Positions 1 through 39,452 of a stretch of 39,452 bases of DNA are shown here, piece after piece (positions within the stretch are counted from its first letter, which is position 1; every line of letters starts with the position of its first letter). The DNA comes from a virus. Below the pieces are notes generated by a model. The model worked only from the letters and a program-made list of their open reading frames with translations. It was not told where the DNA came from and searched no databases. Made by a program: the position numbers and the translations under genes. The stretch is from IMG/VR virus record IMGVR_UViG_3300037189_021629, positions 1-39,452 of that record. One strand, 5' to 3'.

Positions 1-12
1 CTATAGTATGAA
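1..12 (+). promoter_or_regulatory. Truncated copy of the repeated promoter-like element (copy 1)
   Basis: The window opens inside this element: CTATAGTATGAACACC matches the 3' end of the four full copies further along. TATAGT at 2-7 would be the -10 box, giving a transcript start near 14 and a short leader before the ATG at 26. The upstream half is outside the window. Confidence 0.6.
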
Positions 13-25
13 CACCACTCAACCG

Positions 26-253
26 ATGATCGTCTCTGAAGTCTACTCCTACCACACAAATTGGAAGGAAGGTAAAGTTAATCAAATGTGGATTGAGCAG
101 ATTACTGATAAAGAGTGCGACAATCTCTACGTTGCTGTCGCACACAATCCCCGCAATGGTTCGACAATGGAGATGAGCAATCCCCGCACATCTTACCATG
201 AAACTCTAAACTGGGTTCGTCGGTATTGTGGTACTTTCTGTATTCTTCCCTGA
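26..253 (+). CDS. Small hypothetical protein, 75 aa
   Basis: I do not recognise a family. The product is soluble and begins MIVSEVYSYHTNW; it contains HNPRNGS and ends CGTFCILP. An in-frame ATG exists at 8, but it overlaps the -10-like box TATAGTATG. Two other copies of this element have GTGTAAG there, with no start codon, so I chose the ATG at 26. The gene heads an array of tiny genes, and its stop codon overlaps the next start (TGATG). It is probably expressed early from the repeated promoter. The function is unknown. Confidence 0.65.
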   Translation: MIVSEVYSYHTNWKEGKVNQMWIEQITDKECDNLYVAVAHNPRNGSTMEMSNPRTSYHETLNWVRRYCGTFCILP

Positions 254-375
254 TGCGATTCTTTCTTTCTTTTCTTCTCATCTTCGCGACTATTCCGAGT
301 GCATTTGCAACAGTAAATCCACAACAGGAACAACGCGCTGAACAATTCTGCCAAACTAACTCAAATCGCTGCTGA
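253..375 (+). CDS. Tiny exported peptide with signal sequence, 40 aa
   Basis: The start overlaps the upstream stop (TGATG). The protein begins MRFFLSFLLIFATIPSAFA, which has the layout of a Sec signal peptide: a charged start, a hydrophobic core and an A-x-A cleavage site. The predicted mature peptide would be about 20 residues with two cysteines, so it could be disulfide-bonded in the periplasm. It is too short for family recognition. Overlapping coupling with the upstream gene supports it being real. Phage-encoded exported peptides sometimes act in superinfection exclusion, but nothing in the sequence proves that here. Confidence 0.6.
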   Translation: MRFFLSFLLIFATIPSAFATVNPQQEQRAEQFCQTNSNRC

Positions 376-377
376 TT

Positions 378-575
378 ATGCAATTCCAAGTTACTGAAAT
401 TGAGTTTGATTTTGATGATGATGAAGAGTTCACTCAACATCATTATGATAACATCACTGCCGACACTATCGGTATGATTTGGGAAGCAGATGATGAAGAT
501 GACCTAGTAGAAGAAATCACTGCTGCGACAGGTTGGTGTATCAAATCCATTGATTATCGTATCATTCTCAAATGA
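378..575 (+). CDS. Small acidic hypothetical protein, 65 aa
   Basis: The protein is very acidic in its first half (EIEFDFDDDEEF, then EADDEDDLVEEI) and ends in a short mixed segment, WCIKSIDYRIILK. It starts two bases after the preceding stop, and its TGA overlaps the ATG of the next gene (AATGA), which suggests translational coupling. No family is recognised. Short acidic phage proteins often bind host nucleic-acid enzymes or mimic DNA, but that is a general possibility and not something the sequence shows. Confidence 0.7.
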   Translation: MQFQVTEIEFDFDDDEEFTQHHYDNITADTIGMIWEADDEDDLVEEITAATGWCIKSIDYRIILK

Positions 576-733
576 AACACTCTAACACAGTTCGTATCAT
601 CGACAAACTGGGATTGTTCCCTGAGACTAAAGGTAAAGCACGTTACATCTCCGTCAAGACATACAATCATGCGATGGAGATTGTTGACGAACAAAACAAA
701 CTTGGTAACAAAGCTGTCCTGATTAACTGGTGA
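572..733 (+). CDS. Small hypothetical protein, 53 aa
   Basis: This ORF starts in the ATGA overlap with the previous gene. Its product begins MKHSNTVRIIDKLGLFPETK and ends KLGNKAVLINW. It is soluble, slightly basic and without cysteines. No family is recognised. The four-base overlap, the lack of a spare gap around it and co-orientation with its neighbours are the main support. Its function is unknown. Confidence 0.6.
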   Translation: MKHSNTVRIIDKLGLFPETKGKARYISVKTYNHAMEIVDEQNKLGNKAVLINW

Positions 734-750
734 TTTCCCTTCCTAATCCT

Positions 751-933
751 ATGTCTGAAACTCAAAAACGTGGTCTGAATGGATTAACTGAACTTGAGTT
801 CTTTTTGAATGAAAAGTGTCGCGAAGATCCTGACCTGTTAGCAACGATTATCAGTGAGTATGTTTGGAGTTTGACTCCTACTAAACTTGCTGAACTTGAG
901 GACTTTCTTGTAAACAACTTCGGAGACAACTGA
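751..933 (+). CDS. Small hypothetical protein, 60 aa
   Basis: The product is helical and acidic: MSETQKRGLNGLTELEFFLN, then a segment with EYVWSLTPTKLAELEDFL. A GTG at 730 is in frame, but it overlaps the end of the previous gene, so the ATG at 751 is preferred. The stop codon overlaps the ATG of the next gene (TGATG at 931). No family is recognised. The helical make-up would fit a small protein-binding factor, which is inference only. Confidence 0.65.
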   Translation: MSETQKRGLNGLTELEFFLNEKCREDPDLLATIISEYVWSLTPTKLAELEDFLVNNFGDN

Positions 934-1151
934 TGACTCTTTCACACGAACAAATCGAAGATCTGCGGCAGACTTATGCTGAAATGGTTGTTGATAGCAT
1001 GGACATGGAGACATTGGTATCATTTGCGATTGATTCGATTGTTGATGCTCTGCCTGTGAATGAGCAACAACTGAAACAAGAAATCATTGATCTTTATGAT
1101 GAAGAAATGTACGAAGATTTGCTGGAGAGTGTAACAAACTCAGCAGGTTGA
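933..1151 (+). CDS. Small acidic helical hypothetical protein, 72 aa
   Basis: The product reads MTLSHEQIEDLRQTYAEMVV and continues with acidic helical stretches (DLYDEEMYEDLLESV). It overlaps the previous stop and ends just before repeat-promoter copy 2, so it closes the first small operon of the array. Its amphipathic character resembles the preceding 60-residue protein, including a shared bias for E, L and D, but I cannot show homology by eye. No function can be assigned. Confidence 0.7.
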   Translation: MTLSHEQIEDLRQTYAEMVVDSMDMETLVSFAIDSIVDALPVNEQQLKQEIIDLYDEEMYEDLLESVTNSAG

Positions 1152-1157
1152 TAACTG

Positions 1158-1194
1158 AAACTCTGGGGCCTTTAAATTGTCCCTATAGTATGAG
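1158..1194 (+). promoter_or_regulatory. Repeated promoter-like element, copy 2
   Basis: This is CTCTGGGGCC followed by TTTAAATTGTCCC and TATAGT (1184-1189). If TATAGT is a -10 box, transcription would start near 1196, and CTCTGG would sit exactly at -35 to -30. There is no TTGACA, so this would be a phage-specific -35 box. It differs from copies 3 and 4 at one position in the middle (TTT for TTG). Confidence 0.65.
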
Positions 1195-1204
1195 CAACAG
1201 TCAA

Positions 1205-1441
1205 ATGCAAACCACTTACACTTCGCCTGATACTGGCAAACTCTATCACATCATCGAATCGCAATCTGAGCGTGGTGCATGGGATGAGAATGGTAACTAT
1301 GCTCCGAAAGTTGTAACACAGTACAGCATCTATGATGACATGAAGATGGTGCAATTTGCATTTGATGAGAATGGAATTGCCAAATCTGTGAGACATCATG
1401 AAGGTTTTCATGATGGTTGGACTTCTTCCCGTTTCGACTGA
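1205..1441 (+). CDS. Small hypothetical protein, 78 aa
   Basis: The product begins MQTTYTSPDTGKLYHIIE and contains YSIYDDMKMVQFAFDENG and a His-rich tail (RHHEGFHDGWTSSRFD). In-frame ATGs at 1148 and 1190 lie upstream of or inside the repeated promoter, so I place the start at 1205. CAAATGCAAACC around this start is identical to the start of the gene at 1950, downstream of promoter copy 3. No family is recognised. The pattern suggests a small beta-rich protein. Confidence 0.7.
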   Translation: MQTTYTSPDTGKLYHIIESQSERGAWDENGNYAPKVVTQYSIYDDMKMVQFAFDENGIAKSVRHHEGFHDGWTSSRFD

Positions 1442-1451
1442 TTTTACCACA

Positions 1452-1598
1452 ATGACATTCTCAACTGCTGAAATCTCTGCGCTTCGTTCACTCATTGAGT
1501 TTCATGATGATTGGGATGAAGTGAGCGAACTTCTGGGCACTGACATTGATACTTTGTATGAAAAAGTATGTGCTCTTGATGAGGTGATTGCGCAATGA
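1452..1598 (+). CDS. Small acidic hypothetical protein, 48 aa
   Basis: The reading frame is open from 1398, but that start lies inside the previous gene, so the ATG at 1452, ten bases after the previous stop, is more likely. The product, MTFSTAEISALRSLIEFHDD and on to TLYEKVCALDEVIAQ, is helical and acidic. Its stop overlaps the next start (CAATGA), as in most junctions of this array. The function is unknown. Confidence 0.6.
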   Translation: MTFSTAEISALRSLIEFHDDWDEVSELLGTDIDTLYEKVCALDEVIAQ

Positions 1599-1738
1599 TT
1601 CAGACGCAATTCTTTATTCTTACTTCTGAACAGTACGAAACATTTAATGATGAATCTGCTGCTGCTGGGGTTAGTCTCGATTACTTTCTTCTAGAGTTTT
1701 GTCAAATCGAAGGTGACTGGGTTAGTGTAGAAAACTGA
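1595..1738 (+). CDS. Small hypothetical protein, 47 aa
   Basis: This gene begins in an ATGA overlap with the preceding gene and ends in a TGATG overlap with the next, so it sits between two coupled junctions. The protein, MIQTQFFILTSEQYETFND and on to EGDWVSVEN, is acidic and soluble. It is too short for family assignment. The phase of the overlaps on both sides is the best evidence that it is translated. Confidence 0.6.
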   Translation: MIQTQFFILTSEQYETFNDESAAAGVSLDYFLLEFCQIEGDWVSVEN

Positions 1739-1893
1739 TGAGAAGCAGAACTTTAACATTCAAATCACCTGATAAAGTGAAACTGATCGCACTATTTTTC
1801 ATTGTTGGTATTGTTTTTTTCCCATCAGTTCGTCATGCTACTGCCTCTGCACTTCATACAACTGCTGACATTTTATCATCCGATTCTCAGTAA
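1738..1893 (+). CDS. Tiny membrane or exported protein, 51 aa
   Basis: The ATG overlaps the previous stop. A basic start (MRSRTLTFKSPDKVK) is followed by one strongly hydrophobic segment (LIALFFIVGIVFF) and a short polar tail. This fits a single-pass inner-membrane protein, or an exported peptide cleaved near RHATASA. The stop codon TAA is the first part of the extended promoter copy 3 (TAATCACAACTCTGG). The same TAA-plus-element junction occurs at 2133. It is one of several membrane-directed peptides in the array. Confidence 0.6.
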   Translation: MRSRTLTFKSPDKVKLIALFFIVGIVFFPSVRHATASALHTTADILSSDSQ

Positions 1894-1897
1894 TCAC

Positions 1898-1931
1898 AAC
1901 TCTGGGGCCTTGAAATTGTCCCTATAGTATG
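1898..1931 (+). promoter_or_regulatory. Repeated promoter-like element, copy 3
   Basis: This copy has CTCTGGGGCCTTGAAATTG followed by TCCC and TATAGT at 1923-1928. It is identical to copy 4 from the TAATCACAA prefix through TATAGT. The predicted transcript start is near 1935, leaving a 15-base leader with CAACCAA before the ATG at 1950. Confidence 0.7.
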
Positions 1932-1949
1932 AACACCGCAACCAACCAA

Positions 1950-2135
1950 ATGCAAACCCCGAAAGTCTATGCTGTCATTGCTGGAAATGATTATGAAGGT
2001 GAAGATTTCGACACGCTGAAACTCTTTGATTGCAAATCTGCTGCAGAAAAGTATAAGGAAGAACTGGAAAAGGATTATGATTATGTGCTGATGGAAACGA
2101 AAGAAGTTTGTATGGAATCTGCAATCGCTGTCTAA
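1950..2135 (+). CDS. Small conserved-looking phage protein, 61 aa
   Basis: The product begins MQTPKVYAVIAGNDYEGED and continues with FDCKSAAEKYKEELEKDY. The pattern YAVIAG-DYEGE-FD--KLFD-K--A--Y resembles short proteins found widely in phages, though I cannot name the family. The ATG at 1929 is rejected because it overlaps the -10-like box; the start at 1950 follows the CAACCAA leader. The gene stands alone between promoter copies 3 and 4 and so would be a single-gene unit unless copy 3 transcripts read through. Confidence 0.7.
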   Translation: MQTPKVYAVIAGNDYEGEDFDTLKLFDCKSAAEKYKEELEKDYDYVLMETKEVCMESAIAV

Positions 2136-2139
2136 TCAC

Positions 2140-2173
2140 AACTCTGGGGCCTTGAAATTGTCCCTATAGTGTA
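2140..2173 (+). promoter_or_regulatory. Repeated promoter-like element, copy 4
   Basis: This copy matches copy 3 up to TATAGT (2165-2170), then reads GTGTAAG where copies 1-3 read ATGA. Here no reading frame can begin at the box, which shows that the ATG in the other copies is not a conserved start. The predicted transcript start is near 2177. Confidence 0.7.
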
Positions 2174-2200
2174 AGCACCACACCCAACCAACTTCCTACC

Positions 2201-2518
2201 ATGCGACTCATCGAACGTCAAATGAACAAAGCAATTCTGAACTCTCAGGATTGGAAATCTGACAACACTGAAGTTATCTATTCCCCCGAACGTGATGCAA
2301 GTTATGTAATGCTTCATGGCAATCACATTGCGACAATCAATGAGACTTCGCTTGAACTTTACACTTGTGGTTATAAAACAAACACCACCAAGTCTCGTCT
2401 CAATGCTATTCTGAAAGAGCACGGAAATGATGCCCGTATCTTTCAACGTAACTTCGAATGGTTTGTTGTAGATAACGATCAAACAGTTCCGTTCACTGAA
2501 GGAATGATCTTGGTCTGA
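2201..2518 (+). CDS. Hypothetical protein, 105 aa
   Basis: This is the largest product of the first array. It begins MRLIERQMNKAILNSQDWKS and contains ERDASYVMLHGNHIATIN and FQRNFEWFVVDND. The run V-Y---RDASYV-LHGNHIA-I resembles short phage proteins with a small mixed alpha/beta fold, but no family name is secure. It is led by promoter copy 4, with a purine-poor leader (CCAACCAACTTCCTACC) and no clear Shine-Dalgarno site. Its TGA overlaps the next ATG. An internal Met at residue 8 is an alternative start. Confidence 0.75.
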   Translation: MRLIERQMNKAILNSQDWKSDNTEVIYSPERDASYVMLHGNHIATINETSLELYTCGYKTNTTKSRLNAILKEHGNDARIFQRNFEWFVVDNDQTVPFTEGMILV

Positions 2519-2682
2519 TGAAAGTTATCACTGTTGCCCTATTCACTGTTATCTTTTTTGCCTCATGTGTCGTCGGTCTAAAAACAATCAATCCAAAGAT
2601 CGAAGCACAATGTATAGCAAAAGGAGGACAAGTCTTCACAACTCCTGGTAAGTTTAGTTCTTGTCTTTACTCTGCAAACTAA
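2518..2682 (+). CDS. Tiny exported peptide, possible lipoprotein, 54 aa
   Basis: The start overlaps the upstream stop (TGATG). MKVITVALFTVIFFASCVVG has a typical signal-peptide core; the Cys at residue 16 after FAS could be a lipobox-like site, although cleavage elsewhere is possible. The remaining part holds two cysteines (EAQCIAKGGQVF and FSSCLYSAN) that could form a disulfide. Together with the 40-residue peptide at 253 it gives the phage at least two exported peptides with paired cysteines. The function is not known. Confidence 0.65.
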   Translation: MKVITVALFTVIFFASCVVGLKTINPKIEAQCIAKGGQVFTTPGKFSSCLYSAN

Positions 2683-2699
2683 CACTCAACATCCCAAAC

Positions 2700-2882
2700 A
2701 TGATGATGACTAACGAACAAAAGCTTGAGGCATTGACTGATCTTCTATCCAATGTGATTCACTCTCTGGAGATGACAAAGTATGAGATTGAAGATGTATC
2801 AGAAGCAGCAAATGTTGTTCGTGAAGCAGACAACTATCACCAACAAATGCTAGACATTCTTCACTCTAACAACGCACAATGA
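2700..2882 (+). CDS. Small acidic helical hypothetical protein, 60 aa
   Basis: A TTG at 2661 is in frame but lies inside the previous gene; three consecutive ATG codons at 2700, 2703 and 2706 give the likely start. The protein (MMMTNEQKLEALTDLLSNVI, later EDVSEAANVVREADNYHQQM) should be almost wholly helical, perhaps a coiled coil. Its stop lies in the first ATGA of the next gene, which also begins ATGATGATGACT. No family is recognised. Confidence 0.65.
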   Translation: MMMTNEQKLEALTDLLSNVIHSLEMTKYEIEDVSEAANVVREADNYHQQMLDILHSNNAQ

Positions 2883-3073
2883 TGATGACTGAAAATTATA
2901 CTGAACAAATTGACTTTCTTATTGCTGACACTCTAGAGAAAGTTCAACATCTAAATCCTGAACTTTATGGTCAATGGTATAGTAAACTCTATCCTCCTCA
3001 TGGTGATATTAAGAACTGGAATGTAGAGACGCTTCATACACTCGAACAACTCATTATTGATTATACAAAATGA
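2879..3073 (+). CDS. Small hypothetical protein, 64 aa
   Basis: The product begins MMMTENYTEQIDFLIADTLE and includes PELYGQWYSKLYPPHGD. The first twelve bases (ATGATGATGACT) equal those of the preceding gene. It overlaps that gene by four bases and overlaps the next gene the same way. The content is helical and acidic with an aromatic middle part. The function is unknown. Confidence 0.65.
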   Translation: MMMTENYTEQIDFLIADTLEKVQHLNPELYGQWYSKLYPPHGDIKNWNVETLHTLEQLIIDYTK

Positions 3074-3213
3074 CTGAAACTCAAGTGTTCACGATTCGCT
3101 ACTTTACGCCTTATCAACAACAATGGAGAACGCAAACGTTTTCTACACTTGATGAAGCACAAAGAATGGTCAGTTTCTATCAGTCTTGTGGTTCACCGTG
3201 CCATTTAGTTTAA
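3070..3213 (+). CDS. Small hypothetical protein, 47 aa
   Basis: This gene starts in an ATGA overlap and stops in a TAATG overlap. The product, MTETQVFTIRYFTPYQQQW then STLDEAQRMVSFYQSCGSPC, resembles a small one-domain fold of the kind 'strand, strand, helix', as in short phage proteins carrying a -TLDEA- motif. The pattern STLDEAQ..V.F.Q is echoed by the 53-residue product at 4762 (PTINQAMVFVQSL). I do not recognise a named family. Confidence 0.6.
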   Translation: MTETQVFTIRYFTPYQQQWRTQTFSTLDEAQRMVSFYQSCGSPCHLV

Positions 3214-3317
3214 TGTCTAAAGTTCTTGCCTTTCTTGATACTTTGACTGATGAACAGTTAGAGACATTGACTGATGAAGAAATCATCCAAATGATGAAAG
3301 AACAAGAGGAACAGTAA
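3213..3317 (+). CDS. Very small acidic protein, 34 aa
   Basis: The ATG overlaps the previous stop (TAATG). The product, MSKVLAFLDTLTDEQLETLT followed by DEEIIQMMKEQEEQ, carries an internal duplication, LTDEQLETLTDEE. It is the last gene before the terminator at 3413. At 34 codons it could be chance, but the overlap phase and the helical acidic content match its neighbours. Confidence 0.5.
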   Translation: MSKVLAFLDTLTDEQLETLTDEEIIQMMKEQEEQ

Positions 3318-3412
3318 GTATAAGAGAGGAAGGGAGTTTGCCTCTGTCATGTAAAGAAAGTGACTTCCGTAGAGTATAGATAATGCCTTAAACTTGTTGG
3401 TTGGTGGGTTAT

Positions 3413-3445
3413 AGAGAGAGGACTGGTAATCCTCTCTCTTTTTTT
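3413..3445 (+). terminator. Strong intrinsic terminator ending the small-gene array
   Basis: A perfect 10-bp stem (AGAGAGAGGA at 3413-3422, TCCTCTCTCT at 3430-3439) closes a 7-base loop and is followed by a run of seven T ending at 3445. It lies 96 bases after the last gene and is the clearest terminator in the window. Confidence 0.85.
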
Positions 3446-3689
3446 ATGCTTACTTATACCAATATAGACGAAAAATGTGTAAATGAAAACAATTAAAAAA
3501 TGTATTAAAAAACATATATGCCCTTTCATTCTCTCGCTATGTGTTTATGCTTTGTGTGTCTTTATGCGTGTAGAAGCATAACGATTCTCCTGTAACTTAT
3601 GTCCTTAAAATCCTTCTAGACCTTGTTATCTTACACGTCATTGTATCACACTCCCGCATAAATCCGTCAACCCCCCACGGTCACAAAAT
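3446..3689. other. Gene-free stretch after the terminator
   Basis: I see no convincing gene here. The stretch is AT-rich up to about 3600 and then becomes C-rich. It holds one small hairpin (TTATGC at 3562-3567 with GCATAA at 3576-3581). A minus-strand frame across 3347-3529 is open, but it runs through the terminator and is not supported. Confidence 0.6.
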
Positions 3690-3737
3690 CCCCACAATTC
3701 CCGCCCAGAATCCCCCGGAAGACCCCTAAATACCCCC
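3690..3737 (-). promoter_or_regulatory. C-rich tract with G-quadruplex potential on the minus strand
   Basis: Six runs of three to five C (3690-3693, 3700-3702, 3704-3706, 3712-3716, 3723-3726, 3733-3737) are separated by loops of 6, 1, 5, 6 and 6 bases. A further run of six C lies at 3671-3676. On the minus strand this fits the usual quadruplex pattern of four or more G3+ runs with loops of at most seven. It ends four bases before the -35 box of the next promoter. Confidence 0.6.
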
Positions 3738-3741
3738 AGAC

Positions 3742-3771
3742 TTGACACACTACCTCACAGCATCTTATAAT
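3742..3771 (+). promoter_or_regulatory. Consensus sigma70-type promoter
   Basis: TTGACA at 3742-3747 and TATAAT at 3766-3771 are separated by 18 bases. Both boxes match the bacterial housekeeping consensus exactly, as expected for a phage early promoter read by host RNA polymerase. The transcript would start near 3778, some 23 bases before the ATG at 3801. Confidence 0.8.
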
Positions 3772-3800
3772 GGTTCCACAACACCCAACGGAGAGAGATC

Positions 3801-3974
3801 ATGTCGGTTGCGTATCATCAAGCTCAGAAGCAGCGTTATAGAATCACTCTGGAAATGTCAGTGCTAGCAGACTTTGACCCTCATCAAATTGACTGGGAGA
3901 AACTCTTCAAACTTGAGCCAAGTGAGAAGTGTGAAGCATACGTTGAGGACCTCGATTGCCCTTCTAAGTGGTAA
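3801..3974 (+). CDS. Small hypothetical protein, 57 aa, from an early promoter
   Basis: The product begins MSVAYHQAQKQRYRITLEMS and continues with VLADFDPHQIDWEKLFKLEP and a C-terminal VEDLDCPSKW. It has a GGAGAGAG Shine-Dalgarno-like stretch nine bases upstream and a consensus sigma70 promoter directly before that, so it should be strongly transcribed early in infection. The phrase DFDPHQIDWEKLFKLEPSEK resembles short phage proteins that I cannot name. The gene is alone, flanked by long non-coding stretches, which is unlike the crowded array on either side. Confidence 0.75.
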   Translation: MSVAYHQAQKQRYRITLEMSVLADFDPHQIDWEKLFKLEPSEKCEAYVEDLDCPSKW

Positions 3975-4017
3975 AACAGCACTTTTAGTTTTGATAGCAT
4001 ATTACATCTAAAAACCA

Positions 4018-4024
4018 CTAAATA
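4018..4024 (+). promoter_or_regulatory. Possible late promoter (CTAAATA) before the HNH gene
   Basis: CTAAATA matches the late-promoter core seen before several structural genes in this window. A transcript would start near 4030, about 22 bases before the HNH start codon and inside the hairpin at 4028-4051. Confidence 0.45.
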
Positions 4025-4027
4025 ATG

Positions 4028-4051
4028 AGGTATTAAGTTATCAAAATACCT
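4028..4051 (+). promoter_or_regulatory. Hairpin directly before the HNH start codon
   Basis: AGGTATT (4028-4034) and AATACCT (4045-4051) form a perfect 7-bp stem with a 10-base loop, ending one base before the ATG. In read-through RNA it would crowd the start codon. RNA begun at the CTAAATA motif would lack part of the 5' arm. T4 homing endonuclease genes use a similar arrangement; the role here is inferred. Confidence 0.45.
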
Positions 4052-4507
4052 ATGAACTTATTAAGAGAAATTCTAATCGAAAGGTTGGGTGGAAAGTGTG
4101 TAGAATGTGGTCGAACTGAAACATTAGAGTTCGACCACATTGATCCCTCTACAAAGTCATTCAATATTGCATCAGGTTATAGCAAACCGAAAGAAGTTTT
4201 GTTAGCGGAAGTTGCAAAGTGTCAACTTCTATGTAACAAATGCCACATAGAAAAGAGTAAGAAAGACCTCAAGTTTCGCCCTAAAAATTGTGCTGGCGGC
4301 AGACCTCTTAAGTATAAAGATTTGGGTGTAGGAGTGATGATAAGGGTGCCCGAAAGTGTCACCTTTATTCTACCACAACTGCTAGACGTTATGCAACAGT
4401 TAGAGGAGAAGGGTGAGGATAGTCGTGAGGTGATTTTACAGGTCCTCAGTGACATCGAAGAACGTCTGAGTAACCGAAACTCTGGGGCCTTGAAAGTGTC
4501 CCTATAG
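4052..4507 (+). CDS. HNH endonuclease, probably a free-standing homing enzyme, 151 aa
   Basis: HNH enzymes cut DNA with a metal-bound His-Asn-His fold. The sequence shows the zinc pairs C16-x2-C19 (CVECG) and C61-x2-C64 (CNKCH), the catalytic DH at 28-29 (FDHIDPSTK), Asn 62 and His 65. The C-terminal half (residues 75-151) contains GGRPLKYK and a helical segment that may bind DNA. Such genes often sit between phage genes as selfish elements. The last ten codons are made from promoter copy 5 (RNSGALKVSL, stop within TATAG), so the gene's 3' end is fused onto a pre-existing regulatory element. A hairpin and a possible late promoter lie before the start. Confidence 0.85.
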   Translation: MNLLREILIERLGGKCVECGRTETLEFDHIDPSTKSFNIASGYSKPKEVLLAEVAKCQLLCNKCHIEKSKKDLKFRPKNCAGGRPLKYKDLGVGVMIRVPESVTFILPQLLDVMQQLEEKGEDSREVILQVLSDIEERLSNRNSGALKVSL

Positions 4508-4512
4508 TGTAA
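4478..4512 (+). promoter_or_regulatory. Repeated promoter-like element, copy 5, inside the HNH 3' end
   Basis: CTCTGGGGCCTTGAAAGTG with TCCC and TATAGT (4503-4508) differs from copies 3 and 4 by one base (AGTG for ATTG). GTGTAAGG follows, as in copy 4. The predicted transcript start is near 4515, before the ATG at 4534. It lies about 2.3 kb from the other copies, beyond the terminator. Confidence 0.65.
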
Positions 4513-4533
4513 GGACAACCCAACCGCCCTTAA

Positions 4534-4737
4534 ATGTCTCAAACCGCTCTGAACTTCGCTATCGAAAATGCCTTCCAATCTCTTGCTAAAAAGGATTGGA
4601 ATCTGTTCGATGCTTGGTATGAGCGTCTGCACAATGTTCAGATGATTGGTGATATTGAGCAGACTGAAATCATCGAATCTGAGTGGAACGCAACCAACCT
4701 GGATTTGATGCTTGCCGATGTTATGTCTGCTGCCTGA
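4534..4737 (+). CDS. Small hypothetical protein, 67 aa
   Basis: The product begins MSQTALNFAIENAFQSLAKK and continues with DWNLFDAWYERLHNV and IEQTEIIESEWNATNLDL. It is helical, acidic and Trp-rich. It follows promoter copy 5 with a purine-poor leader, like the genes behind copies 3 and 4. No family is recognised. Being led by the same element suggests the same expression class as the early array. Confidence 0.7.
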   Translation: MSQTALNFAIENAFQSLAKKDWNLFDAWYERLHNVQMIGDIEQTEIIESEWNATNLDLMLADVMSAA

Positions 4738-4761
4738 TTTCACCTCTTAACTAACACTCAA

Positions 4762-4923
4762 ATGACCCAAGTTCGCACCGTCACCTACACCAACGTTCGG
4801 GACAATGTAGAGCGTACTGTAGAGTTCCCCACTATCAATCAAGCGATGGTATTTGTGCAGTCTCTGCATATCGCTGGTGTGGATGCGATTGTTAATCTGC
4901 TACCTGAAGATGTAGCAGTCTGA
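4762..4923 (+). CDS. Small hypothetical protein, 53 aa
   Basis: This ORF begins 24 bases after the previous stop. The protein, MTQVRTVTYTNVRDNVERTV then EFPTINQAMVFVQSLHIAGV, looks like a small strand-strand-helix domain. The pattern 'T(I/L).(Q/E)A..(M/F)V' is shared with the 47-residue product at 3070. Its TGA is followed at once by the inverted repeat that opens the structured stretch 4924-5049. The function is unknown. Confidence 0.65.
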   Translation: MTQVRTVTYTNVRDNVERTVEFPTINQAMVFVQSLHIAGVDAIVNLLPEDVAV

Positions 4924-5049
4924 TATACTCAACTCCTGTCGCATGAGTATAAACTAGGCACCGCTCCAGGAACTAGCACAACTGCTAGAATGAGGGAACT
5001 AGGGGCACCCTTACTCAACACACAGTTCACTACACTTTCCTTCTTCATT
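4924..5049 (+). ncRNA. Possible structured RNA leader upstream of the gene at 5050
   Basis: This 126-base gap contains TATACTC (4924-4930) paired with GAGTATA (4945-4951), a hairpin CTAGC/GCTAG, and three related copies of AACTAG followed by CAC-type sequence. Two of these are AACTAGGCACC and AACTAGGGGCACCC. An alternative frame from 4990 opens here but has no support. I do not recognise a named RNA family or riboswitch. Confidence 0.35.
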
Positions 5050-5190
5050 ATGTCTAAGACCGTGATGCTTTCTCTGCTGGCTCAAGGTAACAACGGCACT
5101 GAGATTATGTCGATTCTTGATGCAATCGTTGCTGATAATGTTACTGAGGATGATGATAGTCAGGGAACGCTGAATCCGATTGAGTTCTGA
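5050..5190 (+). CDS. Small hypothetical protein, 46 aa
   Basis: The product is MSKTVMLSLLAQGNNGTEIM followed by SILDAIVADNVTEDDDSQGT. The first 30 residues look like a small helical domain with an LAQGN-G-EIL-ILD pattern that I associate with short proteins of cyanobacteria and their phages; I have no family name. The ATG at 4990 is in frame but lies in the structured leader and gives an unlikely N-terminus, so 5050 is preferred. A hairpin follows the stop codon. Confidence 0.65.
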   Translation: MSKTVMLSLLAQGNNGTEIMSILDAIVADNVTEDDDSQGTLNPIEF

Positions 5191-5201
5191 TAGTCTACTG
5201 T

Positions 5202-5229
5202 GCGCCCTCTGGTTGACTCTGGAGGGCGC
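5202..5229 (+). terminator. GC-rich hairpin, possible terminator
   Basis: GCGCCCTC (5202-5209) and GAGGGCGC (5222-5229) form a perfect 8-bp stem with a 12-base loop, eleven bases after the stop at 5190. No T run follows (TTATGTTATG), so it may be a weak or factor-assisted terminator, or an RNA-stabilising end. Confidence 0.5.
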
Positions 5230-5368
5230 TTATGTTATGCTTGGTGATGATAGTGATCCGGCAGTGTTTTGCCGCCGATTTGTTATAGCGTGGTGCGGCG
5301 TTGTTATGCCCCCCCCCCTTATTAAAAAAAGCAAACTACCCTAACCTACAGAGGTGACAAATCGAGCT
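5230..5368. other. Gene-free stretch with a run of ten C
   Basis: No gene is visible. The stretch holds a short hairpin (CGGCA at 5259-5263 with TGCCG at 5270-5274), a GCGGCG patch and ten consecutive C at 5309-5318 followed by TTATTAAAAAAA. It separates the early-type small genes from the late-type region. Confidence 0.6.
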
Positions 5369-5375
5369 CTAAATA
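5369..5375 (+). promoter_or_regulatory. Possible late promoter (CTAAATA)
   Basis: CTAAATA here is 34 bases before the ATG at 5409 and 22 bases before its GGAGG ribosome binding site. It is the first late-type motif upstream of the small genes 5409-5850. Confidence 0.5.
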
Positions 5376-5408
5376 TCAATTTCAAAAAAAATTTCCGGAG
5401 GTAAAAAA

Positions 5409-5489
5409 ATGGGTGTAAAGTGGATTCATAAGGGTGGATATTCTCGCCCAGATAAAAGAACTCTAAAGAAAGGCAGTAAAAAGAAATGA
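5409..5489 (+). CDS. Tiny basic protein, 26 aa
   Basis: The product MGVKWIHKGGYSRPDKRTLK ends KGSKKK and is strongly basic. It is preceded by an excellent Shine-Dalgarno site, CCGGAGGT, eight bases from the ATG, and by a late-promoter motif. The stop overlaps the next ATG (AAATGA). At 26 residues no fold can be predicted; the strong ribosome binding site is the main evidence. Its basic charge could suit binding to nucleic acid or to a virion surface. Confidence 0.6.
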   Translation: MGVKWIHKGGYSRPDKRTLKKGSKKK

Positions 5490-5629
5490 GTCGAAATGTT
5501 CCTTATTGGAATTTTTGGAAGGTTGTTTTTGCAGGATGGATGATACGCTATCCTGGAAGAATGATAAAAATTTTCGGAGTACCAATTGGAATTGTATTAA
5601 TAATGATATATAATGCTGTGAAGAAATAA
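5486..5629 (+). CDS. Small membrane protein, 47 aa
   Basis: This gene starts in an ATGA overlap with the basic peptide. The protein has an aromatic start (MSRNVPYWNFWKVVFAGWMI) and a second hydrophobic segment (GVPIGIVLIMIYNAV), ending in lysines. One certain and perhaps two membrane segments are present. No holin or lysis-protein family is clearly matched, although a small membrane protein among late genes could have such a role. That is inference. Confidence 0.6.
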   Translation: MSRNVPYWNFWKVVFAGWMIRYPGRMIKIFGVPIGIVLIMIYNAVKK

Positions 5630-5649
5630 AAAATTCCGGAAATTTTTTT

Positions 5650-5850
5650 ATGAAAGAACAGGAAAAAATATATCACATATATGCAAAGGGGCAGTGCATA
5701 TATCACAGTTTATCAGAAGAAAAATTTTCTGAGATCTGGGAGATGTTACACAGGATGATTGATTTTTTGGATATGAGTATTTCATCCGAAGATTTGCAAT
5801 ATGAGGAAGTCAGTGTGAATAAACTGATATCATTAAATTCTTCATATTGA
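5650..5850 (+). CDS. Small conserved-type protein, paralogue of the product at 6663, 66 aa
   Basis: The product begins MKEQEKIYHIYAKGQCIYHS and continues LSEEKFSEIWEMLHRM. The layout 'Y-(I/L)-Y-KG--IY--LS-E---EI' is shared with the 53-residue protein at 6663, on the other side of the glycosyltransferase gene, so the two are likely paralogues. A short strand-turn-strand start followed by a helix is predicted. CCGGAAATTT is the only purine-rich upstream sequence. Its final TAT-TGA is part of the TTGACA box of the next promoter. The function is unknown. Confidence 0.7.
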   Translation: MKEQEKIYHIYAKGQCIYHSLSEEKFSEIWEMLHRMIDFLDMSISSEDLQYEEVSVNKLISLNSSY

Positions 5851-5875
5851 CAAATGATAAATAGAACGATAAAAT
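5847..5875 (+). promoter_or_regulatory. Overlapping sigma70-type and late promoter before the glycosyltransferase
   Basis: TTGACA (5847-5852), a 17-base spacer and TAAAAT (5870-5875) make a good sigma70-type promoter. Its spacer contains GATAAATA (5856-5863), a late-promoter core. The gene at 5899 could therefore be read both early by host polymerase and late by a T4-like late system. Confidence 0.55.
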
Positions 5876-5898
5876 TGATCTGATGGTTTTTTTAACTT

Positions 5899-6663
5899 AT
5901 GGCAAAAGGATTTAGTGTTAAGGCATCAACACCAATTTCGAAAGAAGAGTGGGATTATGATGCAATCAAAGAACGAATGAAAGGCAAGTCTATTGTCTTT
6001 TGTCTACCTGGAAGAGGTTGTTCTTTTATTTTTCTAAAAGCATTTGTACAACTTTGTTTTGATCTTGTACAAAATGGAATGAGTATTCAAATTTCACAAG
6101 ACTACTCATCGATGGTTAATTTTGCACGTTGTAAGGTACTTGGTGCAAATGTTCTAAGGGGTCCGAATCAAATTCCTTGGGATGGAAAACTGCAGTATGA
6201 TTATCAACTTTGGATTGACTCGGATATTGTCTTTGACTCTCAAAAGTTCTGGCAACTTTGTGATCTAGCAATTTCAGCAGACGGCACAGAACGTGAGATT
6301 GTTGCTGGGTGGTATGCTACTGAAGATGGTCACACAACATCAGTAGCTCATTGGTTAGAGGAAGAAGACTTCCGTAAGAATGGTGGAGTGATGAATCATG
6401 AAACTGTTGAGTCAATTTCAAAGCGTAAGAAGCCATTTACTGTTGACTACACAGGATTTGGATGGGTCATGATCAAACATGGAGTTTTTGAACGTCTTGA
6501 GTATCCTTGGTTTGCTCCAAAGATGCAAGTCTTTGATTCTGGTAAAGTTCAAGATATGTGTGGTGAGGATGTTTCTTTCTGTCTTGATGCAAAAGAAGCA
6601 GGTATGGTAACCTGGTGTGATCCCAGGATTCGTGTTGGACATGAAAAAACTCGTATTATCTGA
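5899..6663 (+). CDS. GT-A-like glycosyltransferase family protein, 254 aa
   Basis: Glycosyltransferases of this fold move a sugar from a nucleotide sugar to an acceptor. The sequence shows LPGRGCS near residues 36-42, a helix with NFARCKVLGAN (74-84) and the metal-binding DxD motif within LWIDSDIVF (D107 and D109). Further along are VDYTGFGWVMIKHGVF and GEDVSFCLDAKEAG, an acidic region typical of the acceptor side, and CDPRIRVGHEK near the end. No signal peptide is present, so it is cytoplasmic. It could glycosylate phage DNA, virion proteins or host surface sugars; the acceptor cannot be told. It is coupled by a TGATG overlap to the small gene at 6663. Confidence 0.75.
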   Translation: MAKGFSVKASTPISKEEWDYDAIKERMKGKSIVFCLPGRGCSFIFLKAFVQLCFDLVQNGMSIQISQDYSSMVNFARCKVLGANVLRGPNQIPWDGKLQYDYQLWIDSDIVFDSQKFWQLCDLAISADGTEREIVAGWYATEDGHTTSVAHWLEEEDFRKNGGVMNHETVESISKRKKPFTVDYTGFGWVMIKHGVFERLEYPWFAPKMQVFDSGKVQDMCGEDVSFCLDAKEAGMVTWCDPRIRVGHEKTRII

Positions 6664-6824
6664 TGGAAAAATCATACAATCTTTTATATAAAGGTCGTAA
6701 GATTTACACGAATCTCAGTGCAGAAGATTGTACTGAGATTCTCCAAGACTTCTCAGAGCGTTTTTTCTCGGGAGAAGACATTGACCCAAATGATTTAGAA
6801 ATGGAGGAACTTTTAAATGGCTAA
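6663..6824 (+). CDS. Small protein, paralogue of the product at 5650, 53 aa
   Basis: MEKSYNLLYKGRKIYTNLSA then EDCTEILQDFSERFF matches the 5650 product in the pattern Y-L/I-Y-KG--IY-NLS-E---EI. It starts in a TGATG overlap with the glycosyltransferase gene and its last codons overlap the next gene by eight bases. The conserved first 30 residues followed by an acidic tail (GEDIDPNDLEMEELLNG) suggest one small domain. No function is known; being next to the glycosyltransferase may be meaningful. Confidence 0.7.
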   Translation: MEKSYNLLYKGRKIYTNLSAEDCTEILQDFSERFFSGEDIDPNDLEMEELLNG

Positions 6825-6957
6825 AGGTGGAATGAACAAGACGTTGTTTGAACCAGGAGCACCTAAGAAAACTCGTCAAGGAAAATCAGCTCGTACTTTG
6901 TTAAGTGCAACCTCTCGTAATGGACGCAAAAAAAAGTATCGCGGGCAAGGAAAATAA
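6817..6957 (+). CDS. Small basic protein, 46 aa
   Basis: The product is MAKGGMNKTLFEPGAPKKTR then QGKSARTLLSATSRNGRKKK. It is rich in Lys, Arg and Gly and probably lacks a compact fold. Similar short basic proteins precede gp25 in phages of this type as I recall them, but I have no family name. An AGGAACT sequence precedes the ATG, and the gene overlaps the previous one by eight bases. Binding to nucleic acid or virion assembly are possible roles and are unproven. Confidence 0.65.
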   Translation: MAKGGMNKTLFEPGAPKKTRQGKSARTLLSATSRNGRKKKYRGQGK

Positions 6958-6963
6958 TTTAAC

Positions 6964-7179
6964 ATGCTTCAATTAAACCCACAGATCCCAGTTCTTACTC
7001 CAAAAGGTAAGGGTTGGGCATTTTTTTTAGTAGATCGATCTCAAGAGCACGATCTTGAATGGATTGTATTTTTAGATGATGGCGGATACTGTTGGACTTT
7101 TCGTAATTCTGATATTAGAATTCAAAAAAATGATACTTTTGGTCGAAGAAATATAGAAAGCTTTGATTTCAAGGGATAG
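6964..7179 (+). CDS. Small hypothetical protein, 71 aa
   Basis: The product MLQLNPQIPVLTPKGKGWAF and then FLVDRSQEHDLEWIVFLDDG has the look of a small SH3-like beta barrel: alternating hydrophobic strands, an early PKGKGWA turn, and a closing strand with CWTFRNSDIRIQKND. Proteins with this pattern ('T--GKG-A-FLIDYG-E-D--WVV---D-G--W---N--IR') are common near structural genes in T4-like cyanophages, as far as I can tell. It begins six bases after the previous stop. No function is assigned. Confidence 0.75.
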   Translation: MLQLNPQIPVLTPKGKGWAFFLVDRSQEHDLEWIVFLDDGGYCWTFRNSDIRIQKNDTFGRRNIESFDFKG

Positions 7180-7196
7180 CAACCCCTTTAAAAGTT

Positions 7197-7212
7197 CTGA
7201 TTTTTAAATCAG
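7197..7212 (+). promoter_or_regulatory. Hairpin next to the ribosome binding site of the gene at 7223
   Basis: CTGATTT and AAATCAG form a near-perfect 16-base palindrome whose 3' arm abuts the AGGAG ribosome binding site (7211-7215). It may tune translation of the 63-residue protein. A weak stem, AAGGG/CCCTT, lies just upstream at the end of the previous gene. Confidence 0.35.
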
Positions 7213-7222
7213 GAGTAAAAAA

Positions 7223-7414
7223 ATGCACAAGCAAACTGATAAGGAACAAAAAACAGAAGAGCAAAAAATGCTCAGGGAAATTTCAAATGATGATTTGATT
7301 CCAAAAAAACATGATTTTAGAATTCAAAAAGAAATTCATGAAAAAATTCGTAATGATGATGATTATGATGATTGGGAATACGGAACTGAACCAATTCCTC
7401 TAGCAGAATTTTGA
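7223..7414 (+). CDS. Small charged hypothetical protein, 63 aa
   Basis: The product begins MHKQTDKEQKTEEQKMLREI and ends with DDDYDDWEYGTEPIPLAEF. It is highly charged and probably largely disordered or helical, with an acidic aromatic C-terminus. AGGAG seven bases before the ATG supports the start. It is the last small gene before the baseplate module and is followed by the gp25 late promoter. No family is recognised. Confidence 0.65.
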   Translation: MHKQTDKEQKTEEQKMLREISNDDLIPKKHDFRIQKEIHEKIRNDDDYDDWEYGTEPIPLAEF

Positions 7415-7426
7415 TCGATATTCTCT

Positions 7427-7434
7427 AATAAATA
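7427..7434 (+). promoter_or_regulatory. Late promoter (AATAAATA) before gp25
   Basis: AATAAATA lies 20 bases before the gp25 start and matches the T4-type late core TATAAATA at seven of eight positions. A transcript would start near 7440, leaving a short leader with no Shine-Dalgarno site. Confidence 0.65.
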
Positions 7435-7454
7435 AGGTAGAATTATAATAATAA

Positions 7455-7856
7455 ATGCCATTAGAGCGGGTAAGTCAAGGTTTCAAGGATATTAGCATGT
7501 CTTTTCAGATTAATCCTCTGAATAATGACTTAATTGCGCTTAAAAATGAAACTGCGATTGCTCGCTCTATTCGTAATATTGTTTTTACTCTTCCCGGAGA
7601 AAAGTTTTTTAATCAAAATTTTGGTTCTAGGGTAAGTAGATCTCTTTTTGAAAATGTAGATGAAATTTCTGCATCTATTATTAAAGATGAAATTGAGAAC
7701 TCAATCAATAATTATGAGCCAAGAGTTCAATTAATTGAGGTGCAAACAATTCCCGATTATGATAATGGTGCATTTGACGTAATCATTTCTTACAGAATTA
7801 TTGGCGCAGATGTTCCTGCTCAACAATTACAGTTTGTTCTGCAACCTACCAGGTAA
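7455..7856 (+). CDS. gp25: gp25-like baseplate wedge protein, 133 aa
   Basis: T4 gp25 is a small baseplate wedge protein that helps anchor the tail sheath to the baseplate. This product matches it in length (133 against 132) and pattern: a short N-terminal arm, ARSIRNIVFTLPGEKFFNQN, FGSRVSRSLFENVDEISA, ENSINNYEPRVQLIEV and a final pair of beta strands. NYEPR is the most conserved family motif. An ATG at 7497 (MSFQINPL) is an alternative start, but the late promoter at 7427 and the usual longer N-terminus favour 7455. It is followed by gp6 after eight bases, as in other T4-like phages. Confidence 0.95.
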   Translation: MPLERVSQGFKDISMSFQINPLNNDLIALKNETAIARSIRNIVFTLPGEKFFNQNFGSRVSRSLFENVDEISASIIKDEIENSINNYEPRVQLIEVQTIPDYDNGAFDVIISYRIIGADVPAQQLQFVLQPTR

Positions 7857-7864
7857 TTAGGTAA

Positions 7865-9793
7865 ATGCCATTAGTAAATTTCACAAATCTGGATTTTGAC
7901 CAGATTAAAACAACTCTTAGAGATTACTTAAAATCCAATTCCAACTTTACTGATTACGACTTTGACGGGTCGAATCTTTCAACAATTCTTGACGTTCTTG
8001 CATATAATACATATATTACTTCATATAATGCTAACATGGTAGCAAATGAAGTATTCATTGATAGTGCTACACTTAGGGAAAATGTTGTCGCACTAGCAAG
8101 AAACATTGGATATATTCCAAGATCAAAGAAAGCAGCAACAGCAACGATTAGTTTCTTTGTTGATGCAACAAACATAACTCCATCTCCAACATCATTAACT
8201 CTCAAAAAAGGTCCTGTTGCTAGTACTAATGGTTCATTTGGAAATCAATCTTTTGTTTTTTCTATCTTAGATGATATTACTGTTCCTGTAGTTGATAATA
8301 TTGCATCTTTTACGGACATTAAAATTTACGAAGGAGTATTATTAAATACTGATTTTACCTATAGTTCAAGAAATCCAAATCAAAGATTTATTTTACCAAA
8401 CAGTGGAGTTGATACTGACTTGATTTCGGTATCAGTAAAAAATAATCCTTCACCAACAACAGCATCTATAAAATATAATATTCAAGATAGTTTATTTGAA
8501 ATAGATGGAGAGTCCGAAGTATATTTTTTACAGGAAATAGAAGACGAAAGGTATGAATTAATTTTTGGAGATGATGTATTTGGAAAGGCACTTCAAGAAG
8601 GATATTATATCAGCGCATCATATATTGTTACTAATGGAGATAGTGGTAATGGTATCAATCAATTCACCTTTTCTGGAAGATTAACCTACACAAGAAATTC
8701 TGTAGAATATGTCGTTTCTTCTGGAATTTCTTTACTAACTACAGGTCTATCGTCCAGTGGTGGAGAAAATATTGAATCTGTAGAATCTATCAAAAAATAT
8801 GCACCAAGGATTTATGCATCTCAAAATAGAGCATTGACTGCGAATGATTACGAGACATTAATTCCTGCAAAAATTTATCCAGAAACTGAATCAATTTCTG
8901 TTTTTGGTGGCGAAGAATTAATTCCACCACAATACGGAAAAGTTTTTATTAGTATTAAACCAAGATCTGGAGATTTTCTTCCAAACCTAATTAAAGAAAA
9001 TATTAAACTGAAACTTAAAAAATATGCAGTTGCTGGAATTGTTCCAGAAATTTTAGATTTGAAATATCTTTATATAGAAGTTGATTCAAAAATCTACTAT
9101 AATTCAAATCTTGCCCCTAGCCCTGCATATGTTTCTAGCATAATTCAATCAAATGCTAATAAGTACGCAGAATCATCTGAGTTAAATAAGTATGGTGCAA
9201 GGTTCAAATACAGTAAATTTTTAAAGATAATAGATGACAGTCATTCATCAGTTACCTCAAATATTACTAATATCCAAATGAGAAGAGACCTTAGGGTTGT
9301 TTTGAATACATTCTCAGAATACTCAATCGGATTTGGAAATCAATTCCATATTAATAGTATGGATGGATATAATATTAAATCCTCTGGTTTTGTTGTAAGT
9401 GGAATCAATGAAACTGTTTATCTATCTGATATCCCAGATACCAATAGAACAACAGGATCTATATTTTTATTTACTTTACCAAATTCTTCATCTAGAAGTT
9501 CAACAGTTGTTAAAAGAGGAGTTGGTAAAATTGACTATACCAAAGGTATTATAACATTAAATCCAATCAATATTATCTCAGCAAAAACTAAAGATTCTCA
9601 ATCAATTATTGAGATATCTGCGGTTCCGCAATCAAATGATATAATTGGATTGCAGGATCTGTATTTGCAACTAGATATTAATAACAGTATATTTGAAATG
9701 GTTATTGATGAAGTTTCATCAGGTCTTGATCCTTCAGCATCAAATTATATTGTAACTTCAAGCTATAGCAACGGGAATTTAGTAAGATCGTAA
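7865..9793 (+). CDS. gp6: gp6-like baseplate wedge protein, 642 aa
   Basis: T4 gp6 (about 660 residues) forms the continuous ring around the baseplate inner part. The N-terminal half has the hallmark FDGSNLSTILDVLAYNTYI, NANMVANEVFIDSATLRENV and ARNIGYIPRSKKAATATISF. Around residues 310-330 lies SIKKYAPRIYASQNRALTAN, followed by DYETLIPAKIYPE, typical of gp6/J-like baseplate proteins. The C-terminal third is less conserved and beta-rich. Its gene starts eight bases after gp25, also with ATGCCATTAG, and is followed after four bases by the giant gene. Assignment is firm. Confidence 0.95.
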   Translation: MPLVNFTNLDFDQIKTTLRDYLKSNSNFTDYDFDGSNLSTILDVLAYNTYITSYNANMVANEVFIDSATLRENVVALARNIGYIPRSKKAATATISFFVDATNITPSPTSLTLKKGPVASTNGSFGNQSFVFSILDDITVPVVDNIASFTDIKIYEGVLLNTDFTYSSRNPNQRFILPNSGVDTDLISVSVKNNPSPTTASIKYNIQDSLFEIDGESEVYFLQEIEDERYELIFGDDVFGKALQEGYYISASYIVTNGDSGNGINQFTFSGRLTYTRNSVEYVVSSGISLLTTGLSSSGGENIESVESIKKYAPRIYASQNRALTANDYETLIPAKIYPETESISVFGGEELIPPQYGKVFISIKPRSGDFLPNLIKENIKLKLKKYAVAGIVPEILDLKYLYIEVDSKIYYNSNLAPSPAYVSSIIQSNANKYAESSELNKYGARFKYSKFLKIIDDSHSSVTSNITNIQMRRDLRVVLNTFSEYSIGFGNQFHINSMDGYNIKSSGFVVSGINETVYLSDIPDTNRTTGSIFLFTLPNSSSRSSTVVKRGVGKIDYTKGIITLNPINIISAKTKDSQSIIEISAVPQSNDIIGLQDLYLQLDINNSIFEMVIDEVSSGLDPSASNYIVTSSYSNGNLVRS

Positions 9794-9797
9794 TAAA

Positions 9798-12700
9798 ATG
9801 ACAGAAACTAGAATCAAATTTAGCAACATTGTACAAAATCAGCTTCCTGCATATATTAGGGAAGAGTTCCCTTTAGTTTCTGAATTTTTATCGCAATATT
9901 ACATATCACAAGAATTTAAGTCATCACCAATTGACTTAATACAAAATATTGATAGATATGTAAAAATTGATGAGCAGACAAATCTAACGGAGAGTGCTGT
10001 CTTATCAGGAGATCTATCAATTAATGACGATACAATATATGTTTCATTTGACGGATCGGTATCAAATGGAACATATGGATTCCCAGATTCTTATGGTCTA
10101 ATTAAAATTGACGATGAAATTATCACATATACTGGAAAGACTTCAAATTCATTTACAGGATGTATAAGAGGATTTAGTGGGATCACTTCATATGATAAAC
10201 CAAATTCTCCGGACGAATTAGTATTCTCACAATCTGAAATTAGAGAACATACTTCTGGAGCAGTAATTACTAATCTAAGCTCATTATTTTTAAAAGAGTT
10301 TTTAGTAAAATCAAAATACCAATTACTTCCAGGTTTTGGTAACAGAGAGTTAAACGAAAATATAAATCAGTCTCTGTTTATTAAGCAAGCAAAGGATTTT
10401 TATAGAAGTAAAGGAACTGATGAATCTTTTCAGATTTTATTTAAAGCATTATATGGGGAACATGTATCTATAATTAGACCTAAAGATTATTTGTTTAGAC
10501 CATCTGATGCTCACTACTTAGTAACTGAAGATTTAGTTGTTGAAAGTATTTCTGGCGATCCTCTCAATTTAAGCAACTTAACCTTATATCAAGACGAATA
10601 TAATAATATTTCGAAGGCATATGCGCCTATCACTAAAGTTGAAAAAATAATATCTGGAATAGGTAATACTTATTACAAGTTAAGTCTTGATGCTGGATAT
10701 AATAGAGATATTGGCGTAGACGGATCTATATACGGAAACTTCTCAATTCACCCAAAAACAAAAGTAATCGGACAAGTTTCTACCGGAACTACATTTTTAT
10801 CAGTAGATTCTACGGTAGGATTTCCTCAAAGTGGCGAACTATCTGTAGTTTACAGTGATGGTAGCTCAGGAGTTATATCCTACTCCTCAAAGTCTCTTAC
10901 ACAATTCTTTGGATGCTCAAATATATCTGGGACAATTTTAGATGCAAGCAATGTTGGAATCAATACATTTGCATATGCAGTATATGAAAATGAAGTAATA
11001 AAAATAAAAATTAATTCTGTTTTAGAAAATCTTACAATATCTGACGATACTTATTATTATTCAAAGGGAGATAGTGCAGAAATTAAAACATTAGGAATTA
11101 ATTCAAAAGATAGCATATCAAACAATTGGTTGCTAAATTTATCAACAAAATATGATATTCAATCTTTAGTAAGAACAGATAGCTCAGATAATACTTATCA
11201 AATTACCACAAAAAATAATCATATTTTTAAAATTGGAGACAGTGTTACTATCATAGGTAATGGTGGAACTCAAAGAAATTCTACAATAATAGATATTACT
11301 TCCCAAAAATCTTTTACAATAAAGGGTCAGGGAGAACTTCCTTCTAATGAAACTTATTCAATAAAAAGAAATATATTAAAGGTAAATTCTTCGGTATTTC
11401 CATCAAGCTCTATTATTGATGCTAATGTTCAGAATGTTTATAAGTCCAAAGATAAACTTTTAGTTTCTTCACCATCTTTACCATATTATAATCAACAAGC
11501 TCTTGATGCATCAAATAGACTAATAACTTTTACAGGAACATTTGCTCCTGTTGGTATAGCATCAACAGATATTTTTAATATTACTTCTGGTGTTGATCAT
11601 GGATTTTATACTGGAGATTTGATTTATTATACTCCAGAAAAGACATCAACATCTTCAACAGATAGTGAAGGAAATGTAACGGTATCATCCACCATATTAA
11701 GTTCCTTATTTGATGAGGGTCTTTACTATGTTAAGAGAGTAGATCCCAATAACGTAAAATTTGCTAAGAGCAGAACAAATATAAACAATTCAATTTTTAT
11801 ATCAGTTTCTGGTAACGTTACTGTTACTAACAATACAATAGAGCCTTATGATCTTAGGGCAAAATCTTTAGGATCTCAAAAACTATTAAGAGAAATTTCA
11901 ACTGCAATTGATGATGGGCAAGTATATCCAACAAAACCTGGGACAACTGGAATACTTATTAATGGAGTAGAAATCTTAAATTATAAATCAAAAGATAATG
12001 TTTATTATGGTCCTATTGAAGAGATAATAGTAACTGCTGGTGGATCTAACTATGATGTCATCAATCCACCTATTTTAAATATTACAGATTCTGTTGGTGT
12101 TGGTGCTACTGGATACTGTGCAGTAAGTGGTAATTTAAAAGAGATTAGAGTTATTGATCCTGGATTTGATTATGAGGGAACTCCATCTGTAAACATTACT
12201 GGAGGTAATGGACTTAACGCTACTGCGTTAGCAAATATGAAATTAATTTCATATGAAGTATCTTTCAATTCACAATCAAATGCTGCTCTTGTTTCGTTAG
12301 GAAGTTCACTATCAACTATTGGATTTAGCACTTATCACAAATTTAGAAATTCCGAAAGAGTTATCTATAAAACAAGTGGACAAAAAGCAGTTGGTGGATT
12401 ATCGACAGATTCATCATACTATGTTTCAGTAACAAATCCATATACAGTTAGATTGCATAAAACATTAGATGATGCTGTATCTGGTATTAATACGATTACA
12501 TTAACATCTTATGGCGTCGGAAGTCATGCTTTACAATCTTACGATAAAAAATCAGTTTTAGCATCTGTCACTATAGTTGATCCAGGAAGTGGATATGAGA
12601 ATAAGAAAAAGACAGTTTCGTCCAGTGGAATCAGCACTTCTTTAGATTCTATACAATTAAAAAATCATGAATTTAAATCTGGAGAAATAATAACATATAA

Positions 12701-15700
12701 TACAGATGGTACATCAATTAGTGGATTATCAACAAATACAAATTATTATGTAACGAGGATTGATGATGATAGTTTTAAACTTTCACAGGTAGGAATTACT
12801 ACTTCAGATAAAGATTTTTATTATAAAACGAACCAGTATGTTAAATTAAATTCTGTTGGTTCTGGAAACCATATTTTTAATTATCCAGAAATTTCTGTTG
12901 AGATTGTAGGGAATATTGGAATTGCTTCTACTAGCGGAAGCAACTTCAAAGCAATCGTTCAACCAATTTTTAGGGGCGAGATAACTTCTATTCATCTTTC
13001 TAATACTGGAGTTGGTTATGGATCTCCGGATATTTTAAATTATAACAGGATTCCATCAGTTACTCTAAATGCTGGAGTTGGTGGACAATTTACCCCCGTT
13101 ATTTCTGATGGAAAATTAGTCGAAGTAATTGTTAATGATAGAGGAAATGGTTATAATTCTCCACCAGATTTAACTGTAAATGGAGATGGAACAGGTGCTT
13201 CAATTACTCCAATCGTTGAAAATGGAAAGATACAATCAGTAAAAGTAATTGAAGGTGGTGCCGGATATAAATCAAGCACAACCTCAATAATTGTTACTTC
13301 TGCTGGAACAGGAGTTAAATTTTTACCTAAAATAAAATCATGGAATGTCAATCTTTTCCAAAAGTATTTTAATAATATTACAACGGATGATGGATTTATA
13401 GTAAGTTCACTAAATTCGAATTATGGTTTGCAGTATACTCATGTATATGCTCCACGAAAATTAAGAGAAATAATTTATTCAGTAGATCAGACAGGTAATA
13501 TTTTATATGGTGGATCAAAAACTGATCTGAAAAAAATAGATAATAATGAAGTTGTCTCAACAGATCATTCTCCAATTATTGGATGGGCATATGATGGAAA
13601 CCCAATTTATGGACCATATGGATATGTAACTAAGCAGGGTGGAATAATATCTCAGATGAAGTCTGGGTATGTTGAAGACTTAAAGCCAAATAGACCATCA
13701 TTAACAGAATTTCCTCTAGGATTTTTTACTGAAGATTATACTTACTTAAAAGTTTCGGACGAAACTGTTTTAGATGAAAATAACGGAAGATTTTGCGTAA
13801 CTCCAGAGTTTCCTAATGGAACTTATGCTTATTTTGCAACCATTAATAATTCTTATGCAGATTCTTCAGGAACTTTCTCTGGATATAAGAGACCAGTTTT
13901 TCCATATTTAATTGGAGAAAATTATAAATCAAAACCAAACGATTTTAATTTTAAAAAGTCATCAAATCAAGATGAAATTGATTTAAATCAGACAGATTGG
14001 TCAAGAAATACTTATCCATATAATTTAATCGATAATAGTTCTTCATATTCATACTTAACAGTACCAAACCTTTTAAATCAGACTATTGATGTAAAGTATG
14101 CTTCTCCCGGATATATTGAAAGTATTGGAATAACAACAGGTGGTAGTAACTATAAAGTTAATGATTCTGTAGTCTTTGATAATGATGCATCAGGTGGATA
14201 CAGTGCAAGTGCTAAAGTTTCAAGATTAAAAGGAAAATCTGTAAATTCTGTTAGTGTTGCAACAAGTACAATTTATAATGTAGAGTTTTATCCAACTGAT
14301 AATAAAGGATCTCTCATCTTAATTTCTCCAAATCCCCATAAATTCACAAATGGAGATACAATATCTGTTTCTGGATTAAGTACAGATGCAACTCTAATAG
14401 AAGGTTCTTATAAGGTTGGAATCTCAACTATCAATACCTTAACTCTTTCGGCAGGAATTGGCGCCAGCACTGTTACTGGAATAGATACTTATTTTTCAGT
14501 TGTTGGAAATTTAAATCAAAATTATATTAGAGAAAATGATATTTTTGTTATAGGCAGTGAAAGAGTAAAAGTTTTGGCTGTTGATAACAATTCTTCTAGA
14601 ATTAGAGTTCTAAGATCTATTGATAGTACTGTAGGATCATCGCACACTGCTACAGAAGTTCTATACGAAGATCCAAGAAAACTTACAATAAATTCTGGTT
14701 TTAAAACTTCTTATGATTATAAAATCAATAAAGAAATATATTTTGATCCCAGACAATCTGTAGGATTAGGTACTAGATCTGGAGTTGGAATTGGTACAAC
14801 AATATTCTTCTCAAATCCTGGAGTAGGAATTACCCAAATTTTTATTCCAACTAAAACGATTTATATTCCAAACCACCAACTACAAACTGGAGATCAACTT
14901 GTATATTCTCTAAATGGCGGTAGTGCAATTGGAGTTTCTACAAATGGAATTTCTAGTTCAGTTACTCTCTCGGACCAATCCATTCTTTATGTCGCAAAAG
15001 TTTCTGATGACCTGATAGGAATATCTACAGTAAAAGTTGGTCTTGGATCTACTGGAACGTTTTTGGGAATTACTACAGCAACTAATGGGCTAAGTACTTT
15101 ATTTTTTACTGGAATAGGAACAGGAACATATCATAGTTTTAAAACAAATTATTCAGTTATAAGTGGCAGAATTTCTAGGAATTTAGTTACAGTTTCTGTC
15201 GGAGAAACTCATGGATTGCAAAATGATGATAATGTTTTTGTTGATGTAAATCCATCAATATCGACATCATTTGTAATTAAATACAATGATTATAATAGAA
15301 AATTATTAGTATCTCCAAAATCATTCTCATCAGCTGGAGTTAATACATCCACCGAAACAATAACAATTACTAATCATGGATTTATTAATGGTCAAAAAGT
15401 AATTCATAATTCACCATCTCCATCTGGAGGACTTCAAGATAATCAAATTTATTATGTTGTTATTGTTGATGATAATAATATCAGACTTTCAAACAATTAC
15501 TACAGTTCTATTGGTCAGAAACCAACAATAGTAGGTATTACTAGTTCTTCAAGCGGAACCCTTTCTCCGGTCAATCCACCAATTCAGGTATATAGAAATT
15601 CTACAGTAACCTTTGATTTATCAGATTCTTCCCTTTCATATTTAAGTTTATCAAATAGATACCCTGCATTTGATCTAACTTTCTATAAAGATTCTAATTT

Positions 15701-18700
15701 TACGGAAGTATTCAATTCGACAAAGGAAACCAACGTTTTTGAAATACAAAAGTATGGGACTGTTGGTGTAACTACTGATGCAAAGGTAATTTTGACTGTT
15801 AATGATTACATTCCGGATAAACTTTACTATACACTAGTACCAATTTATAATAATATTAATCTTCCTGCAGAAAAAGCGCAAGTAAATATAGATTCTTCAG
15901 TATTTTCAAATAATGAAATTCAGGTAAGGACAAGTGTTTATAATGGTAAGCACAATGTAACTATTGCATCAACAAATTCATTTACATATAATTTATCACA
16001 AACTCCAGAAGCAACTTCTTATTCTTCCACAACGTCTATATTGGAATATGAGACAGATTCTCTGTCCGCATATGGACCTATTTCCAAAATTGATATCGTA
16101 AACAAGGGACAAAATTATTATTCTCTTCCAGGAATAACCTCAGTTATTTCCAATATTGGATCAAATGCATTATTAGAGGCATCTAGTAATACTATAGGAA
16201 AAATAAAGAAAACTAAAATTAACGATATTGGATTTGATTTTCCATCAGATTTTACTATTAGACCAAGTGTTTCTTTACCTCAGATTTGTAAAATAGATCC
16301 CTTAGCATCATTTGAGTCTATAGGAATTACTTCTGTAGGAAGAGGATATACTTGCCCCGCAAAATTGGTAGTTCTTGATGGAAAAACAAACCAAATTGTT
16401 CCTGAAGTTGACCTTAGATATAATCTTGGAGATACTCAAGTAACAATACTAAGAAATGCTTATGGATTGAACAATGTAACTCCAACGATACTACCAACAC
16501 AAAATTCAAATGGTGTTGGAATTAGTTCTATAAGTTTTGATTCAATAACTAAAGATGTAACAGTTGTATTATCTGTAGGATTTAGCACTGCAGATTCTTT
16601 CCCATTTGCAATTAACGATAAAGTTTTAATAGAAAACATTAGTGTAGGCGTTAATTCTACTGCTAAAGGTTACAATTCATCAGATTATAACTATCAATTA
16701 TTCACAATAAACTATGTTGACGCAAATCTTGGCGGAAATAATGCTACAGTAAAATACAATATAGGTCAATTTTTAAATTCAGGCGAAATTCCTGGAAATT
16801 ATGATTCTACAAATTCTTCTGGACGAATTGTACCTCAAAAGTATTTCCCAATCTTTAACCCAATTCTTAAAAAGAATAATTTCTTAATTGATGAAGCAAT
16901 TAAGTCGCCTTCGGCAAATGGATATGTTGAAAGTTGGAATAATTTGACAAATTATTTAAAAATACGTTCTACAGAAGATTTTGTTATCGGAGAAACTGTA
17001 GAAGGTTCAGTATCTAAAACACAAGGTATTATTTCCACTCTCAACAGGTTTGATTCATTCTTAAAATTAAACTCAAAATCAAAAGTTGAGAAGGGATGGC
17101 AAGATGATGCTGGATTTTTAAATCAAAATTTACAAAAGATTCAGGATAGTTATTATTATCAAAATTTCTCATATTCACTTAAATCTAAAGTAGATTATGA
17201 TACTTGGAAAGATTCTGTAGATACTTTAAATCACACTCTAGGATTTAAACGGTTTGCAGATTATCAATTAGAGTCAGCATTACCAAAATTAAATTCCAAC
17301 TCTATGGTTGTTGGTCTTTCAACAGATTTAACATACTTTGATTCTACAACTGATATTGTAAGTTTTGTTGATTTAAATTGCGTTTATGATTTTGATTCTG
17401 TAAGGGAAAATTCTTTACAGATTGGATCATCTAGTTTTTCAGATGAAATAACATTTTCAAGTAGAATTTTGACTGACTATTTTGAGTCAGTTGGAAATAG
17501 AGTTTTATATATTGATGATATTAGTTCTCAATTTAATAGTAATCCTAGATCATCAAGATTTAGTGAGGTTCATAGATTTGATCTTGGTGATGCTAGAGCC
17601 CAAAAATACATTACCTATGTAAGAGATAGAAGATATAGTGGACAGAGGCAGGTAATGCTCGTAACTCTTTTGCATGATGGTTCTTTAGGATATATTAGCC
17701 AATATGGTAGGGTTGAATCTACATATGATCAAGGATCTTTTGATTTTGCTATTGAGGGAACAGAGGGTATTTTATTATTCTATCCAACAAAATATACAGT
17801 AAATGATTATAATGTAACTACATTATCATATAATCTAAAAGATAATCTTACTGGCGCAGGTTCATCTAGTTTTGGTGGTATTGTAGATATAAAAACTAGC
17901 AGCGTTAGTGTTTCTTCTGGAGCAACCACGATTGTTGGAATTGCTAGTACTTATACGTCAGCAAAGGTTTTAGTGGAAATAACGGGTTCAAACGGTGATT
18001 ATCAATTTGATGAATTGAGCATTTTGCATGATGGTACAACGATAGAATTTATAGATTATGGACAATTAACAACTATATCCGCTAACCAATATTCAAATAC
18101 AGGTCTGGGAACTTACTACCCATATCTTTCAGGATCTCAATTAAAAATTGATTTTACTCCATTTGCTGGAATAGGTGTAACTGTTAATACGATACAAGTT
18201 GCTATTGGTAATACTTTATCATCTGGTATTGGAACTTTTGATATGAAACGTGCTAGATTAAGTGCAAGATCAACATCAATATCTTCATCACCATCTCCAG
18301 TAGCTACCGTAATTGCAGAATATCCACAAGATTATGACTGCGCTTATGCAATACTTCAAGTTTCCGATACAACTAACAATAGACATCAATTATCAGAACT
18401 TGTTATCTTAGATGATGACGCAGAGACTTATTTTGCAGAATATGCAAATGTAGAAACTTTTGCTGGACTGGGAACTGTGGGAGCAGCAACAACAACATCA
18501 ACCAGAATAACTTTTACACCTCTTCCAAATATAAATGTTCAAGTAAAAATATTCTTTAATGCTTTAAGATATCAAGATGATGAGAAAGATGTTGTTGATT
18601 TTAATAATGCTACATTAGAAACAAATGATGGCGTGTATTATGGTACAGAAAGAGATATTAAGAGAGCATTTGAACTATCACATGATGGATATAAAATTTT

Positions 18701-21700
18701 CCAAAGATATTTTGATGCTAGCGATTCCACTGTGGTTGATACTACAACAAATATTATAAAATTACCAAACCACTTCTTTGTAAGTGGTGAGGAGTTAATT
18801 TATACTAATGCAGGAGCTGGAAGTACGACAGCGATTGGTATAGCTACAACTAGCTTTGTTGGTGTTGGAACTACTAACAGATTGCCTTCAAGTGTCTATG
18901 CAGTAAAACTCAATAATAATTCGATTAGGTTGGCTGCTAGTGCAGCAGATGCTCTCAAATCGGTTCCAGTAACTTTAGATATTACAAGTGTTGGTATAGG
19001 TACTACCCATTCATTTACATCCAAAAATCAAAATGCTAAAGTTCTAGTAGCGATTGACAATTTAATTCAATCTCCAGTTGTTGCAAGTGCAGTTACTACT
19101 ACATTATCAATTAATGCATATACAACTGATGATGTATTATATTTTAGTGGGATTACTTCATTTTTTGGAGGAGATTTAATCAAGATTGGAAGCGAAATTA
19201 TGAGAATTGATGCTGTTGGATTTGGGAGTACTAATGCAATAAGAGTTCGCAGACCATGGCTTGGAACTGTAGTTGCAGGATATTCAACAGGATCTTTAGT
19301 AACTAAAGTTTCCGGAAATTATAATATTGTCGATAATACTATTAATTTTGTTGAAGCACCATATGGAAATATTCCACTGAGCACAAGTACAAATGCACCA
19401 GATGAAAGAGATTGGGTGGGAATATCTACATCTTCTAGTTTCCAAGGAAGAACTTTCTTGAGATCTGGTGTACCAAATACGTCTAATGAGACTTATTATA
19501 AAAACTATATCTTTGATGATATTTCTTCTGCATTTAATGGAATAAGAAGAGATTTTACACTAAAGTCGAATAAATCTAATGTAAGTGGTATTTATGATGA
19601 AAATGCTATCATATTAATAAATGATATTTTCCAAGAACCTGGATTATCAGCAGGATATACTCTTTCAGAAAACACTGGAATAACTTCAATTAGTTTTGTT
19701 GGAACTGGAATTTCAGTTTCATATGACATAAACAATTCAAATCTTCCAGTTGGTGGAATTATTGTATCGGTTGGTTCATCTGAAGGATTTGGGTATCAAC
19801 CTCTTGTTTCTGCTGGAGGAACTGCCTCAATATCTGGATTAGGTACAGTTTCTTCTATCAGCATTGGAAATAGTGGTTCTGGATATAGGGCAGCAAATCT
19901 GTATCAGGTTGTTACAAATACTTCATCCATTACAGGCATAGGATCTACTGTTTTTGCTATTGCTAATAATAATAGTGTCTTTAAAGTTTTAGAATTTACA
20001 AATAGTGGTTCAAATTGTAAAGTAAGTATTGGAACTTATATTTCCAATGCAAATATCATATCAGTTGGTACAACAACTATCAATATTGGATCCGCTAGCA
20101 CATCAACAAGACAAATCCCATCTGGAACTAAAGTTATTGTTTCAATAACAAATCCTACAGTAGGGTATGTAAATGTTGGTGTTGGTACTAGTGGTATTAA
20201 TACCTCTGGAATTTCTACAATCACTCATATTGGAATTGCGACAATTAGGGGTGGATATGTTGTATCTCCAGTTAGCATAACTAATCCAGGATCTGGATAC
20301 ACTTCAACAAGTAGACCATATGTAGTTATTGACGATCCTCTTTCATATTCAAATATTCCATTAATTTATAGTTCATCTTCATCTGGAATTGGAACACAAG
20401 CAACGATTGATATTGTTGTTGGACAAGGATCTAGTATTATTGATTTTGAGCTAAAAAATACGGGATATGGATATGGGCAAGGAGAAATTTTAACAATTGC
20501 CCCAGGTGGACTTACTGGAATTCCAACAACATCAAGTGCATTATTCAGAGAATTTCAAATTAGTGTTCAGAATACATTTTCAGATAAATTTACTGGATGG
20601 TCTATTGGACAATTACAAGCATTAGATGATTTGGATAGTCTATTCAATGGAAAAAGAGTTGTTTTCCCAATCACTTATCTAGGAAGTCTTGTTTCAATAC
20701 TTGCTTCAAAAGGTTCAAATATAAGTGTTCAAGACTCATTACTTGTTTTTATCAATGATGTTCTTCAAGTTCCTGGAGAAGCTTATTATTTCCCAGGAGG
20801 AAGTTCTATAACATTTGCAGAACCACCAAAATCTGGAGATAGTTCAAAAATTATTTTCTACAAAGGAAGCGGTTCTATTGATGTCGTTGAAAGAAATATT
20901 TTAGAAACTGTAAAAATAGGTGATGAATTAACAATAGGTTATGATTCATCTAGTGGACAAAGTTCAACATTGCAAGAGGAAACAAGAACAGTTACGAATA
21001 TAAATTCAACTGATTTGGTAAATACAAATCCTTATTTTGGTCCAGGAAATACATCAGATGAAACACTATTGAGACCTGTTGTTTGGTGTAGACAAACTGA
21101 AGATAAGATTATAAATGAGAAAGGAATTGGAAAAGATAGAATTCTCTACGAAGCGTCTATTTATCCATCATCATATCTTATTCAATCTGTTGGAATTGGA
21201 TCGACAATTGTTTATGTTGATAATATAAGACCATTTTTCAATCCATTAAATGAGAATAACACATCGCTTTCTTTCCAGAAAGATATTGCAATTATATCTC
21301 AGGATTCTAAAGTAGCAGCAGCTGCAACTGCAGTTGTATCTACTGCAGGAACTATATCTAGAATAGTTATTTCTGATGGTGGAGTTGGATATACAACTAA
21401 TCCTTCGGTAACTATACAAAATCCTGTGGGTTTGGGAACAACTCAAAGAGCACAGGCATCATCAACAATTTCTGCTGGTGGTACAGTTTCTTCTATAACA
21501 GTAACTTCTCCAGGTACAGGATATACATTTATATCTCCACCAAATGTATTGATTGAGTTACCATTCTTTAGTATTGAAAGTAATACTGTTAATTCTTATG
21601 AGGGTGATTTTGGAATAATCACAGGTATAGCAACTACTTCAGTTGGAGTTGCATCTACAGCAATTGTATTTGATTTTCTTATTCCAAATAATTCGTTCTT

Positions 21701-22130
21701 AAGAAATTCTGCGATAAGTGGTGTGACGACCGTTAGTGCAATTCAACCAGGATACTACTTTGTCGTATACAATTCTAATGTCGGTAGAGGTGTAACTTCT
21801 CTTAATTCTTCTAGAGCAGTTGTTGGAGTAGGATCAACTTTCTTAGATAATGTATATCAGGCTGTAGCAGTCTCAATAGCTCAAACATCCACAGTTGGAT
21901 TTGGATTCACATATGTTGCAAAAGTAACTGCAAGTCTTTCATCATATAATGGACTAAGTGGAATTGGGTTTAGTAATTTTTATGGAGAATTTAGTTGGGG
22001 AAGAATTTCTTTAGGTTCAAGATCTAAAGATAATTCATATAATGCATATACCTTGAGGGGATTTGTTGGTTTAAGTACTGGTACAATGATTAGAAGGTCA
22101 AATTCTCTGAAGTATCTGAACTATATGTGA
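9798..22130 (+). CDS. Giant modular baseplate/tail protein with YHYH domain, 4110 aa
   Basis: This gene occupies the position of T4 gene 7 (1032 aa) but is four times longer, and similarity to T4 gp7 is not visible to me. The N-terminus (TRIKFSNIVQNQLPAYIREE, then PLVSEFLSQYY) and residues 197-243 (KDFYRSKGTDESFQILFKAL, RPKDYLF) look like a conserved baseplate-anchoring head. A YHYH-type domain lies at about 1255-1351 (GWAYDGNPIYGPYGY, FCVTPEFPNGTYAYF). Residues 2375-2491 hold YYYQNFSYSLKSKVDY. The rest is a chain of short beta modules: about ten GxGY repeats, at least eight NHxFxxGD repeats, a tandem duplicated domain (2690-2924) and two FINDVLQ-type domains (3239-3312, 3609-3703). It is probably a large structural part of the baseplate edge or fibres. 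One uninterrupted frame of 12.3 kb excludes decay. Confidence 0.85.
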   Translation: MTETRIKFSNIVQNQLPAYIREEFPLVSEFLSQYYISQEFKSSPIDLIQNIDRYVKIDEQTNLTESAVLSGDLSINDDTIYVSFDGSVSNGTYGFPDSYGLIKIDDEIITYTGKTSNSFTGCIRGFSGITSYDKPNSPDELVFSQSEIREHTSGAVITNLSSLFLKEFLVKSKYQLLPGFGNRELNENINQSLFIKQAKDFYRSKGTDESFQILFKALYGEHVSIIRPKDYLFRPSDAHYLVTEDLVVESISGDPLNLSNLTLYQDEYNNISKAYAPITKVEKIISGIGNTYYKLSLDAGYNRDIGVDGSIYGNFSIHPKTKVIGQVSTGTTFLSVDSTVGFPQSGELSVVYSDGSSGVISYSSKSLTQFFGCSNISGTILDASNVGINTFAYAVYENEVIKIKINSVLENLTISDDTYYYSKGDSAEIKTLGINSKDSISNNWLLNLSTKYDIQSLVRTDSSDNTYQITTKNNHIFKIGDSVTIIGNGGTQRNSTIIDITSQKSFTIKGQGELPSNETYSIKRNILKVNSSVFPSSSIIDANVQNVYKSKDKLLVSSPSLPYYNQQALDASNRLITFTGTFAPVGIASTDIFNITSGVDHGFYTGDLIYYTPEKTSTSSTDSEGNVTVSSTILSSLFDEGLYYVKRVDPNNVKFAKSRTNINNSIFISVSGNVTVTNNTIEPYDLRAKSLGSQKLLREISTAIDDGQVYPTKPGTTGILINGVEILNYKSKDNVYYGPIEEIIVTAGGSNYDVINPPILNITDSVGVGATGYCAVSGNLKEIRVIDPGFDYEGTPSVNITGGNGLNATALANMKLISYEVSFNSQSNAALVSLGSSLSTIGFSTYHKFRNSERVIYKTSGQKAVGGLSTDSSYYVSVTNPYTVRLHKTLDDAVSGINTITLTSYGVGSHALQSYDKKSVLASVTIVDPGSGYENKKKTVSSSGISTSLDSIQLKNHEFKSGEIITYNTDGTSISGLSTNTNYYVTRIDDDSFKLSQVGITTSDKDFYYKTNQYVKLNSVGSGNHIFNYPEISVEIVGNIGIASTSGSNFKAIVQPIFRGEITSIHLSNTGVGYGSPDILNYNRIPSVTLNAGVGGQFTPVISDGKLVEVIVNDRGNGYNSPPDLTVNGDGTGASITPIVENGKIQSVKVIEGGAGYKSSTTSIIVTSAGTGVKFLPKIKSWNVNLFQKYFNNITTDDGFIVSSLNSNYGLQYTHVYAPRKLREIIYSVDQTGNILYGGSKTDLKKIDNNEVVSTDHSPIIGWAYDGNPIYGPYGYVTKQGGIISQMKSGYVEDLKPNRPSLTEFPLGFFTEDYTYLKVSDETVLDENNGRFCVTPEFPNGTYAYFATINNSYADSSGTFSGYKRPVFPYLIGENYKSKPNDFNFKKSSNQDEIDLNQTDWSRNTYPYNLIDNSSSYSYLTVPNLLNQTIDVKYASPGYIESIGITTGGSNYKVNDSVVFDNDASGGYSASAKVSRLKGKSVNSVSVATSTIYNVEFYPTDNKGSLILISPNPHKFTNGDTISVSGLSTDATLIEGSYKVGISTINTLTLSAGIGASTVTGIDTYFSVVGNLNQNYIRENDIFVIGSERVKVLAVDNNSSRIRVLRSIDSTVGSSHTATEVLYEDPRKLTINSGFKTSYDYKINKEIYFDPRQSVGLGTRSGVGIGTTIFFSNPGVGITQIFIPTKTIYIPNHQLQTGDQLVYSLNGGSAIGVSTNGISSSVTLSDQSILYVAKVSDDLIGISTVKVGLGSTGTFLGITTATNGLSTLFFTGIGTGTYHSFKTNYSVISGRISRNLVTVSVGETHGLQNDDNVFVDVNPSISTSFVIKYNDYNRKLLVSPKSFSSAGVNTSTETITITNHGFINGQKVIHNSPSPSGGLQDNQIYYVVIVDDNNIRLSNNYYSSIGQKPTIVGITSSSSGTLSPVNPPIQVYRNSTVTFDLSDSSLSYLSLSNRYPAFDLTFYKDSNFTEVFNSTKETNVFEIQKYGTVGVTTDAKVILTVNDYIPDKLYYTLVPIYNNINLPAEKAQVNIDSSVFSNNEIQVRTSVYNGKHNVTIASTNSFTYNLSQTPEATSYSSTTSILEYETDSLSAYGPISKIDIVNKGQNYYSLPGITSVISNIGSNALLEASSNTIGKIKKTKINDIGFDFPSDFTIRPSVSLPQICKIDPLASFESIGITSVGRGYTCPAKLVVLDGKTNQIVPEVDLRYNLGDTQVTILRNAYGLNNVTPTILPTQNSNGVGISSISFDSITKDVTVVLSVGFSTADSFPFAINDKVLIENISVGVNSTAKGYNSSDYNYQLFTINYVDANLGGNNATVKYNIGQFLNSGEIPGNYDSTNSSGRIVPQKYFPIFNPILKKNNFLIDEAIKSPSANGYVESWNNLTNYLKIRSTEDFVIGETVEGSVSKTQGIISTLNRFDSFLKLNSKSKVEKGWQDDAGFLNQNLQKIQDSYYYQNFSYSLKSKVDYDTWKDSVDTLNHTLGFKRFADYQLESALPKLNSNSMVVGLSTDLTYFDSTTDIVSFVDLNCVYDFDSVRENSLQIGSSSFSDEITFSSRILTDYFESVGNRVLYIDDISSQFNSNPRSSRFSEVHRFDLGDARAQKYITYVRDRRYSGQRQVMLVTLLHDGSLGYISQYGRVESTYDQGSFDFAIEGTEGILLFYPTKYTVNDYNVTTLSYNLKDNLTGAGSSSFGGIVDIKTSSVSVSSGATTIVGIASTYTSAKVLVEITGSNGDYQFDELSILHDGTTIEFIDYGQLTTISANQYSNTGLGTYYPYLSGSQLKIDFTPFAGIGVTVNTIQVAIGNTLSSGIGTFDMKRARLSARSTSISSSPSPVATVIAEYPQDYDCAYAILQVSDTTNNRHQLSELVILDDDAETYFAEYANVETFAGLGTVGAATTTSTRITFTPLPNINVQVKIFFNALRYQDDEKDVVDFNNATLETNDGVYYGTERDIKRAFELSHDGYKIFQRYFDASDSTVVDTTTNIIKLPNHFFVSGEELIYTNAGAGSTTAIGIATTSFVGVGTTNRLPSSVYAVKLNNNSIRLAASAADALKSVPVTLDITSVGIGTTHSFTSKNQNAKVLVAIDNLIQSPVVASAVTTTLSINAYTTDDVLYFSGITSFFGGDLIKIGSEIMRIDAVGFGSTNAIRVRRPWLGTVVAGYSTGSLVTKVSGNYNIVDNTINFVEAPYGNIPLSTSTNAPDERDWVGISTSSSFQGRTFLRSGVPNTSNETYYKNYIFDDISSAFNGIRRDFTLKSNKSNVSGIYDENAIILINDIFQEPGLSAGYTLSENTGITSISFVGTGISVSYDINNSNLPVGGIIVSVGSSEGFGYQPLVSAGGTASISGLGTVSSISIGNSGSGYRAANLYQVVTNTSSITGIGSTVFAIANNNSVFKVLEFTNSGSNCKVSIGTYISNANIISVGTTTINIGSASTSTRQIPSGTKVIVSITNPTVGYVNVGVGTSGINTSGISTITHIGIATIRGGYVVSPVSITNPGSGYTSTSRPYVVIDDPLSYSNIPLIYSSSSSGIGTQATIDIVVGQGSSIIDFELKNTGYGYGQGEILTIAPGGLTGIPTTSSALFREFQISVQNTFSDKFTGWSIGQLQALDDLDSLFNGKRVVFPITYLGSLVSILASKGSNISVQDSLLVFINDVLQVPGEAYYFPGGSSITFAEPPKSGDSSKIIFYKGSGSIDVVERNILETVKIGDELTIGYDSSSGQSSTLQEETRTVTNINSTDLVNTNPYFGPGNTSDETLLRPVVWCRQTEDKIINEKGIGKDRILYEASIYPSSYLIQSVGIGSTIVYVDNIRPFFNPLNENNTSLSFQKDIAIISQDSKVAAAATAVVSTAGTISRIVISDGGVGYTTNPSVTIQNPVGLGTTQRAQASSTISAGGTVSSITVTSPGTGYTFISPPNVLIELPFFSIESNTVNSYEGDFGIITGIATTSVGVASTAIVFDFLIPNNSFLRNSAISGVTTVSAIQPGYYFVVYNSNVGRGVTSLNSSRAVVGVGSTFLDNVYQAVAVSIAQTSTVGFGFTYVAKVTASLSSYNGLSGIGFSNFYGEFSWGRISLGSRSKDNSYNAYTLRGFVGLSTGTMIRRSNSLKYLNYM

Positions 22131-22136
22131 TAAATA
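22129..22136 (+). promoter_or_regulatory. Late promoter (GATAAATA) before gp8
   Basis: GATAAATA overlaps the stop codon of the giant gene and lies 18 bases before the gp8 start. The core matches the other late motifs; the transcript would start near 22142. Confidence 0.6.
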
Positions 22137-22153
22137 GATAAAAAACTCATAAA

Positions 22154-23704
22154 ATGGCTGCAATTATAACCGATCAAATTAGAATATTGAATGCTAAAAA
22201 TTTTGTAGCGGGAGTTACTACCTCTAGAAATTCTTATTATTCTTTTATTGGTTTGCCAAATGCAACTGATATTCAGTCTGATTGGGATACCACCCCACCT
22301 TCACCAAAAGATAATTTTAACGAAGAAAATAATTACTGGGATACGATGATTGCATTGAAAAAAATCAATGCAAGTGATATAAGACAGGTCATACAAAAGA
22401 GAGTTTGGTCATCAGGTACAGTATATGATATGTACCGTCATGACTATAGTAGATCAAACACTGCGAAGGTCTCTGGATCGACAAATTTATACTCTTCATT
22501 CTTTTATGTTTTAAATAGTGACTATAGGGTTTATATCTGCTTACAGAACGGAACAAATCCAGAAAATCCAAATGGAAAACCTTCATTAGATGAGCCAACA
22601 TTTACAGATTTAGAGCCAAGATCTGCTGGTTCTAGTGGAGATGGTTATATATGGAAGTATCTGTATACTATTAAACCAAATGATATTGTAAAATTTGATT
22701 CTACAGATTTTATGCCAGTTCCTTCTGATTGGGATACTGCAGCAGAAAATTCTGCCGTAAGAGATAACGCAGTGGATGGATCTATTAAAATTGTAACAAT
22801 TACTAATAGAGGAGTTGGTGTAGGGACTGCAAATAGAACTTATACGAGGGTTCCAATTAGAGGTGACGGTACAGGAGCAGAGTGTACAATTGTAGTTAAC
22901 AATGATCAGCAAGTAGAATCTGTAGTTGTTTCAAATCAAGGATCTGGATATACCTATGGGAACGTTGATTTAGCTGCTGGAGGAGCTCCAACTGGAACAA
23001 CAACTCCAACTTTTGATGTTATCATTCCCCCTCAGGGAGGACATGGATATGATATCTATAGGGAACTTGGAGCATACAATGTTCTTCTTTACTCAAGAAT
23101 AGAAAATGATGTAGAAAACCCAGATTTTATTACAGGAAATCAAATTGCCAGGGTTGGTATTGTAAAAGATCCCAAATCTTTTGCATCTTCTCAAATATTA
23201 ACCTTAGATAAGGCAAGTGCCCTACCTGCACTTAGATTAACTGGAATAGGTTATAGCTCTGCCACATTTACTGCAGATTCTTACATATATCAGACAGTAT
23301 CGACGGGAACTACTGCTGTTGGAAGAGTTGTAAGTTATGATCAAACAACAGGGGTATTAAAGTACTGGCAAGATAGAACTTTTGCAGGGTTTACCACCGC
23401 AGGAATTGGGATAACAAATCCATCTTATGGATATGACCTCACTGAATTTACAAGCTCACCTTCAACAGGCGGTAGTGTAACTATAGTTGGTGGAAGTGTT
23501 AATTTATCAATAAGTACTTCATTTACCGGTCTATCAACAGTAATAAATAGTAGGACCTATTATCTTGGGCAATCATTTACAAATGGTATTGCTTCACCTG
23601 AGGTTAAAAAATACAGTGGTAGTATCATTTATGTAGATAACAGGCCATCAATTACAAGATCATCAAATCAAAAAGAAGATATTAAAGTCATTTTGCAGTT
23701 CTAA
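22154..23704 (+). CDS. gp8: gp8-like baseplate wedge protein, 516 aa
   Basis: T4 gp8 (334 aa) is a baseplate wedge subunit. Two regions match it well: GDGYIWKYLYTIKPNDIVKF at about residues 158-177 (T4 has GDGYVWEYLFEIPP), and the C-terminus YVDNRPSITRSSNQKEDIKV (T4 YMENRPPIIMAMDQTEEINI). The N-terminal half has DWDTTPPSPKDNF and NASDIRQVIQKRVW. The extra length relative to T4 lies mainly in residues 210-300 and 360-470. It includes a GxGY module (VVVSNQGSGYTYGNVDLA) of the type repeated in the giant protein. A late promoter precedes it, and the DUF4815 gene follows after six bases. Confidence 0.92.
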   Translation: MAAIITDQIRILNAKNFVAGVTTSRNSYYSFIGLPNATDIQSDWDTTPPSPKDNFNEENNYWDTMIALKKINASDIRQVIQKRVWSSGTVYDMYRHDYSRSNTAKVSGSTNLYSSFFYVLNSDYRVYICLQNGTNPENPNGKPSLDEPTFTDLEPRSAGSSGDGYIWKYLYTIKPNDIVKFDSTDFMPVPSDWDTAAENSAVRDNAVDGSIKIVTITNRGVGVGTANRTYTRVPIRGDGTGAECTIVVNNDQQVESVVVSNQGSGYTYGNVDLAAGGAPTGTTTPTFDVIIPPQGGHGYDIYRELGAYNVLLYSRIENDVENPDFITGNQIARVGIVKDPKSFASSQILTLDKASALPALRLTGIGYSSATFTADSYIYQTVSTGTTAVGRVVSYDQTTGVLKYWQDRTFAGFTTAGIGITNPSYGYDLTEFTSSPSTGGSVTIVGGSVNLSISTSFTGLSTVINSRTYYLGQSFTNGIASPEVKKYSGSIIYVDNRPSITRSSNQKEDIKVILQF

Positions 23705-23710
23705 AGAATT

Positions 23711-26700
23711 ATGTCTCAGCAAACTAATCTCAATACATCTCCATATTTTGATGATTTTGATGCAAATAATGACTATTATAGAGTTCTTTTTAAACCTGGA
23801 TACCCTGTACAGGCAAGAGAACTGACAACTTTACAATCAATATTACAAAACCAGATTGAAAAATTTGGACAGCACTTTTTTAAAGAGGGTGCTAAAGTTA
23901 TTCCAGGAAACACTGCATATAATGCACTTTATTATGCGGTCGAGTTAAATAATACTTATCTAGGAGTGCCCCTATTAGCTTATGCAGATCAGCTAATAGG
24001 GTCAAAAATTACTGGGCAAATTTCTGGAATTACTGCAGTAGTTAATCAAGTATTGTCGCCAACCGATTCTGAGAGAGGTAATATAACTTTATACGTTAGT
24101 TATATTGGTTCTAGCACTCAAAATAATTCAACTCAACAGTTTTTTGATGGAGAATCTTTAGTATCAAACGTATCAATTTCTTCCGGACTTCTTGGAAACT
24201 CAACCATTTCTGCAGGTTCTCCTTTTGGAATTACAGTAGCAAATAATGCAACTTCAATTGGATCTGCATTTTCAATAACAGATGGTGTTTATTTTGTTCG
24301 TGGACAATTTGTAAATGTTAATTCAGAAACATTAATTCTTGATCAATATACAAATAAACCAAATTATAGAATAGGTTTATTTGTTAATGAGGAAATTGTA
24401 AACGCTGATATTGATGAGTCACTAAATGACAATTCCCAGGGATTTAATAACTATTCAGCACCAGGTGCAGATAGATTAAAGATCTCAGTCTCTTTATTTA
24501 AAAAAAGTTTAGATGATTTTAATGATAATTCATTTGTTGAATTAGCAACTGTTAAAGATGGTGTTCTTATATCACAAAAAACAACGACCAGTTACAATAT
24601 AATTTCAGATGAACTAGCAAGAAGAACATATTCAGAATCTGGCGATTATTATGTAAACCCCTTTGATGTTTCTATAAAAGAATCTTTAAATAATGGATTG
24701 GGAAATCGTGGTATTTTCAATATTGGACAATTTACTTATGGTGGATCTACACCATCTGATGATTTAGCTGTATATCAAGTATCTCCAGGAAAAGCCTTTG
24801 TAAGGGGATATGAAATTGAAACAGTTTCCTCAACATTTTTAGACGTACCAAAGCCAAGAACAACAAAAACATTAGAAAATTTAGGAATTAATTATAATAC
24901 CGGACCAACATTAAGATTAAATAGAGTTTATGGTTCTCCAGTTGTTGGTGTTGGAAATACTTATGTTCTAAGTTTAAGAAGCGAAAGAGTTGGATCTGCT
25001 CAAACAACTGCCCCAGGGAAAGAAATTGGAGTAGCAAGAGTTTATGATTTTAAACTAGAATCTGGATCATACAATGCTTCTAATTTAAATACAAATCAGT
25101 GGAATATATCTCTTTATGATATTCAAACAACAACTGAAATAACTCTCAATGAGCCAACTACACTTTCAATTCCAACTTTTGTAAAAGGAAATTCGAGTGG
25201 AGCTACAGCATTCCTAAAAGATGCAGTTTCAAACTCAAAATCTCTTGTTTTATATGAAAAAAATGGAGATTTTATAGCAAATGAATCATTTAGCTTTAAT
25301 GGTATAAACAACGGAAGAGTTGCTGTCGCAGTAACGTCATATGGAATTTCTGATATTAAATCTGTTTATGGTATTGTAGGATCTGCGTCTACATTTACAG
25401 CTGATACAATTCAATCTAACGCATATTCTGTTGGAATAGCAACTATTAGTTCATATTCTGGAAGTATTAGTACAATAACAAGCACAAATGTTTTATTCCC
25501 AGGAACAATCGTCAAACCCGGCAATTTAGTTAGATATACTAGTGCTTCTTCACCCGATCCAATAATTGCTAGGGTTGTTAGTGTTGGTGCAACTTTGGTC
25601 ACTATTACTCAAGTACAATCAGTACCTGGAATTACAAGTAGTGTATTACCTTCAAGTTCACTATCAGTAACAGATTTACAGATATTAACAACCAATTTAG
25701 AAAGTTCCACCGATAATACTCTTTATACAAAATTACCAAAGAACAATATTTCTTCAGTAGATCTTACCAACTCTTCACTAACAATAAGAAAATCATATAC
25801 CGTTAATATTTCCGGAAATCAACTATCTACTCCAGTTAGTGCAGGAACTAATGAAACATTTTTACCTTTTGATGAGGAAAGATATTCATTAATCAGGTCT
25901 GATGGAACAACCGAGGTTCTTACTTCTGATAAATTTGCTTTTATTTCTGGTTCAACGCAGTTGCAGATATACAATTTAGGTTCCAATAATATTGGAGCTA
26001 CTTTAATTGCTAGTTTAACAAAATCTAAACCAAAAGCAAAAATAAAGAGAAAAAATAGAGTTAATTCAATATTAATCAATAGATCTGCTTATTCATCTTC
26101 GGGTATTGGATCAACTACTCTGAATGACGGTCTAGTATATGGAAATTATCCATATGGAACTAGGGTTCAGGATCAAAATTTATCCCTAAACGTTTCAGAC
26201 GTTGTTGAAGTACATGCGATTTATGAATCATTAGATACATCAAACCCTTCAGCGCCAACAGTAATATTATCTTCAATTAGTGGACCATCGACAAAAACTG
26301 CAGATTTAATTATTGGAGAACAATTTGTTGGTCAACTTAGTGGAGCAATTGGCATATGTGCAGAAAAACTTACAGACTCTCAGATTTCATTTATTTCAAA
26401 AAATCAAAATAATTTTAAAGAAGGCGAAACAATTAAATTTGCAGAGTCAAATATAACAGCAGTAATTACTACTTTAAATTCTCCAAGTTCAAATATTTCA
26501 TCCAACTTTATTTTTACAAACGGTCAAAAAGATACTTTTTATGATTATGGAGTTATTTCAAGAAAATCTAATGCTGAAGAACCATCAAGAAAATTAAGAA
26601 TATATTTCTCAAATGGATACTATGATTCTACAGATGATGGAGATATTACGACAATAAATTCTTATACTGGATTTGATTATGGAAAAGAAATTCAAACTGT

Positions 26701-29700
26701 TAGTGGGATAAGAAATTCTGATATTATTGATATAAGACCAAAGACTACTGATTTCTCGGTTGCAGAAAATGTAAGATCTCCATTAGAATTTTATGGAAGA
26801 ACTTTTAATGGATCCGGAAACTCTGCAGCAAATATACTAGCTTCAGATGAACAGATTGTAACTACTTTTTCATTCTATCTAGGAAGAATAGATAGAATTT
26901 ACGTCACAAAAGACGGAAAAATGCAAGTTAAATATGGAACTCCATCTGAAAAACTTGAAAAACCTGTTTCTGTCGATGATGCTCTTGAAATTGCGACCGT
27001 AATTCTTCCACCTTATCTTTATAATGTATCCCAAGCTTCAATGGAGTTTTTGGATCATAAGAGATATAGAATGGTTGATATTAAACAACTTGAAAATAGA
27101 ATTAAAAATATCGAATATTATACCACACTATCTCTTCTTGAAACTAATACTGCGAATTTATTTGTTTCTGATGATAATGGATTGAATAGATTTAAATCTG
27201 GATTTTTTGTAGATAATTTCACTTCTCTTCTTGCACAAGAAGATAGTATCTTATATAAAAATAGTATTGATATTGAAAATAAAGAACTTAGACCAGCACA
27301 CTATACAAATTCAATTGATCTAGTTGCCGGTCCAGTTATTGGTATTGACCCAACAGATGATTTGCAATTTACTCCAATAGAAGGAACAAATGTTAGAAAA
27401 TCTGGAGATATTGTAACACTAGATTATGCTGAAGTAGAGTGGTTTAAGCAATCTTTTGCAACAAGATCGGAAAGTGTAACTCCTTTCTTAATTAGTTTTT
27501 GGCAGGGAACTGTAGAATTAACACCTTCATCAGATACATGGGTAGATACAACTCGTTTAGAAGCAAAGATTATTAATACTGAAGGAAATTATGCAGAAAC
27601 TCTTGCAAATGCAGTTAAAACCTTAAATGTAGATCCTCAGACTGGATTTGCTCCTGTCGTTTGGAATGCATGGCAAACTAATTGGACTGGAACTGAAATT
27701 GTTAATACAACAGCGACAAGAACCGAAGTTTCTGGAGGTGCTTGGAGAGGTGGTGGTGGAGCTCGTGCATCATTTGAAACCCAAACAACTTCTGTAATCC
27801 AAGATCAACTTAGAGAGACTAGAGATACTGGTGTTACTAGTAGAACTGGTTTGAGGACAATTGTTACGGAACAATTTGATAAGACTTCAGTTGGGGATAG
27901 AGTCGTAAGCAGAAATCTTATTCCTTATATGAGATCTAGAAATATTCAATTTATTTCTAAAAAAGTCAAACCATTAACACAATTATATGCGTTCTTTGAT
28001 GGTGTAGATGTTACAAAATATTGTGTCCCTAAACTTCTTGAAATAAGCATGGTTTCGGGAACTTTCCAAGTTGGAGAAACTGTAATAGGTGTAGCACAAA
28101 AAACTGGACTTGGACCAGAATCCGGACAAAATACTCCTAAGATAACATTTAGAGTTGCTCAATCAGATCATAAAGAAGGACCATACAATTCAGCGACTTC
28201 AACTTTCTCATATAACCCATATACTGGACAAACAATTCAGGCAACCTATTCTTCAACCTCAACAATTTTAAACGTTGATACTTTCTCTTTATCGAATCAA
28301 CCACAAGGACAATATAGTGGATGGGTTGAATCTGGAATGAGACTGGTTGGTCAAACAAGTGGTGCCCAAGCTACAATTACTAATTTAAGATTAGTATCCG
28401 ATATATCTGCAACATTGATTGGTAGTTTCTTTATTCCAAATCCAAATATCAATATCCATCCAAAATTTGAATCTGGTACTAAAACATTTACTCTAGTCAA
28501 TAATAATTTAAATGACCAGAATGCAGCTACAACAATTGCAGAAGAAGGATTTATTTCAAGTGGAACACTAGAAACGGTTCAAGAAAATATTATTTCTGTT
28601 AGAAATGCAAGAATTCAAAATAAGCAAGAATTTGAGCAAAATGCAGTATCAAGAACGACAGGAACTCAGATTGTTTCGAGTAGTGTTATTTCTAGAACCC
28701 AGAGACAAGTTCTTGTTGGATGGTATGATCCTCTTGCACAATCATTCTTAGTTGAAGATGAAACTGGAGTTTTCTTGACCAGATGCGATGTCTTCTTTAG
28801 ATCTAAAGATGATATGGATATTCCTGTAACGTTCCAATTAAGAACGATGCAGAACGGATTCCCAACACAGAAAGTTTTACCACTTTCAGAGGTCACTTTA
28901 GATCCAGATCAAGTAAATACCTCATCTGACGGATCTGTTGCAACTTCATTTGTATTTAAAGCTCCCGTTTATCTAGAGGGTGGAAAAGATTATTGCGTAT
29001 GCCTTGCTTCAAATTCTACAAAATATAGCGTATATATTTCAAGAATTGGAGAAAATGATCTATTAACACAAACATTTATTTCAAATCAACCAACTCTTGG
29101 TTCTCTATTCAAATCACAAAATGCATCTACTTGGGAAGCAAGTCAGTGGGAAGATCTTAAATTTACTCTTTATAGAGCAGACTTTTTAACTTCAGGTACT
29201 GTAGAGTTTTACAATCCAGAATTAACATCTGGTAATAATCAAATACCAACACTACTCCCAAATTCTCTGATTACAAATTCAAAGAGAATTAGAATTGGAA
29301 TTGGATCAACTTTAAATGATTCTGGTTTAACTTTGGGGAATACTGTTCTACAATCAAATACAAATGCAACAGGAAATTATGTAGGATCTGCTGGAATTGC
29401 TACAGGAACTCTTGGTATAATCAATCCTGGAATAGGATATACACCTACAAGTGGTGGATTAACTTTCAACAGTATTAATCTTACAACTATTACTGGTAGT
29501 GGTAGAGATGCGACTGCAAATGTTACCATTAGTAATGGAGTGGCTGTTGCAGCAACAATTGTAAGTGGAGGAACTGGATATCAAGTTGGAGATGTTTTAA
29601 GTATTGGTCCTATTGGAATATCTTCAGTTGGAAAAAATATAAGACTTTCTGTTGGATCAATTTCTGCAGTTAATCAACTAATTCTAGATAATGTTCAAGG

Positions 29701-31159
29701 AGATTTTATAACAGGAGTTGGAAATACAGTACAATACATTAATAATTCTGGAGTTACAACTACTTTAAATGCATCTACTGGAGGAAATGTAACAATAAGT
29801 CAGATTAATACTGAAACTGATGGATTACATATTCAAGTTAATCATAAAAATCATGGAATGTATTCCAATCAAAACTATGTAACTATTTCTGGAGTAACTC
29901 CAGACATTGCACCATCAAAATTAAATGTTGCATATAATTTTGATTCTACTTCATCTCTTTCATTAAGCAGTATTGCAAACTTTAATACATTTGAAAATGT
30001 TGGTGTCGGAACTACCAATCCTGGATATATTTTGATTGGAGAAGAAGTTATTTCTTACACATCCACATCTGGTGGAGTTATTGGCGGGACAATTACAAGA
30101 GGATCAAATCCAAAAAATTATCCTGCAGGAACTCCTGTTTATAAGTATGAACTTGGCGGAGTCTCTTTAAACAGAATCAATACTACACACAATCTCAGTG
30201 ATGTAACAGTATCTGATCCAATAACCTTTGATTCATATTATGTTAAACTTAATATGACCTCAAATGGAACTGACAGATCTGTTGGAACTGGTTTCCCTAA
30301 ACTCTACTTAAATTCATCAAAATCAACTGGAGGATTTAATATTAAAGCAACTCAAAATATTCCATTTGAATTAATTACTCCAATGGTACAAAATCTTACT
30401 GTTCAGGGGACATCATTAAGTGGAGAACTCAGAACAGTAACTGGAAAGAGTATTAGTGGGTCAGAAATTCCATTTGTAGATAATGGATTTGAAACTATCT
30501 CCTTGAATAAAACAAATTATTTGGATAGTACTAGAATAATCTCATCTAAAGTTAACGAAGATATTAAATTAACAAATTTACCTGGAAATAAATCATTAAA
30601 TATGAGATTGTCTCTGAACACAACAAACACTAAACTGAGTCCAGTTATTGATACTCAAAGAGTTAATGTTATAACTACTTCAAATAGAGTAAATAGCGTT
30701 ATAAGTAATTATTCTACTGATAATAGAGTTAATAGCATATCAGATGATCCTACTTCTTTCCAATATATTTCAAAAGAAATTAATTTGGAAAATTCTGCAT
30801 CATCTCTATTAGTTCTAGCAAATGCGAATATCAACCTTTATTCAGATATTCGTGTTTTCTATGCAATTGGACAAAATCAAAACTTTACTCCAGTTTTTGT
30901 ACCATTCCCAGGATATATGAATTTGAATGATAGAAAGCAAATTATTGATCCATCACTAAATGATGGTCGTCCAGATTCTTTTGTTTCTCCATCAACACAT
31001 TTAGCATTTTCCCCACAAGACTTGGAGTATAAGGAATATTCTTTCAGTATTGATCAATTGCCTGCATTTAGATCATATAGAATCAAAATTCTTCTGACTT
31101 CTACGAATCAGACTTATGTACCAAGATTGAAAGATCTTAGAGTTATTGCTTTAGCATGA
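23711..31159 (+). CDS. DUF4815-type large baseplate/fibre-connector protein, 2482 aa
   Basis: The N-terminus (TSPYFDDFDANNDYYRVLFK, PVQARELTTLQSILQNQIE, FGQHFFKEGAKVIPG) has the hallmark of the DUF4815 family, which is common in T4-like cyanophages. Residues about 1115-1150 form a predicted coiled coil (DIKQLENRIKNIEYYTTLSL). A Gly-rich turn (GGAWRGGGGARA) lies near 1342. Residues from about 1669 (GWYDPLAQSFLVEDETGVFL) form a beta-rich domain also seen in other phages' tail proteins. Two GxGY repeats (1902, 1951), one NH-type repeat (HKNHGMYSNQNYVTISG) and one E..RG module (2107) follow. Its place after gp8 corresponds to T4 genes 9-12, so a fibre-attachment role is likely but inferred. Confidence 0.88.
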   Translation: MSQQTNLNTSPYFDDFDANNDYYRVLFKPGYPVQARELTTLQSILQNQIEKFGQHFFKEGAKVIPGNTAYNALYYAVELNNTYLGVPLLAYADQLIGSKITGQISGITAVVNQVLSPTDSERGNITLYVSYIGSSTQNNSTQQFFDGESLVSNVSISSGLLGNSTISAGSPFGITVANNATSIGSAFSITDGVYFVRGQFVNVNSETLILDQYTNKPNYRIGLFVNEEIVNADIDESLNDNSQGFNNYSAPGADRLKISVSLFKKSLDDFNDNSFVELATVKDGVLISQKTTTSYNIISDELARRTYSESGDYYVNPFDVSIKESLNNGLGNRGIFNIGQFTYGGSTPSDDLAVYQVSPGKAFVRGYEIETVSSTFLDVPKPRTTKTLENLGINYNTGPTLRLNRVYGSPVVGVGNTYVLSLRSERVGSAQTTAPGKEIGVARVYDFKLESGSYNASNLNTNQWNISLYDIQTTTEITLNEPTTLSIPTFVKGNSSGATAFLKDAVSNSKSLVLYEKNGDFIANESFSFNGINNGRVAVAVTSYGISDIKSVYGIVGSASTFTADTIQSNAYSVGIATISSYSGSISTITSTNVLFPGTIVKPGNLVRYTSASSPDPIIARVVSVGATLVTITQVQSVPGITSSVLPSSSLSVTDLQILTTNLESSTDNTLYTKLPKNNISSVDLTNSSLTIRKSYTVNISGNQLSTPVSAGTNETFLPFDEERYSLIRSDGTTEVLTSDKFAFISGSTQLQIYNLGSNNIGATLIASLTKSKPKAKIKRKNRVNSILINRSAYSSSGIGSTTLNDGLVYGNYPYGTRVQDQNLSLNVSDVVEVHAIYESLDTSNPSAPTVILSSISGPSTKTADLIIGEQFVGQLSGAIGICAEKLTDSQISFISKNQNNFKEGETIKFAESNITAVITTLNSPSSNISSNFIFTNGQKDTFYDYGVISRKSNAEEPSRKLRIYFSNGYYDSTDDGDITTINSYTGFDYGKEIQTVSGIRNSDIIDIRPKTTDFSVAENVRSPLEFYGRTFNGSGNSAANILASDEQIVTTFSFYLGRIDRIYVTKDGKMQVKYGTPSEKLEKPVSVDDALEIATVILPPYLYNVSQASMEFLDHKRYRMVDIKQLENRIKNIEYYTTLSLLETNTANLFVSDDNGLNRFKSGFFVDNFTSLLAQEDSILYKNSIDIENKELRPAHYTNSIDLVAGPVIGIDPTDDLQFTPIEGTNVRKSGDIVTLDYAEVEWFKQSFATRSESVTPFLISFWQGTVELTPSSDTWVDTTRLEAKIINTEGNYAETLANAVKTLNVDPQTGFAPVVWNAWQTNWTGTEIVNTTATRTEVSGGAWRGGGGARASFETQTTSVIQDQLRETRDTGVTSRTGLRTIVTEQFDKTSVGDRVVSRNLIPYMRSRNIQFISKKVKPLTQLYAFFDGVDVTKYCVPKLLEISMVSGTFQVGETVIGVAQKTGLGPESGQNTPKITFRVAQSDHKEGPYNSATSTFSYNPYTGQTIQATYSSTSTILNVDTFSLSNQPQGQYSGWVESGMRLVGQTSGAQATITNLRLVSDISATLIGSFFIPNPNINIHPKFESGTKTFTLVNNNLNDQNAATTIAEEGFISSGTLETVQENIISVRNARIQNKQEFEQNAVSRTTGTQIVSSSVISRTQRQVLVGWYDPLAQSFLVEDETGVFLTRCDVFFRSKDDMDIPVTFQLRTMQNGFPTQKVLPLSEVTLDPDQVNTSSDGSVATSFVFKAPVYLEGGKDYCVCLASNSTKYSVYISRIGENDLLTQTFISNQPTLGSLFKSQNASTWEASQWEDLKFTLYRADFLTSGTVEFYNPELTSGNNQIPTLLPNSLITNSKRIRIGIGSTLNDSGLTLGNTVLQSNTNATGNYVGSAGIATGTLGIINPGIGYTPTSGGLTFNSINLTTITGSGRDATANVTISNGVAVAATIVSGGTGYQVGDVLSIGPIGISSVGKNIRLSVGSISAVNQLILDNVQGDFITGVGNTVQYINNSGVTTTLNASTGGNVTISQINTETDGLHIQVNHKNHGMYSNQNYVTISGVTPDIAPSKLNVAYNFDSTSSLSLSSIANFNTFENVGVGTTNPGYILIGEEVISYTSTSGGVIGGTITRGSNPKNYPAGTPVYKYELGGVSLNRINTTHNLSDVTVSDPITFDSYYVKLNMTSNGTDRSVGTGFPKLYLNSSKSTGGFNIKATQNIPFELITPMVQNLTVQGTSLSGELRTVTGKSISGSEIPFVDNGFETISLNKTNYLDSTRIISSKVNEDIKLTNLPGNKSLNMRLSLNTTNTKLSPVIDTQRVNVITTSNRVNSVISNYSTDNRVNSISDDPTSFQYISKEINLENSASSLLVLANANINLYSDIRVFYAIGQNQNFTPVFVPFPGYMNLNDRKQIIDPSLNDGRPDSFVSPSTHLAFSPQDLEYKEYSFSIDQLPAFRSYRIKILLTSTNQTYVPRLKDLRVIALA

Positions 31160-31160
31160 T

Positions 31161-31388
31161 ATGAATTATATTAAAGTTGAGGGTCACTCAAATTTAATGA
31201 GAGACCCCAATACAAATTCAATAATAAACAAAAATATGACAGAATATCAAGAGTATATTTCAAAACGTAATGCAAAAAATGAGGAGAATCAAAAGTTACA
31301 GAATCTTGAATATGATCTTGCTAATATGAAGGGTGACCTTGACGAAATTAAATCTTTACTAAGGAGTTTACTTGATGGATCCAGATAA
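31161..31388 (+). CDS. Small coiled-coil protein, 75 aa
   Basis: The product starts MNYIKVEGHSNLMRDPNTNS, a compact N-terminal motif, and ends in a heptad-like coil (QNLEYDLANMKGDLDEIKSL). It starts two bases after the DUF4815 stop. Proteins with KVEGHSNL-RD-----I-N at the N-terminus and a coil at the end are frequent between tail and neck genes of T4-like phages, as I recall. A structural or assembly role is plausible. The gene overlaps the next by fourteen bases. Confidence 0.75.
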   Translation: MNYIKVEGHSNLMRDPNTNSIINKNMTEYQEYISKRNAKNEENQKLQNLEYDLANMKGDLDEIKSLLRSLLDGSR

Positions 31389-31557
31389 AATACAACTTGA
31401 AAATTTAAGTAAAAGTTTTGAATACTTTAAAGTTTCAAATGAAATAGATAATATAGAAGATATTGAATTAATCAAAAATATTGCAAAGTGCTATTATAAA
31501 TTATACTTAAAGCAACAAGAAGTAGTATCCTCTTTAGGAGTCCCAAATGTCAACTAA
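31375..31557 (+). CDS. Small helical protein, 60 aa
   Basis: The ATG at 31375 has AAGGAG eight bases upstream, so it is preferred over an in-frame TTG at 31372. The product, MDPDKIQLENLSKSFEYFKV and then IELIKNIAKCYYKLYLKQQE, is entirely helical. The pattern 'D-D-L-LE-LSK-FEY-K-----D--E-IE-I-NIAKCY-KLYLKQQE' appears in small proteins of T4-like cyanophages as far as I recall. It sits between tail and neck genes, and its end overlaps the next gene by eleven bases. The function is unknown. Confidence 0.75.
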   Translation: MDPDKIQLENLSKSFEYFKVSNEIDNIEDIELIKNIAKCYYKLYLKQQEVVSSLGVPNVN

Positions 31558-31933
31558 AAACATAACATTTGATACTGATTCTGGAGTTGCTTATCATGTT
31601 CACTTTGTTATTAACTCCGGAGCAGATTTTAGGGCAAATTTTAACGTAAATAATGTTTCCAATGCTCCCTTCAACTTTACTGGATGGACAGGAACATCCA
31701 GAATGGCTAAAAGTGTCTCTATAGGTTCCTCATCTTACCCCGTAGCAACCTTTAATGTCGGTTTTACTAGTGCTTCCTCCGGAAAATTTAATATATCTTT
31801 AGGTTCATCTGCCACTAGAACATTAACCGAAGGTAGATATGTTTACGACATTTTGGTCAGCTCTGGTTCTACAGTTTATAGAATAGTAAGTGGAAATATC
31901 GTAGTTATACCAGGAATTTCTTCGGCACCCTAA
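31547..31933 (+). CDS. Beta-sandwich structural protein, 128 aa
   Basis: MSTKNITFDTDSGVAYHVHF then VINSGADFRANFNVNNVSNA and FTGWTGTSRMAKSVS predict an all-beta, immunoglobulin-like fold. The pattern '(D/I)-G-(D/T)----(V)--(N)-------(F)-(L)-(G-(T/A)--M)' resembles the N-terminal domain of phage baseplate upper proteins (BppU-like). AGGAG precedes the start. It lies between the fibre-connector and neck genes, so it is probably a virion component. The stop overlaps the CTAAATA motif of the gp13 promoter. Confidence 0.75.
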   Translation: MSTKNITFDTDSGVAYHVHFVINSGADFRANFNVNNVSNAPFNFTGWTGTSRMAKSVSIGSSSYPVATFNVGFTSASSGKFNISLGSSATRTLTEGRYVYDILVSSGSTVYRIVSGNIVVIPGISSAP

Positions 31934-31936
31934 ATA
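31930..31936 (+). promoter_or_regulatory. Late promoter (CTAAATA) before gp13
   Basis: CTAAATA lies 20 bases before the gp13 ATG and includes the stop codon of the preceding gene. It is followed by the palindrome CTCTAGAG (31938-31945). Confidence 0.55.
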
Positions 31937-31956
31937 TCTCTAGAGGTATTAGATAA

Positions 31957-32802
31957 ATGGCTCAACCATCTACTAGACAAGAATTAATTGATTATTGCAA
32001 AAGAAAACTGGGAGCACCAGTCTTGGAAATTAATGTAGCTGATGAGCAAATTGAAGATTTAGTTGATGATGCTATACAGTTTTTTCAAGAGCGTCATTTT
32101 GATGGCGTATATCCAACATTTTTCAAATATCAATTTACTCAAGATGATGTTGATAGAGGTAGAGCAAGGGGAGCAAATTCTAGCGTAGGAATTGTAACTA
32201 CTAATGTTACTGCAAATGTTGCAGGAATAACAACTACTTTTAAATATGAGGAAAATAGCAATTATTTGCAAGTTCCTCCAGGAGTCATAGGTGTAAATAA
32301 AATATTCCAATATGATGGATCTAACACTATTACACATAACATGTTCAGTGTTAAGTATCAGTTATTCTTGAATGATATTTATTATTGGGGAACTACTGAG
32401 CTTTTGTCTTATGCAATGGTAAAAACATACTTAGAAGATTTGGATTTTCTACTCAACACGCAGAAGCAGATTCGTTTCAATAAAAGACAAGATAGACTTT
32501 ATCTTGATATTGATTGGGGAGCCGTAAATGTAGGAAGCTACGTTATAATTGATTGTTATTCGGTGTTGGATCCAAATGATTATAGTCGGGTTTGGAATGA
32601 TTCATTTATTAAACCATACTTAACATCATTGATAAAAAAACAATGGGGACAGAATATGATGAAATTTACTGGTGTTAAACTTCCAGGTGGCGTTGAACTT
32701 AATGGTCGTCAAATGTATGATGATGCCCAAAGAGAACTTGATATTTTAATGGAAAAAATGTCGAATACTTATGAACTTCCACCTCTAGACATGGTTGGTT
32801 AA
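31957..32802 (+). CDS. gp13: gp13-like neck protein, 281 aa
   Basis: T4 gp13 (309 aa) sits with gp14 in the neck and prepares the filled head for tail joining. The N-terminus (TRQELIDYCKRKLGAPVLEI, DEQIEDLVDDAIQFFQERHF) and the C-terminal stretch (NDSFIKPYLTSLIKKQWGQN and LPGGVELNGRQMYDDAQREL) are highly typical of the family in T4-like cyanophages. Between them lies a variable patch rich in V, T and N (SVGIVTTNVTANVAGITTTF). The gene is separated from gp14 by four bases and led by a late promoter. Confidence 0.93.
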   Translation: MAQPSTRQELIDYCKRKLGAPVLEINVADEQIEDLVDDAIQFFQERHFDGVYPTFFKYQFTQDDVDRGRARGANSSVGIVTTNVTANVAGITTTFKYEENSNYLQVPPGVIGVNKIFQYDGSNTITHNMFSVKYQLFLNDIYYWGTTELLSYAMVKTYLEDLDFLLNTQKQIRFNKRQDRLYLDIDWGAVNVGSYVIIDCYSVLDPNDYSRVWNDSFIKPYLTSLIKKQWGQNMMKFTGVKLPGGVELNGRQMYDDAQRELDILMEKMSNTYELPPLDMVG

Positions 32803-32806
32803 TTAA

Positions 32807-34222
32807 ATGCTTAATCCATTTTTTCTTCAAGGTTCTGAATCAGAGAGAAATCTTATTCAAGATTTGGTCAATGAACAATTGAGAATGTATGGAATTGAAG
32901 TTTATTATTTGCCAAGAAAGTATATTACACAAAAAACTGTTATAAAAGAAGTTATAGAATCTTCGTTTGAAGATGCTTATCCAATAGAAGCTTATCTAGT
33001 AAGTTATGAGGGATATGGAGATAATCCAACTATTCTTTCAAAATTTGGAATTCAAGCACTTAATGAATTAACTTTAACCATATCAAGAGAGAGATTTGAA
33101 ACATATATTTCTCCTCTTATGAAAAATGAACAAAATATTCGATTATCTACTAGACCGAAAGAAGGAGATTTAATTTATTTTCCTCTTGGAGATCGTTTGT
33201 TTGAAATAAAATATGTCGAACATGAACAACCATTCTATCAAATTAATGGAAATACTAGTTATGATTTACGATGCGAATTATTCAGATATGAAGACGAAGT
33301 AATTGATACCGGAATATCTGAGATTGATAATTATATTGGTGGAACTGGTACAGGCGATGTAGATTATGAAACTAATGTTTACGCATCGATTCAAACATTA
33401 ACTCTTGTTGGGACTGCATCGACTGCATCTGCAATAACTACATTGGTTAACAATGGTATAAGATTCTTTACTGTTACTAATAGGGGTGGTGGATACTCTT
33501 ATCCACCAAGAGTTGCAATTTCTTCTGCACCAACGGGCGGTATGACTGGTGTAGGATCAGCAACAATGATTGGTGGTATTGTTGTTTGCGACAGGAATGT
33601 TAATCCCAATTTAAAATCAGTTCAATCTGTGGAAGTTATAAACCCAGGATATGGATACACTATTGCACCTAAAGTTGCATTTTTTGGTGATGGTGTTGGA
33701 GCGGCGGCGACAGCAACAATTGGTAGTGGAATCGTAGGAGTAATAACGGTTACAAACGGAGGATCTGGATATACATCTCCACCGCCAATCACATTTGTGG
33801 GGATTTCGACTGTTTCTGCTGCTGCCACAGCAGTAGTAAGCTCCGCCGGAACTATTACGCAAATAAGAATAACGAATGCTGGTCTTGGATATTCACAGGC
33901 ACCAACAATTATAATAGGAAATCCTTCAACAACTTCCAGTGGAGATTATATTTTTAATGAAATAATAACAGGATCAATAAGCAACACTACAGCAAGAGTT
34001 AGATCGTGGAATTCTGTGACTAATAAACTTGAAATTTCAAATGTATCTGGAGAATTTGCAATTTCAGAATCTATTATTGGATCAGATTCTGGCGCTTCGC
34101 ATGTATTAAGAGTAGTTGATTCAACCCCAGTCAATGATGGATTTTCAGATAATAAAAATATAGAAACAGAAGCAGATTCAATCATAGATTTTAGTGAGAT
34201 AAATCCGTTCGGAATGCCGTAG
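32807..34222 (+). CDS. gp14: gp14-like neck protein with inserted GxGY repeats, 471 aa
   Basis: T4 gp14 is 256 residues. The N-terminal part here matches it clearly: GIEVYYLPRKYITQKTVI (T4 GVECYYVPREYV), LVSYEGYGDNP and PKEGDLIYFPLGDRLFEI (T4 PKEGDLIYFPMDNSLFEI). The C-terminus ends NPFGMP. From about residue 195 to 370 the protein carries four GxGY modules (FFTVTNRGGGYSYPPRV, VEVINPGYGYTIAPKV, ITVTNGGSGYTSPPPI, IRITNAGLGYSQAPTI) that T4 gp14 lacks and that match modules in the giant baseplate protein. The insert explains the extra length. Confidence 0.92.
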   Translation: MLNPFFLQGSESERNLIQDLVNEQLRMYGIEVYYLPRKYITQKTVIKEVIESSFEDAYPIEAYLVSYEGYGDNPTILSKFGIQALNELTLTISRERFETYISPLMKNEQNIRLSTRPKEGDLIYFPLGDRLFEIKYVEHEQPFYQINGNTSYDLRCELFRYEDEVIDTGISEIDNYIGGTGTGDVDYETNVYASIQTLTLVGTASTASAITTLVNNGIRFFTVTNRGGGYSYPPRVAISSAPTGGMTGVGSATMIGGIVVCDRNVNPNLKSVQSVEVINPGYGYTIAPKVAFFGDGVGAAATATIGSGIVGVITVTNGGSGYTSPPPITFVGISTVSAAATAVVSSAGTITQIRITNAGLGYSQAPTIIIGNPSTTSSGDYIFNEIITGSISNTTARVRSWNSVTNKLEISNVSGEFAISESIIGSDSGASHVLRVVDSTPVNDGFSDNKNIETEADSIIDFSEINPFGMP

Positions 34223-34230
34223 TATAAATA
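34223..34230 (+). promoter_or_regulatory. Late promoter (TATAAATA) before gp15
   Basis: This copy is identical to the T4 late consensus TATAAATA. It starts right after the gp14 stop and is 41 bases before the gp15 ATG. Confidence 0.75.
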
Positions 34231-34270
34231 TATTTTATTATGATCAAATACTAGTAAAAAATTTATAGCA

Positions 34271-35272
34271 ATGTTTGAATATTTTTATAACGAAATCTTA
34301 AGAAAAACCGTAATTGCTTTTGGTTCTTTATTTAATGGTATAGAAATAAAGCATACGAATACATCAGATAATGTTGTTAGTGTTATAAAAGTTCCACTTG
34401 CGTATGGACCAACACAAAAGTTTTTGGCTAGACTTGAGCAATCTGCAGATCTTAGTCAAAAAACTCAAATAACTTTACCAAGAATGTCATTTGAGTTTAC
34501 TGGATTGACTTATGATGCAACAAGAAAAGTCACAACAACTCAAACATTTACTGTAAAAGATTCCACTGACGGCACAGAAACGAAGAAAGTTTTTATGCCT
34601 GTTCCATATAATATGCAATTTGAATTAAGCATTATGTCAAAACTTAATGATGATTGCCTTCAAATAGTTGAGCAAATTTTACCTTATTTTCAACCAGCTT
34701 ATTCTTTAACAGTTGAACTATTAGACAACATTAATGAAAAAAGGGATATTCCAATAGTTTTAGAAAATATAACTATGCAGGATGACTATGAGGGCAATTT
34801 TACTACTAGAAGAGTTTTAATTTACACTCTAAGATTTACAGCAAAAACATATTTGTTTGGACCTGTTGCCTCTGCAACGAAGGATGTTATCAAAAGAGCT
34901 TCTATTGGATATATTTCGGGCGGAACTACTTCCTCTCCAAAAAGAGAAGTTGTATATGCTTCCGAACCTAGAGCAATTAAGAACTATACCGGAATTGTTG
35001 TTGCAAACATCACTAAAGATATTGGAACGTCAGATACACTAATTTCAGTAAATAATGCAAGTCAAATTAGTGCAAATAGTTACATTGAGATTGAGGGTGA
35101 AGAAATTTACATTAAATCAAAATCTGGAAATGTTCTTACAGTTGAAAGAGGTAGAGATGGGACAAATATTATCTCGCATATTTCTGGAGCAGAAGTCAAA
35201 TCAATCACTACTGCAGACAATCTTCTAATTGAAGAAGGTGACGATTTTGGATTTAGTGGATCAATCGTATAA
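34271..35272 (+). CDS. gp15: gp15-like tail sheath stabiliser with extra C-terminal module, 333 aa
   Basis: T4 gp15 (272 aa) caps the tail tube and sheath at the head-proximal end. Residues 1-215 match it: MFEYFYNEILRKTVIAFGSL, IKVPLAYGPTQKFLARL, QITLPRMSFEFTGLTYDA, IVEQILPYFQPAYSLTVE and RDIPIVLENI. The last about 100 residues differ from T4 and contain NSYIEIEGEEIYIKSKSG, NVLTVERGRDGTNIISHISG and EEGDDFGFSGSIV. This is the same E..RG..H..G module seen in the giant and DUF4815 proteins. A late promoter precedes the gene, and gp16 follows after nine bases. Confidence 0.95.
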   Translation: MFEYFYNEILRKTVIAFGSLFNGIEIKHTNTSDNVVSVIKVPLAYGPTQKFLARLEQSADLSQKTQITLPRMSFEFTGLTYDATRKVTTTQTFTVKDSTDGTETKKVFMPVPYNMQFELSIMSKLNDDCLQIVEQILPYFQPAYSLTVELLDNINEKRDIPIVLENITMQDDYEGNFTTRRVLIYTLRFTAKTYLFGPVASATKDVIKRASIGYISGGTTSSPKREVVYASEPRAIKNYTGIVVANITKDIGTSDTLISVNNASQISANSYIEIEGEEIYIKSKSGNVLTVERGRDGTNIISHISGAEVKSITTADNLLIEEGDDFGFSGSIV

Positions 35273-35281
35273 AAAATTAAC

Positions 35282-35731
35282 ATGAAAATGACAAAAAAAT
35301 TTGATGATTTGAATGATGCATTTAATATTGCGGGAGAAATAATTTCTACTGATTCGGAAACTAATATTGAAAAAATAGAAAATAAAGTAGAAAATATTGC
35401 AAACATATCTGAAGATATTAAAAAAGATTATGATTATACTAGAGGTAATCTCTATTCTTTAATAGAAAAGGGGCAAGAAGCAATCAATGGAATTTTGGAA
35501 CTAGCACAAGAAAGTGAAATGCCTCGTGCTTATGAAGTCGCTGGACAACTTATAAAAAATGTTGCAGATATTGCAGATAAATTGATGGATCTTCAAAAGA
35601 AACTCAAAGATATTGATGAAAATACCTCAAATAAAGGACCAACGACAGTTAACAATGCTTTATTTGTTGGATCCACCGCAGAGCTAGCGAAACTTTTAAA
35701 GCAACAGTCTCAAGACACAAAAAATCAATAA
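35282..35731 (+). CDS. gp16: gp16-like small terminase subunit, 149 aa
   Basis: The small terminase recognises phage DNA and regulates the gp17 packaging motor. The central helices match T4 gp16: IKKDYDYTRGNLYSLIEKGQ, ESEMPRAYEVAGQLIKNVAD and LMDLQKKLKDI. The tail TVNNALFVGSTAELAKLLKQ parallels T4 NIQNATVFMGSPTELMDEI. Length is close to T4 (164). An in-frame Met at residue 3 could be an alternative start. The next gene in the window is a mosaic protein rather than gp17. Confidence 0.93.
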   Translation: MKMTKKFDDLNDAFNIAGEIISTDSETNIEKIENKVENIANISEDIKKDYDYTRGNLYSLIEKGQEAINGILELAQESEMPRAYEVAGQLIKNVADIADKLMDLQKKLKDIDENTSNKGPTTVNNALFVGSTAELAKLLKQQSQDTKNQ

Positions 35732-35734
35732 ATA
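35727..35734 (+). promoter_or_regulatory. Late promoter (AATAAATA) before the mosaic gene
   Basis: AATAAATA overlaps the gp16 stop codon (TAA at 35729-35731) and lies 22 bases before the ATG at 35757. Its position matches that of the other late motifs. Confidence 0.6.
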
Positions 35735-35756
35735 TAAAAAGATTCAGAGTATATAA

Positions 35757-37433
35757 ATGCAAAGGTTTAAACCACATAAAACGGTTGAGCAAATAGCAAA
35801 AAAACATCGTTTAGACGTTGCATTTATACAAAAGCAACTTGATATTGGAGAGCCTATAGAACACGAGCATACTAATGACCATGCTCTTGCAAGAGATATT
35901 GCTCTTCAACATTTGGATGAAATTCCAGACTATTATACTCGTCTTAAAAAAATGGAAGCATCTGCAAAGAAAGAACATAAAAAATTTAAAGATGTAAAAG
36001 AATCTCACGAAGAACAAAGATATTGTCCATTATGTGATAAAAGAGAAACTAGATCGGAGTGTAGTTATGGGGAAAAAGCATGGGATAAGGTATCCGTAAA
36101 AGATGAAGAATATTCAATGGTTCGCTCAGAATTAAAAACTATGGCGGATGCTATTAAGAGATTGGAAATGAAAGTTGGAAAAGGTGAAGGAAATTTAGAA
36201 GCATGGGTACAATCAAAAATCACTAAAGCAGCAGATTATATCGATACTGCAGCAGACTATGTTACAAACGAAGAAATAGAAGAGTCATGCTGGAAGGGAT
36301 ATAAGCAGATAGGAATGAAGAAAAAAGGAAAAAAAACTGTACCAAATTGCGTACCAGAAGAAACTAAATTGGTAGAAAAGATTATTGCTGAGATTATTGA
36401 GGAATCAAAATCGGGAGATTCTTCTCTGCACGATTGGTTCACCAAAAGTAAATCATCGGATGGAAAACCAGGGTGGGTTCAATTAGGTGGAAAATATGCA
36501 GGAAAACCATGTGCAAAACAACCGGGACAAACAACAAAACCAAAATGCGGTAGTTCCAAAATGTCTGCAGAAATGTCCCCAGAAGAGGAAGAAAGAGCTG
36601 CAAGAAGAAAAAGAAAGGAAGATCCAAATCCAGAGAGATCTGGTAAAGCAAGAAATGTTGCAACCGAAGAATACGTCGATGAGGATGCATGTAAAGAAAA
36701 AGTAAAATCGAGATATAAAATTTGGCCAAGTGCATATGCATCTGGAGCACTTGTAAAGTGCCGTAAAGTTGGATCTAAAAATTGGGGCAATAAGTCAAAG
36801 TCTAAAAATGAAGACGTTACTATTGAAGATTTGAATGGTAACACATTTGCAGAAGTTATTGATGTTATTAAACCAGATCCAATTAAAGGTTTTAAATCCC
36901 AGATAGAAGAAGCAACAAGACTTCAATCTGAAACTGGAAATATCATTGCGGTTGTTTTAAGTTGGAGGGGAAAAACATATTCAATTAGAATGTTTTTCCC
37001 ACAAGTATCAATTCCATCAAAAAAAGAAGTAACCTCAGAAATACAAAAAATATACCCAGGATCTATTGTTTTGCAATTCAATGTTTCATCAATTCAAGCG
37101 GGAATGCCGCTCATTCAAGTAGTAAATTCTAAATCAAAAAATTATCTTTTAAACAACAAAACAATTGGTGAAGAAACTATAGAAGAAGTTGCTGCATGGC
37201 AGCGTAAGGAAGGAAAAAACCAAAGTGGTGGACTTAATGAAAAGGGAAGAAAATCTTACGAAAGAGAAAATCCGGGAAGTGACCTTAAAGCGCCAAGCAA
37301 AAAAGTAGGAAATCCGCGTAGAGCATCATTCTGCGCCAGAATGAGGGGAATGAAAAACAAATTGACTTCAGCAAAAACTGCAAATGATCCAAATTCAAGA
37401 ATTAATAAATCACTTAGAGCCTGGAATTGTTAA
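35757..37433 (+). CDS. Mosaic basic protein between the terminase genes, 558 aa
   Basis: The protein is a chain of short phage-type modules. Residues 10-70 (EHEHTNDHALARDIALQHLD, EIPDYYTRLKKME) resemble the DUF5661 family as I recall it. Residues 89-103 have Cys pairs (CPLCDKRETRSEC). Then come CWKGYKQIGMKKKGKKTVPN (178-197), LHDWFTKSKSSDGKPGWVQL with KPCAKQPGQTTKPKC (223-265), a charged RKRKED stretch, and KVKSRYKIWPSAYASGALVK (314-333). Residues 350-462 form a distinct mixed alpha/beta domain (SWRGKTYSIRMFFPQVSI). The end (478-558) is WQRKEGKNQSGGLNEKGRKS with SFCARMRGM and KSLRAWNC. Several modules recur elsewhere in phages as separate small proteins. The role is unknown; the basic charge and place between gp16 and gp17 suggest DNA packaging or capsid association. 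Confidence 0.75.
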   Translation: MQRFKPHKTVEQIAKKHRLDVAFIQKQLDIGEPIEHEHTNDHALARDIALQHLDEIPDYYTRLKKMEASAKKEHKKFKDVKESHEEQRYCPLCDKRETRSECSYGEKAWDKVSVKDEEYSMVRSELKTMADAIKRLEMKVGKGEGNLEAWVQSKITKAADYIDTAADYVTNEEIEESCWKGYKQIGMKKKGKKTVPNCVPEETKLVEKIIAEIIEESKSGDSSLHDWFTKSKSSDGKPGWVQLGGKYAGKPCAKQPGQTTKPKCGSSKMSAEMSPEEEERAARRKRKEDPNPERSGKARNVATEEYVDEDACKEKVKSRYKIWPSAYASGALVKCRKVGSKNWGNKSKSKNEDVTIEDLNGNTFAEVIDVIKPDPIKGFKSQIEEATRLQSETGNIIAVVLSWRGKTYSIRMFFPQVSIPSKKEVTSEIQKIYPGSIVLQFNVSSIQAGMPLIQVVNSKSKNYLLNNKTIGEETIEEVAAWQRKEGKNQSGGLNEKGRKSYERENPGSDLKAPSKKVGNPRRASFCARMRGMKNKLTSAKTANDPNSRINKSLRAWNC

Positions 37434-37450
37434 TATAAGAGAAATTTATT

Positions 37451-39100
37451 ATGGCCGATGATATTTACTTAGGTAATCCTAATCTAAAAAAAGCAAATAC
37501 TGCTATAGAATTTACTCAAGATCAAATTCTTGAGTTTGTAAAATGTAAAAATGATCCAGTTTATTTTGCAAAAAATTATGTGAAGATTGTCACATTGGAT
37601 CATGGTCTTATGCCTTTTGAAATGTACCCATTTCAAGAAAAATTGGTTAATAACTTTCATAAGCATAGGTTTAATATTTGCAAGATGCCGCGCCAGACCG
37701 GAAAGTCAACTACTGTGGTATCTTTTCTTTTACACTATGCAGTTTTTAACGATAATGTAAATATTGGTATTCTTGCAAACAAAGCAGCTACTGCTAGAGA
37801 ATTATTAGATAGACTTCAAACAGCTTATGAGAATCTTCCCAAATGGATGCAGCAAGGAATCATCTCTTGGAACAAAGGATCTTTGGAACTGGAAAATGGA
37901 AGTAAAATCTTGGCTGCTTCTACTTCTGCTTCTGCGGTTAGGGGCATGTCTTTCAATATCCTATTTTTGGACGAATTTGCGTTCGTTCCGAATCACATTG
38001 CAGATTCGTTCTTTGCTTCTGTTTATCCTACAATTACTTCGGGCAAAAACACAAAAGTAATCATTGTTTCTACACCGCACGGTATGAATCATTTTTACCG
38101 AATGTGGCATGATGCTGAAAAAGGAAAAAACGAATATGTCTTTACAGATGTTCATTGGAGTGAAGTTCCGGGAAGAGATGAACAATGGAAGGCACAAACC
38201 ATTGCAAATACTTCAGAGCAACAATTTAAAGTAGAATTTGAGTGCGAATTTCTTGGATCTGTTGATACTTTGATTGCCCCATCAAAACTTAGAAGCCTTG
38301 TCTATGACCATCCTAAGACTCGTAGCGCGGGTTTAGATGTTTATTTGGATCCGGTAGATCAACATGATTATTTAATTACTGTAGACGTTGCTAGGGGTGT
38401 TGGAAATGATTATTCGGCATTTACTGTTGTAGATATAACTCAATTTCCTCATAGAGTTGTTGCAAAATATAGAAATAATGAAATAAAACCGATGCTTTTT
38501 CCAAGCATAATTCATGAGACAGCAATTGCTTATAATGATGCATATATTCTCTGTGAAGTAAATGATGTTGGAGATCAAGTAGCAAGTATTCTCCAGTATG
38601 ACTTAGAGTATAATAATCTTCTTATGTGCTCTATGAGAGGAAGAGCTGGTCAAATTGTTGGGCAAGGATTTAGTGGAAAGAAAACACAACTTGGAGTTAA
38701 GATGTCCAAAACTGTAAAAAAAGTTGGATGTCTTAATCTCAAGACTATGATAGAAGAAAATAAATTATATTTGAACGATTATGAAATAATTAGTGAACTT
38801 ACAACTTTTATTCAGAAGCACAATTCATTTGAAGCTGAAGAGGGATGTAATGACGATTTGGCAATGTGTTTGGTAATTTATGCATGGTTAGTTGCTCAAG
38901 ATTATTTTAAAGAGTTAACTGATCAAGATGTAAGAAAACGTCTTTATGAAGAGCAAAAAAATCAAATAGAACAGGATATGTCCCCATTTGGATTCATATC
39001 AGATGGATTAGATGAAGAAAGTTTTGTAGATGTTGATGGAGATAGGTGGCATCTTGATGAGTATGGTGATATGGCTCATATGTGGAATTATATGACGTAA
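37451..39100 (+). CDS. gp17: Large terminase subunit gp17, 549 aa
   Basis: This is the ATP-driven DNA packaging motor and headful nuclease. The ATPase half shows the Walker A motif RQTGKST (81-87), Walker B ILFLDE (171-176) with catalytic E176, and the coupling motif VSTPHG (207-212). The nuclease half has the acidic residues of the RNase H-like fold: D313 in LITVDVARG, E370 in ILCEVNDVGD, and D469/D470 in CNDDLAM. T4 gp17 is 610 aa. An alternative start is not needed: the ATG lies 17 bases after the previous stop. Its TAA overlaps the ATG of the next gene (GTAATGG). Confidence 0.97.
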   Translation: MADDIYLGNPNLKKANTAIEFTQDQILEFVKCKNDPVYFAKNYVKIVTLDHGLMPFEMYPFQEKLVNNFHKHRFNICKMPRQTGKSTTVVSFLLHYAVFNDNVNIGILANKAATARELLDRLQTAYENLPKWMQQGIISWNKGSLELENGSKILAASTSASAVRGMSFNILFLDEFAFVPNHIADSFFASVYPTITSGKNTKVIIVSTPHGMNHFYRMWHDAEKGKNEYVFTDVHWSEVPGRDEQWKAQTIANTSEQQFKVEFECEFLGSVDTLIAPSKLRSLVYDHPKTRSAGLDVYLDPVDQHDYLITVDVARGVGNDYSAFTVVDITQFPHRVVAKYRNNEIKPMLFPSIIHETAIAYNDAYILCEVNDVGDQVASILQYDLEYNNLLMCSMRGRAGQIVGQGFSGKKTQLGVKMSKTVKKVGCLNLKTMIEENKLYLNDYEIISELTTFIQKHNSFEAEEGCNDDLAMCLVIYAWLVAQDYFKELTDQDVRKRLYEEQKNQIEQDMSPFGFISDGLDEESFVDVDGDRWHLDEYGDMAHMWNYMT

Positions 39101-39330
39101 TGGAATTAGATAAACAAATAAAACTTGGACATTTATTGCTCACCGATAGAAAATGTAGAGTTTGTGGCGAAATAAAGAATCTAACAGATGACTTTTATAG
39201 GACTAGAAAAAACCGAGGACCAGTTGCATCATCTTATTCTTATGAATGTAAAGATTGTACAGTAAAGAGGGTGATAGAAGCGAGAAGAAATAAGCCATAT
39301 CAAAGTGACTGGGAATACCCAAATTGGTAA
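39100..39330 (+). CDS. Small zinc-binding protein, 76 aa
   Basis: The frame is open from 39082, but the ATG at 39100, overlapping the gp17 stop (TAATGG), is the likely start. The protein has two Cys pairs, CRVCGEIKNLTDDFYR and YECKDCTVKRVIEARR, the arrangement of a small zinc finger often found in phages next to HNH-type or DNA-processing genes. No catalytic His-Asn-His set is present. The spacing and DFYRTRKN-G phrase match phage zinc-finger proteins with a 'K-C--C-------FY-----' pattern. It could act as a DNA- or terminase-binding factor; this is inferred. Confidence 0.8.
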   Translation: MELDKQIKLGHLLLTDRKCRVCGEIKNLTDDFYRTRKNRGPVASSYSYECKDCTVKRVIEARRNKPYQSDWEYPNW

Positions 39331-39353
39331 GTAGTTCACCACACATTTCCCCA

Positions 39354-39404
39354 CCGTAAAGTAATTTTTTAATAAATATTTTCAGATAAACTGAGACTTT
39401 ACGG
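39354..39404 (+). promoter_or_regulatory. Inverted repeat enclosing the gp18 late promoter and masking its ribosome binding site
   Basis: CCGTAAAGT (39354-39362) and ACTTTACGG (39396-39404) are a perfect 9-bp inverted repeat. The late motif AATAAATA (39371-39378) lies in the loop, and the 3' arm covers the first bases of GGAG (39403-39406), the gp18 ribosome binding site. A transcript begun at the late promoter (near 39384) lacks the 5' arm and leaves the site free. Confidence 0.65.
39371..39378 (+). promoter_or_regulatory. Late promoter (AATAAATA) before gp18
   Basis: AATAAATA preceded by T-rich sequence lies 35 bases before the gp18 ATG. Late promoter strength would be expected here, since the tail sheath is made in many copies. 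Confidence 0.7.
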
Positions 39405-39412
39405 AGAAAAAC

Positions 39413-39452
39413 ATGGCGACTCCTCAATTATCTCCAGGCGTACTCGTCAGAG
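39413..39452 (+). CDS. gp18: Tail sheath protein gp18, N-terminus only (cut by window end)
   Basis: Only thirteen codons are visible, MATPQLSPGVLVR, which is a typical start of a T4-like contractile tail sheath protein (xxPxxSPGVxVxE). The GGAG ribosome binding site at 39403-39406 and the position after gp17 agree with T4 order. The rest lies beyond the window. Confidence 0.85.
   Translation, partial: MATPQLSPGVLVR

Follow-up and report, generated by a model that had tools for sequence, protein, structure and literature searches.

What could a short glycine-rich repeat be doing in several different structural proteins of one virus? The stretch of DNA analyzed here, which we call the window, comprises positions 1 to 39,452 of IMG/VR record IMGVR_UViG_3300037189_021629 and is a fragment of a T4-like cyanophage. 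Four of its virion genes (Table 1) carry the repeat: those for a giant protein whose S-SM2 homolog is annotated as gp7, for gp8, for a DUF4815 protein and for gp14. The giant is rich in copies, and T4 gp7 has only about one quarter of its length. The window gp13 has no copy.

A repeat unit shared by four virion proteins

Strict matches to the GxGY motif were counted and compared with 200 shuffles of each protein. We observed 11 in the giant (0.64 expected), four in gp14 (0.07), two in gp8 (0.045) and one in the DUF4815 protein (0.23), versus none across 29 T4 ORFs. A 38-column profile of a single unit, trained on 14 cyanophages and the window with T4 excluded, found 13 units in the giant at E<0.1 (one at 0.07), four in gp14, two in gp8 (the one at 207-222 weak) and one in the DUF4815 protein (0.06, with a second at 0.3). 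In its last training round, this profile gave 247 matches below 0.1 in 340 ORFs, 195 of them below 0.001; a five-fold larger reversed or shuffled control gave three below 0.1 and none below 0.01. This unit model was built because the first multi-phage profile had drifted to 199 columns as adjacent units and a small barrel were drawn in. Controls for earlier rounds of that longer profile also gave nothing below 0.01; its DUF4815 match (E 2e-12) comes from the final, control-free version. An early profile made from the four gp14 units of the window alone was weak, with up to two control matches below 0.01, and was replaced by the multi-phage profiles. Matches of the longer profile to gp14 of S-P4 and S-CAM1 were rejected as GxGY units, being the small barrel, as was one of the two strict gp8 matches, IPPQGGHGY (from residue 289), which falls in a stretch conserved in gp8. 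The model of the gp14 family, phrog_460, picks up the giant (4.2e-20) and gp8 (0.0042) as well.

Thus, the four proteins do share units of about 40 residues, far above shuffled expectation, as a sequence-only reading of the window had claimed. Its counts of about ten, one, two and four (giant, gp8, DUF4815 protein and gp14) agree with the 38-column and longer profiles within the fuzziness of unit boundaries, except that gp8 probably has two. Motif and profile also agree with its statement that T4 gp8 and gp14 lack the module, and the corresponding places in T4 show no units. Two corrections apply: a pair of units, not the single unit, appears to be the natural repeat, and a divergent copy does seem to be present in T4, in the sheath protein gp18 rather than in gp8 or gp14.

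Units this short and glycine rich, with weak matches that depend on the motif, might instead be a convergent beta-turn pattern without common descent. We give that reading almost no credence: the controls yielded no match below 0.01 against 195 real matches below 0.001, spacing and pairing recur (see below), and independent PHROG models cross-match. A chance glycine pattern was rejected on the shuffle counts and profile controls, the same evidence that speaks against a generic beta-turn pattern. Homology among the copies is supported.

Table 1. Virion genes and GxGY units of the window (protein positions in residues, DNA positions in nucleotides of the window).
Feature	Position	Strand	Evidence
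Giant protein, gp7 (baseplate wedge initiator) slot, 4110 aa	9798..22130	+	phrog_2885, E 0
GxGY pair, giant 738-810	12009..12227	+	unit E 4e-06, 3e-06; longer profile 733-873, E 2e-31
GxGY unit, giant 923-948	12564..12641	+	E 6e-04
Three successive GxGY units, giant 1057-1173	12966..13316	+	E 4e-06, 2e-07, 4e-07
GxGY unit, giant 1438-1470	14109..14207	+	E 3e-06
Weak GxGY unit, giant 2172-2189	16311..16364	+	E 0.07
GxGY unit, giant 3345-3380	19830..19937	+	E 2e-03
GxGY pair, giant 3489-3578	20262..20531	+	E 5e-05, 7e-05
GxGY pair, giant 3847-3918	21336..21551	+	E 7e-07, 5e-07
gp8, baseplate wedge, 516 aa	22154..23704	+	PF09215, E 3.8e-14; phrog_438
GxGY pair, gp8 about 195-290	22736..23023	+	207-222, E 0.05 (weak); 248-284, E 9e-09
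DUF4815/VrlC-like virion protein, 2482 aa	23711..31159	+	PF16075, E 1.1e-59
GD-class GxGY pair, DUF4815 protein 1878-2044	29342..29842	+	longer profile E 2e-12; unit 1947-1973, E 0.06
gp13 neck protein	31957..32802	+	phrog_211
gp14 neck protein, 471 aa	32807..34222	+	PF11649, E 6.2e-28
Four GxGY units, gp14 214-247, 271-300, 305-341, 344-378	33446..33940	+	unit E 4e-07 to 7e-09
Rest of gp14 small beta-barrel, residues 383-440	33953..34126	+	alignment with module-free S-P4 and S-CAM1 gp14; AF2 strands

Pairs of units are predicted to form a six-stranded barrel

Units tend to occur together. A neighbor lies within 70 amino acids of 174 of the 246 units (mean 81 under random placement), and 89 of 189 spacings between neighboring units in the cyanophages fall at 35-50 residues, within a recurring spacing of 35-60. 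The other 72 units have no neighbor inside 70 amino acids, so some copies may be unpaired, or their partners may have escaped detection.

The predicted structure also groups units in pairs. When the gp14 array (residues 211-382) was folded in isolation, as the sequence-only reading had suggested for its modules, AF2 returned a confident model (pLDDT 90.4, pTM 0.81) with a barrel made from two units; the first pair is predicted, from the AF2 model and the VIA comparison, to be a six-stranded domain. The unit thus looks like half a domain: in the model, two three-stranded units form one barrel of about 85 residues, with the GxGY turn predicted to fall after the first strand of each unit. The model of full-length gp14 is less confident (mean pLDDT 66.6, with a poor N-domain), and neck proteins and matches to the small barrel fill its PDB list. 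Alignment and AF2 together divide gp14 into a T4-homologous N-domain (1-168), a small beta-barrel split around the GxGY array, which sits in its first loop, and a conserved C-tail; structure matches to the small barrel in the AF2 model span 189-450 or 195-439. Each gp14 unit has its own invariant columns, that is, conserved residues specific to its position. In gp8, alignment shows T4 gp8 to be much shorter in the region of the pair, and in the DUF4815 protein the second unit of the pair reads GxGYxVGDxxxI in an alignment of 11 homologs.

A candidate relative in the T4 tail sheath: gp18 domain I

When the isolated gp14 array was compared with 993 PDB chains using VIA, the three best rows were all T4 gp18: 3foa (Z 5.0, 74 residues, rmsd 2.9, with model positions 9-97, units 1-2, on chain positions 99-188), 3j2m (Z 4.9, chain 99-253) and 3fo8 (Z 4.8, chain 99-188). 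Filamin followed at Z 2.9. A Z of about 5 lies below the level of 8 that the tool sets for more than a common arrangement, and a Foldseek search of the PDB with the same model gave no match at E<1. Sequence profiles point to the same domain. In T4, gp18 is the only match listed by the longer profile (102-151, E 0.001; listed to 0.1) and by the 38-column profile (102-118, E 0.02; listed to 10). These profile matches came before the PDB-wide structure comparison. phrog_26741 serves as a bridge, matching T4 gp18 domain I (8.5e-05) as well as gp14 and giant units, and the sequence kinship of the units with domain I exceeds controls. Aligned by hhalign, a 12-row profile of the GD-class units matched a 12-row gp18 alignment over 20 residues at E 5.9e-05 (reversed control 0.53), albeit with a profile that is not independent of gp18 because it includes two S-CAM1 gp18 units; the all-unit profile matched gp18 weakly (E 0.0095).

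Domain I of T4 gp18 (98-188; 3FOA, 3FO8) is, like the predicted barrel, a six-stranded barrel of about 90 residues inserted in a host domain. It is described as an insertion in domain II that protrudes, makes no inter-subunit contacts, and binds both the baseplate and, once they are retracted, the long tail fibers; the substitutions G106S, S175F and A178V block fiber retraction (PMC3004832). With the initiator Met removed, residues 106, 175 and 178 are indeed G, S and A, and G106 is the first glycine of GSNY. The GSNYxVGD motif resembles the GD-class units, and GSNY is followed 41 residues later by GKNY. This second motif is present in T4 only, the other 11 of 12 aligned gp18 rows reading GKI or AKI, and none of 12 gp18-like ORFs from IMG/VR has a unit. 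The two also differ in number and place, with one copy in the T4 sheath versus many in the gp7-slot protein, gp8, DUF4815 protein and gp14 of the window type. We rate kinship between the GxGY barrels and gp18 domain I as moderately supported, short of proof.

Barrels behave as loop insertions

Comparison among cyanophages shows the GxGY domains to behave as loop insertions, with sites that are empty, filled at two places, or nested. In gp14, the array is missing from S-P4, P-RSM4, S-CAM1 and S-CRM01, and the insertion site is empty in S-P4 and P-RSM4. Syn33 and ACG-2014b have one pair, in the second loop; window-type gp14 has its array in the first loop; and in S-MbCM6 a second pair is nested within the first. 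S-SM2 gp14 has four units. Elsewhere, S-CRM01 gp13 has a GxGY pair in the loop that corresponds to one of window gp13, and S-CAM1 gp18 carries two units. The array is thus dispensable for neck assembly in the four phages whose gp14 lacks it.

Where present, gp14 units are under purifying constraint (pN/pS 0.31, versus 0.14 for the N-domain and 0.46 for the linker, from 135 pairs with synonymous sites near saturation). A rival reading is that the barrels stabilize or thicken the neck and baseplate through contacts between adjacent subunits, with no separate ligand. The conserved, position-specific residues of each gp14 unit would fit fixed contacts of this kind, and the unit-rich giant, four times the length of T4 gp7, also counts in its favor. 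This explanation is nonetheless unlikely, given the phages whose gp14 does without the array and the lack of inter-subunit contacts of gp18 domain I in T4.

Copies group by host protein

The sequence-only reading had also proposed that modules are exchanged between neighboring genes. To the extent that the module is mobile and used in several virion proteins, this stands; ongoing exchange between neighbors is not supported. We compared 221 units from 15 cyanophages, treating the gp7-slot proteins as two pooled roles. For 192 units the nearest neighbor belonged to another phage but to the same protein family, and for 28 to another phage and another protein; a single unit had its nearest neighbor in another protein of its own phage. 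On the unit tree there are 36 changes of protein role (shuffled mean 87.7, minimum 81) and 188 of phage identity (shuffled mean 171), so that labels follow role rather than phage. Similarity across proteins is not consistently higher within a phage than between phages. The smallest of 12 p-values (0.025, gp14 to gp7, means) runs in the direction opposite to exchange, and one (0.037, gp14 to gp8, means) favors it. DNA repeats common to unit regions of different window genes are short and imperfect, such as 26 nt at 77-85%.

Continuing exchange or gene conversion within one phage is therefore highly improbable, contradicted already at the present sampling because copies group by host protein rather than by phage. 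In its favor, neighboring genes do have the module in common, and some lineage-specific copies are nearest to copies in other proteins. The two S-CAM1 gp18 units are nearest to a large structural protein of Syn33 (whose S-P4 homolog is annotated as a tail fiber), and the nested S-MbCM6 insert to the DSL-LC03 DUF4815 and S-CRM01 gp13 copies. We conclude that the module was spread by insertions that are old or specific to a lineage, and not by shuffling among neighbors.

What the barrels may do

We propose that each GxGY unit supplies half of a small beta-barrel domain with kinship to T4 gp18 domain I: two units, each about 40 residues long and three-stranded, would pack into one predicted six-stranded barrel. 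On repeated occasions, virion proteins of T4-like cyanophages would have gained this barrel in a surface loop. By entering a loop, the barrel would leave the host fold undisturbed and could therefore be gained, doubled or nested. On gp7, gp8, the DUF4815 protein and gp14, the barrels would most likely act as protruding docking pads that hold fibers or other virion parts, much as gp18 domain I holds the retracted long tail fibers and contacts the baseplate. We consider this the best explanation and would give it an even chance of being correct; it builds on the homology, frequent pairing and insertion polymorphism documented above. The docking function in cyanophages is what we infer by analogy with T4. 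A binding task on the virion surface, the other suggestion of the sequence-only reading, may likewise draw some indirect support from the link to gp18 domain I. A bolder form of the idea, speculative and on balance doubtful, is that T4-like cyanophages turned the sheath knob (gp18 domain I) into plug-in docking pads across the virion from neck to baseplate. At the neck, the gp14 copies would then park the fibers as fibritin whiskers do in T4, whiskers being seemingly absent from most sequenced cyanophages, and fiber folding on each virion would be set by how many pads there are and where they sit.

A competing and somewhat unlikely proposal is that the barrels bind host-surface or environmental polysaccharide weakly, like promiscuous Ig-like phage domains. 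It draws on Dpo31, the solved tailspike of the marine podovirus Carin-1, in which chain positions 423-507 match the profile of the gp14 array (E 1.4e-4, 24.7 bits, bias 7.3); the next PDB sequence stands at 0.68. An Ig-like domain of Dpo31, D3* (434-536), is described as inserted and protruding, and by DALI it is distantly similar to sugar-binding domains (Z 2.8-2.9); sugar binding by D3* is its authors' speculation (PMC13317679). The sequence match, two GxGY motifs, insertion and protrusion liken D3* to the cyanophage barrels, whereas its place within a tailspike beta-helix domain with depolymerase activity and its description as Ig-like set it apart. Dpo31 (8ck1) is not among the VIA matches listed for the isolated gp14 array. 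A DUF4815-module profile run against the PDB matched only ribosomal L21, at E 0.077 or worse, which was judged to be chance. Promiscuous Ig-like domains on structural proteins of tailed phages (Fraser et al. 2006, as cited in PMC9230969) likewise are small beta-domains that occur on several unrelated virion proteins and vary in presence between relatives, but the GxGY barrel is made of two 40-residue repeats. The gp14 array of the window matches no Pfam family, Ig-type included, at E<10. Among 66 other rows, single rows match Ig-type or FN3 models (E 0.087, 1.4 and 1.6), and the commonest Pfam match is DUF2374 (12 rows, best E 0.0052). Against adhesion, gp14 units are constrained and keep position-specific identity, unlike a fast-evolving host-binding part, and the neck is no obvious site for host contact.

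Distribution and significance

The module matches 16 PHROG families of the neck, baseplate, hub and fiber classes, and the gp14 array has no convincing match in Pfam or NCBIfam. A BLAST search of a phage collection with the array returned nine records, all from Synechococcus or uncultured marine phages, and a plasmid search gave no match at E<0.001. One short-pattern scan of genome contigs found three loci, all with window-like gp13-gp14-gp15 genes; these are phage fragments binned in MAGs. Among the titles and abstract openings covered by a literature search, with most subscription papers outside its reach, none described the repeat or linked it to gp18 domain I.

T4-like marine viruses have been described as ubiquitous in the ocean. 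Kinship with T4 gp18 domain I would supply this unnamed domain with a relative of solved structure and an entry point for genetics, G106S lying within the motif, and would also show where an extra, puzzling domain of a marine tailspike belongs. The gp14 series, from empty site to one pair to a pair within a pair, is a clean natural experiment on domain gain in virion proteins, and it makes the holding of cyanophage fibers before infection a testable question.

Distribution of the GxGY units

The window, a 39.5-kb virus record, comes from a T4-like cyanophage resembling S-SM2, with the gene order gp25, gp6, giant, gp8, DUF4815/VrlC protein, gp13, gp14, gp15, gp17, and its gp14-gp15 DNA is best matched by the Synechococcus phages SynMITS9220M01, S-SM2, and Bellamy. 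The giant (4110 aa), which occupies the gp7 slot and whose S-SM2 homologue is annotated as gp7, the baseplate wedge initiator, is enlarged about fourfold relative to T4 gp7 (1032 aa). B23 and S-SSM7 (L007, L013) encode the gp7-slot protein as two separate ORFs, both annotated gp7; in S-MbCM6, an ORF of more than 6900 aa lies upstream of the genes for gp10, gp7, and gp8.

The giant has 11 matches to the strict GxGY motif (0.64 expected by shuffling), gp14 has four (0.07), gp8 has two (0.045; one falls in the conserved segment IPPQGGHGY and is no unit), and the DUF4815 protein has one (0.23). A unit profile built from 15 cyanophages, including the window, gave 247 matches at E<0.1 in 340 ORFs in its last training round, versus three, none below 0.01, in a control set of reversed and shuffled sequences five times as large. 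Thus, the repeat proposed in the sequence-only reading is real. Its claim that T4 gp8 and gp14 lack the module agrees with the absence of the strict motif from the 29 T4 ORFs searched.

Among 13 gp14 proteins, eight carry four units, two (Syn33, ACG-2014f) carry two, and three (S-P4, S-CAM1, S-CRM01) carry none. A 38-column single-unit model found one or two units in 13 of 14 gp8 proteins, the fourteenth (ACG-2014f) being caught by an earlier, longer profile, which also found the element in 12 of 14 DUF4815 proteins, Syn33 and S-P4 lacking it. We then scored ORFs with at least one unit at 320 IMG/VR loci; many ORFs were truncated, and collection with gp14 and gp8 queries biases upward the rates for gp14 (114/115) and gp8 (178/184; S-P4-type, 70/81). 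Units were also common in gp7 (74/90), S-SSM7-type gp7b (58/60), and S-P4-type gp7-slot proteins (78/79 and 51/63). Rates were lower for DUF4815 (24/220; S-P4-type, 6/77), a class for which the unit model is weak, and for gp9-like (1/80) and two fibre-like classes (1/50 and 1/31). No unit was found in gp13 (0/114), a 128-aa protein (0/95), gp15 (0/79), a 558-aa protein (0/31), gp17 (0/21), or gp18-like ORFs (0/12).

The gp14 array of the window matched 16 PHROG families of neck, baseplate, hub-lysozyme, and tail-fibre classes, but no Pfam family; in a Pfam scan of 67 rows, 12 matched DUF2374 (best E 0.0052). No NCBIfam family was matched (best E among the rows 0.061). Three GTDB contigs (L339, L340, and L341), labelled Gammaproteobacteria, Hodarchaeum, and Euryarchaeota, look like phage fragments, because they bear an ordered run of cyanophage-like neck and tail genes.

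Coordinates of the features discussed
Feature	Nucleotides	Residues	Observation
YHYH domain of giant	window 13551-13856	1252-1353	PF14240, E 1e-21; preceded by three GxGY units
gp14 small barrel	window 33389-33436, 33953-34126	195-210, 383-440	similar to EF-Tu/eIF2-gamma barrels and to part of a 1031-aa chain (9f4a_A0 761-854, Z 8.4) from Klebsiella phage variant Lilla1; gp14 of S-P4 and S-CAM1 has this barrel but no GxGY units
gp14 array	 	211-382	predicted in isolation with pLDDT 90.4, pTM 0.81
S-MbCM6 gp14	L358 42109-43569	 	extra GD-class pair, ~98 residues, nested inside first pair
ACG-2014b gp14	L360 468-1640	 	annotated start 561 appears 31 codons late relative to relatives
T4 gp18 domain I	L008 23828-24100	 	weak match to head decoration PHROG phrog_9703, E 0.0019

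A predicted barrel resembling T4 gp18 domain I

In the predicted model of the array, each of the first two units contributes three strands, and we conclude that two GxGY units would form one barrel. Profiles had singled out gp18 as the one T4 protein before any structure comparison, with matches at 102-151 (longer profile, E 0.001) and 102-118 (unit profile, E 0.02); in a further profile comparison with 16 T4 proteins, gp18 ranked first, ahead of the reversed controls as well. In the subsequent structure comparison (VIA), among Foldseek's 1000 best candidates, the three highest-scoring rows were all T4 gp18 (Z 5.0, 4.9, and 4.8), followed by filamin (2.9); residues 99-188 of the 3foa chain align to 9-97 of the array model. 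Because Foldseek gave no match below E 1 for the isolated array and a Z of 5 is not decisive, kinship of the barrel with gp18 domain I is moderately supported.

As described in a review of the T4 tail (PMC3004832), domain I (residues 98-188) is a six-stranded barrel plus helix inserted into domain II; it protrudes, makes no subunit contacts, and binds the baseplate and retracted long tail fibres, and its substitutions G106S, S175F, and A178V block fibre retraction. Numbered without the initiator Met, T4 gp18 has G, S, and A at these positions, whereas with Met G106 and A178 do not fit. GSNY, the counterpart of GxGY in T4, begins with G106, and GSNY or GTNY occurs in all 12 aligned gp18 rows. 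A second motif, GKNY, follows in T4 alone among these rows, 41 residues further. A GD-class profile (in such pairs the second unit reads GxGYxVGDxxxI), which includes the two S-CAM1 gp18 units, matched the gp18 alignment at E 5.9e-05 (reversed, 0.53), and an all-unit profile did so at 0.0095; phrog_26741 is matched by both domain I and cyanophage units.

The gp14 array profile also matched positions 423-507 of Dpo31 (E 1.4e-4), a tailspike depolymerase from the marine podovirus Carin-1. The crystal-structure paper (PMC13317679) describes its D3* (434-536) as an inserted, protruding Ig-like domain with only distant DALI similarity to sugar-binding domains. The Dpo31 chain is absent from the structure-comparison rows listed for the array; by profile match, D3* is a candidate second solved relative.

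Insertion sites and exchange

In the gp14 alignment, an N-domain shared with T4 precedes the small barrel, and the C-terminal tail (DFTExNPFG) is conserved. Window-type phages carry the array between the first barrel strand and strand GDYIFNEIITG, Syn33 and ACG-2014b carry a pair after that strand, and the site is empty in S-P4 and P-RSM4. The nested pair of S-MbCM6 is absent from Syn33 and ACG-2014b; the S-MbCM6 N-domain is 94.7% identical to that of Syn33. S-BM1 shares the nested arrangement. The nearest relatives of this insert are a DUF4815 copy of DSL-LC03 (E 1.8e-05), the S-CRM01 gp13 copy (1.2e-04), and then IMG/VR ORFs, mostly of DUF4815 size. The S-MbCM6 stretch examined holds no second copy, and BLAST with the insert retrieved only seven records, from S-MbCM6/S-MbCM25. 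Beyond gp14, S-CRM01 gp13 carries a pair, and the units of S-CAM1 gp18 lie in a stretch aligning, loosely, with T4 domain I and the part that follows. Together, these empty, filled, and nested sites, with S-CRM01 gp13 and S-CAM1 gp18, indicate that the domain has been acquired repeatedly as an insertion into loops.

The sequence-only reading had proposed module exchange between neighbouring genes. For 192 of 221 units, the nearest neighbour belonged to the same protein family but to a different phage; for 28, both protein and phage differed, and for one the neighbour came from a different protein within one phage. The unit tree required 36 role changes, versus 87.7 when shuffled, and showed no clustering by phage (188 versus 171). 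Copies thus keep their place and, at this sampling, neighbouring-gene exchange is not a current process.

Possible role on the virion

Judged by the analogy of gp18 domain I, the barrels probably serve as exposed pads that would dock fibres or other virion parts. In gp14, where synonymous sites are close to saturation, pN/pS is 0.27-0.35 in the units, compared with 0.14 in the N-domain and 0.46 in the linker; this purifying constraint is easier to reconcile with a conserved partner than with a host-range arms race. Rivals to the docking role are glycan adhesion and structural glue. T4 fibres are parked at the neck by fibritin bound to gp15 (PMC3004832). In a fibritin search (1427 phage records), Synechococcus phages, of which 378 have a gp14 match, fell outside the ten largest groups (tenth, n=28), which leaves room for gp14 pads that may substitute for fibritin.
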